This document shows, in pieces, positions 1-64,000 of a DNA stretch of 64,000 bases (position 1 is the first letter of the stretch; each line of letters begins with the position of its first letter). The translations under genes were made by a program, and so were the position numbers. The DNA is from Tribonema minus (Eukaryota; Sar; Xanthophyceae; Tribonematales; Tribonemataceae): positions 372,001 to 436,000 of the forward strand of contig JAFCMP010000023.1 of NCBI GenBank assembly GCA_017506865.1, read 5' to 3'. The notes under the pieces are model-generated. The model worked only from the letters and a program-made list of their open reading frames with translations. It ran no database searches and was not told the DNA's origin.

Positions 1-2545
1 TGGAGCTCGCTGCGCAGCGAGGCGGCGGCAGCGGCGGCGGCGGCGCGCACGGGGGTGCGCAGGTGGAGGTTGAGGCGGCGCCGGCGGGGGGGCAGCAGCG
101 GCGGTGCGGGTGCGCGCAGCGGCGGCAGGGGGGCGGTGACGCGGCGGCACTCGAGGAGCGCTGCCATGGGGGGCATGACTCAGGGCAGGTGAGAACGTAC
201 TTCAATCTTGAAGTGCATGCAGTCGGCGATTTGGGCGCGCTCAAAACGGCGGGCACCATCGCGTGTCGCGCGCGCGTCGTTTCACTGATTTGTCTTGCCG
301 GCGCTGCGTCATCGTGCGTCGTGCTCTGTGCCCCGGTCATTGTGCGATACTGAGCACTGCTTCTGCGCGTCAGTTGCGCGCAGCAGCGCTCGTGCCCATG
401 AATGCGTGCGCGCATGGGCGGCGCGTGACGCTGTGCAGCGCTGAGCACTGTGTCTGTTCTGTGACCGCAGCAGCAGCAGCAGCACCAGCACGGCGGCAGC
501 GGCGCGCGCCCGGACTACAACCAGCTGCTGCTGAAGGCGCTGCGCCTGCGCGACAAGTGCAAGGCGGCGTCCAAGGCGCGCCACGACCTGCGCCGCAGGC
601 TGGCCGCCGAGAAGGAGAACAGGTATGTAGGTACATGTGGCTTTGCATACTTGCCTTGGCGAACGCGCACTAGGGGGCATCACACCCGCGAGTGTACCGA
701 ACAGGCTTTGTATGGGCTGGCCATGCTACACCGTGACTCACGTGAGATAAGTGCGATGCAGCCTTGGCTAACGTCTTTGAGGGGTGCGCAGAGCTTTTGT
801 TCGGTTCTCTAGGTCTGTTGTCGCTTTGAAGGTACTAGGCACGCTCCCTTGTGCATCGTCTGGAAGTGGAGCCTGCAGCGCATGTTTGTGTCGCAGTGGC
901 GCACGGCAGCATCAGTGCCACTGGCATCTGCCCATGACTGCAGCTGACCTTGTCACATACCTACCTTATACTGCGCCTGAGACATGATGCAGCGATGCCT
1001 GACTTTTGCATCGCCTTCGATCATGATCCCCAATGCATTGAGTTGTGCGCCAGCTGGGGTGCGCGAGCACAACACAGCAGCGCTCAGCCACGAGCGGCAC
1101 AGCCGCCCTCAAGCCGGGCTGCGCACTTGTTTCGCGCTGCGGTGCGCGGCGCGCGCTGCTCAGCACTCATGTCCGTTCGTCACCACCAGCACCGCCCTCA
1201 ACCGTCAGTCCCACAAGCTCATACACCCATCATATCAACAAGCACACTCACGCACTGCGGCGGCGGCGGCGCACTCGCATACGCACGTGCAGCGCTCAAG
1301 CGCGCGACGACGGCGCCCGCGCGCGCGACGACGGCGCCCGCGCGCGCGACGCTGCGAGGCGCGCCGCCGCCGCCGCGCGCCGCGCCGAGGCGCGCCGTGC
1401 GCAGGAGGCGGCAGCGGCGAAGGCCACCGCGGACGCGCTGCGCGCAGAGCTGCGGCGGCGCCATGAGCAGTCGCTGGCGCTGGCTGCGCGCATGCGCTCG
1501 CTGCAGCTGATGGGGCAGTCGGCGCTGGCGGCGACTGTGGCGGCGCCGCCAGTGCCGCCGCTGCCGGTGCCGCGGCCGCCGCTGCAGGTGACGAGCCCGC
1601 GGCGACGGGTCAGGTGCGTGCGCTTGAGCGGCGCGGCCGCCGCTGCTGCGCTGTACGCGTGTGCGCTTCTGCGGCGCAAGTGACGTGGTGCTCTGCAGCT
1701 GCACGGGTCGCGATACAAACCTGTACTTCAATGATGCTTTGGCAGATGCTGCCAGGTTCCTGCTGTTGAGCCAATGCCTTCAGCTCCCGAATTGGTGGGC
1801 TGCTGCGCGCTTGTCCTGCTGCGCCGGTGGACCTGCAATGCGCGCACGAGGAGCGTATCTGAGGTGTTCCGGAGTTGGCTCACTCCGTCCTGCAAGCCGT
1901 CCTGCTGCTTTGGCATGATCAGAACACAGAGCTGACTGCCGCACAGACTTGCTTTGCTTCCCTTCTGTTTGCAGCATAGCTCCTGCCTGACAGAGTCTGA
2001 CTCAGGTTTCATCTGCTGTGGTCTGTGTTTACAGCCGAGCCTACAGCCTGTCGAAATCACACCCATGAGCCAGCAATGTGCGTATTGCAGTGTGCGCGTC
2101 ATCCCCACCACCATCTCTGAAAGCGTCATGCATCGGTCCCGCACACTCTTCTGTGTGCAGCGTCCGAGCGGACGCCTCCGCCGCGGCGCGCACGGAGCCG
2201 GCGACGTCGAGTCAGCAGCAGCTGCAGCGCGACAAGGCGGCGCTCGTCAAGCAGGTGGCGGCGCTGCGTGCGCAGCTCATGGCGCAATCGCGAATGTCTT
2301 TTGCGGCGTCGGAGCTGTCCGCGCTGAGCGAGGGCGTCGAGGCATCGCTGCTGCTGTCGCCGCGCCGCGGCAGCAGCGGCGGCAGCAGCAGCGCCGGCGG
2401 CGACGCTGCGCGACGTGCCGCGGACGAGAGCTACGAGTTTGAAGGCGGCGGCGGCAGTGGCGTGTATGGTTTTCGGGCTGCGGCGGGGGGTGGCGGTGAT
2501 GGTGGGGGGGGGTCGCGTGACACGACCCCCCGGCAGCGCAGCTAG
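1..2545 (+). CDS. Coiled-coil protein, 3' exons only (start lies left of the window)
   Basis: Four exons can be joined: 1-188 (already open at the window edge), 471-622, 1293-1613 and 2161-2545, with GT-AG borders and compatible phases; the stop is at 2543-2545. The readable part is about 347 residues. It has a Gly/Gln-rich stretch, then helical segments rich in Arg, Ala, Glu and Lys (for example KALRLRDKCKAASKARHDL in exon 2 and the A/R/E-rich exon 3), a short Pro-rich linker, another heptad-like helix starting QQQLQRDKAALVKQ, and a Ser/Gly-rich tail. Exon 3 carries an 18-bp in-frame repeat (ARDDGA units, 1304-1350). No enzymatic domain is visible and I do not recognise the family. A structural or scaffold role is only a guess from the coiled coil. 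The exon model is more certain than the function. Confidence 0.55.
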
Positions 2546-3162
2546 CGCGCTGCGTCGCTGATACAAGGCTGCAGCGCTATGTCGTGTGGCGGAAGAGGTG
2601 GCGGGACTTGTCGGTGGCAGTTGGATGGCAGTGCGGGAGGGGGGGATCACGGACGGGGCCATGTTCTGAGGCTGTAACAAGCGGTAGTATGGTGGATGTC
2701 AGGCAGGCGTAAGCTACTTACCTAGCGTGCCTGCCTTGTCGCAAGTGCTAGCAACGCGTAATGTAGGCCGTCAGCTGGGGCGCTCGTGGTCATTGCATTG
2801 CGTGCATCAGCTTAAAGTCTCATGTGGTGCTGGCTGCTCATGACACCTCTGCCTTGGCAGGTGTTCTGGCTTGTCATGGAACTGATGGCAAACAATGCAG
2901 TTCAAAACATCAGCATCAATGCCCTCTATCCGTGATCGTTTTGTTTTAGTGCCTTTGTTGAATGCCTGAGCATGCCTGCCGTAATTCCTTGAGTGCTGCA
3001 CTGCATTGTTCATCATATATACATGTGAGAAACACTATCACCGATCAACTCTCGTCAGTCAAGTCACTTTTTTTTTCACCGCATGGCGAGTCACCTCGTT
3101 TGAGAAGCCTGTGCAGAGATTGATTGTTTCTGCTGCGATCCCAGCTGCCCGGACCGGACATC
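2546..3162. other. Spacer between two + strand genes
   Basis: This interval holds the 3' flank of the first coiled-coil gene and the promoter of the next. Base composition is much less GC-rich than in the exons. I see a T-run near 3068-3077 but no convincing gene, RNA gene or repeat. Confidence 0.5.
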
Positions 3163-4297
3163 ATGGCGGCCGCACAGAGAGAACGCATGAACGAAAGGTA
3201 ATTAGTCCTGCCGTGCTTACTTGCACACCCTTGTGCCAGTCACAGCACTCAACTCGCCCTCCGACGATCTTCGCAGGTTTGCCAAGGCCCTGAATGTCGG
3301 CGCGGCGCGAGCCTCTCCAGCTGTCGGGGCAGCGGCAGCAGCAGCAGTGGCAGCGGCGACAAACTTCGAATATGACTTTGCTCGCAGCCTGCCGACGATG
3401 CCACGATCCACGGTGGCGCGCACCGGCAGCGGCGGAGCCAAGCGGAAGGCTGCTGCCGCCTCTCCTGAGGGCAGCGAGGACGAAGCTGATGTCCGCGATC
3501 TGCTGGTGAAGATGGCGGAGATGAGAGAGCAGAGCAACACCAAGAAGTTCAAAAAGAGCATTGAAGGTACATACATAGCGGACGCACAGCCCCAGTTGAA
3601 AGTGCAGCTTGTGCCCTGGCGATTGCACGGATCGGCCGGGTTTGAAGGCTTTGAGTTGAAGATCAGCTGATTTGGCCCGGACGTTCGCCCTGCCTCGCGC
3701 ATTTTGGCAAATCGTTATCTTGACGACTATTTTCTGACCTGCACTTGTTGGGCGTTGCCCACATGCATCACACCGCAAGAGACAGGGCAATGCTTTTCTT
3801 GGGGTTTGCTTTCCTTCCGCACTCAAACGACACAGCTCTTGGCAGGGCGACTGTGCGTGTTGACGCCAGCGCTCCGTTGAAGTTGTACTGCAACCTCTAA
3901 TACTTGTTGACGGTGTCGTCCAGCTCTTAGCAGATGACGCAGAGCAGCGCGGCGACGTAATGCATTCGCTTTCGCCAAGGTGTTCAAGGGCGATGCGTTG
4001 CGCTCAGCATCTGCTACACCGTCTTCAAAGCCGTGTGCATTCGCATCCCAAATGCGGACAGCTCTGATTCGCCTCCCCCCACCGCTATGTTGAGCCCACA
4101 AAATTTGCGTGCATGGCTAACACGCGTGCTTGCGGCGGCAGCGACGCACCTGCCTCGCGTGAGCACGCCGCATGCGCCACAGCAGCGGCCGCCATGCCTA
4201 CGACACCGTCATTTGCGCAGCGAGAGCAGCAGCGCCGCATCATCACAAACATACGTTTGCCGCTGCCGTTGCGCCTGACTTGACCGCCGCCGCCGCC

Positions 4298-4345
<48 letters not shown>

Positions 4346-5382
4346 CGCAGCGAAAGCGGCGCAGCTGCACAGCGCGACGCGGCGCGCCGCCGCCGTGGAC
4401 GTCAAGGCGGCGCACGTCAGCATCGCTCAGGACTACAAGGAGCTGCAGGCGGAGCTGGGTGCGCGCAAGGCGGAGATGGCGGCGGCGCTGCGCGAGCTGC
4501 TGGAGGTCGGCGAGCGGCACCGCAATGCGTGGTCGCGCAAGCGCGAGGAGGTCAAGGTGAGCGCGCGGTGCTGCGCAGAGGTGGAGGTGGAGGGTGCGCG
4601 CGGCAGGGACGGCGCTGTTGCGGGCGCGGCTAACAGCGAGGACGTATGCATTGATTGGGGTGTATTTGCCAAATCTCGTGTGTGCTTCGTCGCGGGTCTT
4701 CGCGCGGAGGTTGCGCGCGGCGGGGGGACGGCGTGGTTGCGGGCGCGGCTGCGCACAGGACGTATGCATTGATTGGGGTGTGTTGTGTCGTGTCTTGTGG
4801 GCGCTTCAGAGCACAGCAGGCAGGAGCGCCGCGACGCATCAGCTCTCCTCAACAATGCATGTGACCGATCAGGACAATCGAACCGGTATTCATTGCCCTT
4901 TTCTGCAGTCGAGATGCCTCCGAAGCATGTGCACCGCGTCACATAGTATCTGAGCGTCGCTGCTGCTGCACCCCGCGCGACAGGGCGCGCTGGCGGAGAT
5001 TGAGGGCGCGGTGACGGAGCTGGGCACTTTGGAGGTGCTGTACAGCGAGCAGTCTGCCATCGCCGCAAAGCACATCAAGGACCAGTTTGCCGCCAAGATT
5101 GAGGAAGTTGAGCTGATCGTCAAGGTGGGTGTATGGCAAGGCATATGTATGCTGATTGTGATTGCTGTACTATGTAGTGAATGCCAGCGCTCAAGGCGGT
5201 TCGGGCATTTGCAGTTGGACAAGTCAGCGAGCACACTTGCTGCTTTGCAGCACATGCATGTGTTCATCCTTCATGGTAAAGCTTACTTACAAGGTTGTGC
5301 TTGCGTGCGTTCACCGCAGGACATCAACGCGGAGATGCCCGCCAGCACTGGCCTCTACGGCCAGCTGGCGAGCATCTGCTGA
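3163..5382 (+). CDS. Unrecognised coiled-coil protein, 244 aa, five exons
   Basis: Exons 3163-3197, 3277-3566, 4351-4556, 4984-5124 and 5320-5382 join in frame to a 244-residue protein. The start MAAAQRERMNER was chosen because the first ATG leads straight into a short exon with a good donor. Residues 1-75 are low-complexity (Ala-rich, then Ser/Thr). A basic-acidic patch follows, with a KRKAAAASPEGSEDEAD segment that could be a nuclear signal and phosphosite cluster (inference). From about residue 85 nearly to the end the sequence is a long amphipathic helix (DYKELQAELGARKAEM, EIEGAVTELGTLEVL), ending DINAEMPASTGLYGQL. No known domain is recognised. The length, basic N-terminus and single long coil are reminiscent of kinetochore, spindle or meiotic scaffold subunits, but nothing in the sequence proves this. 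Confidence 0.7.
4605..4785 (+). repeat. Intronic tandem duplication, about 55 bp, two diverged copies
   Basis: Within intron 3 of the 244-aa coiled-coil gene, the segment ending in GACGTATGCATTGATTGGGG (copy 1 about 4609-4667) recurs at about 4728-4781. The copies share the GC-rich left half (gttgcgggcgcggct) and the identical right half, and are about 118 bp apart. This fits the wider pattern of short local duplications in introns here. Confidence 0.75.
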
Positions 5383-7331
5383 GCATCGCACAAAGCCCAT
5401 GTGCGCCATGGCGTACCTCCCGCAGCAGCGCCGCATGGCGCACGGGGGGGGGGAGGGGGGGGCTGCAGAGCCAGCACCACACGCATGCTGCCTTGTGGCG
5501 CGGAACGAGACGGGATCGTGCTGGATGAGCGTTGCTGCAAAGGGGGCAGTGCTCAGACAACTGCACGCAGACGGCGGCCCCCTGTTGAGTGTGCGCATGC
5601 GCTGCGTGAAGGTGGCAGGCATATTTGTCACGGGGGCGGGCAAGCGAGAGTAGTTTGTGCATTGGGGAGCGAGGCGCCTGCCGCAGCGGTGCAGTTGCCG
5701 AGATCGGCGAAGGGGCCGATGTACATGTCAAAATGGTGCTGGACTGGATGGTACTGCGCATTTTACTTTGCATTTGGGACAGAGAGTGCACCAGGGGGCC
5801 CATGATGAACAAATACCACGCACTGCATGGACGATGATCAGGATGCGCCGGTCTTGCCTCACTGCGTGCCACAATGTAATGGCGTGCAGACATCATACAG
5901 GTGTGACGCCAGCACTGCCGCGCAATACGCCTCAACGCTGCTGCAGGTTGCCGCTGCCACAAGCGTGCGTGCTCTGCATTTGAGCCATGATGCTGTGCAC
6001 AACAGCCTCCCATTCGGTCACACCAGTGGCTTTGTGTTTCTGCCGCCAGGCCACAGCACGAGTATGCAACATAAATGTTTACATTTGCCTGTTGAGGTGC
6101 ATGACATACGCCTTGGCAGGTGCAGACAGCGTCTGACACCCCGCCATCATCACACGCGTCTGCAAGCAACAGCCCCGCATGCAGCATGCGGCAGAGAAGA
6201 CGCAACCATCACAAGAAAGACAGCGCAGCGAGAGGACAGGAAGGTCTGGTGCTGTTACACTCGAGAGGGTTGCTCGCAAAATTGCGACTGCACCCCTGGG
6301 GGGCCGAGTGCCGCGCGCGCCGCTGCGCCGCTGCAGATCAGGCGCCGCGGCGCTCGCAACAACAACGCGCCGGTCTGCCGTAACAAAACTGCGGCAGCGC
6401 GCGCGGCACCCCCCGCAGGCGGAGCCGCCGCTGGTTTATGCACCCTTGACAACTGCAAATCTGGCCGGGGAGAACGAGTGGACGAGCGAGAGAGAAAACC
6501 AGCAGTATACTAGTGGTACTGATGGCAGGCGGCGGTGACGATGGGGAGCAGCGCGCCGGCACAGCTGCGAGGGTGTTGCTGCACCCCCCTTCCTGCCCCC
6601 CCCTCCGCCCCCCCGCCCCCATCAAAGACGCGCAACAACGTGGGTGGTGGTGGTTTTTCTCCGTCTCTTGTTCTGTTGTTGAGCGCCGGCGCTCTTGTTT
6701 TGCGCGCCCTGCACCACAATGCGTGCGCGCGCGCCACATTGCGACGAGCCCAAAGGTGTCCAAAACGGGCTGCCGCCGCCGGCGTGCGCAGTGTCTCATG
6801 CACAGATGGTAGTACATGCACAATATACGTACCCATACCCCCCCTCCCTCCCTGCAGCACACTCTCCCCAACCCCATCCTTCTCCTGTCCCAACGATCCC
6901 CCGCCCCTGCCCCCGCCCCCGCCCCCCTCGCGCGTTTAGTGTACCTCTACGGGGAAAGTGATATGAGGAGCTTCCGCCGCTGCTGCTCCTACAGTCGTGC
7001 CCTCCCTTCCCCCCTCCACCCCCACCCCCCCACCCCTTCTCGAACACACGCCGTCGCCGACAGCAGCGCAATTCGCGCCGCGACACAGCACCACCCTCCC
7101 GTTCAGTGGCCGCGTGCTCGCACTCCAGATCTGCCACGCCTCGCACACGTGGGCGAGATCAGGCACGCGTTGCGGCCGCCCGGCGCTCTCTGCATCTGCC
7201 GTGCAGAGCGCTGCCACAGGCGCTGCCACAGGCCACGCGACGCCCAGCCGCACCTGCCGTGCAGAGCAAGCGCGCCGCTGCCGCTGCCGCCGCCGCCGCT
7301 GCCGCCGCCGCCGTTGCCGCCGCTGCCCTCC
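5383..7331. other. Convergent intergenic region with a long pyrimidine-rich tract
   Basis: This spacer separates the 3' ends of the coiled-coil gene (+) and the PSP1 gene (-). It contains G-runs at 5447-5462 and a long C-rich tract from about 6837 to 7040, broken only by short interruptions. On the minus strand, which is the sense strand of the PSP1 3' flank, that tract is G-rich enough to suggest G-quadruplexes. The open frames seen here are GC-driven and show no recognisable protein. Confidence 0.5.
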
Positions 7332-9720
7332 TCACTGCATCTGCTGTGCAGCGTCGCCGCCGTCCGCCTGCATGCCCGCATGCAGCGGCGGCGCCGCCCC
7401 TGCCTCCATGGGCGGCGCCATGCCCGCCGCCGCTGCCGCCGCCGCAGCCGCCGCGCCGTCGTACAGCTGCGCCTGCTGCTGCAGCAGGTGCGCGTCTGGC
7501 GGCGGCAGCCCCTCTGCCGCTGCTGCGCCGAGCGACGGCGGCGACAGCGGCGGCACGCCGAGCGCGTTGCCGTGGATCCCCGTGCCGGGCATGGGCATGG
7601 GCATGTGGCCGGGGTCCACCTGCTGCATCCTGCGCTCATTGGGGGGTGCGCAAGGGGGGGGGGGGGGGGGGGGCGCAGGGGGGTCAGCATCAGCGGGCTT
7701 GTTGAAGTACTGGTGCAACTTGAAGTATGCAGCGATGGCGAGCTGCCTCACTGTTCCGCCGTGAGTCTCTCACACTACTGGGCACTTGACGCCAAACGGA
7801 GTCATGGGCCGCAAGCCGCATGGTGATAGCGCTCTATGCATGCAGGACGCAGCGAGGAGATGCTGTCGCACAAGCCAGAGACTGCCGCGCTGAGGGCGAT
7901 TGCCGCATTCATTTGTTGCACCAGGCATGCTGCGTGAGTCACATGGGCGGCAGATTGTGCGGGCTGCAAGCGACCTGAGTCGCGGTGTGCGTATGCACAG
8001 AGGCATGTGGAACGTCCGCGGTCACTACAGTACGCGTCACACAACTCGATGCCAGAGCAGAGAGGCCATGCACTTACTTGTACCAAGAGAGAGGGAGCTC
8101 TATTCGTGCCCCTAGTACCTGCCGTGCACATGTCCACGAGGGCACAGACAGGTCATTGCACTACAGGTAGCAAGGGTAATGCGACTCTACCCCCGCCAAA
8201 GCAGACTACATGAAGCGAGAGAGAGCAATCGTCTAGCCCTATCAGAGCACCCACCATATGCGCGTCTTGTAGAGCGCAAACAGGTCGCGCACGAGCTCCC
8301 TGAAGTCGATGCGGCCGTCCGCCTGGAAGTAGAAGGTGAGCTTGTGCCTGTCGTACTGGAACTCGGCGTCAATGACCTCCATGGGCAGGTTGCGCTGCAG
8401 CGCCTTGGCGCGGCACACCAGCAGCACGCGCTCCTCGTCCGACATTTTCTCCTGCGAACGGCGCGCGCGCGTGCGAGGTGCGAGAGGGGCGGCGATCAGG
8501 TACTACGTCTGGTGCCATAAGTCATTTACCAAGATGGCATGCGCTCCGCTCATTTCACGTTTGATCAGCGCGCACGCAGCGGCAGAGGAGACGATGTGCC
8601 ATGGTACACCGCGAGTGCATCCATGGCAAGACAGTGATCGGCCAGCGGCGGCAGCGCGCTGCTCGCAGCTTCGCCTCTTCATGCACCACACGCGCGCAGC
8701 TGCGACATGTACACACACAGGCACACACAAAGTCCCACCCACACCCACCCACCCACCCACCCACACTGATTATAGACACACACAAACACACGCAGGCAGG
8801 CACCGCAGCGCGCGGCGCGCGCACCTTGAGCAGCGCAATCTCATCGTCGCTCGCGCCGCGCAGGATGCGCTCGCGCTCGCACTGGCCGAGCGCGCCGCCG
8901 CCGCCGCGCTGCCGGTGCCCCGCGGTCGGCGGCTTGGGCGCGACGCCCGCGTCCGGCAGCGGCGCGATGGCGACGATGACGCCGAGGTCCTCCCCCCTGT
9001 CGGCCTCCACCTTGACGTAGTCGCCGATGGTGAGCGAGCGCTCGCACGCGCGCGCGAGGAGGAACGTGCGCGCGCCGCGCTTGAACTGCACCGTGTACAT
9101 GTTGCCGTCGCCGGGGTCCTCCATGATGTCGTACATGCCGCCGCCGCCGCCGCCGCGCCGCCCACCGTCCATCGCCATGGCGCCGCCGTAGCCGCCGCGG
9201 CCGTCGTCATAGCCCCCGCGCCGCGGGTCGTAGTTGGGGTACGCGCCGGGGAACCCCCCCGCACCCCCCCCGCCGCCCGCGCCCCCCCTGTGCAGCCCCT
9301 GCTGCTGCTGCGCCTGCGCCGCCGCGGCGAGGTTCGCCATGTCGAGCATGCTGAGGCCGTTCATGTTGAGGCCGGGCATGTAGCCGCCGGGGAGGCGCAT
9401 GCCCATCGCCGCCGCCGCCGCCATTGACTGGTTCAGCAGCATGGCGTTGTACAGCGCGACGGGGTCCTGCGCGTAGAGCGCTGCCATGTGGTCGGCGCTG
9501 CCGCCCCCCAGGTCCATGCCCCCCGCGCCGCCGCCGCCGCCCATCGCCATGGGCGCGCCGCCGTAGCGCACCATGTCGTCGGGCATGCCGTACGGCGACA
9601 TGGGGCGCCCCTGCATGAGGTGCTGCTGCTGCTGCTGCGACTGGTGGCGCTGCTGCGGGTGGTGGTGGTGGTGGTGGTGCGGCGCCGACTGGTGATGCGC
9701 AGACGCGTGCGTGTGCCGCC

Positions 9721-9751
<31 letters not shown>

Positions 9752-11635
9752 GCGGTGGGCCTGCTGCGGATGCTGGTGGTGCTGCTGCTGCTGCGGGTAA
9801 TGCTGTGGCTGCTGCGGTGGCGGCGGCGCCATGTGGTGCGCTGCAGCCATCGTGCTGGCGCTGCCACCGTTGCCGCCGCCCCCGCCGCCAGCAGGTTCCC
9901 CTCCGTCTGCGCCGTACTCGTACTCGTAGCCTGCGCTGCTGGCGCCCAGCCCCTGTGAAGACAGCGAGGCGGAGGCGGCAAACGAAGGGTGCCGCGGCAT
10001 TCCCGACATTCCCGACGACGGCGGAGACGCCACCGCCTGCGCCTGCTGCTGCTGCTGCTGCGCCGCTGCCTGCTGCTGATGCTGCACCGCGTAGCTGGCG
10101 GAGGACAGGTTCGAGAGCGAAGCGGAGCCCGCCATCCGTCGAGCGCTGCCGCCGTGCGCGTGCTCGCGCGCGAGCTCATCGAGGGACACAGTGGACCCCC
10201 CGACCTTGCCCCCCATCGCCAGCCCCGCGACCAGGGGGCTGCCGATAGGCGTGTGCAAAGGGCTGCGCGAGAGCTGCGAGGGAAGGCGCTGCTGCTGCTG
10301 CTGCTGCTGCGCCGCCGCCGCCTGCTGCTGCTGCTGGTGCCGCAACGCCGCGGCGCTGCTGCCGCCGCCGAGGCTCATCATGCGGTCAAACGACGCGACC
10401 AGGTCCGTGTCGCTGCGGTTGTACACGAGCGATGAGCGCGGCGCGCGCAGGTGCGGCAGCTGCTCGCGCGCGCTCATCTCGCGCTCGCGCTGCTGCTGCT
10501 GCTGCTGCTGGTGCTCCTCCCGCGCCGCCGCCTGCGCCTGCAGCAGCGCCGCCGCCGCGGCCTGGTGCTGCGTCGGCAGGTGGTGCCGCGGCGAGCCCAC
10601 CTGCTGCCGCAGCGCTGCCGCCGCCGCGTGATGCTGCGCCAGCGACGCCGCCCACCCCTTCTCGTGCAGGTTGCCGAGCGCGCCAAAGGCGTAGTCGCCT
10701 GCGCCGCCGTCGCCGTCGCCGCCGCCGCCGCCGATGAGTCCGCCCAGATTGCCCGTGGACGCGGGGTACACGGAGCTCACGCCGCCGTCCTGGTTGAGGC
10801 GGTAGCGCAGCTGCTGCCGCTGCGGCTGCTGCTCGTGCGCCTCCGACTGCCAGCCCTCACGCAGCGTGTGCAGGTCGCGTTCGCCGCCGCCGCCGCCAGC
10901 GCGTTCGCCGCTGCCGCCGCTGCCGATGGAGTCCGTGAACAGGCTCGTGTCGCCCTCCGACTGGAAGTTGTGCACGCTCATGGAGCGCAGGCCCATATTC
11001 GCGCTGCCGCTGCCGCCGCCGCCGCCGCCGCGCCCCGCGTCTGACGCGTCCCTCAGCATGCCGCTTGCGCCGCTGCCGCTGCCGCCGGCGCGGCTCAGGT
11101 TGGTCATGGACTGCGCGCGCGATCCCATGCCCGCAGCGTCAGACAGCAGGTAGCTGCTGCCGCCGCCGCCGTAGTCACCGCTATTGGCGTTTGAGAAAGA
11201 GGGCCCCCTGCTGCGTGGATGCTGTTCGCTGCCGGGGCGGCCCATGAGACCCATTAAGTGAAGGTCCGCTGATGACGCGCTGCGGACCGCGTCGTCGCCG
11301 GGCCCACCACTGCCGCCGGCGTGGTACTGCGAGCCGCGGGGGTCCTGCTGCGGCGGCGAGCGGCTGTTGTGCTGGTGCTGCGCGTATGCAGAGCTGTGCT
11401 GCTGCTGCATATCACCGTCACGAGGGTCGTAAACCTGATGATGACTGGACATCCCAGCATTGGATCCTTGCCTGCGCCGCTGTTGCTGCTGCTGCTGCTG
11501 CTGCTGCACCTGGCCACCTCCACTGCTGGCGTCAAAATAGTTACTGCTGTAGCCCCACTGAGAGCCACTGCCACCGCTACCTAATCCGCTCCCCCCATTT
11601 CCTTGATCCTCCGAGGTCATTTCGTGTTGGGTCAT
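7332..11635 (-). CDS. Large low-complexity protein with C-terminal PSP1 domain (1140 aa)
   Basis: Exons (minus strand) 11635-8825, 8451-8255 and 7746-7332 sum to 3423 nt, an exact multiple of three. The first ~830 residues are disordered: Gly/Ser/Gln-rich, with repeated poly-Gln, poly-His and Ala runs encoded by CAG/GCN repeats. From about residue 850 the sequence matches the PSP1 C-terminal domain family (known from yeast Psp1, bacterial YaaT and kinetoplastid RNA-binding proteins): MYTVQFKRGARTFLL, SLTIGDYVKVEADRGEDLG, then DAEFQYDRHKLTFYFQADG and IDFRELVRDLFALYKTRIW. A Pro/Met/Ala-rich tail follows; eight or so prolines come from a 20-nt C run in the sense strand. PSP1 proteins in other lineages bind RNA or mRNA-associated complexes; a role in mRNA control or granules is inferred. 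The N-terminal start is the first ATG in a long open exon, and stops lie upstream. Confidence 0.9.
9610..11515 (-). repeat. CAG/CAC/GGC codon-repeat clusters inside the PSP1 gene
   Basis: Short CAG and related triplet runs, seen as CTG on the + strand, recur at about 9622-9640, 9660-9680 (poly-His), 10045-10065, 10288-10340, 10490-10515 and 11481-11508. They encode poly-Gln, poly-His and poly-Gly. All keep the reading frame, so they look tolerated as disordered protein rather than being decay. Confidence 0.85.
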
Positions 11636-13033
11636 TTAGGTGGGGTAACCGGCATCAGATGCTGTAAGCGCAGGCAGCCACGGCCCACCCAGAATATCCC
11701 CCCCGGAGTCCGACGAGGTGTCTTAGCTCCTGCGCATAATCAACAGCAAGGCACACGATCCATCGGCGCGTCGTGAGTATCTGGAAAATGTGGAACTGAT
11801 GAAGAGTGAGAGAGTCCAAGCAGCGAGCAGGACAAAATGGCGACATCCAATGCAGATTGAGGACTAAAGCAATGGAGTACACCAGTCCTGCTGACACAGC
11901 TTACTATACTTTTGCTAATTGCGCGCCACAGCGTCTCGCGATCTTAACACCCCAGGCCGTACCTGGAACGTGCTGATGTGGCGGCTCCACTGCAGTAGGC
12001 ACAGATAGCGCCGTCAGCTCTCCCGATATTGGCTGATTGTCCCAGCCTGTGGCACCAGCACCTGCCTCCCGCTTGCCTGTAGCGTTCTTCTTTCACTGGC
12101 CCCCCGAGTGACGATGACGAAGCCTCGGCCCGGGGGAGTACCCCCAGGGCAACCCCCTACAAAAAAAACAGTTCCGACCTTCCCCCCCCCCCCCCCCCCC
12201 CCCTGCCCCCCCGCCTGGCGGGGCATTGGCCAGGCCAATGCGCTGATCATGATCATGATGTCACGAGGTTTGGTGGGGGAACAATGTTAGAGGGTTCGAA
12301 TTCATTGGGACTAGTCTGCATAGGCTGGACCGCTCGCGACCCGAATTGCTAGTGAGACATAAAAGCTGTCGCTCCGCCCGTGCTAAAGCTGCCGATGCTG
12401 ACTCCAATTGACACGGCAGCATTCAGCAGCATTTGAAACCTGTGGACATTCGCTGACATGGCCGTCACCATTCGGCATCAGGGCAGCCGTAATGAACCTG
12501 ATTGCTGGTAGATCACGCTGGCACATCCTCATGATCAGAACACGTTTTGATGCTGCCACAGCAGTGCGAGTGGCGCTTTCAAGCGTCATGAGCCAGCTGT
12601 TGAAAGGCTTTTGCTGTTGGACAAGTTCCCGTTGGTGGGAAGACGCATACCGCCCATCACCAATGCTGCAATCGCCAACATTAATGCAGCATCGGTAATG
12701 CTGCAAGCTGATTGTTGCTGCATGCTTGTCAACACGTCTTGCCAAGCACACAGAGCAGACCGTATTGATACCACCTCGCTGAGTGCAGACTCCACACTAC
12801 CCCGTGCTAGTTAGTGTTGCGTATGCAAGTAACGCCAAGTGCAGGACAGTGTGTAAAGCACCGCAGCACCGGCGCAAGGCATGTGCGAAACACACAAAAT
12901 GGGTATATTCGTGCGAGTTTGATGGTTGAATCGCCACCGAAACCATGCACAGCGCGCGCGTGCCCTGCCCCCCCCCCCCCCCACCCCCCCCCCCCCCCCC
13001 CCCTTCGCTCTCAAAAACGGAAAACGGACACAC
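11636..13033. other. Spacer between PSP1 promoter and the TPR gene 3' end
   Basis: No gene recognised. The region holds a 22-nt C run at 12182-12203, a short tgatcatgatcatgatg repeat near 12243-12260, and two adjoining C runs at 12968-12982 and 12984-13003 just beyond the TPR gene stop. On that gene's sense strand these last runs are poly-G. Confidence 0.5.
12968..13003. repeat. Poly-C double tract (15 + 20 nt)
   Basis: Two C homopolymers separated by a single A lie about 30 nt beyond the stop codon of the TPR gene. It is the sense-strand poly-G 3' flank of that gene. Similar runs occur at 12182-12203, 48055-48074 and 49981-50002. Confidence 0.9.
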
Positions 13034-16000
13034 CTATGAATCCTGCTTGAGCTGCTGCACGACGCGGTTGAGGCGGTGCTGCATGCCGTTGGCGAGCGAG
13101 ATGTTGGCGGCGCCGACCTGGTCGGGCGGCATCGCGAGCACCGTGCGCACGTCCTGCAGCGCGTAGCGGTAGCGCTCGATCGCCTCGAACGCCTGCGCGC
13201 GCCGCACGAGCGCCTTGACGTTCCCCGGCTCGACCTCGAGGACCGCGCTCGTGTCCTCAATCACGCCGTCAAAGTTGCTCAGCTGCTTGTAGCACGCGGA
13301 GCGGTTGCTGAAGCACTTGAGCGCGAGGGCGTGGTGCCTGTCGCCGAGCGCGTCGATGCACTGCGTGTACTTCTTGATGGCGTCCTCGAACTGCGCGCGC
13401 TTGTAGAAGTCGTCGCCCTCCTCCTTGAGGTGCTCTGTCCGGCTGAGCCCTGACTTGCGCGCCTTCTCCTGCGCCTCAAACTTTGGCTGCGGCGGGCAGG
13501 GAACGAGGCAGGGGGGGGGGTCAGCGAATCCTCATCTTCACTCTCAGGGGTGGCTGGCATCACAGCAATGTGTGTTCTGCGATGCACTGCTGGCATCGCG
13601 GCATTGTGATTTATGCAGTTCATTGTAACGACCGCAACGGTGAGCTGACATTGTCAGCCATATGAAATCGAGAAAAAACCGGCATGTATTGTCAATCTGT
13701 GCAGGAGTCCACACTAGGCTAGCTTCCTCTGGCAAACCAGGCATGACTGTCACGATTGTCGTCTACTGCAGTACGAATTCATATTGCACATACTGGCACT
13801 ACTGGCGAATTACCGGGTGTTGCGACCTGATGCATGCTGCTGCACATCATCATGGGCAGACTACAACTTGAATGGGGCGGGTCATACGGTCCTTCTCAGC
13901 GCACTCGTAAACGTCATTTGTACCAGTGGAGCCCACTGCCGCATGGCTGGATGCGAGCATGGTGCCCAGAACAAGCACCACCCGAAACACGCTCCGCTGA
14001 TGTACAACGTGGACATGCACCATGAGCCACTGAGCCATACCAAGACCCCCTAACACATGACTGCATGTGTAATGAGCGGTATGCAATGCACATCAAGAGA
14101 CTAGTTGCGGCGCGCATCAGCAGCCGAAGTGCGGCGCGCGCGCACTGTCGCAGCACGCTTGCCGACCCTCTCTTCCTAGCCTCGCCTCTCTTTATCAGCA
14201 TGTGATTGCGTGCCACTACTACTTCAACAACAGTCCTGAACCTCGACAGCAGAAATGAGAGTAGGACACTCAAGGGAGGTACACGCCCACATGGCAGCAA
14301 CGTGTAAACTTCTATGTGAGTGTGGGTGTGTACCATAGTGGTGATAGCTCTTATGCGGGTATAGGTACACGCTGGTATGGCCAAACATGTAGAACATACA
14401 ATATACTTCTATATCTCTCTGTGTGTGTGCGCGTGCGGTATACTGGTGAAACCCAAAGACTGACCTGTGCGACCCGCAGTATGCGCTGCACGTCCGAGGT
14501 GCCCGCGTCTAGTACCGGTGATAGCTCTCGCATGCGGACGTCCACGCTGGATATGGCAGCACATGTACATATACATAAACATACACATACATACATCTCT
14601 GCGTGCATGTGTGAGGCGAAACCAAAGACTAACCTGTGCGACCCGCAGGATGCGCTGCACGTCCGAGTTGCCCGCATCTAGCCGCAGCGCCGAGTCGCAC
14701 AGCTTGACTGCGTCGCCGTAGTCGCCCAGCTTGAGCGCTGTTTCCGCCTGCCCAATCAGCTTCGCCACCTTGTCCGCCCGCAGCAGCTCGTCGATTTCCT
14801 GCAGGACGCGATCATGAGTGGCTTTAGCACGGATGGTCAGGTTCTGCCAAGGCGACTGATGTGCATTTCAAGTGACATCACTAATCAGTTGGGGCTGCGC
14901 ATGATTGGGCGCATTGCTGTTATGCAAAGCGATCTTTGCAGCCACTCCATACCACGGTGTTTCACGAACTTCAATAATCCAGCTGAATTTGTAACACTAC
15001 CACCATCGCTGCGGTAAAGCCTGAGGTGCCAGGCGATGGAGCCTGGTGTGATGACTTTCATGCGCGTACCAGCGCCAGTTGCGCCCATGCAAAAACTCTG
15101 CTGCCTGTCAGAAATCTGCTGTCCATTACCCACAGGATTATTCAGGCAAGCGCGTGTGCCTCCCGCGAAACGAGCAGCGGCAATGCGCAAGGCATGTGCG
15201 TGTGTGCCTCCCTCAACGCGAGCGTCAGCACAAGCGGCGCGCAAAGCCCCCGTGCAACCGTGACGGGGCACTGGCACAGCGTCCGGGCTGCACCTTACGA
15301 CAACGGAAACTCCTCAAGCGCTTGCGCGCACACGCGCGCACCTTGAGGTTCTTTTTCAAGTCCGCGTTGCGCGGCTCCACGGCGAGGCCGCGGTTGAGCG
15401 TGTCGCGCGCGCCCTCCAGCTCGTTGAGGTTCTTCTGCGCGGTGGCCATGCGGAAGTAGCCCTTGACGAACGTCTTGTCGACGGTGACGCACTGCTTGGC
15501 GTCGTCGCGCGACTGCTCCCACATGTCAAGCCCCGCGTAGCTCGCGCTGCGGTTCGACCAGTACGTGTGGTTGGCCGGGTCGATCGCGATCGCCTCGCCG
15601 TACTTCTCGATGGCTTTTCTGTAGTCGCCCGCCTTGAAGGCGGCGTTGCCCTCGCTGCGCGCCGGCGCCGCGAGCGAGAGCAGCGGTTTGGAAGGTCATG
15701 CAGTGCATGGTCGTGTCAGTCGCCGTGCGCGGTGGTCAGATGATGTGAACGCCGCGGACGCCAGATGCTGCAGTGACTGCTTGTGTGTTAGAAATTGCGC
15801 GGCGGTAGGTGATGCTGCTGCATGTCATCCTGGCAATAGTCGCTATTATCACACGGTGCAAACACTGGGTGGTGCCTCTCCGCTATGAGTAACGGCTGGT
15901 GCAAGAGTCTGTCAAGAGTCTGTCACAACACCGAGTGCCTGGTTGCATGCGCCTCCATGTTGCTGATATTAACCGGATACGGGGTGTCAAAGCGCTTGCC

Positions 16001-16424
16001 AGAAGCAAATGTCATTCAGCATAACCGCAAGGAACGCAAAACCGGCGCCAGGAGGGGGCCGCGTCACCGCCCCAAGGCCCAGCCGAAAAAGCAGTAAGCG
16101 TTCAAGAAGGGCGATCCGCACAAAGCGTACACAAATAATGCAAATCGCGCGCGCGTCAAGGCGCATACTATGACTGCAAATGCAGTGGCCGCGAACTGTG
16201 ACTGGCGCGCTGGCCAGATCTTGCTCAGCGACCCATACGACTCAGCTATTTTGGAGGCTCGCAGATGGCGATCACGTGATACACCATCTATTCTTGCGTC
16301 ACAGCTTTTTGATAGAGCCGTCAGCGCATTGTCAGTGTGCGGGTATAAGAGCGACAGCAGCAAGTTGGACTACGCGTTCTCTTGGCACTCACGCTTTCTT
16401 CGCTTCCGCTGCGGCGTTAGGCAT
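13034..16424 (-). CDS. TPR co-chaperone-like protein (320 aa)
   Basis: Exons (minus) 16424-16393, 15654-15342, 14798-14634 and 13486-13034 give 963 nt in frame. The tiny first exon encodes MPNAAAEAKK and splices to give KKAEGNAAFKAGDY, the start of a classic TPR. The N-terminal array (residues ~8-115) matches the HOP/STI1 style: NHTYWSNRSASYAGL, FVKGYFRMATAQKNL, AVEPRNADLKKNL. A middle helical part (116-170) includes QAETALKLGDYGDAVKLCDSA. The C-terminal TPRs (~190-300) contain KEEGDDFYKRAQFEDAIKKY, CFSNRSACYKQL and AVLEVEPGNVKALVRRAQAF. Such clamp-type TPRs usually bind Hsp70/Hsp90 C-termini; client and compartment are not evident. No DP domain or J domain is seen, so this is probably not full HOP; a TOM34-, UNC45- or STI-like helper are alternatives. 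It is head-to-head with membrin. Confidence 0.88.
14333..14690 (-). repeat. Tandem copies of the exon 3 donor region in TPR intron 3
   Basis: The exon 3 end plus donor (about 14621-14690: coding ...DVQRILRVAQ then gttag) is repeated about 170 bp further into the intron at about 14451-14510, where the same peptide DVQRILRVAQ and a following gtcag remain readable. A more decayed block at 14333-14420 matches the intron stretch 14515-14600 (ggtgatagctct...atgcgg...cgctgg.atggc). The DNA is thus an array of junction-spanning units. Confidence 0.85.
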
Positions 16425-16606
16425 GGTAGAGCTGGATGTTTTCCCAAGTAAAGGCGACCGACCACTTCCTGAGGCACTGGTAAGCAGCAGATGCACTCCT
16501 CAACAAGCCGCGCAGTGCCAGTCGCCAGCTCCAAGGTTGTTCGAGAAGTTAACTTTTGAGCGCTGCCACAGTTGAAGTCTTGGCGAAACTTCAGAAAACA
16601 AAGACC
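16425..16606. promoter_or_regulatory. Divergent promoter, TPR protein / membrin
   Basis: Only 182 bp separate the two start codons. The heptamer TTGAAGT lies at 16572-16578, about 30 bp before the membrin ATG. No TATA box is obvious. Confidence 0.6.
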
Positions 16607-18015
16607 ATGACATCGATAGTGGAGCTGTTTCCGAAGGCGAGGCGGCTGGCATACGACTTGCAAACGCAAATTCAATTCCTCGAGAAGGGGCATGCCAGGT
16701 GCTGAGCGCAGAAATGAAGCATCATTGTTGAACTTCGTTCTTTTGCGAGAACTGCTTCAGCTGCAGGATGAACCTTCCGTTCACTGTACACGGACAGCAG
16801 CTTTAATTATGCTGCCAACTGTTGTCGATAATTAGGGCCTCTATCAACTCGTTTCAACCTGGCTGACTGCCAGACAAAGGCAAGCTTATGACAGTTTACT
16901 TGTTACTCATTGTTTTTGGTCCACATCAATCAACTTGCAGCGCTGATGACGTTGGAGTGAGCCTGGACGAGTTGGAGCAGCAGCTGAAGATCTTGGACAG
17001 TCTGGCAAGTCAGGAACGACCAGCACAGAGAGAGAACTGGCGGCGAAAACTGAAGGAACTGGTAGGAGATAAGGACTTCCTGCGGGAGCAACTGGACCGA
17101 TACAACAACAGCAGGCAACGACAGGGTCGGGAAGCGAGAGAAAGAGAGGCGCTTTTGGCCAGGCGGAATGCGGTGAGGCTGGCGGCGACACGATTTGTGG
17201 TCAACACGATGATGCTCAGCGAGCGTCACACTCACCAAGCTCGATGTGGTGCTTCGTTCGCGCTGCGCTGAGCTGGGTGGGTTGCTGCGCGTTGCGCGAT
17301 TCGCTTTCCTGTGCGCTCCACGGTCATGTGACTACCCTCTAGAGCCAATGCGGCGATGTGGCTGTGCACGAAGTGCGCGCCTTGGCGCGGTTCGACGACG
17401 CGCCGAACCGCCGGCCGCCACGACACACACCAGTTGCGCACCCAAACGCATCGTCCGTGCTCAGCATATGGTGCCAGCACCTTGTCTGAAACTCTGTGTG
17501 CGATATGCCGCCGAGGCAGCCCCGCGGTTGCGGTCCTGAACAGGAGCTGAAAATCAGGAGGAGCCCTCAAACGAACGCGCACGTAGCGATGGATCGCCAA
17601 CGTCACGCTCGCTGTCAGCTCCAACTCGCCCCATGCCTGAAACCTACACCGCGGCCGCTCCTCCCCACACGCGCCCCCGCCGCCGCAGGCGCTGCCGAGT
17701 GGCGTTGTGGACGCGTACGCGGAGGAGGGCTCCTCGCTGCTGCGCAGCCAGCGCATGATGGGAGACTACCTGCAGTCCGGGCAGGCCGCGCTCGCGAGCC
17801 TCGTGGACCAGCGCCACCGCCTCAAGGGCGTGCAGCGCCGCGTGCTCGACATCGCCAACGTCATGGGCGTCAGCGGCTCGATACTGCGCATGTCGGAGCG
17901 GCGCGAGGCGGTGGACCGGCTGCTCGTCTTGGGCGGGATGGTCTTCATCACGGGGCTGCTGTACTACGCGTGGGCGCGCAAGGGGGTTGGCGCGGGGGAG
18001 CCGCCGGCGCCGTAG
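16607..18015 (+). CDS. Membrin-type Qb-SNARE (GOSR2/Bos1/MEMB11 family), 216 aa
   Basis: Exons 16607-16698, 16941-17172 and 17689-18015 sum to 651 nt (216 aa; the family is about 210-225). The protein starts MTSIVELFPKARRLAYDLQ. The N-terminal three-helix region includes DELEQQLKILDSLASQE and WRRKLKELVGDKDFLREQLDRY. The SNARE motif spans about residues 120-180, with the zero-layer Gln in LVDQRHRLKGVQRRVLDIAN, followed by the family signature VSGSILRMSERREAVDRL, a single membrane anchor (LLVLGGMVFITGLLYYAW) and a short luminal tail ending GEPPAP. Membrin works with Sec22, syntaxin 5/SYP3 and Bet1 in ER-to-Golgi vesicle fusion. Two other genes here (BET3, RGP1) also act at the Golgi. The luminal tail is a little longer than in plant MEMB11. 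Confidence 0.93.
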
Positions 18016-19085
18016 TAGCGGCGCGCGCGGCTGCGCGGAGACGGCTCTGCCAGGTGCGCTCCGTGGCTGTATGTAGTGTACGCGCTTGTTGTCATGGTGT
18101 TTGTTCATCCCTGTGTGCACACACACATGCAAGTGCCTGATAGTCAGCCTTTGAAGGAAAAACGCGTACACCCGGGCCCCATCCTTCCAGCGCTACGTGT
18201 AGCACCACCTCCCCACCATCATTGTCGGTCAAGGTCCGTAGACGCTGATGTCTCGGTGAAGCACAGCATCGTGGGCTCCTGGTGTGTTTGACAGTGTGCT
18301 CAGTGCTCCCCACTGACATGCACGCAATCCTCAACGACTGTCATTCACAACGACTCGTTGTGTGTGCCGTGTGTCGTACTTGCTGCGCATGGGGGCTCAT
18401 ATCACATGTGCACCACAGGAGGGTAACTGCACACATATGCTCTCATCATGCGCTGCATTCGGGGTACTTCGTGGGTGGTCTGACTCGGCCACAATGGCAG
18501 TACATGCATACATTCCAGGTACGGTTGTCACATTAGTCTAACTGCCCCCTGCAGAATACTTGCTTGCATGTGCAACACGCAGTGGTCGCATTCCAAATGA
18601 GGCTGCAGACAACCTGCAAATGAGTTCATGACATGCACATCCGCTGTGATACATTGTGCAAGAACAGTGCATCTCGTGCAGTCTGCATCATGACGTTACG
18701 CTTTTATTCTTCACTGGTGCATGCAGCTCAGGCCCAGCCTGCTGAGCAGAGCTGACACAGCATGTGTGTCACGTGCGGCAGTAGTGCCTCCTGTAAGTCT
18801 CAGTGTGCGGTGCTTTGTGCTGCCCAGTGTGTATGAATAACGCGACGGCGCGGCAGCCGACGATCGGCCTGACAATGTGCTTTCCGATGCACGTAAGCGT
18901 GCCTGTGATGCGTGCTTCAAAACTGCGCCTCACAATTTCTCTGTACACTGCGCTGGCATCTAAGTACCACTAGAACCTCGTCTGCTGTGCCGCTCCCCTT
19001 CCCCTTCTAGCCTATGGGGGTGCATCAAAGGGGGGGGGGGGGAGGAGGCTCTCAGGAAACAAACGAGGACCCCTTCCGCCACTTC
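18016..19085. other. Convergent spacer between membrin and the MATE transporter
   Basis: This is the 3' flank of both genes. It contains a run of 12-13 G at about 19030-19042, which is poly-C on the MATE sense strand just after its stop. I find no gene or RNA gene; the open frames are short and lack family motifs. Confidence 0.5.
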
Positions 19086-22000
19086 TCATGCATTCAGCGC
19101 CCCCCGCACCCCCATCCCCCCCTCGCCTGCAGCCCCCGCACCCCCCAGCGACTCGCGCGGCGTGCTGGCCCCGGTCGTGGGCGCCCCATCTGCACTCATG
19201 CCAGCGGTCTTGGCAGCCTTGGCGGCCTCCGCGCGCCAGTCCACGCGCGCCAGCGCGCCGCAGTTGAGCGCTGCCGTGGTGAGCACCCCCAGCGTGACCC
19301 CCGCCCAGAGGCCGCGCAGGCCGTCGCCAGCCGCAAAGGCCAGCGCGGCGCCCGTGAGGACGCCCACCGCCCACAGCCCTGCGTGTGCGGCCGCGCAGCA
19401 ATGTGTGCGTGAGGCGCGCAGCGGTGCGGTGCGTTAGGCGCGCAGCGACGCGAGGGGTGAGGCGCGCAGCGATGCGGTGCGTGTGGAGCGCAGCCATGCG
19501 TGCGCGCGGGGGCGCTGAGCAAGGAGGCGTCGGCGGCTGCAATGCCAGCAAGGAGGTGCTGCGCGCTCACGACGTGTTGGGGGCCCTGCGTCAAGGGCCG
19601 AACTCGGTCCGAGCAGTGGTTCGTGTGGTATTTGCAGTGTCAGCACAAGTGTTGTGTGTATACAATGATGTCATTCGTGGCGCGCCACCGAACTTCATTC
19701 CGAAGCGAGGGACACTGTGCGCAGCATGCAGACACTGTGCACAGGATGCAGGCGCGCTGCACTGTTTACAGCCGTATTTGTAATGGGCCAGCCCTCTGTC
19801 AAGCAGGGTGTACATCAAGTTATACATGAACATATCATGCTGTGTACTTCATGGACCATGTGCCATATTGCGCTGTTGCAATGAAGTTGCTTATGCAGTT
19901 ATGCTTGCATGTCCGCCTGTCCTGATGCTGAAACCTATCTGCTGGTACGCTGTGTTCAGTCTGTTAGTAGTTTGCTCCCGCTATCTAGTGAATGACTATC
20001 AACTGGCTAGGCATGTGCAACTCCCGTTTGCGCACTTCAAGTTCAACTCTCACCCATTTTGTTATATTACCTATGGCATTAAACAAAAAGAGCTGTCGCT
20101 GCCTGCCCATGCCCCGCAGCGCTCCTGCTGTTGTGACCATTATGCCATCAAAAACCTGGCAGCAGCAGTGCGAGCACAGGTACATCAGCGACAATGGCAC
20201 AATATCACCTGACTGTGCTCGATGGGAATATGAAAGCGGCCGATCAAGCGCCTAGCAATCACGCCCAGCAATCACGCTCTGCGGAAGATGAGAGAACAGG
20301 AAGAGTCATGCGGTCACTTCGATGCACAATGGGGTGACCTTGGTGATGACACGTCAGCAGCGCCGTCTGGCATGAAGACCCTGCCAGCACGCACGGCTAG
20401 CACGAGCAACGGACACTGCTGCAGTTACAGGCGCCGCAGCAAAGCTGTCGTGCACACGCGCCAGAGTGCGACTACACACTGGCGGAGCCTACAGATGTGG
20501 CAGCGAGCCGCATACCTGAAACAGCGCCGCCAGGGGCAGGATGGACGCGACGGTCGCGACGACGACGCGGTCGGAGCTGAACACGCGGCCCAGCCTGTGT
20601 CTGAGCATCACCATCGCGACGCCCGCGAGGAGCATGAAGAGCGCCCCTGCGCACACGGCGAGCCGCGCGGCTGCCCTGGCGCGCATCGGCTCTTGCGCGC
20701 CCAGCAGATGGCCCTGTGAGAGAGGGGGTGTATGGTGGGAAGAAGCGGTAGGCGCTGATCAGCGTGCCCTACGTGCAAGGTCAGAACAGCGGTTGGATCA
20801 AGGGGTGCGCTTGTGCAAGATGACAAAAACGTGACGTTGATGCGTACTCAGTGTCCCACATCGCCACGTCCCGTGCTTAAAAGTTACACGTGGCGGGCCT
20901 CAGCTGCCGCGCAGCGCATGCTGACAGGCGCAGCGGTTCCGCCACGCATCGACGTCGACCCGGGAGCAGTTGTATACCCTCCGTTGGTGTGCAACAACAT
21001 TGCACATGCAGCGGCGCTCACCACGCGTATGGACGCCGCGATGGAGATGCCGAGCGGGAACGCGTGGAACGTGAGGCCGACCATGCCGAGCGCTGCCGCG
21101 TGCGCCGCGACGTCCGCCGCGCCGAGGCGCGCCGCAAACGCCGTCGTCACGTCAAAGCTGAACGCCTCCAGGCCCATCATGAGCGCGCCGTGGAGCGCGA
21201 GCGGGAGGAACGCGCCGCACTGCGCGCGCAGCGGCGCGGCGCGCCTGAGCAACGCCACGGATGGTGACGACCGCGGCGGCTGCTGCGGCGGCGGCGGCGC
21301 AGGCGGCGGCGCCGGTAGCAGCGGCCACACGAGCAGGTACGCGAGTGTCATGAGCAGCATGGCGCAGCGCGTGACGGAGGTGGCGGCGGGCGCGCCCGCG
21401 AAGCCGCGCGCGCGCACCAGGCCGTGCGCGACCGCGACGTTGAGCGCGCACGCCGCGCACGCGACCGCCGCGGGCGCGGCGACGCGCCCCTGCACCTGCA
21501 GCGCCTTGTGCAGCGTCAGCACGAGCGCGAGCGCGGGCAGGCCGGGGATGAGTAGGCAGCAGAAGCGCGCGACGTGGCGGCGTCCTGGCCCAGTGCGGCG
21601 CGCGCGATGGCGCCGCCGCACCACAGCACGGCGGCGCTGACGGCGCTGAGCAGCAGCAGCGTGGCGCCGCAGATGGCGGTCCAGCGGCGCAGCGCGGTGG
21701 CGTCGCCGGCGCCCCAGGACTGGCTGCCGAGCGTGTCGAGCGCGCTGCTCGCGCCGACGAGCGCGAACCAGCAGAGGTTGAAGATGGTGTTGCCGTTGCC
21801 CGCGGCGGCGAGCGCCTGGGTGGTGCCGACCAGCTGCCCGACCATGATCTGGCGTGTGTGTGGGGGGGGGGGCATCTACGGTCATTACTGGTCAGCAAAG
21901 CCACAGGTCACCTTGGGCTGCTAGGTGCAAGATCATGAGTACAGGTTAGCGTGAAGCAAGCTCAACTCGGAGCAACTGCCATTTTTTTTGTAAATTCGAA

Positions 22001-22250
22001 CATTACGAACCTGATCAGTGATGGCCATGCCAGCATTGGTGGTCATCGTCACCATAAGTGGCAGCGCCAGACTGGACAGTATCTTGAACTCTGTCCACGG
22101 GCTAACGGCGGCGTCGTTTGGAATCGCGGAGGCGGCAACGTCAGCGCCGTCGTCCGCATCAGGAATGACAATCGCCACTGCTTCACATCCGCCAACCGCA
22201 GGAGTCGTGTCAGCAGCTGTTGCGGCCAATACGAGTGTGTATTTACACAT
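19086..22250 (-). CDS. MATE efflux transporter, with a one-base frameshift and a missing segment
   Basis: Exons (minus) 22250-22011, 21848-21022, 20713-20516, 20155-20071 and 19378-19086 carry a MATE antiporter of about 547 residues. Recognisable pieces are FKILSSLALPLMVTM and MAITDQ (TM1), MVGQLVGTTQALAAAGNG, DTLGSQSWGAGD, FCCLLIPGLPALALVL, FPLGISIAASIRV, LGAQEPMRARAAARL, VFDGIMVTTAGALRGMGRQ and GLWAVGVLTGAAL. MATE proteins export organic cations, metabolites or chelators in exchange for H+ or Na+; the substrate here is unknown. Exon 2 is 827 nt, one short of a codon multiple, and the frame visibly changes at about 21560-21590 (after LGQDAA); both flanking exons are in phase, so a one-base deletion or read error is the simplest cause. 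The segment normally between NAIG and GLWA (a transmembrane helix with a GLPLG-like motif) is absent. The long loop PAPPPAPPPPQQPP is unusual. Confidence 0.85.
19417..19500 (+). repeat. GC-rich minisatellite in the last MATE intron
   Basis: Units of about 25-30 bp built on ggcgcgcagcg.tgcggtgcg recur three to four times (19409-19497). The array lies just upstream of the last MATE acceptor, in the intron where an expected exon is missing. Confidence 0.75.
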
Positions 22251-23140
22251 TGCCGCTGCGGCATCGCCACGACTGATCCGTATAGCAGGGATCCAGAGCC
22301 CGGAGCTGCAGATTAGCTGCAGATATGCTTCGTAAGAACGGGAATCAGGCTGAAAGAACTATTATAATCAATAAGCGGCATCGACCAGATGTTATGTGAT
22401 CTGATTTCTCGACCTGCACACTCTCGCTCTTGTGTGATCTTTTCTTTGTATGTCCCCGAAGCCGGCGTTTCGCCGTTTCGTCGGACTTCAAGATGGACTT
22501 GAAGTAGTCTGAAAGTGATCTCTCTTTAGAAAAAAGATCCAAGATCACGATTATTTATGAATAATGCTTTGGAACAATCTCTGAAAATGTGCATGGGAAT
22601 GATTCTTGGGAAGCGAGGTGCAAATTTCTAGTTGCTGCACACATGTCACAGCCTTCACGAGCCTTTGCAGGCCTCAAGCAACTGACAAACATTTTGCATT
22701 CCGTCACCACAGTCATCATGATACTATACCGTGGCATGAGAAACATAGGCGCACACTTGGCTGACCGATATATCCCCACCAGCAGGGACAGTGCGTTGAC
22801 GCAGAAACGATACGTGCACATGATGTCACATCACAGATACATGGATATATTGTGACATGTGATGTGAGGGTGATCCAAACGAAGGACGGCAAAAATTGCG
22901 GTCGATGACAGGAGCGTCGCCACAGCCCGCGCAAGCAGCAGCGCTGAGTGCCAACTCACACAGGATTACCTACTGTACCACTCAGCCACAAAAATTGCGC
23001 GCGCGCCCGCCTGCGCCGCAGCGCCACCGCCAGCGGCGCCCCGTGCCGCTCTCCCATTAGCCACAGATCGCACTCGCAACACCAAAAACAGAAGGAGTCC
23101 GTGCAAGCGCGCACGCAATGCGCCTGCGCGACGCGCCGCG
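22251..23140. other. Spacer between MATE promoter and P450 reductase 3' end
   Basis: About 0.9 kb of moderately AT-rich DNA. A pair of CTTCAAG / CTTGAAG sites at 22486-22504 resembles the motif in the other promoters here and lies about 240 bp before the MATE start. No gene is recognised. Confidence 0.5.
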
Positions 23141-25817
23141 TTACGACCACAGCTCCTGCACGTAGCGCCCCTCGGCGTGCAGCCGCTGCATGAACGCCTT
23201 GGCGTCCGCGTCGTCCAGGCCGCCCGCATCCTTGGCGACGTCCGCGAACGCCGCCGCGACGTCCGCGCCCATCGCCGTGCCGCCGCACACGTACACGTGC
23301 GCGCCGCCGTCGCGCAGCAGGCGCCACGCCTCCGCGCCGTGCTCGCGCAGCCGGTCCTGCACGTAGACCTTGGCGGCCTGGTCGCGGCTGAAGGCGGTGC
23401 GCAGCGCGGTGAGCGTGCCGTCCGCGAGGAACGCCTCCAGCTCCGCGCGGTACAGGTAGTCGCGCTGCGCGCTGCGGCAGCCGAAGTAGAGGATGGCGGC
23501 GCCGCGCGCGCGGCGGTGGCGGCGCTCCTGCGGCGGCGGCGGCGCGAGCGGCGGCAGCGGCGTGAGGAACTGGGGTGATTGCGGTGGCAGGGGATGAGTC
23601 GGGTGAACGGTGTTTACAGCGGCTTTTGGCTCTTGGTGAAGGCTGCATTCCAAATGATGGCCGCCTGTTGAGGCTGGGGACTAATGGTCAACGGCATGTC
23701 TGGTGAGCTACAACATGACAAGCTCCGCAAACCAGATCAACAGTGGTGCTACAACCATCTGGTGGCGGCTGCTTGAATGGTGTCAACAAGTGTGCACGAG
23801 TTGGTGCAAGACTGCCACGTACATGTACCAGTTGTAAGTGATGGTTCGAGACATTAAGTGGTGCCTGAAATGACATCATTGAAGGCACACCAGTGAGCTA
23901 TGACCATCAGCGTGCTTGCGGGCACTAGCGGCACCAATTGCGAGCACGGTCATGGCCCAGGGACGAATACGCACTTGAGGCCAGGCTCAAGTCTTGCCAC
24001 AGAGACGTTGAGCTGTCGGGACTGAAGACCACCTACTCAAATGACTCAGCTGCGGACTCAAGACCACAGAAAGAAGCGCGCCCAGCGCCTGCCGACTCTC
24101 GCAGAGAGCCAAAGCGCAACACACCCAGGCCGCATCCTGCACCACCGCCCCCCCCGCCAAACACAGCACCATCAGCAACTGCGCGCGCGAGCCTCACCTG
24201 CAGCAGCGCGCGCATCGGCGCGATGCCCGTCCCCGGCCCCACCAGTATGATGGGCACGGCGTCGTCGGCGGGGAGGCGGAACGTCGATGCGCGCACGAGC
24301 GCGCGCAGCGGCGCGCCCGGCGCCTCCAGCGCCGCCAGGTGGCGCGTGCACAGGCCGTGGAAGCGCCGCCCGCCGCCGCGGTCCTCGCGCAGCAGCGCGA
24401 CGGTGAGGTGGACGGCGCGCGGGTGCGCGGCGGCGCTGCTGGCAATGGTGTACTCGCGCGGCTGCAGGTGCGGGACGGCGTGCAGGAGGTGCGCGAGGGG
24501 GACGCGCGCGCTGCGGAAGTCGCGCGTGAGCAGCTCCGCGAGCGTGCGGCGCGCGTCGGTGACGAAGGCGCGGAACTCGTCGCGCGCGCCGCGCGAGACG
24601 AGGCGCGCGAGGCGCGCGCGCTCCGCGGGGTCCGCCGCGAACGCCGCCAGCCTCTCCACCGTGCCCTTGCGCGGCACGCCGCACACGTCCACGTAGCGCG
24701 TCAGCGCCTCGCGCACGGTGCACGGCGTCGGGAACGCTGCCTTGTCGCCGCCGCTGCCGTGCTCGATCGTGAACCACTGGTCCAGGCGGTACCCCTGCGC
24801 CTGCGCGAGCGCCTCGACGGCGTCGGCGGGGTTCTCCGGCAGCACCACAAAGTTGTCCGCGGTCTCGTACGCGAGGTCCGTGCCGTCGAGCGAGACCTCG
24901 ACGTGGCGCGTGCTGCCGCCGTCCTCCGTCCACGCGCGCAGCTCGCGGTTCACGACCACCGTCGCGGAGCGCCCCTGCCAGTAGTAGCGCGTGGAGGCCG
25001 CCGCCTCGTACTCGGGTGTCGGTGCCAGCGCCGCCGCCTCCGCGTTCGACAGGAAGTGCAGCGCGAAGGGCAGCTCCGCGAGCAGCAGCGCCTCTGGCGG
25101 CGCCGCGGCGTCCGCCTCGAAGCTCGGCACGCCCTCCGCCTCCGGCGCCACCGCCGCCCACATTTTCTCCTTCCACGCCTCAAAGTCGTCCTCGAGCGTG
25201 CCATCGTCGTCGCCCTCGCCGTACTCGAACATGAGCTCCGCGCCCGCCTCCGCCAGCCCCGCGTGCGTCGCCTTGCCGGTGCGGTTGTAGTGCTCGTACT
25301 GCCGGTTGCCGAGGCCGAACGCGGTGTAGCGCAGGCCCGTGGACGCGAGAGACGCGTCCTTGCCCGCCTGCTTGAGCCAGTCCATGAAGGCCATGGCGTT
25401 GTCCGTGGGGTCGCCTTCCCCGTACGTCGCCATGATGAAGATGGCCTTCCCCGCCTCCGCTAATTGAAATTCGTTGAAGTCCTCCAGGTCTACCACCTGA
25501 GTGTTAAAGCCTTTTCTCGCTCCCTCTGCAGCAAGGGTCTTAGCAAAACCCTCCGCCGTGCCTGTCTGGGAGCCGAAGTAGATGCTGAGCGGCCCTGCAG
25601 GCCAGCGTTCGCTGTCGTCGATGGCGTGCTGTGCTTCTCCGTTGGCCTGCGCTGCTTTCTCTTGCCTGCCTTTCTTCAGCAATAGAAAGCTGGCAACAGC
25701 TGTCACCACTGCTCCGAGCGTTAGCCCTGCGCAGATGAACACCATGCCATCGTTGGACGCATGGCTCGCCATCATCGTAGCCAACCCAATGGCTGACTCC
25801 ACACCTCTCTCGGCCAA
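23141..25817 (-). CDS. NADPH-cytochrome P450 reductase (682 aa)
   Basis: Two exons (minus), 25817-24198 and 23569-23141, give 2049 nt exactly. The enzyme passes electrons from NADPH through FAD and FMN to P450s, heme oxygenase and related ER enzymes. The N-terminus has one membrane anchor (about residues 24-46, FICAGLTLGAVVTAVASFLLL). The FMN-binding flavodoxin domain starts at 81 with FGSQTGTAEGFAKTLAAEG and includes IMATYGEGDPTDNA and FGLGNRQYEHYN. The FAD/linker domain follows, with REYTIASSA as the FAD-binding box, then ILVGPGTGIAPMRALLQ and ILYFGCRSAQRDYLYR of the NADP domain, HVYVCGGTAMGADVAAAF, and the aromatic C-terminus VQELWS that stacks on FAD. The linker between the last two exons is Pro-rich. 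The gene is complete. It is head-to-head with guanylate kinase. Confidence 0.96.
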
Positions 25818-26137
25818 GGCCCCACAGCCCGCGCTTCGCGCACTGGCGCAGAGTCACAGTGCAGTGACTGCGGTATTCTTTTCAGACGATAGCACTCCAG
25901 ACAACCCCACAACAACACTGCAACAACAACTCTCTCTCTCAGCTCTCTTATTCCAGTTGAAGTGTGCTGTGGCAAGTCACCTCCTTCTCGAAGTCGCTGG
26001 CTCTGAGTGAGAGCAAGCACATTGCGCTCGTTCGCATCGATGCAGCTCATTTGGACCACCTAGCCCTTCCGGTCCGGAGATTCTTGAATGTCACCGCACC
26101 TTGAAGGCCACGCAGGCCCCGGCGCGCCTGTGTTGTT
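25818..26137. promoter_or_regulatory. Divergent promoter, P450 reductase / guanylate kinase
   Basis: 320 bp separate the outermost start codons (377 bp if the second kinase ATG is used). TTGAAGT occurs at 25957-25963. Short CAA and CT repeats lie at 25913-25946. Confidence 0.55.
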
Positions 26138-26995
26138 ATGCTCTGGTGCACTCCTCACATCACCAGCAAACACAGGCGATTGACACTACTGCTCATGGCG
26201 GCGACCTTTAGTACGATACCTCTGGCTGGAGCGACGGGACAAATCGCTGCAGCCAAGGAGCACGCAAGTCGGCTCAACAGGCGAGCCTCGTGGGAACATG
26301 GCCTCTTGCAACAACAAGAGCTCGCCCGCAGGCCCAATACCGTCGCATCCTGCGGCACAGGATGCTTCGCAGTTGGCGGCAGGCCCGTGGAGGGGCACAA
26401 GCCTCTGGTCATCTGCGGCCCCAGTGGCGTGGGCAAAGGCACCATCATAAAGCGCCTGTTTGACAAATATCCCTCCCACCTGGGCTTCAGCGTGAGCCAC
26501 ACCACGCGCGCGCCGCGCCCCGGCGAGGAGGACGGCGTGCACTACCACTTTGCCGCGACCGCGGACATGGCCGCCGCCGTCGCGCGCGGCGACTTCATCG
26601 AGCACGCCGAGGTGCACGGCAACCGCTACGGCACGTCCTTCGCGGCCGTCGCCGCTGTCGCGCACGCCGGGCGGGTCCCCGTGCTGGACATCGACATGGC
26701 CGGCGTCGCCGCGATCCGGCACGCCGCGCTGCTCGACCCGCACTACGTGTTCATCGCGCCGCCGGACATGGCGCAGCTCGAGGCGCGCCTGCGCGGGCGC
26801 GCCACGGAGCGCGAGGAGGACGTTGTCAAACGTCTCGCCGCGGCGCGCGCAGAGGTGGACTACGGCACGCAGCCCGGCAACTTCGACGCCGTCGTCGTCA
26901 ACGCGGACCTCGAGGCGGCGGTCGCGCAGCTGTGCGCGGAGCTGGCGCGGTGGTACCCGTGGCTGGGCGCGGCGGCGGAGCGCTGCGACGGGTGA
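26138..26995 (+). CDS. Guanylate kinase, probably organelle-targeted, single exon
   Basis: Guanylate kinase phosphorylates GMP to GDP with ATP. The 285-residue frame has the P-loop GPSGVGKG at residues 94-101, the GMP-binding segment SVSHTTRAPRPGEEDGVHYHF, DFIEHAEVHGNRYGTS, VLDIDMAGVAAIR, YVFIAPP and the lid RGRATEREEDVVKRL. The kinase core is of normal length (about 190 aa), preceded by an extension of about 90 residues rich in Ala, Arg and Ser. This suggests a chloroplast or mitochondrial transit peptide (inference). Translation may start at 26138 or at the second ATG, 26195 (MAATFSTIPLAGATG), which gives a more typical targeting sequence. Together with the IMPDH homologue, this is the second guanine-nucleotide gene in the window. 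Confidence 0.93.
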   Translation: MLWCTPHITSKHRRLTLLLMAATFSTIPLAGATGQIAAAKEHASRLNRRASWEHGLLQQQELARRPNTVASCGTGCFAVGGRPVEGHKPLVICGPSGVGKGTIIKRLFDKYPSHLGFSVSHTTRAPRPGEEDGVHYHFAATADMAAAVARGDFIEHAEVHGNRYGTSFAAVAAVAHAGRVPVLDIDMAGVAAIRHAALLDPHYVFIAPPDMAQLEARLRGRATEREEDVVKRLAAARAEVDYGTQPGNFDAVVVNADLEAAVAQLCAELARWYPWLGAAAERCDG

Positions 26996-28725
26996 CGTGC
27001 CGGTGGTGATTCGAAGGGGGGCGGGGGGGCGGGGGGGGGCACGGCATGCCTGATGCACAGCACACTCAATGGGTGACTTAAAGACCACCTTTTGTAAAGC
27101 ATCGGCTCTGGCAGGGAGCCATGTGAATAGTTGCGATTCGTAAGGTGCTAAGAATGGAGCCTCTTGTTTCAATTTTACGGCGCGTGTTGGCATGGGATAA
27201 TGCATCGCATACAATACAATTGAGGTTATCTGGTCCATTGGCATAAAGGTCCACCTCTGCTGTAAAAGGGTTCAGGTTTAATCACGTTGAAGTGTAGATA
27301 TAGCACGTTGCCGAGGTGACACACGCATGGATGCTTTTAAGAATGTTCCACATGAAACGCAAGGACTTGAGCTTGACTTTTTATGTTCCTCCTCTTCAAG
27401 TGTGTTGCAATTTCCTCTGCTGATGCCACAACCACTCCACTGCGTGACCTGCTTCGCTAGCGGTGCGGACATGCAGCACTGAGCCGTTGGTGCCAAGATC
27501 AGTTCCAAGCACAGCAGATGTTTTGGCCAACCTAAGAGGTGTGCAAGTCTCACTTGAAGTTGCGGCATGTGACAGGTGTACAGCAGAGGTGCCAAGCGAA
27601 TGTGCCCGTGCGCAGCTCAGCATCAGGCGCCACCTATATTCGGGTGCAGCAGACAGGGGTTCAAGCTTGCAAGGGTGCGTGTGCAAGCCACCAACAGGGC
27701 ACACGGAGAGCGAGTCATCACACAAGATGCCATGGACCAAGGGCAAACATGCACCCAAGTGCATTGTAATCAATCACATTCTCAAAGTGCGACTGCTCCC
27801 CATCACATGCACTCTCTGAGCATGCATAAGCTGCAATTGCCGCGAAGTGTGGCATCTTACTGAGCAGATCATGCAACATGCATGACAGCAACAAGCGTAA
27901 TTCTATGTGCCCGGTGCCAAACTGTTAGACTAACATCAGCTGCAAAGCTAGGCAGCCCGTGGCTGGTTCCAGTGCAACATGCCCCGCTGTTACATGGCTT
28001 GAGTGTTGATCATGGTAACACGCCAGCGCATGCTGCCCTGTAGATGCCTGCACCGCCATATTCGTGCTGACCGTTGCGACTTCGTCTTTGCGCCGTGCCA
28101 TGCGCTCGCGCCCTTGACCGAGACGGTGGTGCACCTGGCTAGGCCTGCAGTATGTATACTCTGCCCTCCGCCGAACTTACTAGGAGTGTCACGAGGCGCT
28201 CCGCCGCATGCCGTCTGCCGGCGCCGCATCGGTACTGGCGCTCGGAGCCACCGAATCGACTTGCTGCTGCTTGTGTGGCCCTATCAGGTCTGGGCGGCAG
28301 GCCTGCTGTGCGTGCACGCTACGCGGGGCTCTGTCGACAAACATGCATGAGTCACACGCCGTCCCGCCCGTTGCCTTTTGAAAAGGCGCAGCTGAGAAGG
28401 GTGGCTGGCGAAGTGCAGCTGAATCGCCAGAGCGTGACTGTACGAGACTGGCAGCGCAGTCGACAGGGTCGCAGCATCGCTCCTGCAATGTCCGCACCTG
28501 TTTGCTGCCACTTTTGACAAGCTAGCCGTAACCTGGCGCACCTGTTGTGAAGTTATTGCCGCATATTACCGCTGCTGCTGCTGCTGCTGCTGCTGGCTGC
28601 TGCAAGGCCACCCGCGGTCAACCCTGCTGGTGCTGCTGCTGCTGCTAGCGCTGCCTGCTGCAACTGCAGCCGCCTGCTCAGGCTGTCGCTGAGAATTTTG
28701 TGTGCTTGCTTGCGGTGCTTTGAGC
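26996..28725. other. Convergent spacer between guanylate kinase and the PPR-SMR gene
   Basis: About 1.7 kb without a recognisable gene. Just beyond the kinase stop is a G-rich stretch (27016-27040). At 28569-28595 there is a run of nine GCT/CTG triplets, and a further CTG cluster lies at 28630-28650; both belong to the 3' flank of the PPR gene. Several TTGAAG sites occur, for example at 27285 and 27555. Confidence 0.5.
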
Positions 28726-30036
28726 TCACCCCTCGCCGCCTGCGTCCACGCCCGTCACGATCAGCACGCCGGGGTTGAGTGCGGGCTCCTCCACGACCAG
28801 ACCGCGGCGGCGCAGCAGCGACGCCAGAGCCGGCTTCAGCACCGGCACGCCGTCCTTGGACCCCCTGCCGCGTCCTGTTATCAGCACCAGCGGTTGCGAC
28901 CAGTCGCGCATCGCGCAGTGCCCGTGGCTGCTGCCGCTGCCGCCGGCGCCGCCGCTGCCGCCCTCCGCCGCGCGTCGCGAGTCCTCCAGCAGCGCCAGCA
29001 CGCCGCAGGTCGCCTGCTGAGCGGTGATGCCGTGGAGGTCGAGCACGCCGTCGGGGCGGCGCGCCATGCTCTCCAGCAGGGACGTGACCGCTGGCAGGTG
29101 GCCCCTGCCGAGGGCGCACTGCGCGCGCGCGGCGGCGCGGCGGCGCTTCAGCACGCGCCTGTGCTGCCGCAGGTGCGCCGCGGACGCGTCGTCGCCGACG
29201 AGCAGGGCGACCGCCTCCGGCGTCATAACGCGGTGCAGAATGCCTCTGCTGCTCGCGTGGCCGCCTTCCATGGACCAGAGCCTGAGGGCAGCCGTCATGG
29301 AGAAAGGGATGCGCTTGGCGTCGAAGAGGCGCAGCAGCTGCTCCGCCTCCGCGCCATCGCCGAACTTGAGGCACGCCTCCAGCGCATAGTTGTAGCAGCG
29401 GGCCGATGGCTCTATGTGCAGCAGGTTGCACTGTCGGAGCAGGGCAACTGCCTTCTTGCCTCCTGCGCAGGAACGGCATGCCGCGAACAGCACCTCCAGG
29501 GTCCGATCGTCCGACGCATGCGGCTCGTGCAGAGCACCTGCTACCACAGTTATGGCTGTCCGCACGTCCCTCGCTTTTGTGGACATCGCCACCTTGTTGA
29601 GAGCTGAAGCAAGACGGCTGTCGTCGGCGCACAGCATGTGCATGCGTCGTAGCGCATCTGGTCTTGCTGCCGCAGCTCCGAAGCCATGGGTGCTGCGGGT
29701 TCGCAGACTTTTCAAGTTGCAGGCAGCGCAGGCTTCCTGGCACGTCAGCAACGCCACCACGAAGAGCATCCACGCCTGCTGCAGCCTCCCCGGCGACGAT
29801 GCCGATGCAGGAATCACGTGAGATTCTAGGTTGGTCATGATGGACACCACGACAAAGCTGCGCGTGTGGAGGCGCCGGCCGCTGCACACTGACTGCAACA
29901 CGCGGCTTCCCCCAGCAGGCTTGCCGCCAAGGCTCGACGCACGCAGTGGTGAACCAACTAGTGCTAGTGTGTGTCCGGGGATCCCCAAGCGCGTCACCTT
30001 TGGAGGTTGTGTCAGAGTCCGATGCACACTGTTCAC
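28726..30036 (-). CDS. PPR-SMR protein (436 aa), single exon, probably organellar
   Basis: The C-terminal ~120 residues are an Smr domain: VLDLHGITAQQA supplies the conserved DLHG motif, and VLITGRGRGSKDGVPVLKPAL the TGxG and LKP elements. The middle carries degenerate helical pairs in PPR style, such as LLHIEPSARCYNYALEACLKFGDGAEAEQLLRLF and TLEVLFAACRSCAGGKKAVAL (described by position: roughly residues 150-250). PPR-SMR proteins bind or cut RNA in chloroplasts and mitochondria, and the Smr domain can be a nuclease; I cannot say which activity is kept here. The N-terminus before the repeats is basic and Ser-rich. The first ATG (30036) lies 8 bp from the start of the divergent aminotransferase; an internal ATG at 29838 (MTNLESHV) is an alternative start that would leave room for a promoter. 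Single-exon structure is common for PPR genes. Confidence 0.88.
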   Translation of the reverse strand: MNSVHRTLTQPPKVTRLGIPGHTLALVGSPLRASSLGGKPAGGSRVLQSVCSGRRLHTRSFVVVSIMTNLESHVIPASASSPGRLQQAWMLFVVALLTCQEACAACNLKSLRTRSTHGFGAAAARPDALRRMHMLCADDSRLASALNKVAMSTKARDVRTAITVVAGALHEPHASDDRTLEVLFAACRSCAGGKKAVALLRQCNLLHIEPSARCYNYALEACLKFGDGAEAEQLLRLFDAKRIPFSMTAALRLWSMEGGHASSRGILHRVMTPEAVALLVGDDASAAHLRQHRRVLKRRRAAARAQCALGRGHLPAVTSLLESMARRPDGVLDLHGITAQQATCGVLALLEDSRRAAEGGSGGAGGSGSSHGHCAMRDWSQPLVLITGRGRGSKDGVPVLKPALASLLRRRGLVVEEPALNPGVLIVTGVDAGGEG

Positions 30037-30044
30037 AGCCGGCG

Positions 30045-31211
30045 ATGTACCTAAGGCGCTCCCTGACAGGCAGCCTGTCCATCTTGGCTTTGCGGAGAGC
30101 GGTGTGCCTCAGCAGCGCGCTCACGGGCACGCGACACTTCGCAACTTCATCGGCAGCAGCAGAAGCAGCAGCAGCGTCAGCAGTGCCGATGCACTCAATA
30201 ACGAGGAATGGCAAGCCTGCGCCGGATTTGCCAGCCACACAGGATGCGAAAAGTATGCTCTCCGTCTACCCTCGCGGTGCCTACACAACTGCCAGAACCG
30301 TGGATTTTCGCTCTGTCTTCGAGTTTGATGCTCACGTCGAGCGCATGGCACAGACCTCGAAACTAATGCTGGTGCAGTCGGGCAAGGACGCGAGTGCCTA
30401 CCCAGAGCTCACCGACCCGCACGCCCTCAGGCCCCTGCTGGCCGCCAGCTTCAGGAGCTGCATACAAGACTTCATCGACAAGTACCCTGACTACCAAGGG
30501 GAGATCAGGCTCACAGTGCTGGCAGACTGGGAGGAGGACCACAACGCGCACGGCGACTTCACCCTGCTCTGCCACGGCTCTCCGCTGCCGCCGATACGGC
30601 CCCCGCCGGTGGTGGTGGAGGTGCGCGGGTGCCCGCGCGAGAACGCGCTCGCGAAGGACTCCGCCTGGATCAACGAGCGCAAGGGCCTGGAGGCCCTCAA
30701 GAGGCCCGAGCACGACGAGATCATACTGCCGACGGCGGACGGGCGGCTGCTCGAGGGCACGCAGACCAACTTCTACGCGGTCCTCGACGGCGCCGTGCAC
30801 ACCGCCGGCGCCGGCGTCCTCGAGGGCACCGTGCGCCGCCTGCTACTCGAGGTGTGCGCGCGCGAGGGCATCCGCGTCGTGCTGGAGGCGCCCGCGCTCG
30901 CCGACATGGCGTACTGGGAGGGCGCGCTCGTGAGCAGTACAAGCCGCCTCGCGCTGCCCGTGGACAGGATCGTGGTGCCGCGCGAGGGGGAGCCGGCGCA
31001 AGACGGCGATGCGTGCCGCGAGTTCCGCGACGACGCGCTGTGCCGCCGCATCGCGCAGCTGGTGCGGGGCCAGGTGCGCTCGCACTCGCAGGACGTGTTC
31101 AAGGCCGCCAAGGGCTGCAGCAGGTGGGGGCTGGGCGGCGGCGAGGGCGCGGCGGCGGAGGACGCAGCGGCGGCGCAGGCGGCGTGCGAAAGTGCGGCCG
31201 GCGCGCGCTGA
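30045..31211 (+). CDS. Class IV PLP-dependent aminotransferase-like protein (388 aa), single exon
   Basis: The protein matches the plant 'D-amino-acid aminotransferase-like' group of fold-type IV PLP enzymes, relatives of branched-chain and 4-amino-4-deoxychorismate enzymes. Visible blocks are YPRGAYTTARTV, FEFDAHVERMAQTSKLM, AWINERKGLEALKRPEHDEIILP (the Lys of ERKG aligns with the PLP lysine, by inference), LLEGTQTNFYAV, GVLEGTVRRLLLEV and WEGALVSSTSRLALPV. The start at 30045 (MYLRRSLTGSLSILALRRAV) gives an Arg/Ser/Leu-rich presequence typical of mitochondrial targeting. The frame stays open further upstream to an ATG at 29946, inside the neighbouring PPR gene on the other strand. The Ala-rich C-terminal tail (last ~40 residues) is not part of the fold. 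The substrate cannot be told from sequence. Confidence 0.9.
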   Translation: MYLRRSLTGSLSILALRRAVCLSSALTGTRHFATSSAAAEAAAASAVPMHSITRNGKPAPDLPATQDAKSMLSVYPRGAYTTARTVDFRSVFEFDAHVERMAQTSKLMLVQSGKDASAYPELTDPHALRPLLAASFRSCIQDFIDKYPDYQGEIRLTVLADWEEDHNAHGDFTLLCHGSPLPPIRPPPVVVEVRGCPRENALAKDSAWINERKGLEALKRPEHDEIILPTADGRLLEGTQTNFYAVLDGAVHTAGAGVLEGTVRRLLLEVCAREGIRVVLEAPALADMAYWEGALVSSTSRLALPVDRIVVPREGEPAQDGDACREFRDDALCRRIAQLVRGQVRSHSQDVFKAAKGCSRWGLGGGEGAAAEDAAAAQAACESAAGAR

Positions 31212-32247
31212 CGCGGTTACGCATGCAGTAACTGCAAGACATGCAAGAATGGATGAGCCCTGCGCAAGCCGGCAGGTAACAGCCGGTCTGCACGCAGTGG
31301 CTCCATGGCGCCAATGGCAGCAGCCTTAACTTTGTCTGATGGCGGCACGCCAGGAGGGAACGTGTACACTCTACTATACCAATTGGGCGCGCTGCTGCGC
31401 CATCGTTGAGAAAGGCAGCGGTCACTGCTGCAACGTGAAGCAGCAAGGTACTGTTGCTTAGCATGATCATGCCAGCATCGCAGGCACATTAAAGTTCAAA
31501 TCACACAATGTAGATACAATTGCCCTTGAGCAATATTGCGTGCTGTCAACCCCCTGTTGTCAGCCTGCCCATGCCTTACATTCTGCAACACGTGCTGCTG
31601 TGTCGCACGCATTATTGACACGGCACACATCACAGTAGGTAGCGCATGTGGATGCTTTCTGAGTGCAGTGCAATCGCTGGCCCTGCACACTGTTGATTTG
31701 GTGCATTGTGAGCAACAATGCCGCCAGTACGTGCCCTATGTAGCATCCTCAGCTGTTTGTTGCAATGACAGGGCATTGGTGCCAGAGTGGTATGCCCGCT
31801 TTGCGCACGATGATGCAGCATGTCACTTGAAGGCTTGCCAATGTCCACCACATGGCCATTCAACATGATTGGCCTTATCAGGGCATGACGTGCACGAAAG
31901 TGTCTACTGTCATCGCTCATCTTATGGTGACCGCCCTCAGCAACGATTGATTGCATGTGCTCCTCAGTGGATAAGCACAGGCCTTTCCATTTGCAGCTGT
32001 CATGTACGTAGGCCCTCTAAGCGCATGAGCGTGCTACAGCAGATAAATACCTCGCAGAGTTGACGTCCTGTCAACTTCAACGTCTGTGAAAGCACTTGAA
32101 GTTGCAGTCGCTGTGAAAAAAAGTGTGTTGCCTTCCTCAGCCTGCCTTGACCAAAACGAGCAGCTTATTACACAAAGCGCTCCTCTTTCAGCTCGAAATC
32201 AGCTTCATAGACCGGCACTGGCGCCGCAGGATCCTGTTTCTCACGCA
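31212..32247. other. Spacer before BET3
   Basis: About 1 kb, no gene recognised. Just before BET3 lie CTTCAA at 32075-32080 and TTGAAGT at 32096-32102, matching the motif of other promoters in the window. Confidence 0.5.
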
Positions 32248-33388
32248 ATGGCCACATCTGGCAAGCAACATACGCGACTCGGCGAGCAAGCATGGAACAA
32301 GATGAGCAAAGTGGTCAGTCTCCGTCACCAATTGCTGCTCTCAATGTGCACCTCTTTGTTGCGGAACTAATTGCCAGCATGCCGCATCTCTGCTTCGTCA
32401 CAGAATGCTGAGTTCTTCGCCTTGACCTATGGAGCCATGGTGATGCAGCTGGTGCAGGACTTTGAGGACACCGCAGCAGTGAACGCGCAATTAGATACCA
32501 TGTAAGTCTCGGACACGCCTGTAGTGATGACAGTGCTTTTTTAAGGGGGTTTCAGCTGCCTTGATCCCGTTTTAGTCGTGGACTGGTGCGGGTGGGTGCG
32601 CTGCCGACCCTTGCTTGAGAAAGCATAGAAGGGTAGATGGTCGTCAACCGCAAATGTTGCAAAAATTGTAATGAAATTGCGCTCGCACAATTCGTCTTGC
32701 GCGGCATGCAGCGCCAACGTTGGCCAAACAAAGCCTCAAGGCAGGCAGCACCTAATGTGCCACCCGAGTGCGATTGGTAGCCAACAGAGTCATGCCATCA
32801 GGAGTGCACAGTCAGGTGTGGAGTTCAAGAGCTTGAGAGGTTGCGGCAGCAGATGCGCAGTGTCAGCGCCCGTCGCTGCAGCTGTATCAGCAGATGGTAC
32901 TTAGAAGTATTGTCCTCAAAGTCCAACCGTCGCTTGCTGACGGACCCCCCCCCCCCCACCCTCGACGCTTGCGCAGGGGGTACAACATAGGCGTGCGTCT
33001 GATCGACGAGTTCCTGGCGAAGAGCGGCACGGGCGCGTGCGCGGACCTGCGCGACACGGCCGAGACGATCGCCAAGGTCGCCTTCAAGATGTTCCTGGGG
33101 GTCGTCGCGGAGGTCGCCAACTGGAACGCGGACGGCACTGCGTTCAGCGTCGTGCTGTACGACAACCCGCTCATCGAGTTCGTGGAGCTGCCGCCGCAGC
33201 ACTGCGAGCTCCTGTACAGCAACGTGCTGTGCGGCGTGATCCGCGGCGCGCTGGAGATGGTGCAGATGAAGGTGGAGTGCAGGTTTGCGCGCGACGTGCT
33301 GCGCGGCGACGACCTCAATGAGATCCGCGTCGAGCTGAAGGAGGTGCTCGCGGAGCAGATGGACGACCAGTACTTTGAGGGCATGTAG
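32248..33388 (+). CDS. BET3: TRAPP complex subunit BET3/TRAPPC3 (191 aa)
   Basis: Exons 32248-32313, 32404-32501 and 32977-33388 sum to 576 nt. The protein reads KMSKVNAEFFALTYGAMVMQL, then DTMGYNIGVRLIDEFLAKSG, a run through VAFKMFLGV and FSVVLYDNPLIEFVELP, LYSNVLCGVIRGALEMVQMKVE, and ends DQYFEGM. This is a near-canonical BET3, a core subunit of the TRAPP tethering complexes that activate Rab1 and related GTPases on Golgi membranes. The conserved Cys that is palmitoylated in BET3 should lie near ADLRDTAETIAKVAF; here the nearest Cys is in GTGACADLRD (just before that helix), as expected. A C-run of 12-15 nt precedes the last acceptor. Confidence 0.95.
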
Positions 33389-34349
33389 CGGCGCGCTCGG
33401 GCTTGTGAATAGTAAGCGTACCTTGTGAATAACCGGCTGGTACCTAGATGCGTTTCAGCCTCCTTGCCGCGCTGTTCTCCCATTCGACTGTCTGATCAAA
33501 TTTTGCACATATGTGGCGGCCTGCAGTGCCATGATTGCGATGCATATGGAGGAGCTACGCCTGTCAATGCAGCAAGTACCACATGGTGACAGAGTACGGC
33601 TTGTGGTACATGCGTGCAACCCCACGCCTGCGCGGACTCATGCTCATGATTCAGTCAGCAAACCAGAACGAAGCTGCGACTTGTCTGCCGTGCTTGATTG
33701 GCGCTGGAGACGCATACGTTAACGTCACCGCAGCGAGCCTGCCCATGTTGTCACACAGCAGGCGGCACTGTGGTTGCCATGCGTGCAGGGTTCCGCTCAT
33801 TGTGTGCGTGTATCCACTTGACCATGTTGTGAGTCGCTGCCCTTGAGTGCACGTTGCAGCGTGGTAGTAGCAAATGGATGGTTGCGCCTGTGCAAATTGA
33901 GGTAGGTTTGATTTCGTACTACGATCGGCTCATCCCTAGTTTCATTGTCTTAATGATCGTGTGACAGAGACTGTAGCAGACAAGCAAATGATGGCAATGT
34001 GTTTGGTTGCCATATATGGCTGGTCAATAGAAGCTGGATGTAAGGTCCACTTCACTCATCACTGTGACAGTGCAGGTAAGGTTCCTGCCCTTGAATGGCT
34101 TCGTATTCACGCAGGCAATGGTCACTTTGAGCATCCATGCCCGCTGGAGGGCTGGAAGCCTGCAAGTCTGTTCCTATCATGTCTGTTTTAGGGCGGGTTA
34201 GGGGGGCTCTTAAGATTTGACCCCCTTGATGTCAGCGTTTGATCTGCCTCAGCCGGAAAGAGAGACCCCGTGATGCGAGGTGCAGCGCAGCAGAGCAAGA
34301 GCAGCAGCAACGACAGCATTTAGGGGATCCAGCACTAAGTGCAATATCA
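33389..34349. other. Spacer between BET3 and the M48 gene
   Basis: About 960 bp, less GC-rich than the flanking exons. I see no gene, RNA gene or clear repeat in it. Confidence 0.5.
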
Positions 34350-37300
34350 ATGCGAGCCTCACGGGGACTCTGCGTCTACATGCTCTCTGCGACCTGCGCT
34401 GGAGCCTTGAGGCTGCCTGTGCATCTGCGTCCGCATGCCGGAGCAGCTGCTTACTCACGGGCACTCTCTGCGAGCAGCTTTCACAGCAATGCTGCTGACA
34501 GAAGCGCTCCCAGGCGGATGGTGCCTCAGGCGCAGCAGGTGGTGCAGACTGCTGAAAGCGACACCAGCGTGCCAGCAAGGCGGCGCACCTTTGCAGGCAT
34601 CAGGGCCAATGACTTTCAGGTAAGCAGTCGCATTCACTGATTCAACACACCTGAAGCAGCAGCGACCTGCATCCACACACTCAGTATCCGCTGTTTGCGT
34701 GCTTGTTGAATTTGCTGCCGTGATCGTCGCTGATTTCTGGCGGTTTTCTTTTTCCTGGGCATCGTTCCCGCAGCATCCCTTTGATCAAGAGGCGACTGCG
34801 GCATTGAAGCGGTTACCGGGGCTGGAAGCTGCAGTTAGGAGCTTTATTCCTATTGTTGAGGTACGTGGCCTACCGTCAGCCTTTTGATGTGACTCTGTCC
34901 AGACCACGACAAAGAACCAAGTGGCAAGCAGAGGGAGTGTGCTGGGCAAGGTGTAACAGATGGCGTGGGGATATCTTCATCAAGGTGCACTAGATGTACT
35001 TTTCTCTGGCAACCAGCGCCTGCGAACTGCTGTCCTTGAAGTTTGCGCTGCTCAGCTGCCACCTGGCTTGTCGCGAGCACACAGACGGCGCCTGTGCGCA
35101 AGGCCCGCAGCTGAAGTGCATTCTGGTGCATGTGACTGGCGCAGGACACCATATACCTGGACAACATCGCCAACGCTGTGCTGGTGGGGCCTCACCAGCT
35201 GCAATCCATCCACAAGTCGCTGCTGCAGGCGTGCGCCATCCTGGACATGCAGGTGCGCTCACAACATGCCATCATTGTTGGCGTGCACCTTGCCGCATTT
35301 CTTTGCTTTGTAAGTGCCGCATCATTGCCACGCAGAAGGTCATAGTCGTACCAACAAGGGTTTTGTGCTTTCACCAGGTGTCAATGCCCCAACAGCCGTT
35401 TGCCATGGCTATCTCTTGGATGTTGAACGTGCAGGTATGTAGAGGGGGTTGTCGCCGGTACTTTGGCGCTGCTGCCAACGCCCATGCATGTCCACAACCT
35501 CGTCCATGGATTCTCATGATCACGCTTCATGTGCCAACTGCGCGTGCAGCCCCCAGAGGTCTACGTGCGGCAGAACCCGACACCCAACGCCTACACCCTG
35601 GCAGTCAGCGGCAAGAAGCCCTTCATCGTACTGCACAGCAGGTGAGTGCGACCGCTGCCTCGGCTCCACGACACCTGACTCCATCAGATCATCTGGTGCC
35701 GTGTAAACGCAATGCTCTGCAGCTACATGTGACGCTGCCGTGCACGTACGCAAGCCTCCATCAGTCACGCATCGCAGGGGCCCTTCGCAAAGTGTGCCAT
35801 TCCACTCCCCAGCTGTTGCAAGCCAGCGACGCGGCACCACTCTGTTGAACCCAGCATACAGACACCTCGGTGCATGCATGGACCGTTCCCGGCGCCGTTC
35901 CCCAGCGCGCGCTCACGCGCCGCCGCTTGCACCCCCCTCCTCCGCTCGCGCGCGTGCGCTCTCCCACCAGCCTGATCGACCTCATGAGCCCCGCGGAGCT
36001 CCAGGCCGTCATCGCGCACGAGCTCGGGCACCTCAAGTGCGAGCACGGCATCTGGATCACTGCGGCGAACGTGCTGACGAGCGGCCTGGCGCGGTCCGCG
36101 TTTGGCCTCGGCAGCGTCGTGGCGGAGGCGCTTGGGCTGCGGCGGCTGCTGCAGCGGTGGCGCCTGACAGCGGAGCTCAGCTGTGACAGGGCGGCGCTGC
36201 TCGTGGCGCAGGACGTGAACGTCGTGGTGTCCACGCTACTCAAGGTGAGTCAGAGTCAGAGTTATTGTCGTGGCGGCAACAGGGCGGTGCTGCTCGTGGC
36301 GCAGGACGTGAACGCCGTGGTGTCCACGCTGCTCGAGGTGAGTCGGGTCTAAGTCATTCATCGCGGCAGAGCTCAGCTGCGATGTAGTGGTCTCAGGGTG
36401 AATGTGGTAGTGGTGTCAGCGCTGCTGCATGTGACTCAGACTTGGAGTCTCCGCAGGGCATGGGGATGGGAGAACAGCCTGTGAGGACGCGCCACCACGG
36501 CAGTCAGCCGTGCAAGGCGTGAAGATGGCGGCGTCCGCGCTACTCGCGGTATCAGTGTGTGAGTTTTGATGACATGATGTTCGTCTGCGCTACTCGGTTC
36601 AGTATGTGAGTGTTGAGGACATGATGTTCATGAGCTCTGAGTGCTGGGCAACACTCGCGCCATCTTCGGTGATGCTGAATACCGCAACAGCGGACGCGGT
36701 ACAGAACGGCGTGCCAAGCACTTCTAGGCACCTTGTCGGATGGCACTGGATGTGGCAGTGCGGCCAGCATCGCAAGTGGCATCTGTTGTGTCTAGGACTG
36801 AATTGATGTCCGCAGTACCACTCTGGTACTTGCTCGCTTCCAGCTGCGACAGGTGCGCGCCTCGCTGCCACTCCGCTCAGCGCAGTGCTGCCGCCGCTGC
36901 TGCCGCCGCCGCTGCTGCTGCCACCGTCATCGGCTGCGTAGCTGCAATCCTCGTGCATCAGCAGCTCTGCCCAGAGCAGTTGCTCAACGAGTCCTCTGCG
37001 ATACTGCGTCATAACCACAGTATGTATTGACCACCCCCTACCCCCCCAAAGCGCACGTGGAGCTTGTATAAGAGTGGTTGCTCTACAATGAACGCTCATA
37101 ATGTTTGAAATGGCGGTGCTGAGTTGATGTCTGTGACACACACTCTTACACGAGCTCCACGCGCGCTCTGTAGCATTATCGATCTTCCTCTCATAGCCGT
37201 TCATTTACTCACACGCGCGGTCTGGCCACAGACATAAAATCAGCACGGCCATTACAAAGTCATGAGCGTTTATCATTGAGCAACCCTCACTGCGAACCAT

Positions 37301-37905
37301 CAGCACCTTTACACCAGCTCCACGCGCGCTTTGTAGGCATCATCAGCCTTCCTGTCAGAGTCGTTCATTTCCTTACACGCGCGGTCTGGGTACTGTGGCA
37401 CTCTTTGCTTTTATGCATGCATGTGCTGCTCCCTGTTTTGGGGGGTTGGGGGGCAAGAGCCAGATGCTACAGAGCCACACACCAACACTTGCACTTGCAG
37501 TGCAGCGTCCTTGATAAGCAACCTTCACTGCGAACCATCAGCACTCCCACACGAGCTCAACGCGCGCTTTGTAGGCATCAACAATCTTCCCTTCACAGCG
37601 ACCCCCCCCCCCCCCCCCCCCCCCCCCGCGCGCAGCTGGTCGGCGGCAGCGTGCGCAACGCGGACGAGCTGAGCGTGCACGAGTTCCTCAAGCAGGCCAA
37701 GGCGTACGACCTCGCCAGCCGCACGCGCCTCGGGCGCCTGCTGCGCAGCACCGTCATGGCGGAGGCGACGCACCCGCTGCCCGTCATCCGCGCGCAGGAG
37801 CTCGACACGTGGTCGCGGTCGCCGCAGTACCTGGGGGTGCTCAAGCGGGGGGCGGAGCTGGTGGACGCGGGGCCAGTGGCGCCGCCTCCCCCCGTTGCGC
37901 GGTGA
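34350..37905 (+). CDS. M48-family zinc metallopeptidase, plant/cyanobacterial type (366 aa)
   Basis: Exons 34350-34619, 34774-34860, 35145-35252, 35550-35641, 35971-36244 and 37636-37905 give 1101 nt. Residues ~1-75 look like a chloroplast or mitochondrial transit peptide (Arg/Ala/Ser-rich). The mature part reads HPFDQEATAALKRLPGL, VLVGPHQLQSIHKSLLQA, EVYVRQNPTPNAYTLAVSG, then the zinc site HELGH (residues 202-206) with the third ligand Glu254 in AELSCDRAALL, and a C-terminal ATHPLPVIRAQELDTWSRS. This matches the soluble-type M48 proteases of plastids and cyanobacteria rather than the multi-TM CAAX protease. The role is probably organelle protein turnover; no substrate is known from sequence. 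The start at 34350 was preferred over an upstream in-frame ATG (34239) because the peptide after it looks like a targeting sequence. Intron 5 holds a striking ladder of repeats. Confidence 0.92.
36186..36560 (+). repeat. Ladder of copies of the M48 exon 5 donor junction
   Basis: The exon end plus donor (36186-36254, coding ALLVAQDVNVVVSTLLK then gtgagtcag) is repeated at 36280-36346 with only a few changes (ALLVAQDVNAVVSTLLE then gtgagtcgg). A third, decayed copy sits at about 36362-36432 (cagagctcagctgcgat...gtgactcagac) and weaker echoes at 36515-36560. Each copy still carries a GT donor-like site. Confidence 0.92.
37130..37601 (+). repeat. Three-copy repeat near the end of M48 intron 5
   Basis: A block reading gcgaaccatcagcac...acg/ccagctc.acgcgcgctttgtaggcatca..atcttcc occurs at about 37278-37360 and 37518-37600, with an older partial copy at about 37137-37200 (cacgagctccacgcgcgctctgtag). 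The spacing of the last two is about 240 bp. Confidence 0.85.
37602..37627 (+). repeat. Poly-C tract (26 nt) before the last M48 acceptor
   Basis: A pure C run ends 8 nt before the 3' splice site at 37635. It takes the place of the usual mixed polypyrimidine tract. Confidence 0.95.
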
Positions 37906-39960
37906 CGGGCAGGGGCGCGTGCGCTCATTCTTTTTTGGCGTTAGGATCGGCCGTTCCGTGCGTCCTGTTTATAAAAGCGGTTTCACGGGGTGCTGCGCGC
38001 AGGTGCGGTGTGCGCTAGGCGCGCTGCTGCGCACTGCGGGGTGTGGGCAACACTGCTCAGCTCGCTGCAGCAACGCTCACCTCTGCGAGAGCGTGAGCAG
38101 GGCAGTGCTGTTGCTGCTGTCCGGCGGCGGGCTTCGCACATTGTAATCAGGCACTTTTTGGGCGCCCTGGAGCGGCACCTGCATCACAAGGGCTCTCCCA
38201 TGGAGAGCGCATTGCACATACACACGGAAGCGTTTGGCTCAACGAAACATGTTTCACTGAGGGGTTTGACGCACATAGGGCATGGGGTCACCTGCAGCCC
38301 ACAACAAACATGACATGCATTCACCATTCGTTGTGTGGGTACAGCACCCGGCGTTTGTTCGTGGGTCAGATGATGTGTTGTCATTCCTTGCAATCTGGGT
38401 GTTGTCTTGGATTCAGTCTTGCAACGAAAAGTCTATGCTCTTGTACTTTTATCAATTTCGCTTCGCAAGGGGCGCGAAAAGCCCTCTCTTTGGATGTGCA
38501 CTCACTGCAACATTTCTTCTCCGAAGAGAGACTAGACTTGTACTTTTATTATATTCCACTTGTGGCTGTGGAAATGCCATGTTGTAGGTGTGTCGCCTTG
38601 TTTTCACTCTTGGGTGTAGCATGCAAAGCTTGCACGCCGCACCCCGCCCCCCACATCACCCCCAACAAAGCACCCGCAAGCGACTGTCCCCCACATACTA
38701 GCAGGGATACTGAACAAAGCTACAAGACTTGTACCTCATCTCATTGTCTGATGCAAGACACAAGCAGCTGCCATATGCGCCACATAGAATTTCGTGCTGC
38801 ACTGTTGCTTTGACAGTGAATGCGGGCAGACTCAAACATGCCGAGCATTCATTGCAGCTGCTTGCATGCATTCATAGCTGCTGCAACACGTAGGCACACA
38901 TCATCTGCAGCCCTGGCAATGATTGAAAGTGAAGCCGATCTGACCTGGGCGGCACTGTACAAGATGCGTCAGTGTTGTTTGCAGAGTGACACAAGTGTGC
39001 TGTTGGCGTTTTGTGTACGCAACCGTTGCCGGGTCGGAAGGGAGCAAGGGCAACTCGCCACTCTTCCTCCAACAAAAAAGAAGGCATGCACATCATTTCA
39101 TCCGAGCAGTAAGCAGGAGGTACTGTAGGTAACTGCCACAAGCCCGGCCAATGCCTGCTCTTGCAAGCCGGAGAGGCAGGGCATGATGCCCAAGCGAAGC
39201 TCCTGATAAATATCAGCAGGGCCGCCGTGGCTACGTTGGGCGCCTTGCGCCACGCTTATTGCGCTGGGGCGACCACTGTGCTTGAGCAAGGCGATGGTCC
39301 GCCACTACCGCTCTGGATTGCCCCCCTGTGGGTAAGCTTCGGGGTCTCGGATAATCAACGTTGCTGATCTCCGCGGATCAGCGCCCTTGTGTGTCGTTCC
39401 AACACGTGCTGACACCACATGTACGTTGCATGTCCATTTCATCCACGGCGTTCGGGCGTGGATCGTTGCGATCAAACATTCAGTCTGACCTTACGAGTAA
39501 CATGAATGTATCATGAGAGCCGCTCTGCCACCATCTCTGTTGGTTGCTTTGTTGCTGCTGTACCTAAATGAACCATCAAATACGTGTGGCCAGCACCGCA
39601 TGGCGGCTGTGCGGGCGCATGGTATAGACAACTACAGGAGCTTGCTGAGCACATTTCTGGGACTGCGTTCACCTCACGAGGTGACCTCACAAAGTTTCGA
39701 TTGTGCTTCGTGAGCCCCGAGTATTGGTCGCCAACGAGGAAGTGCCAGCAGGCGCTGCTGCAGCAACACGGCAGGAACGTAGCCCCGATCTAGGTTCAAC
39801 TTAGAGAATCCGAACTTCAACAGAGGGAAAGTCGCTTCAAGTTGAGGTGTGTCTCATTTGGCCTGAGATCAACTGTGGTTGAAACACACACAGCGCACCC
39901 CTGAAGAGCAGTCAAGCACGCTCGTGCCCTGCGCGTCATCCCCCGTGTCATTGAAGCACC
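37906..39960. other. Spacer between M48 and IMPDH genes
   Basis: About 2 kb with no gene I can support. Immediately upstream of IMPDH, between 39790 and 39850, there are CTTCAA and CTTCAAG sites like those in other promoters here. Confidence 0.5.
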
Positions 39961-42900
39961 ATGGCACCGCAGGAATACACTCATGGTGGCGTTACCGTGA
40001 CTGAGGAGGACCTGGTTGATGGATACTCGGCCGAGATGATATTCTCAGCGGGAGCGATGAACAGGGGTTTTACATTCGACGACATGATTGCGCTGCCTGG
40101 TCAAATAGACTTTGGCGTGGAGCAGGTGAGATGGACTACAAATCATGTTAAAGATGTACTGATGAAACTCGCTTCTGCGGTTCTTGCCATTCCACTTGAT
40201 GTTGCGCTGCTGCCAAGCTGCATGCGCTCTCCGCTGCCAAGTAAAATGTAAAACGACAGCACTGCTCATCTCGTCCCTTGTCCGTGTGCCTGCGCCGCCG
40301 CAGGTGGACCTGAACACGAAGCTCACCCGCAACATCAAGCTGTCCTTCCCCTTCGCCTCCAGCCCCATGGACACTGTGACGGAGTCAAAGATGGCCATCG
40401 CCATGGCCCTGCAGGGCTGCATCGGCTTCATCCACTGCAACTGCAGCGCGGAGCGGCAGGTGGAGCAGGTCAAGAAGGTCAAGTCCTACGAGAACGGCTT
40501 CATCACGGAGCCCGCCGTCATGAGCCCCGACGCTCTGGTGTCAGCGCTCGACGCCCTCAAGGCGGAGCGCAACATCTCGGGCGTCCCCATCACGCAGGAC
40601 GGCAAGATGGGCTCCAAGCTCGTGGGCCTCATCACGAAGCGCGACACGGATCTGGTGGAGGACCGCGGCGCATCGCTCAGCACGTACATGACCCCCGCGG
40701 AGGGGCTCATTGTCGGCAAGAAGGGCATCTCGCTGGAGGAGGCGCAGACGCTGCTCAAGGAGTGCAAGAAGGGATACCTACCCATCGTGAGTGCCGCGCC
40801 GCTCGCAGCGCCGCCGCTGCTGCTGCTGCTGCCATGGCACACGCGCGTGCTACTGAGCCGCTCGGTGCGACGATTGCGTTTACTCGCAGCGGCTGTTTGT
40901 GTCTGTGTTGGGGAGGATGAAACGCTAGCCATGCAGAGGGTGAAGAAGCATGCGCACGTGCCTTGGCTATATGCACAGGGCCCCCGCAAAACATGTGTGG
41001 GCATCAAGCACCTTTAACAAACTATACGAGTGAGGACTTGCTTTGCGACGGATGGCTCTTAGTTTTCACGTGTCAACACACTATGTGTGAAACGTCAACG
41101 AATACTTGACTTGCAAGGTGAGAAGATGCCAAAGAGCTATCGCAACGCGTTGCGAGACCTCTCAGCACAGTTTCTCAGCATGCAAGTTCTGCGCGGTGTT
41201 GTTGGTTCACAAACGCACTTCAGAGGCTCGCTACGGTGTTGTTGCAGTTCAGCGCATGGGATGTGCGTACCGCATTCACAGTCAAGAACAGTTTACCAAA
41301 GTGGCCCAGAGCTTTCGCAATTTCGGGGGGATTGTCAGGTACGTTACAGAAGGCTACGGTTGTGTATGGCCTGCATCAGTGGTTTTTCAATACAACGCGC
41401 TTGGTAGAGTTCGATTCTGATCGCAAGACGCCGCCAATGGACCGTCGTCTCCAGATGGATAGCACTTCCACAAAGTGCAACATAACACTACCGACGCTGG
41501 TGCAGTCAGTGCCAGCAATTGCGTCTTGCGGGTGCCTGTGCGCCCCACGAATGCAAGGTCGCCGATGCCTGGCCTCGGCACCCTTGACACAGAAGGCCAT
41601 TTTTACTGCCATGAATGCGGCATTCTGCCAGAAAATTTTGAGAACACACTTGAAACTACTATTGGCGCCACATGGCTGACTCACCCAAACCCTACGTGAC
41701 GTCAACCCTACATCGCCGCGGCTAATCCTACCTACCCGTCTCAACCGCCGCAAGGTGGACGACGCCGGCAACCTGGTGTCCCTCACCACGCGCACGGACC
41801 TGCTCAAGTCGCGCGACTACCCGCACTCCACCAAGAACGCCGCGACCAACACGCTGCGCTGCGGCGCCGCGGTGCTCGCGCAGGAGGGCCACCGGCCGCG
41901 CATCGACGCGCTCGCCGCTGCGGGCGTGGACGTCTTTGTCATTGACGAGCGGAATGGGTCCACGGACGCGCAGGTGGGTAGCGGGCGGCGCTGCGAACGC
42001 GCGGAATGCGGGCTTGAGTGTGTGTGTACGCGTACATGTATGACAACGAATCCGACGCGCTCGCTGCAGCGGGCGTGGACGTCTTTGTCATTGACGCGCG
42101 GAATGGGTCCACGGATGCGCAGGTTGGCGGCAGCGCTCCGCCTTGAGACAAGTAGAAGTGTATGCGTACAGTATGCTTCAAAATATGTACTTGAAGTATA
42201 TATGTATACACACATGTTTATGCACGCACGCACGTGTATATGCATGTGTGATCATAAGTGTGTGTGCTTCAAAGGTGTGTTTATACATGTACTCTCCGTA
42301 GGGCGCGACTGCGCTGTCACCGCCGTCGGCTGGCTGCTGTTGTCATCATGCATTAGCTGGTGTGAACAACGCACGGGTCACAGGTGTTGCACCTTGGTAT
42401 TCGTTTGCGTGCATCTGACTGCCCTCTAGGGCACTTGATGAAGCGCCTTCTTTCTCAACTGCAATACTTCAAGCTGTGGTAGTTGAAGTATGCACATGCC
42501 CCTTTTTTGTCCTTGATCATGCGCCTGTAGGTGAAGCAGCTCCGGTACATCAAGGAGAAGCACCCGGGGGTGGACGTGGTGGCGGGCAACGTGGTCACGT
42601 GCGCGCAGGCGCGCGTGCTGCTGGAGGCGGGCGCGGATGCGCTACGGGTGGGCATGGGCGCGGGCTCCGTCTCCACCACACAGCAGGTATGTTTGTTTGT
42701 CATATTGGAAAAAACAGTGCTCTTTTGTTACCTTTGTAGTCATGATCGAGAGCGCTGTGCCATGCATAATACATGTACACTTCACGCTCTTGATTAGACC
42801 ATCAGGTATGCATGTACGTCCGCTTTTTGTTTTAGCAGTTTAGATGTTTCAAGTGGAACCGCTTTTATACAGTTCAGGGCGTCTTCACGCTGTGGCAAGG

Positions 42901-45900
42901 ATGTTTCAAGTGGAACCGCTGCTGTTATACAGTTCAGGGCGTCTTCACGTTGCGGCAAGGATGCTCCGCTGCCTCACATCAGGCCTTTCTTCAAGGGATC
43001 GACATCTGTGCAGTGCGACCAAGCATCTGGCCATCTGGCGGTTCACGCACTCTCTGGGTGGTTTACTAAGAGATGTGCCTATAAACCTCTGACAGTGGTT
43101 TGCAGTCGTCATGATGACGTACCGCAGATACTGCACTCAAAACCTCAAATACTTGGAAGTGAGATGCACAGAAGGACCATGTTGAAGAAGGCACACCCGT
43201 GCCACTTGTCACCGGCCATGCATGGGGCAGCAGTACAGCAGTGCTCATATCGGTGCTGTGTGCTTCGCTTCTGTGATGGAGTGCATAGTCCTGCTCCACC
43301 TAATAGTCTAGCGGCGTCATCAGCTGAGATTCTGCTTCACTGCACCGCTGCACCGCTGGCCTGTGTAGGCAGTAATTTAATTGTGCTAGAGAGAACACTG
43401 CTGTCCCTACCTGACAGTGACGTCTTCACCTGTAATGGTCAAGTATACACTGTGAGCTACTTGAAGTATGGCTGTTGCTCCAGGTCTGAGCAGTGGGCAG
43501 GGTGCGCCATGATTCGTCATACAAGAAGGCGGTCCATTGAGGGTACTGAGCATTGCTGCATGCTGCTTTGACTCATCCTGTCTGTGCACAGCATATTGTT
43601 GTCCGCGCTGTGTCACGAATGTCATGGGTGTTACCATATTCCTGGGCTGCGTCGAGGTCTGGAGAGAGCGTAAGGCTATGTACAAGAGAATCTAAACGTA
43701 TGAGTTCAAGTTGGCTCGAAGAAAGCGAACTGGATTGCAGCTGCTGCAGATTGCAAAAAAATCATGCCTGACCTGTCGGAATTTCACAACTCCACAATTG
43801 GGAGACCAAAAACAACTAATTTTCTGGATGAAGGTTCCCAAAGTTCACAATGAAATATCGACCTACTTTCGAAGGACATGTATAAGAATCTATTCTGCTG
43901 AGTCAGCGTCGCGTATCGCGTTCAGCAAGCTGGCAACTTAGCGCCGTCATATGAGCAGCAGCCACTCGCGTGCACACCTCGAGATCATCACCCCTACCAC
44001 AGCCAAACAACTTTAACTCACCATCGACTTCAACTTCCAATACCACACCTACCCCCTGCCCCAGGTCCGAGCAGTGGGCAGGGCTCAGATCAGCGCCGTA
44101 TACTACGTGAGCAGGCTGGCGGCGGAGCAGGGCATCCCCGTCATCGCCGACGGCGGCATCATGAACACGGGCTGCGCGACCAAGGCGCTGTCGCTCGGCG
44201 CGAGCGTCGTCATGATGGGGGGCATGCTGGCGGCAACGGAGGAGGCGCCCGGCGACTACTTCTACCAGGTATGCGCGTGTGCTGCATGGCTGCAGTACCG
44301 TATGTATGACCTGTTGCTGGAAGGGAGGCCCCCCCGGCGATGACTTCTACCAGGTATGCATGTATGATGTGTAGTTGCACATGTACCGTATGTATGACGT
44401 GTCACTGGACGCGCCGGCGACTACTTCGACGGGGTGTGCACGTATGCCGCATAGCTGCATACTATAGGTACATGCTGTCGACTAAAGAGGCCCCCCGCGA
44501 CACTTGCGCCAGGCATGTACGCATGCACCGCCATTTGGGTGCAGCCCGGCGGACCGGCGCAGAAGAAAAAGTCAGAGTTCAACTCTAGATTGCTGATTGC
44601 TGCAGAAGACTGGACATGTCAGGTACGCTTCTTACAGTCAGCGGAGGGGCCTGACAAACTCACTACACGGGCCCGCAATTAGCTGCGGTGCCCAGATGAA
44701 GCCGAACTCACGGCTGCTGAACTCACAACCTGAGCAATGATGCCTCTGCGCGGTTGATGCCCACCCCATACCCAACTGCATGACTCGCGGCAGCATTTGT
44801 CTGTTCACCATCGGCAGTGCCAGACTTGCCTTCCACGTACTTGATACGTGAACTTCCATGCATAGTCTATACCCGCTAGACAGCTATGTACCTACACATG
44901 CGTGTGTGCGGCTGACCGCTGGCATGCGCATCGCTTGTGCTGCGCCGCGCCAGACTACTTTGTACACACATGTGTGTGTGTGTGTGGCTGACATCTATGC
45001 GGCCATCGCTTGTGCTGCGCCGTGCAGGACGGTGTGCGTACGAAGCACCACCACGCTACGACGTCATGTATTGTCTACTCGTATATTTGTGTGGCTAGGC
45101 GCTGACACGCACACCGCCCTCGCCTGCGCCGTGCAGGACGGCGTGCGCGTGAAGCGCTACCCCGCCGCAACGTCCTTCACACATGTGATCCTAAATACCG
45201 TACCTCTACGCCATGTACACCTGTGCGTGGGGGGCTGAGCGCTGACACAAACGTCGCCCTCGCCTGTGACGTACAGGACGGCGTGCGCATGAAGCACTAC
45301 CACGCGACGACGTCGTTCGCCGTGCAGAGCCGCGCGGACGGCCTCGCAGTGCCCGCGGGATCCTCCGCAGTGGTCACGTCCAGCGGCGTCAGCGGCCTGG
45401 TGGTCGACAGGGGGTCGCTCGACAGGTGCGGCCGCTTGATCTATCTCAGTAGAGGTCATTTGTTGATCGCACTTGGCGTTCTTGCGTTGATTTCACTCGC
45501 CGCGCGAAAGAGAGTCCGGAGGCAGAGCAGCCAGGGCGGCACGGCTGGCCTGGATCGTGTACGGGGGTCCTGATGGGGGGTGCGGCCAGATCGAATCCAC
45601 TGATGCTGTGTACTGTCATCCTTTTCATGCTGCTCCACGCTTCTAGTCATCCTGGGCTGTCCTAGTCATCGTTTTTGTAGTGCATGCTGCTGCAAGCTTG
45701 TCAGTCGTACGCAGACTGGTCGTGGTCGGGGGGTGCCGCGCCTGGTGCGGTCATGTGGATTCATCTCTTGTTGCACACTGGGCACTGATGCTTTGGCTAC
45801 ATGCAACACAGAAAGCCGTCTGGAGGCAGTTTAAGAGCAGTGCAGCCAAATCTGAACGTCACTGTGATTGCCGTGAATGTCCTTGCGCATGCCGCGCTTG

Positions 45901-46263
45901 CACAGTGGTGGCATGTCGTCAGATTGCAGTCAATCTTGTCAGGGGCGCCACTGTATCTTGTTATCCCTTTCTTGACCGTGTTTTGTTGCTGAAGTCAGTG
46001 CGCCAGTAAGGTATTCACTGCTGCCCATTAATACCCCCCCCCCCCCGTCCCCTCCCATACCCGCCCCCCCCTGGCGCAGGTTCATCCCCTACATGGTCCA
46101 GTCGGTGCGGCACGGCTACCAGGACCTCGGCGTGAGCAGCCTCAACGCGGCCCACGAGCAGGTCTACAACGGCACCGTGCGCTTTGAGATCCGCTCCGCC
46201 AGCGCGCAGAAAGAGGGCGGCGTGCACGACTTGCACTCGTACACGCGCAAGCTGTTTGCCTGA
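39961..46263 (+). CDS. IMP dehydrogenase homologue (519 aa) with Ser in place of the catalytic Cys
   Basis: Exons 39961-40125, 40304-40786, 41755-41973, 42531-42686, 44065-44268, 45277-45425 and 46080-46263 give 1560 nt. The fold is clear: [42 protein letters not shown], a tandem CBS (Bateman) insert (about residues 100-230, [28 protein letters not shown]), [79 protein letters not shown] and VEGG-like [16 protein letters not shown] oxidises IMP to XMP, the committed step to GMP. However, the catalytic loop reads GSVSTTQQ where the family has GSIC(I/T)TQ: residue 337 is Ser (TCC at 42672-42674). The mobile flap between the KHYHATTSF and DRGSLDR segments also lacks the Arg-Tyr pair needed for hydrolysis. 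It may be a regulatory or moonlighting pseudoenzyme, or a divergent enzyme. Confidence 0.9.
41903..42139 (+). repeat. Duplicated exon 3 donor junction in IMPDH intron 3
   Basis: About 90 bp spanning the end of exon 3 and its donor (41903-41993; coding [15 protein letters not shown] then gtgggtagc) is repeated at 42053-42139 with roughly 90% identity. The copy still encodes [17 protein letters not shown] followed by gttggcggc. Confidence 0.95.
42842..42961 (+). repeat. Intronic tandem repeat, two 57-60 bp copies
   Basis: The unit atgtttcaagtggaaccgct...tacagttcagggcgtcttcacg..g.ggcaagg occurs at 42844-42900 and 42901-42960, head to tail, differing by a 3-bp indel and two or three substitutions. 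It is followed by a third truncated start (atgctccgctgcc). Confidence 0.95.
43478..43525 (+). repeat. Distant copy of the IMPDH exon 5 acceptor junction
   Basis: The stretch ctccaggtctgagcagtggg and the following cagggtgcg copy the real exon 5 start at 44058-44105 (ccccaggtccgagcagtggg, cagggctca), including the AG acceptor. The two lie about 580 bp apart in intron 4. Confidence 0.8.
44240..44545 (+). repeat. Four-unit ladder of the IMPDH exon 5 donor junction
   Basis: The exon end GCCCGGCGACTACTTCTACC plus its gtatgc donor (44240-44320) recurs at about 44325-44408 (ggcgatgacttctaccaggtatgc, very similar), 44409-44480 (ggcgactacttcgacgg ggtgtgc) and 44484-44545 (gcgacacttgcgccagg catgtac). 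Units are about 70-85 bp and become less similar with distance. Confidence 0.9.
44910..45325 (+). repeat. Four-unit ladder of the IMPDH exon 6 acceptor junction
   Basis: The real exon 6 start (45232-45325: gctgacac...cgccctcgcctgt..cgtacag then GACGGCGTGCGCATGAAG) has copies at 45093-45175 (cgccgtgcag then GACGGCGTGCGCGTGAAG), 44985-45060 (cgccgtgcag then GACGGTGTGCGTACGAAG) and a poor one at 44910-44985. Each better copy retains an AG acceptor and 40-60 nt of exon. Only the last copy continues as an open frame to a donor. Confidence 0.93.
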
Positions 46264-47319
46264 GTCGAGCAGGCGGCGGCTGGTATAGCTGAGTCTGCGT
46301 AATCGGCCGTCACGAGTGGCGGCAGTAGTAGTCAGAGCACATGTGCGGTGGCGGCAGCGGGAGGAGCTGTAGGCACCACTACAAGGCACCTTAATTGGAC
46401 GTATGTTTGCAGTTTTGCGGTGATTTTTGGAACGTGTTCCGGTGAACTGCACGATGCCAGCTGCATGCTGAGAGCTTCGTTTTTGTGTCAGAAGTCATTC
46501 GCCTGTGGCATCCAACACCACCTGGGTGCCCACTATGCTGCAGTCGCCTGGCGTGGGGATGTTGCCTTGCACTTGCTGTGGTGACGTACATATGCCATTG
46601 TCATGAGTCAGCGTTAGCACAGCCAAAATACATGCGTGTTTGCGAATTGAGTGCGCAATGTATTGTCAACACTTCAGCCGCTGGCTGCGTCGTGAGCATA
46701 TCATAATCTTGCAAGCACTCATGTGCCTCCAAGCAGCACTGCAGGAGGTGCTCACTAAATGACTCGATCGTCGGTGGAGGCAGTGGCTGCCGTTAGATTC
46801 TAAATGAAGTTCGTCAAAGCCAAAAAGCCACGAAGCAGTGACTGAGCCTTGTGTTGCAGCATATGCGAAGCGAGCTCCTCGTTTTAATGCGACCATGCAA
46901 AAGGTTGCATGCAGTGACGCTGCACGACTGTCCCATGGAGCCAATGACCTGTTCAGGACTTGAGTACGTCATGTACACTAAGCTGCAGGTGAGCAAATTC
47001 TGAATGCTGCTATTCTGGGTCACCTTGCATACCAAGGAAAGTGAAGCATCTGATATTGCCAGCAGCTAGGCCTCAATCGCTGCATCCACACCACTATACA
47101 ACAATGGTGACATGTCAACACCATTAATTTATGACCAAATATTCAAGACCGAGCCTATGCAATTTCATCTACTCCAACCATTGCGGCCGAGAACAAGGCA
47201 AATTGCATCATGGCACATGACAGCACGGCGCACCGCCACACCACCAGTTCGCCTTCCAGCGTGATTGCCAAATATGATTTGCTTTCGTCACACTCTGGAT
47301 GACAACAAGAAGGGCCAGA
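46264..47319. other. Convergent spacer between IMPDH and UBA2
   Basis: About 1 kb of less GC-rich sequence holding the 3' flanks of both genes. No gene or repeat recognised. Confidence 0.5.
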
Positions 47320-50300
47320 CTAGTCATCGCCAACACAGATGACATCATCGTCGTCGTCGCCGCCGGTGGTGTCTACCGCAGTCGCCACGGTGGCGGCAGC
47401 GCGCTTGCTGGGCGGCTCTTCGCTGCCGCCGTCTTCTCTGCCGCGCTTTGCTGGTTGAGCAGTTGGCGCTGCTGCTGCTGCTGCCGCTGGCACTGCTGCT
47501 GCTGCTGCTGCCGCCGCTGCTGCAGGCGCGCCATTGGTTCCAGTTTCAGCTGATGGCGGCTCTGCCGATGGCTTGGCGGCGCTCGCAACGGGCATCTGTC
47601 CCCCCACGACAAAGCCATCTGGCACCTCCTCTTCGTCGAACACCCTGTGTAGCATAGCGGGGTGCGCAGCAGGCACTGGAGTGAGCTGCGTGCAACTCGG
47701 GCTCATGCGGCGCTCTCAAGCACAACACTCTCTCTCTCTTCAGATTCTCTCAAGTGCACTCAAGCACCCTGCACACATGGTCAGAACCCTCGCTGCTGCC
47801 GGCACGCCATTATATGAGCAAGGGCCCTGTGAACGAGCTGCCAACTTGCGACTTACAGTGGTGTGCAGCGCCTCGTCACCAGCTGACTCGCGCCGAAGCT
47901 CCAAACAATGTGCAAATCTCGCGTCATGCCACAGCGCCGGCGACAGTCGGCGCACACACGCAACAAACACAAGCGCACGCGCAACACCTGATGCCCTTGC
48001 AGCGTGGCCACCACTGCAGCACGTCTCCCCCCCCCTCCCCCTCCCCCCCACGTGCCCCCCCCCCCCCCCCCCCCTTCCCCTTCCGCGCCTGCCCCCCCAA
48101 CACACGCACACACACACCCCCGGCACCCACCTGTGGTACACGCAGACGGTGACGTCCAGGTCCTGGCTGAAGTCCTCCACGCTCAGCGAGGTGCCGTCCG
48201 TCACGCCGCCGCCGGGCAGGTCGCGCAGGCGCTTGGGCAGGTTCGCGCGCAGCCCCTGCGCGGCGTCCTCCCCCTCCTCGTAGATGAGGCTGCTGCCGAC
48301 GCTGACGCTCGGCTCGTTGACGCCGAGGCGCGACTTGAGGACTCGACTCACAAACTCGCCAAAGGTGAGCGCGGCCGTGTCGAGGTGCACATCGACGGTG
48401 CGCGTGCCGCACACGAAGCAGCCCTTGCTGGGGGGCTCGAGGGCCGTGGGCTGCAGGAGGAGCCCCTTGCGCGTCCCCTCGCGCAGGCACCAGACGTAGT
48501 TGCACGCCTCGCGGATGGGCTTGGCGGCCTGCGCGCCCAGCGTAAGGTTTGAGGGGAGGGGGGGGGGGGTTAGCGGTGCGACAAGGGGGTACCGCTCCAT
48601 GTGTTGCGCTTGAATCTGCGGGCGAGGCCTGCGAGCAGGCGCTGACGGCGCAGCACACCTCACCGATTATGGGGTGACATTTGCACATGCTTTGGCGGCC
48701 ACCTCTGCGACAAAATGGTGGTTGTGTGTTGAAGACATCAGCAGCGCACCAACATGGTGTTGCGTGTTTTCTGAAGAGCTCATGTGTGCACCCAGATGCA
48801 TGCATAGGTACATTGCTGGTAAGCCTCCCCTGCACCTCACCCGCATGATCTTGAGCGCCTCCAGCACCTGCAGGCCCGCGATGATGGCGTTGGTGGTGGC
48901 GATGGCGGCGATGATGTTGCCGGCAATGCCCTTGGCGTCGTGGTAGCTCTGCAGCGGGATGTGGAACACGACGCTGCGCAGGTTGCACGCCGCCGTCACA
49001 AAGCGCATGGCTATCTTGTCGTCCTGTGAGGGGCGCGCAGCATCGCAGCGCAGTGGTGGGGGGGTGGGCGGGCATCAGGACTCAGAACGAGGCGCGTTCA
49101 CTTCAACTTGAACTTGAACTCTGAGCTCGACGGACTTGCTTGTGCGCCGCCGTGCTTTCGATCTGCTGACGATGCGAGAATGATGCGTTGCAGGCGCCCC
49201 AGCACAATTAATTGCTGTCATGCTGTCACCATAACCCCAAGTAAATCCAGCCCCAGCGCCGGCGCACCTTGTCAAACTCCATGCTGCCGACGTGCTCTCG
49301 CAGCGCCGCGGAGCTGTAGACGTCGTGCAGGCACGCGCTGAACTCCCGCGCGCTCTCCTCCACGCCCCACACGTCCCTGTCCCACCCCGCCTTGCGCGCG
49401 ACCCTGCGGCGCGCAGCACAGCGGGCAGCGGTTGAGCAGCGCAACGTTGACCGCGCGGATGAGGGAGAAGCCTTTGTGGTTTGGCGGCACAATGGAGGCA
49501 GCGTTGAATCCCTACAAGCAGTCGCCACACCAAGAGGGAAGAGTCCAGGAGACCGCTACGTCAGATCCTCGCCACTGCAGTTTGTAAGCTCGCAGAGGTG
49601 CTTCAGACTTCCAGACAAGATGGCCTCAAAGGGACGGGGCAACGCGCCCCAGCTTCGCATGCTGCATACCATGAAGAAGCGCAGCAGCACTCTCGACAGC
49701 ATAATCATCATCCACGTCTAGACTACTAGTGATCGTCACCCGCATGAAATCCGATCGGATTTGCAGGCACGGCGGCCTGCGGGAGCGGCAGATACTGGGC
49801 TACGCCGTCGCGTGTCTGGGTGTGGCCCCGACATGCAGTTAGCAGCAACGTTCCGCCCGCCCTTCATGATCACGCTGCCTGCCAGCCTGCGACCCTCGAG
49901 CACCCCAAGCCATGCCATTGCTGCGCTTCTCTACCGCGACTTACTCCGCCACACTGGCTGCGCTTGCTCATGCCCCCCCTCCCCCCCCCCCCCCCCCCCC
50001 CCTCCCACTGGCAGAACTAGTACTGGTACTACATAGCGCACGCACATACGCGCATACGCTCACCGCGACGGCGCCTGCGCGTACTCCGCAGCCAGCGCGC
50101 GCAGCGCCCCCCCCGCGACCGCCTCCGGCAGCCGCTTGGCGCCCTTGTACACGTCCATGCCGATGCGCTTGGCGACCTCCGTCTCGAACTGCGCCACGAG
50201 CACCGCGGCGGCGTACGCGGTGATGGCGTCAGCGCTCGCCTCAGGGCGCGCCGTAACCGTCGCCATGTACGCGCTCGGCTCATCGCCTGCGGGGTCCTCG

Positions 50301-51536
50301 TACAGCATGGAGTCCTCCGCGCGGCCGAAGAGCAGGCGGAAGAGCTCCTTCGCCCAGACGACGCAGTGCACGGGCTTGTCCGGCGTGGAGCGGATCGTGC
50401 AGATGGGGTACGACTTCTGCGTCGGCTTCGGCTGGCACTCGTAGCACTCCGTCTCGCCCTTGCGGATGACGGTGACCTGGCCGAGGTAGCCCGTCGTGCC
50501 GCTCTCGATGAGCGGCTTGTCCTTGGCGAGGCACAGGCGGTTGACGTGCCTGCGTCGCTCTCGCGGTGGCAGTTTGTGCGGGGTCAGCGGCAGCTGCGGA
50601 GCTCAATTCGGTGCATGAGAATGCGGTTGACGTGGCTGCCTCGCTGCCAAAGGCTCAGGGTCAGCAGCTGTAGTGCAGTTGGGGCAGTGGAAATCGGCAC
50701 ACCCCACTAAGATGCATGTGCAGTGATTCTGAAGTGAAAGAGGCATTGAAGTAAGTCTGGTGCAGCGGTGTGACGCTTGGTGCAGGCCAGTGCCAGACCA
50801 TCATGCATGCAGCAAAGCCATGGTTGGAGGCTCACAGACTGCGAAGGATTTGGCTGCTGCACCACGCTGTGGCCCAGCAGCGTGTGTGCTGCTGCACTAA
50901 CCCCTGCTCACTTGCAAAAATTGTTGAAGAAGACAAGTACGCTTGCAGATGATGACAATGTCCAATGCGTCTGTGCACAGACTGGCAACGGGTTGCAGTT
51001 TAGCCCTTCGACTCCCTGAGCCTGGTGAGCATCACAGACAGCATTGTCAGGGCAGTGACACATGCATCCAACTCGCAGAAGTGCTTATATATACGCACGC
51101 CAGAGGCGCCTAGTCATCAAGCTCCGGGTTCCTAGGGAAAAACCAAGGCTTACCTTCTTGCATCCACGTTGTCCAGAGCATTGAGCACCAGGTCAAACTG
51201 CGCCACAAAGTTCAGGCCGAACTCTGGCGATTTCACATTGCCATGATGTGCGACGATGGTGGCATCGGGATTGAACACCTTGACTGCAGCCGCAGCAACC
51301 TGGCTCTTGCTCATGCCCACGTGCTCCTGCCTGAACAAGAACTGTCTGTTGAGATTGCTAACATCTATGATATCAAGATCCACGACATGGATATTGAGGA
51401 AGCCCGTGAGAACCAGGTTCTTGAGCAGCTCACAACCGATGCCGCCAGCGCCCACCACCAGCAACTTTGCGGCCTGCACCTTGGCAAGCAGCTCGTCCCC
51501 CAGGCTTGCACGCAGATGGGCGTAGCGATCCGCCAT
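47320..51536 (-). CDS. UBA2: SUMO-activating enzyme subunit 2 (UBA2/SAE2), 636 aa
   Basis: Exons (minus) 51536-51154, 50549-50064, 49403-49268, 49023-48841, 48528-48131 and 47644-47320 give 1911 nt; 636 aa matches the family (about 640). With SAE1 it adenylates SUMO and passes it to UBC9. The adenylation domain starts with [22 protein letters not shown] and [16 protein letters not shown]. The zinc site has CYEC (Cys163/166) and CFVC further on. The catalytic cysteine is Cys178 in [22 protein letters not shown]. The end of the Cys domain ([21 protein letters not shown]) leads to [24 protein letters not shown]. The ubiquitin-like domain and a disordered tail follow; the tail carries a basic PAKRGRED stretch (likely nuclear signal) and ends [12 protein letters not shown], which resembles a SUMO-interacting motif. 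The Cys domain is shorter than in animals: the segment normally holding MDKLW-like sequence is not seen. Confidence 0.95.
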
Positions 51537-51703
51537 CGTGATCTGCTGAGATTTGAAAAGTTGAAGGGCGGCAAAGGCCAAAATGTGTGTGAAGTTTGCA
51601 AATTGTAGTTGGTTGAAGTTTGCACAGTGTTGCCTCATTGTGAAGCTGCTGCTCCTGCACACAGCAGTGTTGCAAAGCTCATTCTGCCACAGACCTTCCC
51701 GAC
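51537..51703. promoter_or_regulatory. Divergent promoter, UBA2 / RGP1
   Basis: 167 bp separate the two ATGs. TTGAAG occurs at 51561-51566 and TTGAAGT at 51613-51619, with related GTGAAGTTTGC nearby (51589-51600). No TATA box is visible. Confidence 0.6.
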
Positions 51704-54700
51704 ATGGGCAAGGGAGCAGCTCAGCCAGCAGCCCCAGGGCGGTGCCAGATCACCTGCAGGCTGCACAAGGGCAACTACATTGGCGGCGAGCAGGTCGCAG
51801 GATTTCTGTCCATCACAACGCCTGCCTCCGATGGCGCCTCCAGCGCTCTGATACTCACGCAGGTGCATTCTCAGCTTGCCATGCAAGAGATTGGATGTAG
51901 AGCGCTGTCATGCGGGTTTCAAAAAGTACGAAAGGGTGATGGCGTTGTCCTGGGTGCACCGTCAGAAGTCCTCGACTTTCACTGGCTGCAGGATTCGCGC
52001 GTGACGGCTCATCTAAGTATTGTGGACGGCGCCGATGTCGTACACAGCCGCCCTGTGTTGTAGTTGTAGGCCGTCGTCGTAATGTCAACACCGAAGGCAC
52101 CAGCAGCAGCAGCAGCGGCTGCGGCATCGTCCAGGGAGTGAACATAAAAGTTTCATGACGTGCAATGTCTGCATACGACCATCGTCCTCACCGACGAAGA
52201 TCAGGCAGCGTATGATGAAACTGCGAGTCAGGACACCTTCATGTGTACTTCATGTCCTGAGTCGCTATTCTTCGATGTTTTCTTTGTTGCTGACTTCTTG
52301 GTACGCAGCCCAATAGAAATAGCAAGTCAGGACATGAAAGTGAACATGAATGTATCTTGGCTCGCAAATTCTTCTTACGCTTCCCAATTTCGTCGGTGAT
52401 AACGATCCTCTCTCCGCACACGGGGATGGGTGTAAACGAAACTTTAAGTCAAGATACCTTCGCATGTTCACCCACTTGGAGATCGCCGCAGCTGCTGCCG
52501 CAGCCGCTCGTGCTTTTGTTGCTGATACCACGACGACAGCCTACGACTACATCACAGGGCGGCGGCTGTATACGACAGCACTGTCCACCTCCACCATACC
52601 TGAGCACGAGCCGTCGCGCGCGAATCCTGCAGCCAGTGAAGGCCAACAACTTCTGACGGTGCACCTGGCTTTCACCCAGGACATGCGCGAATCCTGCAAG
52701 CAGCGAGGGTCAAGGACTTCTGACGGTGCACCTGGCTTGTTGCACCCAAGGAAACGCGCAAACGTGCAGCGGGACTCGTTAGGCCAACGTTGTGTGTGTT
52801 TGCTGCGGCAGGCTAGCGTGAGGGCGCACGGGCATGCCAGGGTGGACCCGCGCTGGACCAATCTGCCAAAGCCGCTCAGGACCTTGTATCAGCAGGACAA
52901 GGAGGAACCTGCCGGCGATAGCAGCAGCCCTTCGGTGCGCCGGCGAAGACCCAGGTGAGCAAGCTGTGCGTCGTTGATGTCGAGGACCGCTCCAAACAAG
53001 TGCGTTGCTGACCACAGGCATGCGATGCATACGCAACCTGCAGTGCGTGAATGATGTGCTGCCTCTTTTTCTGCAAGTCACTAGCGCCTGCGCCGCAACT
53101 GCTGCTTTTTGCAGACTTGCACCAAACTTGTTTGGCGGGCCTTGAGATGATTGCTGCGCTGGGCTTCACGTGCGTCAGCAGGCACTGTGAAGTTCGCCTT
53201 TCATGCTTTTCATACCCTCAAAGCAACTGGCATGGAAGTATCGTTTTTGAACTCTGCATTTTTGGTAGCCAGTGTGATCAACTGCTGTGTATATGCTTGT
53301 GGTGCTGTGAAGCCTGTCGCCAACACATTTGCTTGTAGATGGTGTGCTTCTTGGCCTGGACACCACCATATGGATTCGGGGTTTGGCTTGGGGTCTAGGA
53401 TTAGCGTCAGGGTAAGGTTGAGGGTAGATCACGCCCCCCACACACCCTTTGAGTTTCTGTTTGTTTTGTCCGATGTGCAGCTTGCTTGATGGACAACACA
53501 AGCAGCGCATTGACCTCGTGCCGATCTCGTGGCGCCGCACGCAGGTACAAGGACCTGGACAACGCCAACACGGTGTGCATCTTCAGCACGGACTGCGTCG
53601 TCCTGCCCCTCGACGACGACGACAACAGCAGCAGCACTCATCCCGTGGACACCGTCAATGGCGACGGCGACGGGGCCGCCGACGCAGCGCCGCCGCCGCG
53701 GCAGCAGCAGCAGCCGCGGCCGTCGAAGACCTACGCGTACTCGTTCACGTTCCGCGCGCCGCGCGACGTGCCGCCGTCCTTCAAGGGCGTCGTCGCGCGC
53801 TACCTGTACTTTGCGACCGTCACGGTGACGCTCGCGCGGCACGCGGCGTCGCCCGCCGCGGGCTGGGGCGTCGGGCGGCTGCTCGGCGCGGTGCGGCGGC
53901 GCAGCAGCGGCGGCAGCGGCAGCGGCAACGGCGGCGCCGAGGCGGTGACGGTCACGACGGAGGAGCACAGCCTGCACCTGCCGTTTGCGCTGCTGGCGAC
54001 GGGGCGGCCGCCGCGGGAGGCGCCCGCGCTGCCGCCGGACGTGTGCTGGGCCACGCTGCAGGTGCGGCCGCTGCTCTGCTGCTGCTACGGACAGTATCTG
54101 CAGTGTTTGCCTGCATGCAACCGGGGCGTGGTGTCAATGTTGCGCTGGCAGTACACGGGGGGGGCTGTTGTATGCAGCAGCTCATCAGCGGTGCAGGGCT
54201 GCGTCTGCACAGTAGGATGGTGGAGCTTGCAGCAAGCGCGCTACCCCAAATTGGCCTGCCAGGGCAGCGACTACAGTTTCCTACGCTCCGCGTCACCTTG
54301 TGGCAGAGCCCAATGAATCTCACCGAGGGTTTGCGCAGTGAGAGTTGCTGGCGATGGCCATATCTGCACCTGATGTTGGCGTTGAAACTAGGCGATGCCA
54401 TCGCTGTTTGGTGCCGGATCATGACACCATGTACACAGGCTTCACGGTGCCACTTTTCTTGACAGTTCTGTTGTTGACGCTGCAGCAATATGCGTGCTGC
54501 CGCCGCTGCTGCCGACCACGCCACCCGCAGGCGCAGCTGGAGCACGCATCGGAGGCGGAAGACGGCGCGCAAGGCAGCAGCGGCAGCGGCAGCGCCAACG
54601 CTGGGCAGCGCCCGCTGCTGCTGGCACGCACGCACGCGTCCGTCTGGGACCTCCAGGGCAAGGCGCGCGGCGGCACGGGCGGGCACCCGCTTGTCTTTGG

Positions 54701-55394
54701 CATCCGCAGCGGCGACGCGCGCATCCTGCGCTTCATGCTCTACAAGCGCGAGTTTTGGCCGGGCGACCTCGTGCTGGGGACGTTTGACATGGCGGGCGCG
54801 GACTGCACGTGCCACCAGATCTGCGCGTGCCTGCTGGTCGAGGAGCGCGCCGCCGCCGCCGCATGGCACGGAGACGGCGGCGCCGCTGCCGCCGCCGGCA
54901 GGGGCGGCGGCAGCGCAGCGGCGGCGGCGGAGGCGGCGGCAACCCAGGCGCACCAGCGCATCGTGGACGTGTTCCACGAGCTCGGGCCGTGCGCGCAGAC
55001 GACGAGCATGGCGCTGGCGCTGCCGGCGGACGCACCGCTGTCGTTCGCCACGGACCTCGACGCGGTGCGCTGGCTGCTGCGCTTCGAGTTCACCATTGGC
55101 GCCGCGCGCACCGCCGCCGCGCCGCCGTCCGCTGCGCCGGCGGCGGCGGCGGACAACCCCACGCCGCGCGGCGGCGCGCGGCCCAGCCGCACCAATTCGA
55201 TTCTGTCGATCGGCGGGCCCGGCGTGCTCGCGGGTGTGAGCGAGCCCGCTGCGGCGGCGGCGGCGCCGGAGCAGTACCGCGTGCTGCGGTGGGAGGTGCC
55301 GATAGCGGTGGTGACGCCGGCGGCGTCGGCGGAGGCGCCGCGGCCGCCGTTTGCCAGTCAGGAGGGGGCCGTGGAGCGCACCGCCTTTTGCTGA
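51704..55394 (+). CDS. RGP1: RGP1 homologue, subunit of the Ric1-Rgp1 Rab6/Ypt6 GEF (560 aa)
   Basis: Exons 51704-51862, 52812-52954, 53545-54061 and 54531-55394 give 1683 nt. The N-terminal part resembles the arrestin-like beta-sandwich of the family ([20 protein letters not shown]; later [19 protein letters not shown] and [11 protein letters not shown]). The C-terminal half carries the Rgp1 signature: [37 protein letters not shown] (about residue 349) and [24 protein letters not shown] (about 425), then [11 protein letters not shown]. Rgp1 and Ric1 activate Ypt6/Rab6 for retrograde traffic to the Golgi. Ala/Gly-rich insertions (for example after VEERAA, and between the core and the last strand) are expansions of GC-rich codons. 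Intron 1 (949 bp) is almost filled by a palindrome. The gene is complete. Confidence 0.9.
51950..52735. repeat. Long imperfect palindrome filling RGP1 intron 1
   Basis: The left arm (about 51950-52285) reads ggtgcaccgtcagaag..., cactggctgcaggattcgcg..., and its reverse complement is found at about 52300-52670 in the same order over the whole length, including acagccgccctgtg, cggctgcggca, caccgacga and catgtcctga. The arms are about 330 bp, roughly 75-85% identical by eye, with almost no loop. A third copy of the outer ~55 bp lies at 52678-52735 in the right-arm orientation. No transposase frame and no clear target duplication are visible. Confidence 0.88.
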
Positions 55395-56319
55395 CGGACG
55401 GCCTTTTGTCGCGCTGCACTCGTGTAGTTGTTACTGTAATGTGTACAGACGAAGGACTGCCAGTGGGCTGTTGAACCGAAAACGCACGTGTTGTTGTGTC
55501 TGCAGTGCGGCGAGGTGCTTGCCATGCGACTGCTGCTACTCCGTTGTGTCAGTGCCAGTACGACGTGCCTGTAGCTGGCGGCGTCGGCCGCTTGGTGCTC
55601 GAGTATATGCCGAGTCTCCAGGAAGCAGCGCTTGCCATTTTAAAAGAAAGCATTAAAATGATCAACTCATGCATGCTCAGCAGCGTTGGTGACCCTACCA
55701 GACATGCATTGTGCGGCTGCCTGACGCATTTGGCACAGCGCTGTTTCACATCATGATGGACAACATTGGCAGACGTCTTTGCATGCATGAGCTGTCTTCA
55801 AGTCAAATGTCTGGTCAACAGTCAGTTCTGCCGGTTTGCGTGTAGACTATTGCATTATGAGGCAGCTTGTGTGCCGCCATATGCTGATGTGGCATGCAGT
55901 GGCAAGAGTGTCATCTGCTACGCCAAGAAGTCGAGTCAGATACTTCGAAGTACATAAAAAGGTTCACACGGAAAGAACAAGTGGCACCTCACAATACATT
56001 GTGAAGCGCTGTGCCTGTTGTGGCATGTCTTGTGTATGTACAGCTGACAATGAGTCAAGCAGCGAGTCGCCACGTACAAGAGGCAGCAATGCGCCCACGA
56101 TGACTGCCGCAGCGCCTGCAGAGCAGCATCGCAGGCAGCTTGACCGCTCCCGCGCGAACTTCACCCACCAGCAGCAGCAGCTTCTGAGGCGTGCCGTTGA
56201 ACGACATGAGTCCGCGCATTCACTTTGGCGAGTGAGGCATTACCCGTGGTAACACTGGCGCGGAGGGCATTTGTACAGATGCACAGTCTGGACGTGGCGT
56301 AATTATCTGCTTGATTACA
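55395..56319. other. Convergent spacer between RGP1 and the TMEM163-like gene
   Basis: About 0.9 kb. No gene recognised. A short palindromic TACTTCGAAGTA lies near 55939-55951. Confidence 0.5.
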
Positions 56320-58843
56320 TCAAAACACGATGCTCTGGCTGCCCATGTGACCCTGCTCTTGCGCAAACTCATCGCGCTCGGGCGCAGACAGCAGCGGTTC
56401 GCTTCGCGCGCCGCCGGTGCCGTTGGTGGGGGCGGCGCCTGGGGCGTCTTTGAGGGTCTGCCATTCAGCGCGCGCTGCCTGCAGAGGACAGTGCGGTGGG
56501 GCATAGAGTCTTGAGACTGAGCACATCAAAGCATAGCATACGGGATCATGTCCAGCGATTAGAGGCATGCAAAACAAGGCGCCTGGGGCGTCCTTGAGGG
56601 TCTGCCATTCGGCGCGCGCCGCCCAAAGAGAACGGTGGAGCGGGGCAAAAGATCGTGAGGCAGAGCACAACAGGGCACACGCCAGCATGTCCAGCAAGGA
56701 GCAGCACGCCTGCGGAGCACGGTGCAGTGGGGCACGGTAGTTTGAGGCAGAGCGCAACAGGGCATGCACACACAAGCATGTCCAGCAAGAAGCAGCACGA
56801 GCTGGCTACCCACAACGTGTGTGTGACAGTTGGAATGCGTATTGCTGAGGCTGAGAGAGAGATTGATGGTGATGTGACGCAAGCGCATTTGCCAAAGACT
56901 GTGCAGGTTTTGGCAAAGGTCAAAAAGGGGGGGGGGGGGGCACAGCCAGCCCTGGCAAGCCAGCAACTAAAATGCGCTGTCGCGTGACTAAAAAGTCGCG
57001 CCTTGGCAGTTACTTTTGTACATACAGAGCGCAGGCACACGCACCTGCATGTTGCTCACGCCATCGAAGATGATATAGCACGCAAGCAGCAGCCCCAGCG
57101 CGCTGTCGGCCCACCATACAACCTGCGGCAGCGAGCATGAACGAGCCGGACATTGCCAGCAGGCGCGCGCTGAGACAAGGGCATGTATGTATTAATCCTG
57201 GTGGCATGTAAAGCGCGGCCATACGGGGGGCGCAGCGCTGAGCAAACTCTGCTGGCAAGAAGCTGCTCAAACGAAGAGTGGATGGGCGTCGCAGGGTATG
57301 CTCAGCAGCACGGCGCTGTGGGGGGTGCGCAAGTATGGTGAGGTGATGGAAGTCATGTTGTGTGACACTCAGCTGTGAGATCACCACCAGCAAGCCAAAT
57401 GACGACGACATGCATGCTGCCACATAGTTGCAGACTGCCATTTACAAGCACAACACTGCGCCGTTGGCAGACACAGTCGAAACATGCAAAGCACCCTCCT
57501 CTCCCGAAAGCACCCTCCTCTCCTGACAATCACGATGGTAGGCACCTTAGGCAGCACCACAAGGCACATCAAGCAGCAGCGCGGGCACATACTCCCTGTC
57601 ACTCACCCCCTGTATCAGCAGCGCCAGCGCCACGCACGCCGACACGTACCCCGTGCAGCGGCTGCAGTGCGCGTCCGTGATGACCACAATGCTCTGCAGC
57701 TGCGCCCCGTAGAACATCTTGTACTTGTACAGGACGAGGCTCGTGGTCGCCCCAAACACCGCCACCCACAGGCCCGCAGCGAGCCGCGTGTGCGGCGTCG
57801 CCCAGACGAGGTCCAGCAGCGCAGTGACAAGCAGGTTCGCGCCCAGGAGCTGCATGAGCAGCGCTATCGCCAGGCTCGCGCCCACCTCCACCCTGGCGCT
57901 GCGGGCCCTGCCCTCGCGTCGCGCGCAGCAGTAGCAGGGCGACGAGCGGTCAGTGTCAGGGGGTCACGCGGAGCGTGGCGGCTGCTGAATATGCGGGACG
58001 ACGGTGGGAGTGGTGGCTAGCGGCCGGTATGGCAACCGCGAGGTTACGCCGCAGCCAGCGCCAAGCGGCGGCACGTACATGCAGCGTCAGTACAGCCAGA
58101 CAAGGCGTCGCTGGCTGCGGCGTGCATGATGAAGCGCACACCCGCTGGACGATAGCGTGCATGCTGCCTTTGATCCATGGCAATGGGCTGATGGGGACTA
58201 ATACATATGTGCAACTCATCTGCAAAGCACAATCGCACGAAGGCCTGTGCCATGACTTCACACAATGTATGCTTGCCAGCCAATTGAGACCCTCACCTGG
58301 CCGTTGTCTGTGACATGAAGCGCCATCGGTAAAGCACCAGTAGGCCCCCTGCAGCAAGACGCGCAGGTGGTGAGAAACCCATGTTCATCAAGGGGACTGT
58401 ACACCAGGCCCTACGATCAAATATAATGAAGCCAGGCGAGCAGTGCAAGCAATGCATTGTGCATGTCAACCGGGCATTGTGAAGGAGCGATGTGTCTCAC
58501 CTACTGTTTCTGCCAGGCCCAGGATGGTTATGCTCAGCACACCATCGCTGCCGTTCCCTGAGCCTGCAAGGAGGCTGGCACAGCATCGTGACATTGTGAG
58601 GACCGGGATCAGTTCACAATGCACGTAATCAGCGCGATGAACCGAATCAACAAGTAGGGTAGGTATGACATACCTCAAAACCGTCTCCAGAACGCCCACC
58701 CACACAGTGGCATATGCCGCAAATGTGATGTGCTCCACCGCACTGTATCCCGCCGCTACAGCCGCCGCTCTTTGGCGAGCACCGTTGTATCTCACTCGCA
58801 CCGACTCACTTCCTGTGAACACTAGATCCACAAGGCGACTCAT
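56320..58843 (-). CDS. TMEM163/cation-diffusion-facilitator-like membrane protein (274 aa)
   Basis: Exons (minus) 58843-58674, 58574-58501, 58348-58297, 57898-57607, 57122-57045 and 56478-56320 give 825 nt. Six hydrophobic segments can be read: AAGYSAVEHITFAAYATVWVG, GVLSITILGL/GLLVLYRW, VEVGASLAIALLMQLLGANLL, LAAGLWVAVFGATTSLVLY, TGYVSACVALALLIQ and VVWWADSALGLLLACYIIF. The pattern VLSLLAGSGNGSDG in helices 1-2 and ITDAHCSR plus WWADSALG in helices 5-6 is the CDF/TMEM163 metal-site pattern (Asp and His in TM2 and TM5 of CDFs bind Zn). TMEM163 in animals exports zinc; metal transport here is inferred. The cytosolic tail starts AARAEWQTLKDAPG and ends GSQSIVF. Length is close to animal TMEM163 (289). 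Confidence 0.82.
56425..56770 (-). repeat. Copies of the exon 6 acceptor junction plus tandem units, TMEM163-like intron 5
   Basis: On the sense (minus) strand, the real exon 6 start (56430-56490, coding ARAEWQTLKDAPGA after its AG) is duplicated at 56577-56640, where ARRMADPQGRPRR is read in another frame from nearly the same bases. Further into the intron, two units of about 88 bp (about 56631-56715 and 56716-56795), each with gtggggc...gaggcagagc.caacagggca, repeat the flanking intron. Confidence 0.85.
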
Positions 58844-59101
58844 CGGCAGTACTCTGAAGTGCCTATGGCGGCATGCGTTGCCTCATCACGTGACAAAAAA
58901 GATGATCCTGGCCTTTCCTGCCCACTGCAGACTCTCACTGAAGCTGTTATAAGCCAGGAACAGAGGTTGACCAAGTTCTTCAACATCGACTTGAAGTAAT
59001 ACTTCAACTTGGGCTTGAAGTGTAAACCGACACAAAAATCCTCCTCATAGAGCATCTCAGTTGTGTGTGTGACAGGAGCCACCCTGCGTAGTATTTGCAA
59101 C
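58844..59101. promoter_or_regulatory. Divergent promoter, TMEM163-like / acyltransferase
   Basis: 258 bp between the ATGs. It carries the densest cluster of the shared motif: TTGAAGT at 58991-58997, ACTTCAA at 59001-59007 and TTGAAGT at 59015-59021, partly forming an inverted repeat. Confidence 0.65.
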
Positions 59102-62100
59102 ATGGAAGATGTACCTCTCCCCTATCGAGCAATCAGAAGTCTCTTTTGGAGCTGCCTGCACACATTCTACAACAACATCGAAGTGACAGGATCCGTCCCG
59201 CCACCAGGCAACGCTGTGATACTGTGCGTAAATCATGGTGAGCCTCATGAAGTTGATGATGGCTCATTGTGGTTTTTGCGTACACACTCTTCTGTGATAG
59301 AGATATGTATGCTGTGCATGGTCTAGTCTACGATTCTATGTCTTCACCTCAAGATCAACTTTTCGATTGTTGTTTTTTCATGAATGTGAATTTCCACAGG
59401 CAACAGCCTGACAGATGCGGTCACCGTGGTGAGCTCGACGCCGCGCATGGTGCGGCTCACTGCCAAGGACTCTTTGTGGAAGCACCCCTTCTGGAAGTAC
59501 GTCGTGGGGGGCGTGGGCACCGTTCCCATACAGCGCAGGGACGAGTACGGCTCCGCTGCCGACAACAAAAAGGCCATGGCAAAACTGCATGAGGCGCTCG
59601 AGGACGGTGCATGCGTCTGGTGAGCACGTTGCAGCCTTGCTCAGTTATTCGCGTCGCCGGGTGCCTGATCATGCAATGCCCGTTGGTGCCGCTCGCTGAT
59701 TACGTCGCGTCCAAGTGCGTGCGTGCGCGGCTGCTTGTGCACGGCCAGCCCCTGCGCCAACAACGCGGTACATCCAGCTGTCGGTTGGATGTTTCCAACA
59801 CTATGCAACACCCGCCGCCCGCCGGTGCAAGAGAAGTGGACGAGGCATGGGTGCTGTGTACCGGCTCTCGGCTCCCCGTTTAGCGGCCCATCGCGGGTGA
59901 AACGCGGCGCGGCAATCCACGTAGCAACTGCGCCGGACGACGTTGTCTTGAGCCGCTGCGTCAAGCTGCCTGCATCCAACAGTGCAGCTGTGCTGCAACC
60001 GCGACTGCCAATGCCGCGTTCCCAACGCGGTAGTCGTTGCGCTGCTTGACGTGCGTGCGTGTTTATCGTTTGGTGCTGCCGCTTCTTGAACTGCGGCGGT
60101 GATGTGATCACAGTACGCACCGTGTTCTGTTGCTGATGGAACCACCCTGTGCATATACATGAACGCGGTAATGCCCGCCCTTCTGCACTGCTGCAGCGGG
60201 GGCCATATCCGCAGAACGTCGCAGAATCACCTGCTGTGCATTTGGCACCACAATTCTGACTGTGCCAATGCCCCTATTGGTTGCGCTGCCTGCTGCGCGC
60301 AGCTTGTTTCCGGAGGGGCAGAGCCGCTACCAAAGCGGGCTTGCGCCCCTGAAGACCGGCGTAGGCTACATTGCGCTGGAGACGCTGCGCCGCGCTCTGG
60401 ACGCTGGCAAAGAGGACTTCACTGTGACGGTCAGTGCTCAGCGGCAGCGGTGACTGGCTGCTAATATCCTGTTTATGTTGAGGCTGTAATATGGAGCGGT
60501 GGATGGGTGGTATCGGCAAGGCGATGCTACTTGTGTTATAATAACACGTGAATAGCTGACCATGCGGATGCAATGGATTATGCGCCAAAGGCAGCCGTAC
60601 ACCTTGTACAGGCTGACTCTTCCTGACCAGCGAAAAGCAATGGCACAGACAGCATGGCACACGGGGTGCAAATCGCTTGCCAGGTGGTGCTGTGTTGGTT
60701 GGTGCCAGGTATGAGAGTGAAGCATGACACAGCTGTGCTGGCCAGGGCTACATGGTTGATGTCTCTATTAAGGGCCATTTCACCCGGAGTTTCCCCGACT
60801 GCAAGGCTTATACCTGCCAGTAATTGTAACTGCTACTGTGCTGGACGCGCTGGACCCCCAATGTATCCTTGTCACAACAGTGCACAAAGTGTGATCGACC
60901 GCAATACTTTTGACACTTGTGCAAATGGCCATATGCTTACAGAGGACATCTCACTGCGGCGGCAAAGCTTAAAATGCATAGCACTTGCTCAATTGAAACT
61001 GTCATCCTGATGTCGAGTGCCCAGATGGTGTGCATGCCTTCGTAGCAATGGCAAGCGATGCAGGCGGCCAGGCCCATAGCGTATTCATGTCGACTAGGAT
61101 TAGGCCTCAACGCCAGGACGTCGTCGACACGTCGCTTCTTGGATGCAGCACTTGACTTTGACAGCAGCGCTCGGTCATGCCAACTTCAATTGAAGCGGCC
61201 GTGTGCGGTCATCCTGAGCGCTGCTGTGCTCGCCTCGGTCGTTGCACCGTGCGCTGCTGCGGTTGCTGCGATGCAGCGCCCCGGCGCGTTCTTGTACGCC
61301 GACAAGGAAAGCGGCGCGTCACCTGCCCTGCCCACTACATAACGCAGGCAGCGTCCACGGCGCAGCGCACTGTTCGCCGCTACCTGCACATACCCTAGCA
61401 TGACAGTGCGTTTCTCATTCACACCCGGAAGGCGCTCGCACCTCAGCACCACGCTCTACCCCCCCCCCCCCCCCCCCCCCGACTCCATCAGGTCATCGCC
61501 TGCGGCATCACGTACACGCACCGCGAGAAGTTCCGCTCGGACGTGTGCGTCGTCTTCGAGACCGCCGCGCGCCTGCGCGCGGGCTCCCTGCCGGAGCTGG
61601 TCGGCGGACCCAACGGCGAGAAGGGCGCCGCGCGCGCCATAGTCGACAGCGTCGCCGCGCTGCTGCGGCGCAGCGTCGTGAGCGCGCCGGAGTGGGCCAC
61701 CGTGCGCGCTGCGCTAGCGGCTGTGCGCCTGCACGCGCCCGTTGGGGCGCGCATCGCGCTCGCGCAGCACGCGCGCCTTACGCAGTCCTTCGTGCAGGTG
61801 AGCTGCGGCGCGGCGCCGCGCGGTAGTTCAAGTGCGACATTCCTGCATCGTGTGGCACTGCATGCCGATCTAAGGGTGTGTCATGAAGAGGCGTGCGCTA
61901 CGGCACATGCTGGCGGGCTTGCGGCGACAACGCAGAGCGGCCAGTCAGGCGGGGAGCGGTGTGCATGTACACCACCAGCAGCAGCAACAGCAGTACCGTA
62001 GATCACGGGGTATAAAACCCCCCTCTCGTATAAGACCCCCCCATCTTATGCCGTGGTATAAGACCCCCCGTGCCCTCTGTGAGGTGTGGGCGTGCGCGCA

Positions 62101-63551
62101 AGACCAGGGGTACGCTGTATAAGACCGGGGTAGGCACGCGTCGTATAAGACGGGGTTGTAAACAGAGGAACGGCAGTTACGCAAACTTCAAGTCGTTTCA
62201 GCATAATTATCAAGTGTGCTGCAGCACATACGCAGGTGGTGTGCAAGCTGCGTTGCTGTGAAACCCTCAGCAGCCGTGCGTTCGCTGTGCCAAGGAGGTG
62301 TGCGAACCAGGCGTGCTTAGGCAAGAGCTGCAGAACGTCTATTTGTGGCGTGCTGCTTGCAAGCAGCAGAACTTCTGCAGTATTCATCATGCGATATATG
62401 CGACCGCAGCCACCCACGCGTGCAAGACGGGGGGTACGTTGTATAAGACCCCCCCCTCAAATAAGGCCCCCGTTGGCTCTGCATGAGCGTCGCAGCGCGA
62501 CTAGACGGGGGGGTTTTATACCCCGTGATCTACGGTAGTGGTAGGCTTGCTGGTGCCTGACAGTTTCACGGCTTTCTGCAGAGTGATACGCCAAGTCCGT
62601 CCTCAGGCGTACGTCCCCCTGGCGCAGCCCTTGCTGGTGCATGCGACCGTTACGCACTGCTCGCCAAATGCAACAGCAGTCGGCGCTGGACGGCTGTGAC
62701 TTCAGGTCACCCTCTGGCGAGAGGAGAGGTTTAAGCCGCCTCTCAATGAGACGTACAAGACCTGGCGTACATGCATGCGTGCAGAGCCGCCTTTCACCGC
62801 CAGCTTCAGCAAACACGCTGCACTTGTTTTAGTCTTGACGGTCATCAGCGAACAATGGTCGCTCGCCCTGCGCGCGGAAGCTTTCGTGCGAAGCTTGTCC
62901 TGTTGCACTTGGTGCTATGCGCCAGGTTGAGAGCGCGTCTGCCCCGTACTCACGAGTTGCAAGCGCACAGCACCTGGGCTGTGGCGTCAGCAACGCTCCC
63001 ACGATACATGCCCCATTCCCGATCACCACCCACTGTAGCGCGCTGAAGCATCCAGATCGCGAGAGCACCGCACCCCCTTTCTTGACAAGCGCGCCCCGCA
63101 ACAAGCACGTCCCTCCCTGCACATTCCTCCCCGTGCTGCTGGCACAGCACGTGCCGTTTGCATCACGCGCTGCTGCACAGAAGCTGAGCGCTGCTCACAC
63201 ACAACGACCGCACATGCCACTGTTTGTCGCTTACGATCAGGTATGCCGCCGCGTTCCTGGCTCAGCGGCGCCTGTTGCGCCCCTTCTCGCGCATGACGCG
63301 CTGCCCTGCGAACGCCACAGCCTTTCCCGCACACAACAGCTGTCCCAAACTCAATAGCTGTGTTACCGCTGTGTTTCCTCGCCCCTCGCGCGTTGCGGCA
63401 GGTGCTGAGCGCGTGCACGCCCGCGTCGCTGGCGCAGCGGCGCCTGGTGCGACTCGCGTCCGATCCTGACATACCCGTGCAGGACCCCGAGCCGTCCAGC
63501 ACGCAGGAGGAGCGTGCGGCAGCGCTGCTCAGCCAACTTCTCGCCTATCAG
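59102..63551 (+). CDS. Gpt2/SCT1-type glycerolipid acyltransferase (PlsC fold), 3' end incomplete
   Basis: Exons 59102-59237, 59400-59619, 60303-60429, 61492-61797 and 63402-63551 are in frame (939 nt so far). Motif I is VNHGNSLTDAV (His45, Asp51), the spaced H-x5-D form used by yeast Gpt2/Sct1 rather than the usual NHx4D. WKYVVGGVGTVPIQRR follows, then motif III LFPEGQSRYQSGLAPLKTG (about residues 120-138) and ACGITYTHREKFRSDVCV. This family acylates glycerol-3-phosphate or dihydroxyacetone phosphate at the ER, the first step of membrane and storage lipid synthesis. The C-terminal part (two membrane spans in yeast) is not assured: a hydrophobic frame VYCGVLLLLQLLQTLLG after an AG at 63651 could be the next exon, but its stop at 63789 is early. 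The rest may lie past the window. Intron 4 holds a TIR element. Confidence 0.85.
61459..61480 (+). repeat. Poly-C tract (22 nt) before acyltransferase exon 4
   Basis: A pure C run ends about 11 nt before the AG acceptor at 61490-61491 of exon 4, again standing in for the polypyrimidine tract. Confidence 0.95.
61996..62535. mobile_element. 540-bp non-autonomous element with perfect 28-bp terminal inverted repeat, TA flanks
   Basis: Left end CCGTAGATCACGGGGTATAA then AACCCCCC; the right end is its exact reverse complement (62508-62535). Each end is flanked by TA (61994-61995, 62536-62537), as expected for a TA target duplication of the Tc1/mariner superfamily, though a longer TIR including the TA cannot be ruled out. 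Inside, the word GTATAAGACCCCC or GTATAAGACGGGG recurs about six times, and two ~31-bp direct repeats (near 62095 and 62425) share gcaagac..ggggtac..tgtataagac. There is no open frame for a transposase, so this is a MITE-like element sitting in intron 4 of the acyltransferase gene. Confidence 0.85.
63246..63460 (+). repeat. Duplicated piece of acyltransferase exon 5 in the preceding intron
   Basis: The exon 5 stretch gcgtcgctggcgcagcggcgcctggtgcg (63420-63451) is matched at 63251-63280 by gcgttcctggctcagcggcgcctgttgcg. The copy lies about 170 bp upstream in the intron, close to the real acceptor side. Confidence 0.75.
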
Positions 63552-64000
63552 GTGCGCCGCGCTGCCTGAACGAGCGTCTGAACTTTGTGCTGTTGCTGTC
63601 GCGCGTGCTGTGATGAGAGTCTGCGGTGGCAACTGTTGTCTTTGCCTGCAGGTGTACTGCGGTGTGCTGCTGCTGCTGCAGCTGCTGCAGACGCTTTTAG
63701 GGTGTCCGCTCGCATCTGGCACGCCTCAGCGGCGGCGGCTGTGCACGTGCGTGGCGCCCACTCTGCTCACGTGTGTGGGCCTGCCCTGAGCGTTGCTTTG
63801 CTGAGTATTGCTGATGCAGTACAGGTATTGCAGGTGTTGATGGTCACAGCGTGCATAGATCTGCCTTCATAGAGTGCAGTGTTACTTCTTGGCTCTTTAT
63901 CTTTTGCACATGCCTGTGCCTATGATTGTCAAGCATGTCACAGCACCTGTACAATCTCATTGACTGCCACAAGTGCGCGAGCGCTCCGTTCACCAATCGC
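63552..64000 (+). other. Region after the last assured acyltransferase exon
   Basis: After the donor at 63552 the sequence has a possible acceptor at 63650-63651 and a hydrophobic frame to 63789. Beyond that it is less GC-rich and without recognisable coding signal. It could be an intron, a final exon plus 3' flank, or both. Confidence 0.35.

Follow-up and report, generated by a model that had tools for sequence, protein, structure and literature searches.

The window analysed here is a 64,000-nt stretch of the genome of the xanthophyte Tribonema minus (GCA_017506865.1, contig JAFCMP010000023.1, positions 372,001–436,000, forward strand). A sequence-only reading of it had claimed that, in genes for a TPR protein, an M48 protease, an IMPDH homologue, a TMEM163-like protein and an acyltransferase, a 50–120 bp piece spanning a true splice junction is copied into the adjoining intron. 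We found copies of a junction or exon end in the adjoining intron of all five genes, and in all but the acyltransferase gene the copied piece does span the junction.

In the TPR gene (reverse strand; gene model and TPR domains), the real exon end at the donor lies at 14634–14681 and its intronic copy, which includes the donor and reaches the junction, at 14465–14512 (45/48 identical, spacing 169 bp), the duplicate pair measuring 68 bp at 91% identity. In the M48 protease gene (forward strand), the exon end at 36186–36244 is copied together with its donor at 36279–36337 (55/59 identical, spacing 93 bp). In the NCBI Tribonema minus protein P0241, STLLK is followed directly by LVGGS, which means that the donor at the end of 36186–36244 is used, and the copy, although open in frame, is missing from this protein. 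Deeper in the same intron, TRF detected a 47-bp tandem pair (36532–36629) that looks, by eye and unscored, like an older donor copy, and the last intron of the gene holds intron-only repeats, three related pieces of approximately 60–85 bp (37141–37598).

The TMEM163-like gene (reverse strand; gene model, Pfam Cation_efflux) starts an exon at the acceptor at 56434–56478, and the acceptor junction is copied at 56578–56622 (42/45 identical, spacing 144 bp), with GG in the copy where the real junction has AG. Duplicate pairs reveal more repeats lacking an exonic part in the same intron (56628–56799), the exonic side being 0.50 identical at the next unit. In contrast, the acyltransferase copy (63244–63297, forward strand; Pfam Acyltransferase) of the exon start at 63414–63470, which is 44/58 identical, ends 12 bases before the junction and has no AG. 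The first gene of the window, known from an ab initio gene model only, carries a tandem pair near its predicted donor (4589–4807, forward strand; junction at 4643), in which exonic positions 4589–4631 are copied at 4706–4750 (39/45 identical), 12 bases short of the junction.

The exons of the IMPDH gene (forward strand) could be placed with the EukProt protein P0121, which differs from the joined exons at 1 position in 457 aa (read by eye). The end of exon 3 at its donor (41899–41973) is copied with the donor in intron 3 (42047–42122; 70/76 identical, spacing 149 bp, score 63 versus 11 for the reversed sequence), although the gene finder mis-placed this junction in the automatic counts. Intron 4 contains an intron-only tandem pair with a 60-bp unit (42843–42963) and a weak copy of the exon-5 acceptor junction (43484–43502; real junction at 44065; 18/19 identical), whose score of 17 versus 10 reversed falls under the counting threshold. 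Downstream of the exon 5 end at its donor (44230–44268), intron 5 has donor copies across 44316–44512 (44316–44353, 44407–44430 and 44471–44512; scores 20, 18 and 16 versus 9 reversed), the first alone reaching that threshold, and acceptor copies across 45028–45178 (45028–45065, 33/38 identical, and 45137–45178, 35/42 identical; scores 28 and 28 versus 14 reversed), upstream of the start of exon 6 at its acceptor (45277–45318). A further IMPDH gene is found on contig C7, its exon DNA being 79% identical to that of the gene on C23. Both genes have a copy that terminates at the same exon end. Identity between the C23 copy and its own exon is 93%, and this copy includes, by eye, two residues at which the C23 and C7 exons differ. 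IMPDH is atypical in having a second copy, as a search for close second copies of the TPR and M48 arrays found none. Only the outermost junctions are joined in the proteins P0121 (IMPDH) and P0241 (M48).

Frequency and structure of the copies

All counts come from one genome, that of T. minus, in a 364-kb sample made up of the window and 300 kb from four further contigs (C1, C2, C5 and C7). Gene models were obtained with a small HMM, for which the sample itself served as the training set; its placement of some exon ends was wrong (IMPDH exons 2, 3 and 4). A total of 55 predicted exons, each either below 25 bp in length or similar to a neighbouring exon, were discarded ahead of the counts, and any real alternative exon among them would count as a copy. 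We kept introns of 150–3000 bp with both flanking exons of at least 60 bp (155 of 238), searched the same strand only and removed low-complexity matches. Exon-end copies were present in 43 of the 155 usable introns, about a quarter (49 introns if low-complexity matches are retained; 43/152 if three introns that are near-identical between C1 and C5 are left out; both introns of a paralogous pair on C2 included). By contig, copies occurred in 2/38 introns in C1, 17/31 in C2, 7/20 in C5, 10/26 in C7 and 7/40 in the window.

Alignment of introns with their flanking exons, a check that the sequence-only reading had proposed, was performed on 161 of the 238 introns and found copies at 29/161 donors and 26/161 acceptors, versus 0 and 1 when the introns were reversed and 1 and 0 when other introns were used. 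Likewise, 210 local duplicate pairs were found in the 364 kb, versus 0 with a reversed query. The earlier claim is thus partly confirmed, in that junction copies are a real observation, and beyond the window too.

Donor copies had been said to lie downstream of the donor and acceptor copies upstream of the acceptor, and 80 of 82 copies do lie in the intron half of their own junction (donor 38/38, acceptor 42/44), at a median distance from their source of 177 bp for donors and 227 bp for acceptors and, given the same-strand search, in direct orientation. Units are mostly 80–200 bp long (median 147 bp) and the exonic part of the copy is usually 25–60 bp (median 43), to which the announced 50–120 bp piece is a loose fit only. 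Introns with copies have a median length of 1021 bp versus 566 bp for those without, in agreement with recurrent junction duplication that lengthens existing introns. The description of the copies as ladders that decay with distance from the exon did not survive counting: 32 of 52 copy-bearing junctions have one copy only, the nearer member of 30 neighbouring copy pairs was more similar to the exon in 13 cases and the farther in 14 (3 ties), and the Spearman coefficient across the 82 copies was 0.00.

Not all 82 copies could be used in every comparison: 79 entered the forced comparison and the codon positions, 73 the identity of linker versus exonic part, 69 the linker homology and 39 the single-clock comparison. 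The linker was homologous, beating 20/20 foreign linkers, in 52 of the 69 copies with spacing >95 bp, and in twelve unit alignments homology runs through the linker and the unit includes pre-existing intron. The best conserved block is the exonic part plus approximately 5 bases of the donor. With whole-unit homology and direct orientation near the source, most copies are head-to-tail tandem internal duplications. Repair-mediated capture, which expects unrelated sequence between copy and template, is possible for the other 17 of 69, where linker homology fell below this level and proximal DNA could have been captured.

Copies and exons differ at the three codon positions by 0.103/0.108/0.178 (79 copies), as expected of a neutral copy combined with synonymous drift of the exon, and copies differ from each other by 0.174/0.142/0.201 (43 non-independent pairs); divided by three, the copy spacings fall into the remainder classes as 22/15/15. 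The splice site, described earlier as usually kept, is indeed present in most copies (GT in 29/36 donor copies, AG in 31/43 acceptor copies), but this is nothing special, as per-base retention (0.87–0.91) is close to the value of approximately 0.895 at copy positions 1 and 2, a comparison of figures only, and corresponds roughly to unconstrained drift. Neither codon positions nor GT/AG retention revealed constraint on the coding frame or splice site of the copies, which on these grounds look neutral, and coding or splice-site selection on them was rejected. The idea that they supply spare splice sites is likewise unsupported, given that GT and AG are lost at about the neutral rate and that both proteins show outermost junctions only.

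The paralogous introns on C2, whose exons differ by 6.1%, allow copies to be followed through a gene split. Donor copy B carries the same changed base in both introns and, judging by this base, is common to them by descent. There are three donor copies in gene B; gene A has a whole one plus one whose exonic part was lost, and acceptor copies number 2 versus 1. This difference at both ends indicates that turnover went on to about that split, which lends the earlier word "ongoing" some substance. Against it, just 3 of the 210 local pairs combine ≥95% identity with coverage of ≥80% of their spacing, all intronic or intergenic, and no young whole-unit duplication at a junction was found among the 210. 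Divergence between the paralogues varies by piece, being 1.6% in the linker after copy B, 7.3% in copy B, 10.7% after copy C and 13.1% in the first linkers. Copy B changed at 3/41 positions after the split, like other non-coding sequence, and was therefore not being held to the exon.

Duplications elsewhere and simulated models

The sequence-only reading placed the duplications specifically at junctions, a focus that the counts support in part. Copies were found for 45/283 exon-end 40-mers versus 143/1427 deep-intron 40-mers (4/231 in the exon interior at −100 and 16/341 in intergenic DNA), although part of this excess is expected, as the exon stays readable whereas two intronic copies both drift. 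Of the 33 introns with deep duplications, 27 also have junction copies and 6 do not (Fisher p 1.6e-11), and the proposition that deep-intron duplications are at least as common as junction copies was therefore dropped. In six simulated settings of uniform duplication, each run 3 times with up to 14 events per intron, 35–75% of introns with deep duplications had no junction copy, so that none of the six matched the 6/33 observed. The simulations are rough, with shuffled introns and the spacing of detected copies taken as unit length.

In the profile simulations (2 runs), fast-linker settings gave exon-end/deep ratios of 1.4 and 1.6, compared with 1.6 observed, and five settings with no limit on exonic length produced an excess of copies at −100 (0.044–0.112 versus 0.017 observed). 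Exonic parts are shorter than uniform breakpoints predict (KS p 5.8e-10, or 4.8e-8 with spacing capped at 150). A uniform-duplication model thus comes near yet under-predicts junction involvement. A neutral model with a single clock is insufficient on two counts, as linker identity is 0.646 versus 0.76–0.79 in five of six such settings (0.688 in the remaining one, where indels were heavy) and the correlation between linker and exonic-part identity is r = 0.00 versus 0.25–0.60 simulated (n = 39, imprecise).

Discussion

We consider the copies to be, probably, remnants of short tandem duplications made harmless by splicing, with a moderate extra bias towards junctions. Short tandem duplications, of whatever molecular source we may infer, would arise in genes, and those within an exon would presumably be purged by selection in most cases. 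A duplication that spans a junction would survive, as the outermost donor or acceptor still works and the extra copy is spliced out, which would also explain why each copy lies beyond its own junction, in the intron. Thereafter the copy would drift unconstrained while the exon remains a readable reference, making junction copies more visible than intron-only ones, and arrays would gain and lose units and exchange sequence. The moderate excess of junction-spanning arrays with exonic parts of 25–60 bp would be caused by selection against longer pieces, which risk mis-splicing, and/or by a preference for breakpoints at exon ends.

It is doubtful that the junction itself is the main seat of duplication, with breaks or replication slippage preferring splice junctions (for example at co-transcriptional R-loops) and introns growing from their ends. 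The near confinement of deep duplications to introns with junction copies speaks for such a focus, as do exonic breakpoints clustered within approximately 60 bp of the junction and copies at the same junctions of paralogous IMPDH loci. However, by the gene models 99 of the 210 local pairs neither cross nor reach an exon edge (72 intronic or mixed, 22 intergenic and 5 within predicted exons), and survivorship and detectability would account for much of the excess, with the nearest uniform setting coming within about a factor of two of the observed junction involvement. Gene conversion or unequal exchange among copies, in which the exonic part or the linker is overwritten from the exon, another copy or a paralogue, is a tentative alternative that would give the parts of one unit different apparent ages and is compatible with tandem remnants. 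Linker identity is 0.65–0.72 whether the exonic part is 0.60–0.80 or >0.97 identical (73 copies; r = 0.00), divergence of the C2 paralogues is a mosaic in neighbouring pieces, and the IMPDH copies of C23 and C7 share an exon end, yet the C23 copy matches its own exon at the 93% given above. The same means would nevertheless result without exchange if ages were clustered and linkers evolved 1.5–2 times faster than the exonic parts, copy B of C2 behaved as non-coding sequence, and the C7 and C23 copies may be independent duplications. It is rather unlikely that both processes operate together at full strength, such that T. minus introns grow inward by duplication seeded at exon ends far more than elsewhere, with quick unit turnover and exchange of short stretches between exons, copies and paralogues, and the same junctions still echo in paralogues whose linkers diverged long before (the C2 pair; IMPDH on C23, C7 and perhaps C301); exon ends would then be duplication hotspots and standing sequence donors.

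A selected function of the copies, whether as splicing enhancers or as splice sites of a spare or decoy kind, is very improbable. The conserved exonic part with its donor bases and the GT or AG kept in most copies could suggest one, but a constrained real junction paired with a neutral copy would give the same block, retention is the same as at copy positions 1 and 2, coding constraint is absent, the exonic part has gone from one of the C2 paralogous copies and three new changes have arisen in another, and P0121 and P0241 come with no inner-junction form. We give scarcely any credence to the Rogers model, under which an intron is born when an exonic AGGT segment is duplicated in tandem and the repeats would be a record of that birth. 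Tandem duplication is the agent here too, and about half of the sites read AG|GT at donors and CAG|G at acceptors; that model, however, places copies of the exon-1 end beside the acceptor, whereas all donor copies lie in the donor half and nearly all acceptor copies in the acceptor half, and the unit includes intron that already existed. The side of the copies led us to reject it. Introners, transposons or an assembly artefact have next to no likelihood. Of the 155 introns, 26 share a piece with another intron, and a dispersed piece of up to approximately 130 bp, 80–89% identical, occurs in introns 44, 48, 58, 68 and 79, all five with junction copies, but this piece is not the junction copy. 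Whole introns are common only to the C1/C5 gene copies (three introns) and, largely, the C2 paralogues, the other 32 intron pairs sharing just 22–132 bp; introners were rejected, as dispersed families of near-identical whole introns were absent from the 364-kb sample beyond gene copies. Misassembly, for its part, does not produce copies that are mostly 5–30% different from the exon and have different linkers.

Long introns occur in some lineages, and the origin of the extra sequence is often unclear. If the copies are tandem remnants tolerated through splicing, the conserved exon end is a tag that dates and sizes intron duplications, and duplication rate, unit size and breakpoint bias become measurable per intron. 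The residual junction bias, if real, would suggest that some mutation process is coupled to splice junctions. Gene finders are at risk from such copies, which score as exons; our HMM called some in IMPDH, M48 and TPR.

In the potato RdRp gene, a tandem duplication across an intron-exon boundary takes in the intron end and the beginning of the following exon, the splicing signals being duplicated too (PMC4974935); the account there is of one gene and one event that created a new intron, whereas in T. minus 43/155 introns are involved, each remains one intron and its copies seem to be silent. The review PMC3443670 and the Drosophila cases in PMC2891723 also concern short internal tandem duplications with splice-like sites, but that model predicts copies at the other side of the intron from where they are in T. 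minus, and intron gain was not seen. Frequent duplications inside eukaryotic genes, some with whole introns, were reported by Gao and Lynch 2009 (as cited in PMC4974935), and resemble ours in this respect. The T. minus duplications, local ones with a median of 147 bp and some with splice sites, have a counterpart in a published set of 824 entries; as presented, that set omits copies 50 bp or less from their template and has partial exon/intron donors in 4/824 entries, while tandem copies are the majority in T. minus and those spanning a junction are common. Internal tandem repeats of human segmental duplications (PMC2812944) are similar as minisatellite-like arrays touching gene structure, but their unit is approximately 30 bp on average, and the portion available describes them as modifying gene structure and not as junction copies hidden in introns, the form they take in T. 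minus.

Results

The sample consisted of the window and 300 kb from contigs C1, C2, C5 and C7 of the same assembly, from the yellow-green alga Tribonema minus (Xanthophyceae) (364 kb in total; the assembly holding the window and its contig, C23, has 158 Mb in 554 contigs). Genes were modelled with a small gene finder trained on those 364 kb themselves, and local direct duplications were searched as pairs of at least 35 bp, with short-period repeats masked and the reversed query as control. We found 210 local duplicate pairs, against none with the reversed query, which the gene models divided into 111 touching both an exon and an intron, 72 in introns or of mixed type, 22 between genes and 5 inside exons. 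The 60 bases at the exon end were copied within the adjoining intron at 29/161 donors and 26/161 acceptors, while controls gave 0 donors and 1 acceptor (reversed introns) or 1 and 0 (other genes' introns), and the following 60 bases into the exon were copied at only 7 donors and 3 acceptors of 161 each. After a complexity filter, 82 such junction copies remained, in 43 of 155 introns and 20 of 48 genes. Outside the window, 36 of 115 introns carry copies, so the window is no fortunate exception, and junction copies are real and common in this genome. Contigs differed strongly, from 2/38 introns with copies on C1 to 17/31 on C2.

In the window, the copies which the sequence-only reading had described in the TPR, M48 and IMPDH genes are plain on direct reading. 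In IMPDH intron 3, a repeat of the final 75 bases of exon 3 together with the donor lies 149 bp downstream (70/76 identical). In intron 5, the exon-5 donor junction is copied three times close to the beginning, one of these copies passing the counting threshold, and the exon-6 acceptor junction is copied twice close to the end. The M48 donor junction (55/59 identical) and the acceptor junction of the TMEM163-like gene (42/45) are also repeated. The acyltransferase gene does have a copied exon-start piece (44/58 identical), but it ends 12 bases short of the junction. Pfam supports the TPR, cation efflux (TMEM163-like) and acyltransferase assignments, and the M48 gene is 97% identical to an NCBI T. 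minus protein over 92% of the query. The window IMPDH differs at one of 457 residues, counted by reading, from the transcript-derived EukProt protein P0121. It represents a second IMPDH gene, with 83% identity to the NCBI T. minus protein P0122, which itself matches contig C7 exon by exon (92–99%). Two other features of the window were a large imperfect palindrome of about 710 bp (51953–52665, 70% self-complementary), in intron 1 of a gene predicted ab initio (51704–55394), and, for the CPR gene (24033–25853), a second form in EukProt (P0044), which jumps from the protein's first part into another frame and is either a splice variant or a template-switch artefact.

Donor copies lay within the donor half of the intron in 38/38 cases and acceptor copies within the acceptor half in 42/44, at median distances of 177 and 227 bp. 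Repeat units were mostly 80–200 bp long (median 147, range 79–374), with an exonic part usually of 25–60 bp (median 43). For 52 of 69 copies (12 alignments made), the intronic part of the unit, or linker, shared homology with the stretch behind the copy, which identifies them as tandem duplications taking in either an exon end and the start of the intron or an intron end and the start of the exon. Among 52 junctions with copies, 32 have a single copy and one has five. The copies had been proposed to decay with distance from the exon; in 30 neighbouring pairs, however, the copy more like the exon was the nearer one 13 times and the farther one 14 times, and the Spearman correlation across 82 copies was 0.00, so that the "decaying ladder" is not a gradient.

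Differences between copy and exon at codon positions 1, 2 and 3 were 0.103, 0.108 and 0.178 (79 copies): the copy drifts evenly over codon positions, and the exon contributes synonymous change only. Between copies the values were 0.174, 0.142 and 0.201 (43 non-independent pairs). Splice-site bases were retained in copies about as often as positions 1 and 2 (donor G 32/35 and T 31/35; acceptor A 33/38 and G 33/38), and spacings were distributed 22/15/15 by remainder of three. Protein evidence for IMPDH (P0121) and M48 (NCBI protein P0241, which may be a gene prediction) joins the outermost junctions; the M48 copy, open in frame and able to add 31 residues, is missing from P0241.

Two paralogues on C2 share an intron (sample 61.5–63.0 kb, plus strand, and 98.0–99.5 kb, minus strand), their flanking exons differing at 8/132 and 10/145 bases. 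Donor copy B is present in both, with one changed base relative to both exons common to the two, and therefore predates their split. In gene B the donor has been copied three times (A, B, C); gene A contains B, together with a C whose exonic part is mostly gone. At the acceptor, two copies lie in gene A, in 105-bp units differing at 12 positions, and one lies in gene B, along with an inserted dispersed piece. Units are thus added and removed over time, and copies can decay freely. Divergence was 2/123 in the linker after B, 3/41 in B, 31/290 after C and 16/122 between the best-matching first linkers, a mosaic that would be expected from exchange among repeats or paralogues. The dispersed piece (up to about 130 bp, 80–89% identical) occurs in introns 44, 48, 58 and 68 of C2 (sampled pieces L011–L020) and intron 79 of C5 (L021–L025); all five bear junction copies, an overlap which long introns may explain, and in one the piece sits in an acceptor linker.

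Elsewhere in the sample, C1 (L001–L010) and C5 (L021–L025) share three introns of a single gene at 99% identity, a recent gene or element copy. Intergenic tandem pairs of about 330 bp spacing (C1:188469–189117, C2:172594–173245 and C2:193892–194540) are possibly one satellite family. Telomere-like CCCTAA stretches lie within or beside introns in the C2 sample (near 179.3–180.0 kb) and the C7 sample (near 148.1–148.4 kb), some inside linkers of acceptor arrays.

Discussion

Is duplication focused on junctions, as the sequence-only reading had it? Copies were found for 45/283 40-base segments at exon ends (as intronic copies), 143/1427 deep in introns (200 bp or more from either junction) and 16/341 in intergenic DNA. 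Part of the gap between exon ends and deep segments is expected, because in an intronic pair the two members both drift, whereas an exon is held constant. Deep duplications were concentrated in introns with junction copies (123/643 segments, vs 20/784 in others), and a common count of 155 introns gave 27 with junction and deep duplications, 22 junction only, 6 deep only and 100 neither. Simulations of uniform duplication in six settings, covering purged exonic duplications, rates that vary from intron to intron and faster-evolving linkers, yielded 10–18 deep-only introns per 155, or 35–75% of introns with deep duplication compared with 18% observed. Exonic parts were also shorter than under uniform breakpoints (KS p 5.8e-10; 4.8e-8 with spacing capped). 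This leaves either a bias towards junctions, perhaps twofold, or selection acting against copies whose exonic parts are long.

Linkers do not fit a single clock, under which exonic parts at least 94% identical should accompany linkers about 86–93% identical; the 15 observed average 71–72%. In 39 nearest copies, linker identity was 0.646 and its correlation with the exonic part r = 0.00, against 0.69–0.79 and r 0.25–0.60 in six single-clock settings. Linkers evolving 1.5–2 times faster reproduce the observed means, and the misfit is due either to faster linker change or to renewal of parts of units. The IMPDH relatives are suggestive of renewal or recurrence. The xanthophyte-type genes on C23 (window 39961–46260) and C7 (C7:230156–235734), 83% alike, both carry a copy that runs up to the same exon-3 end, with spacings of 149 and 134 and exons only 79% identical. 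A diverged IMPDH-like locus (C301:517899–526681, 45–60% identity), which is a paralogue, a homeologue or foreign DNA, matches the exon-5 end twice (520619–520679 and 520793–520856, 83% and 85%); these candidate junction copies, 174 bp apart, both stop at the junction base.

We consider the feature to be mostly due to short tandem duplications, with splicing hiding those that span a junction: a tandem duplication across a junction would leave an extra copy concealed by splicing. No account of introns commonly carrying silent junction copies stands among the listed titles and abstract openings of openly licensed papers, a set without the likeliest forerunner, Gao and Lynch 2009. In the parts of the literature consulted, duplication spanning an exon-intron boundary appears as a single published case (PMC4974935), and the creation of introns through duplication is treated in reviews (PMC3443670).
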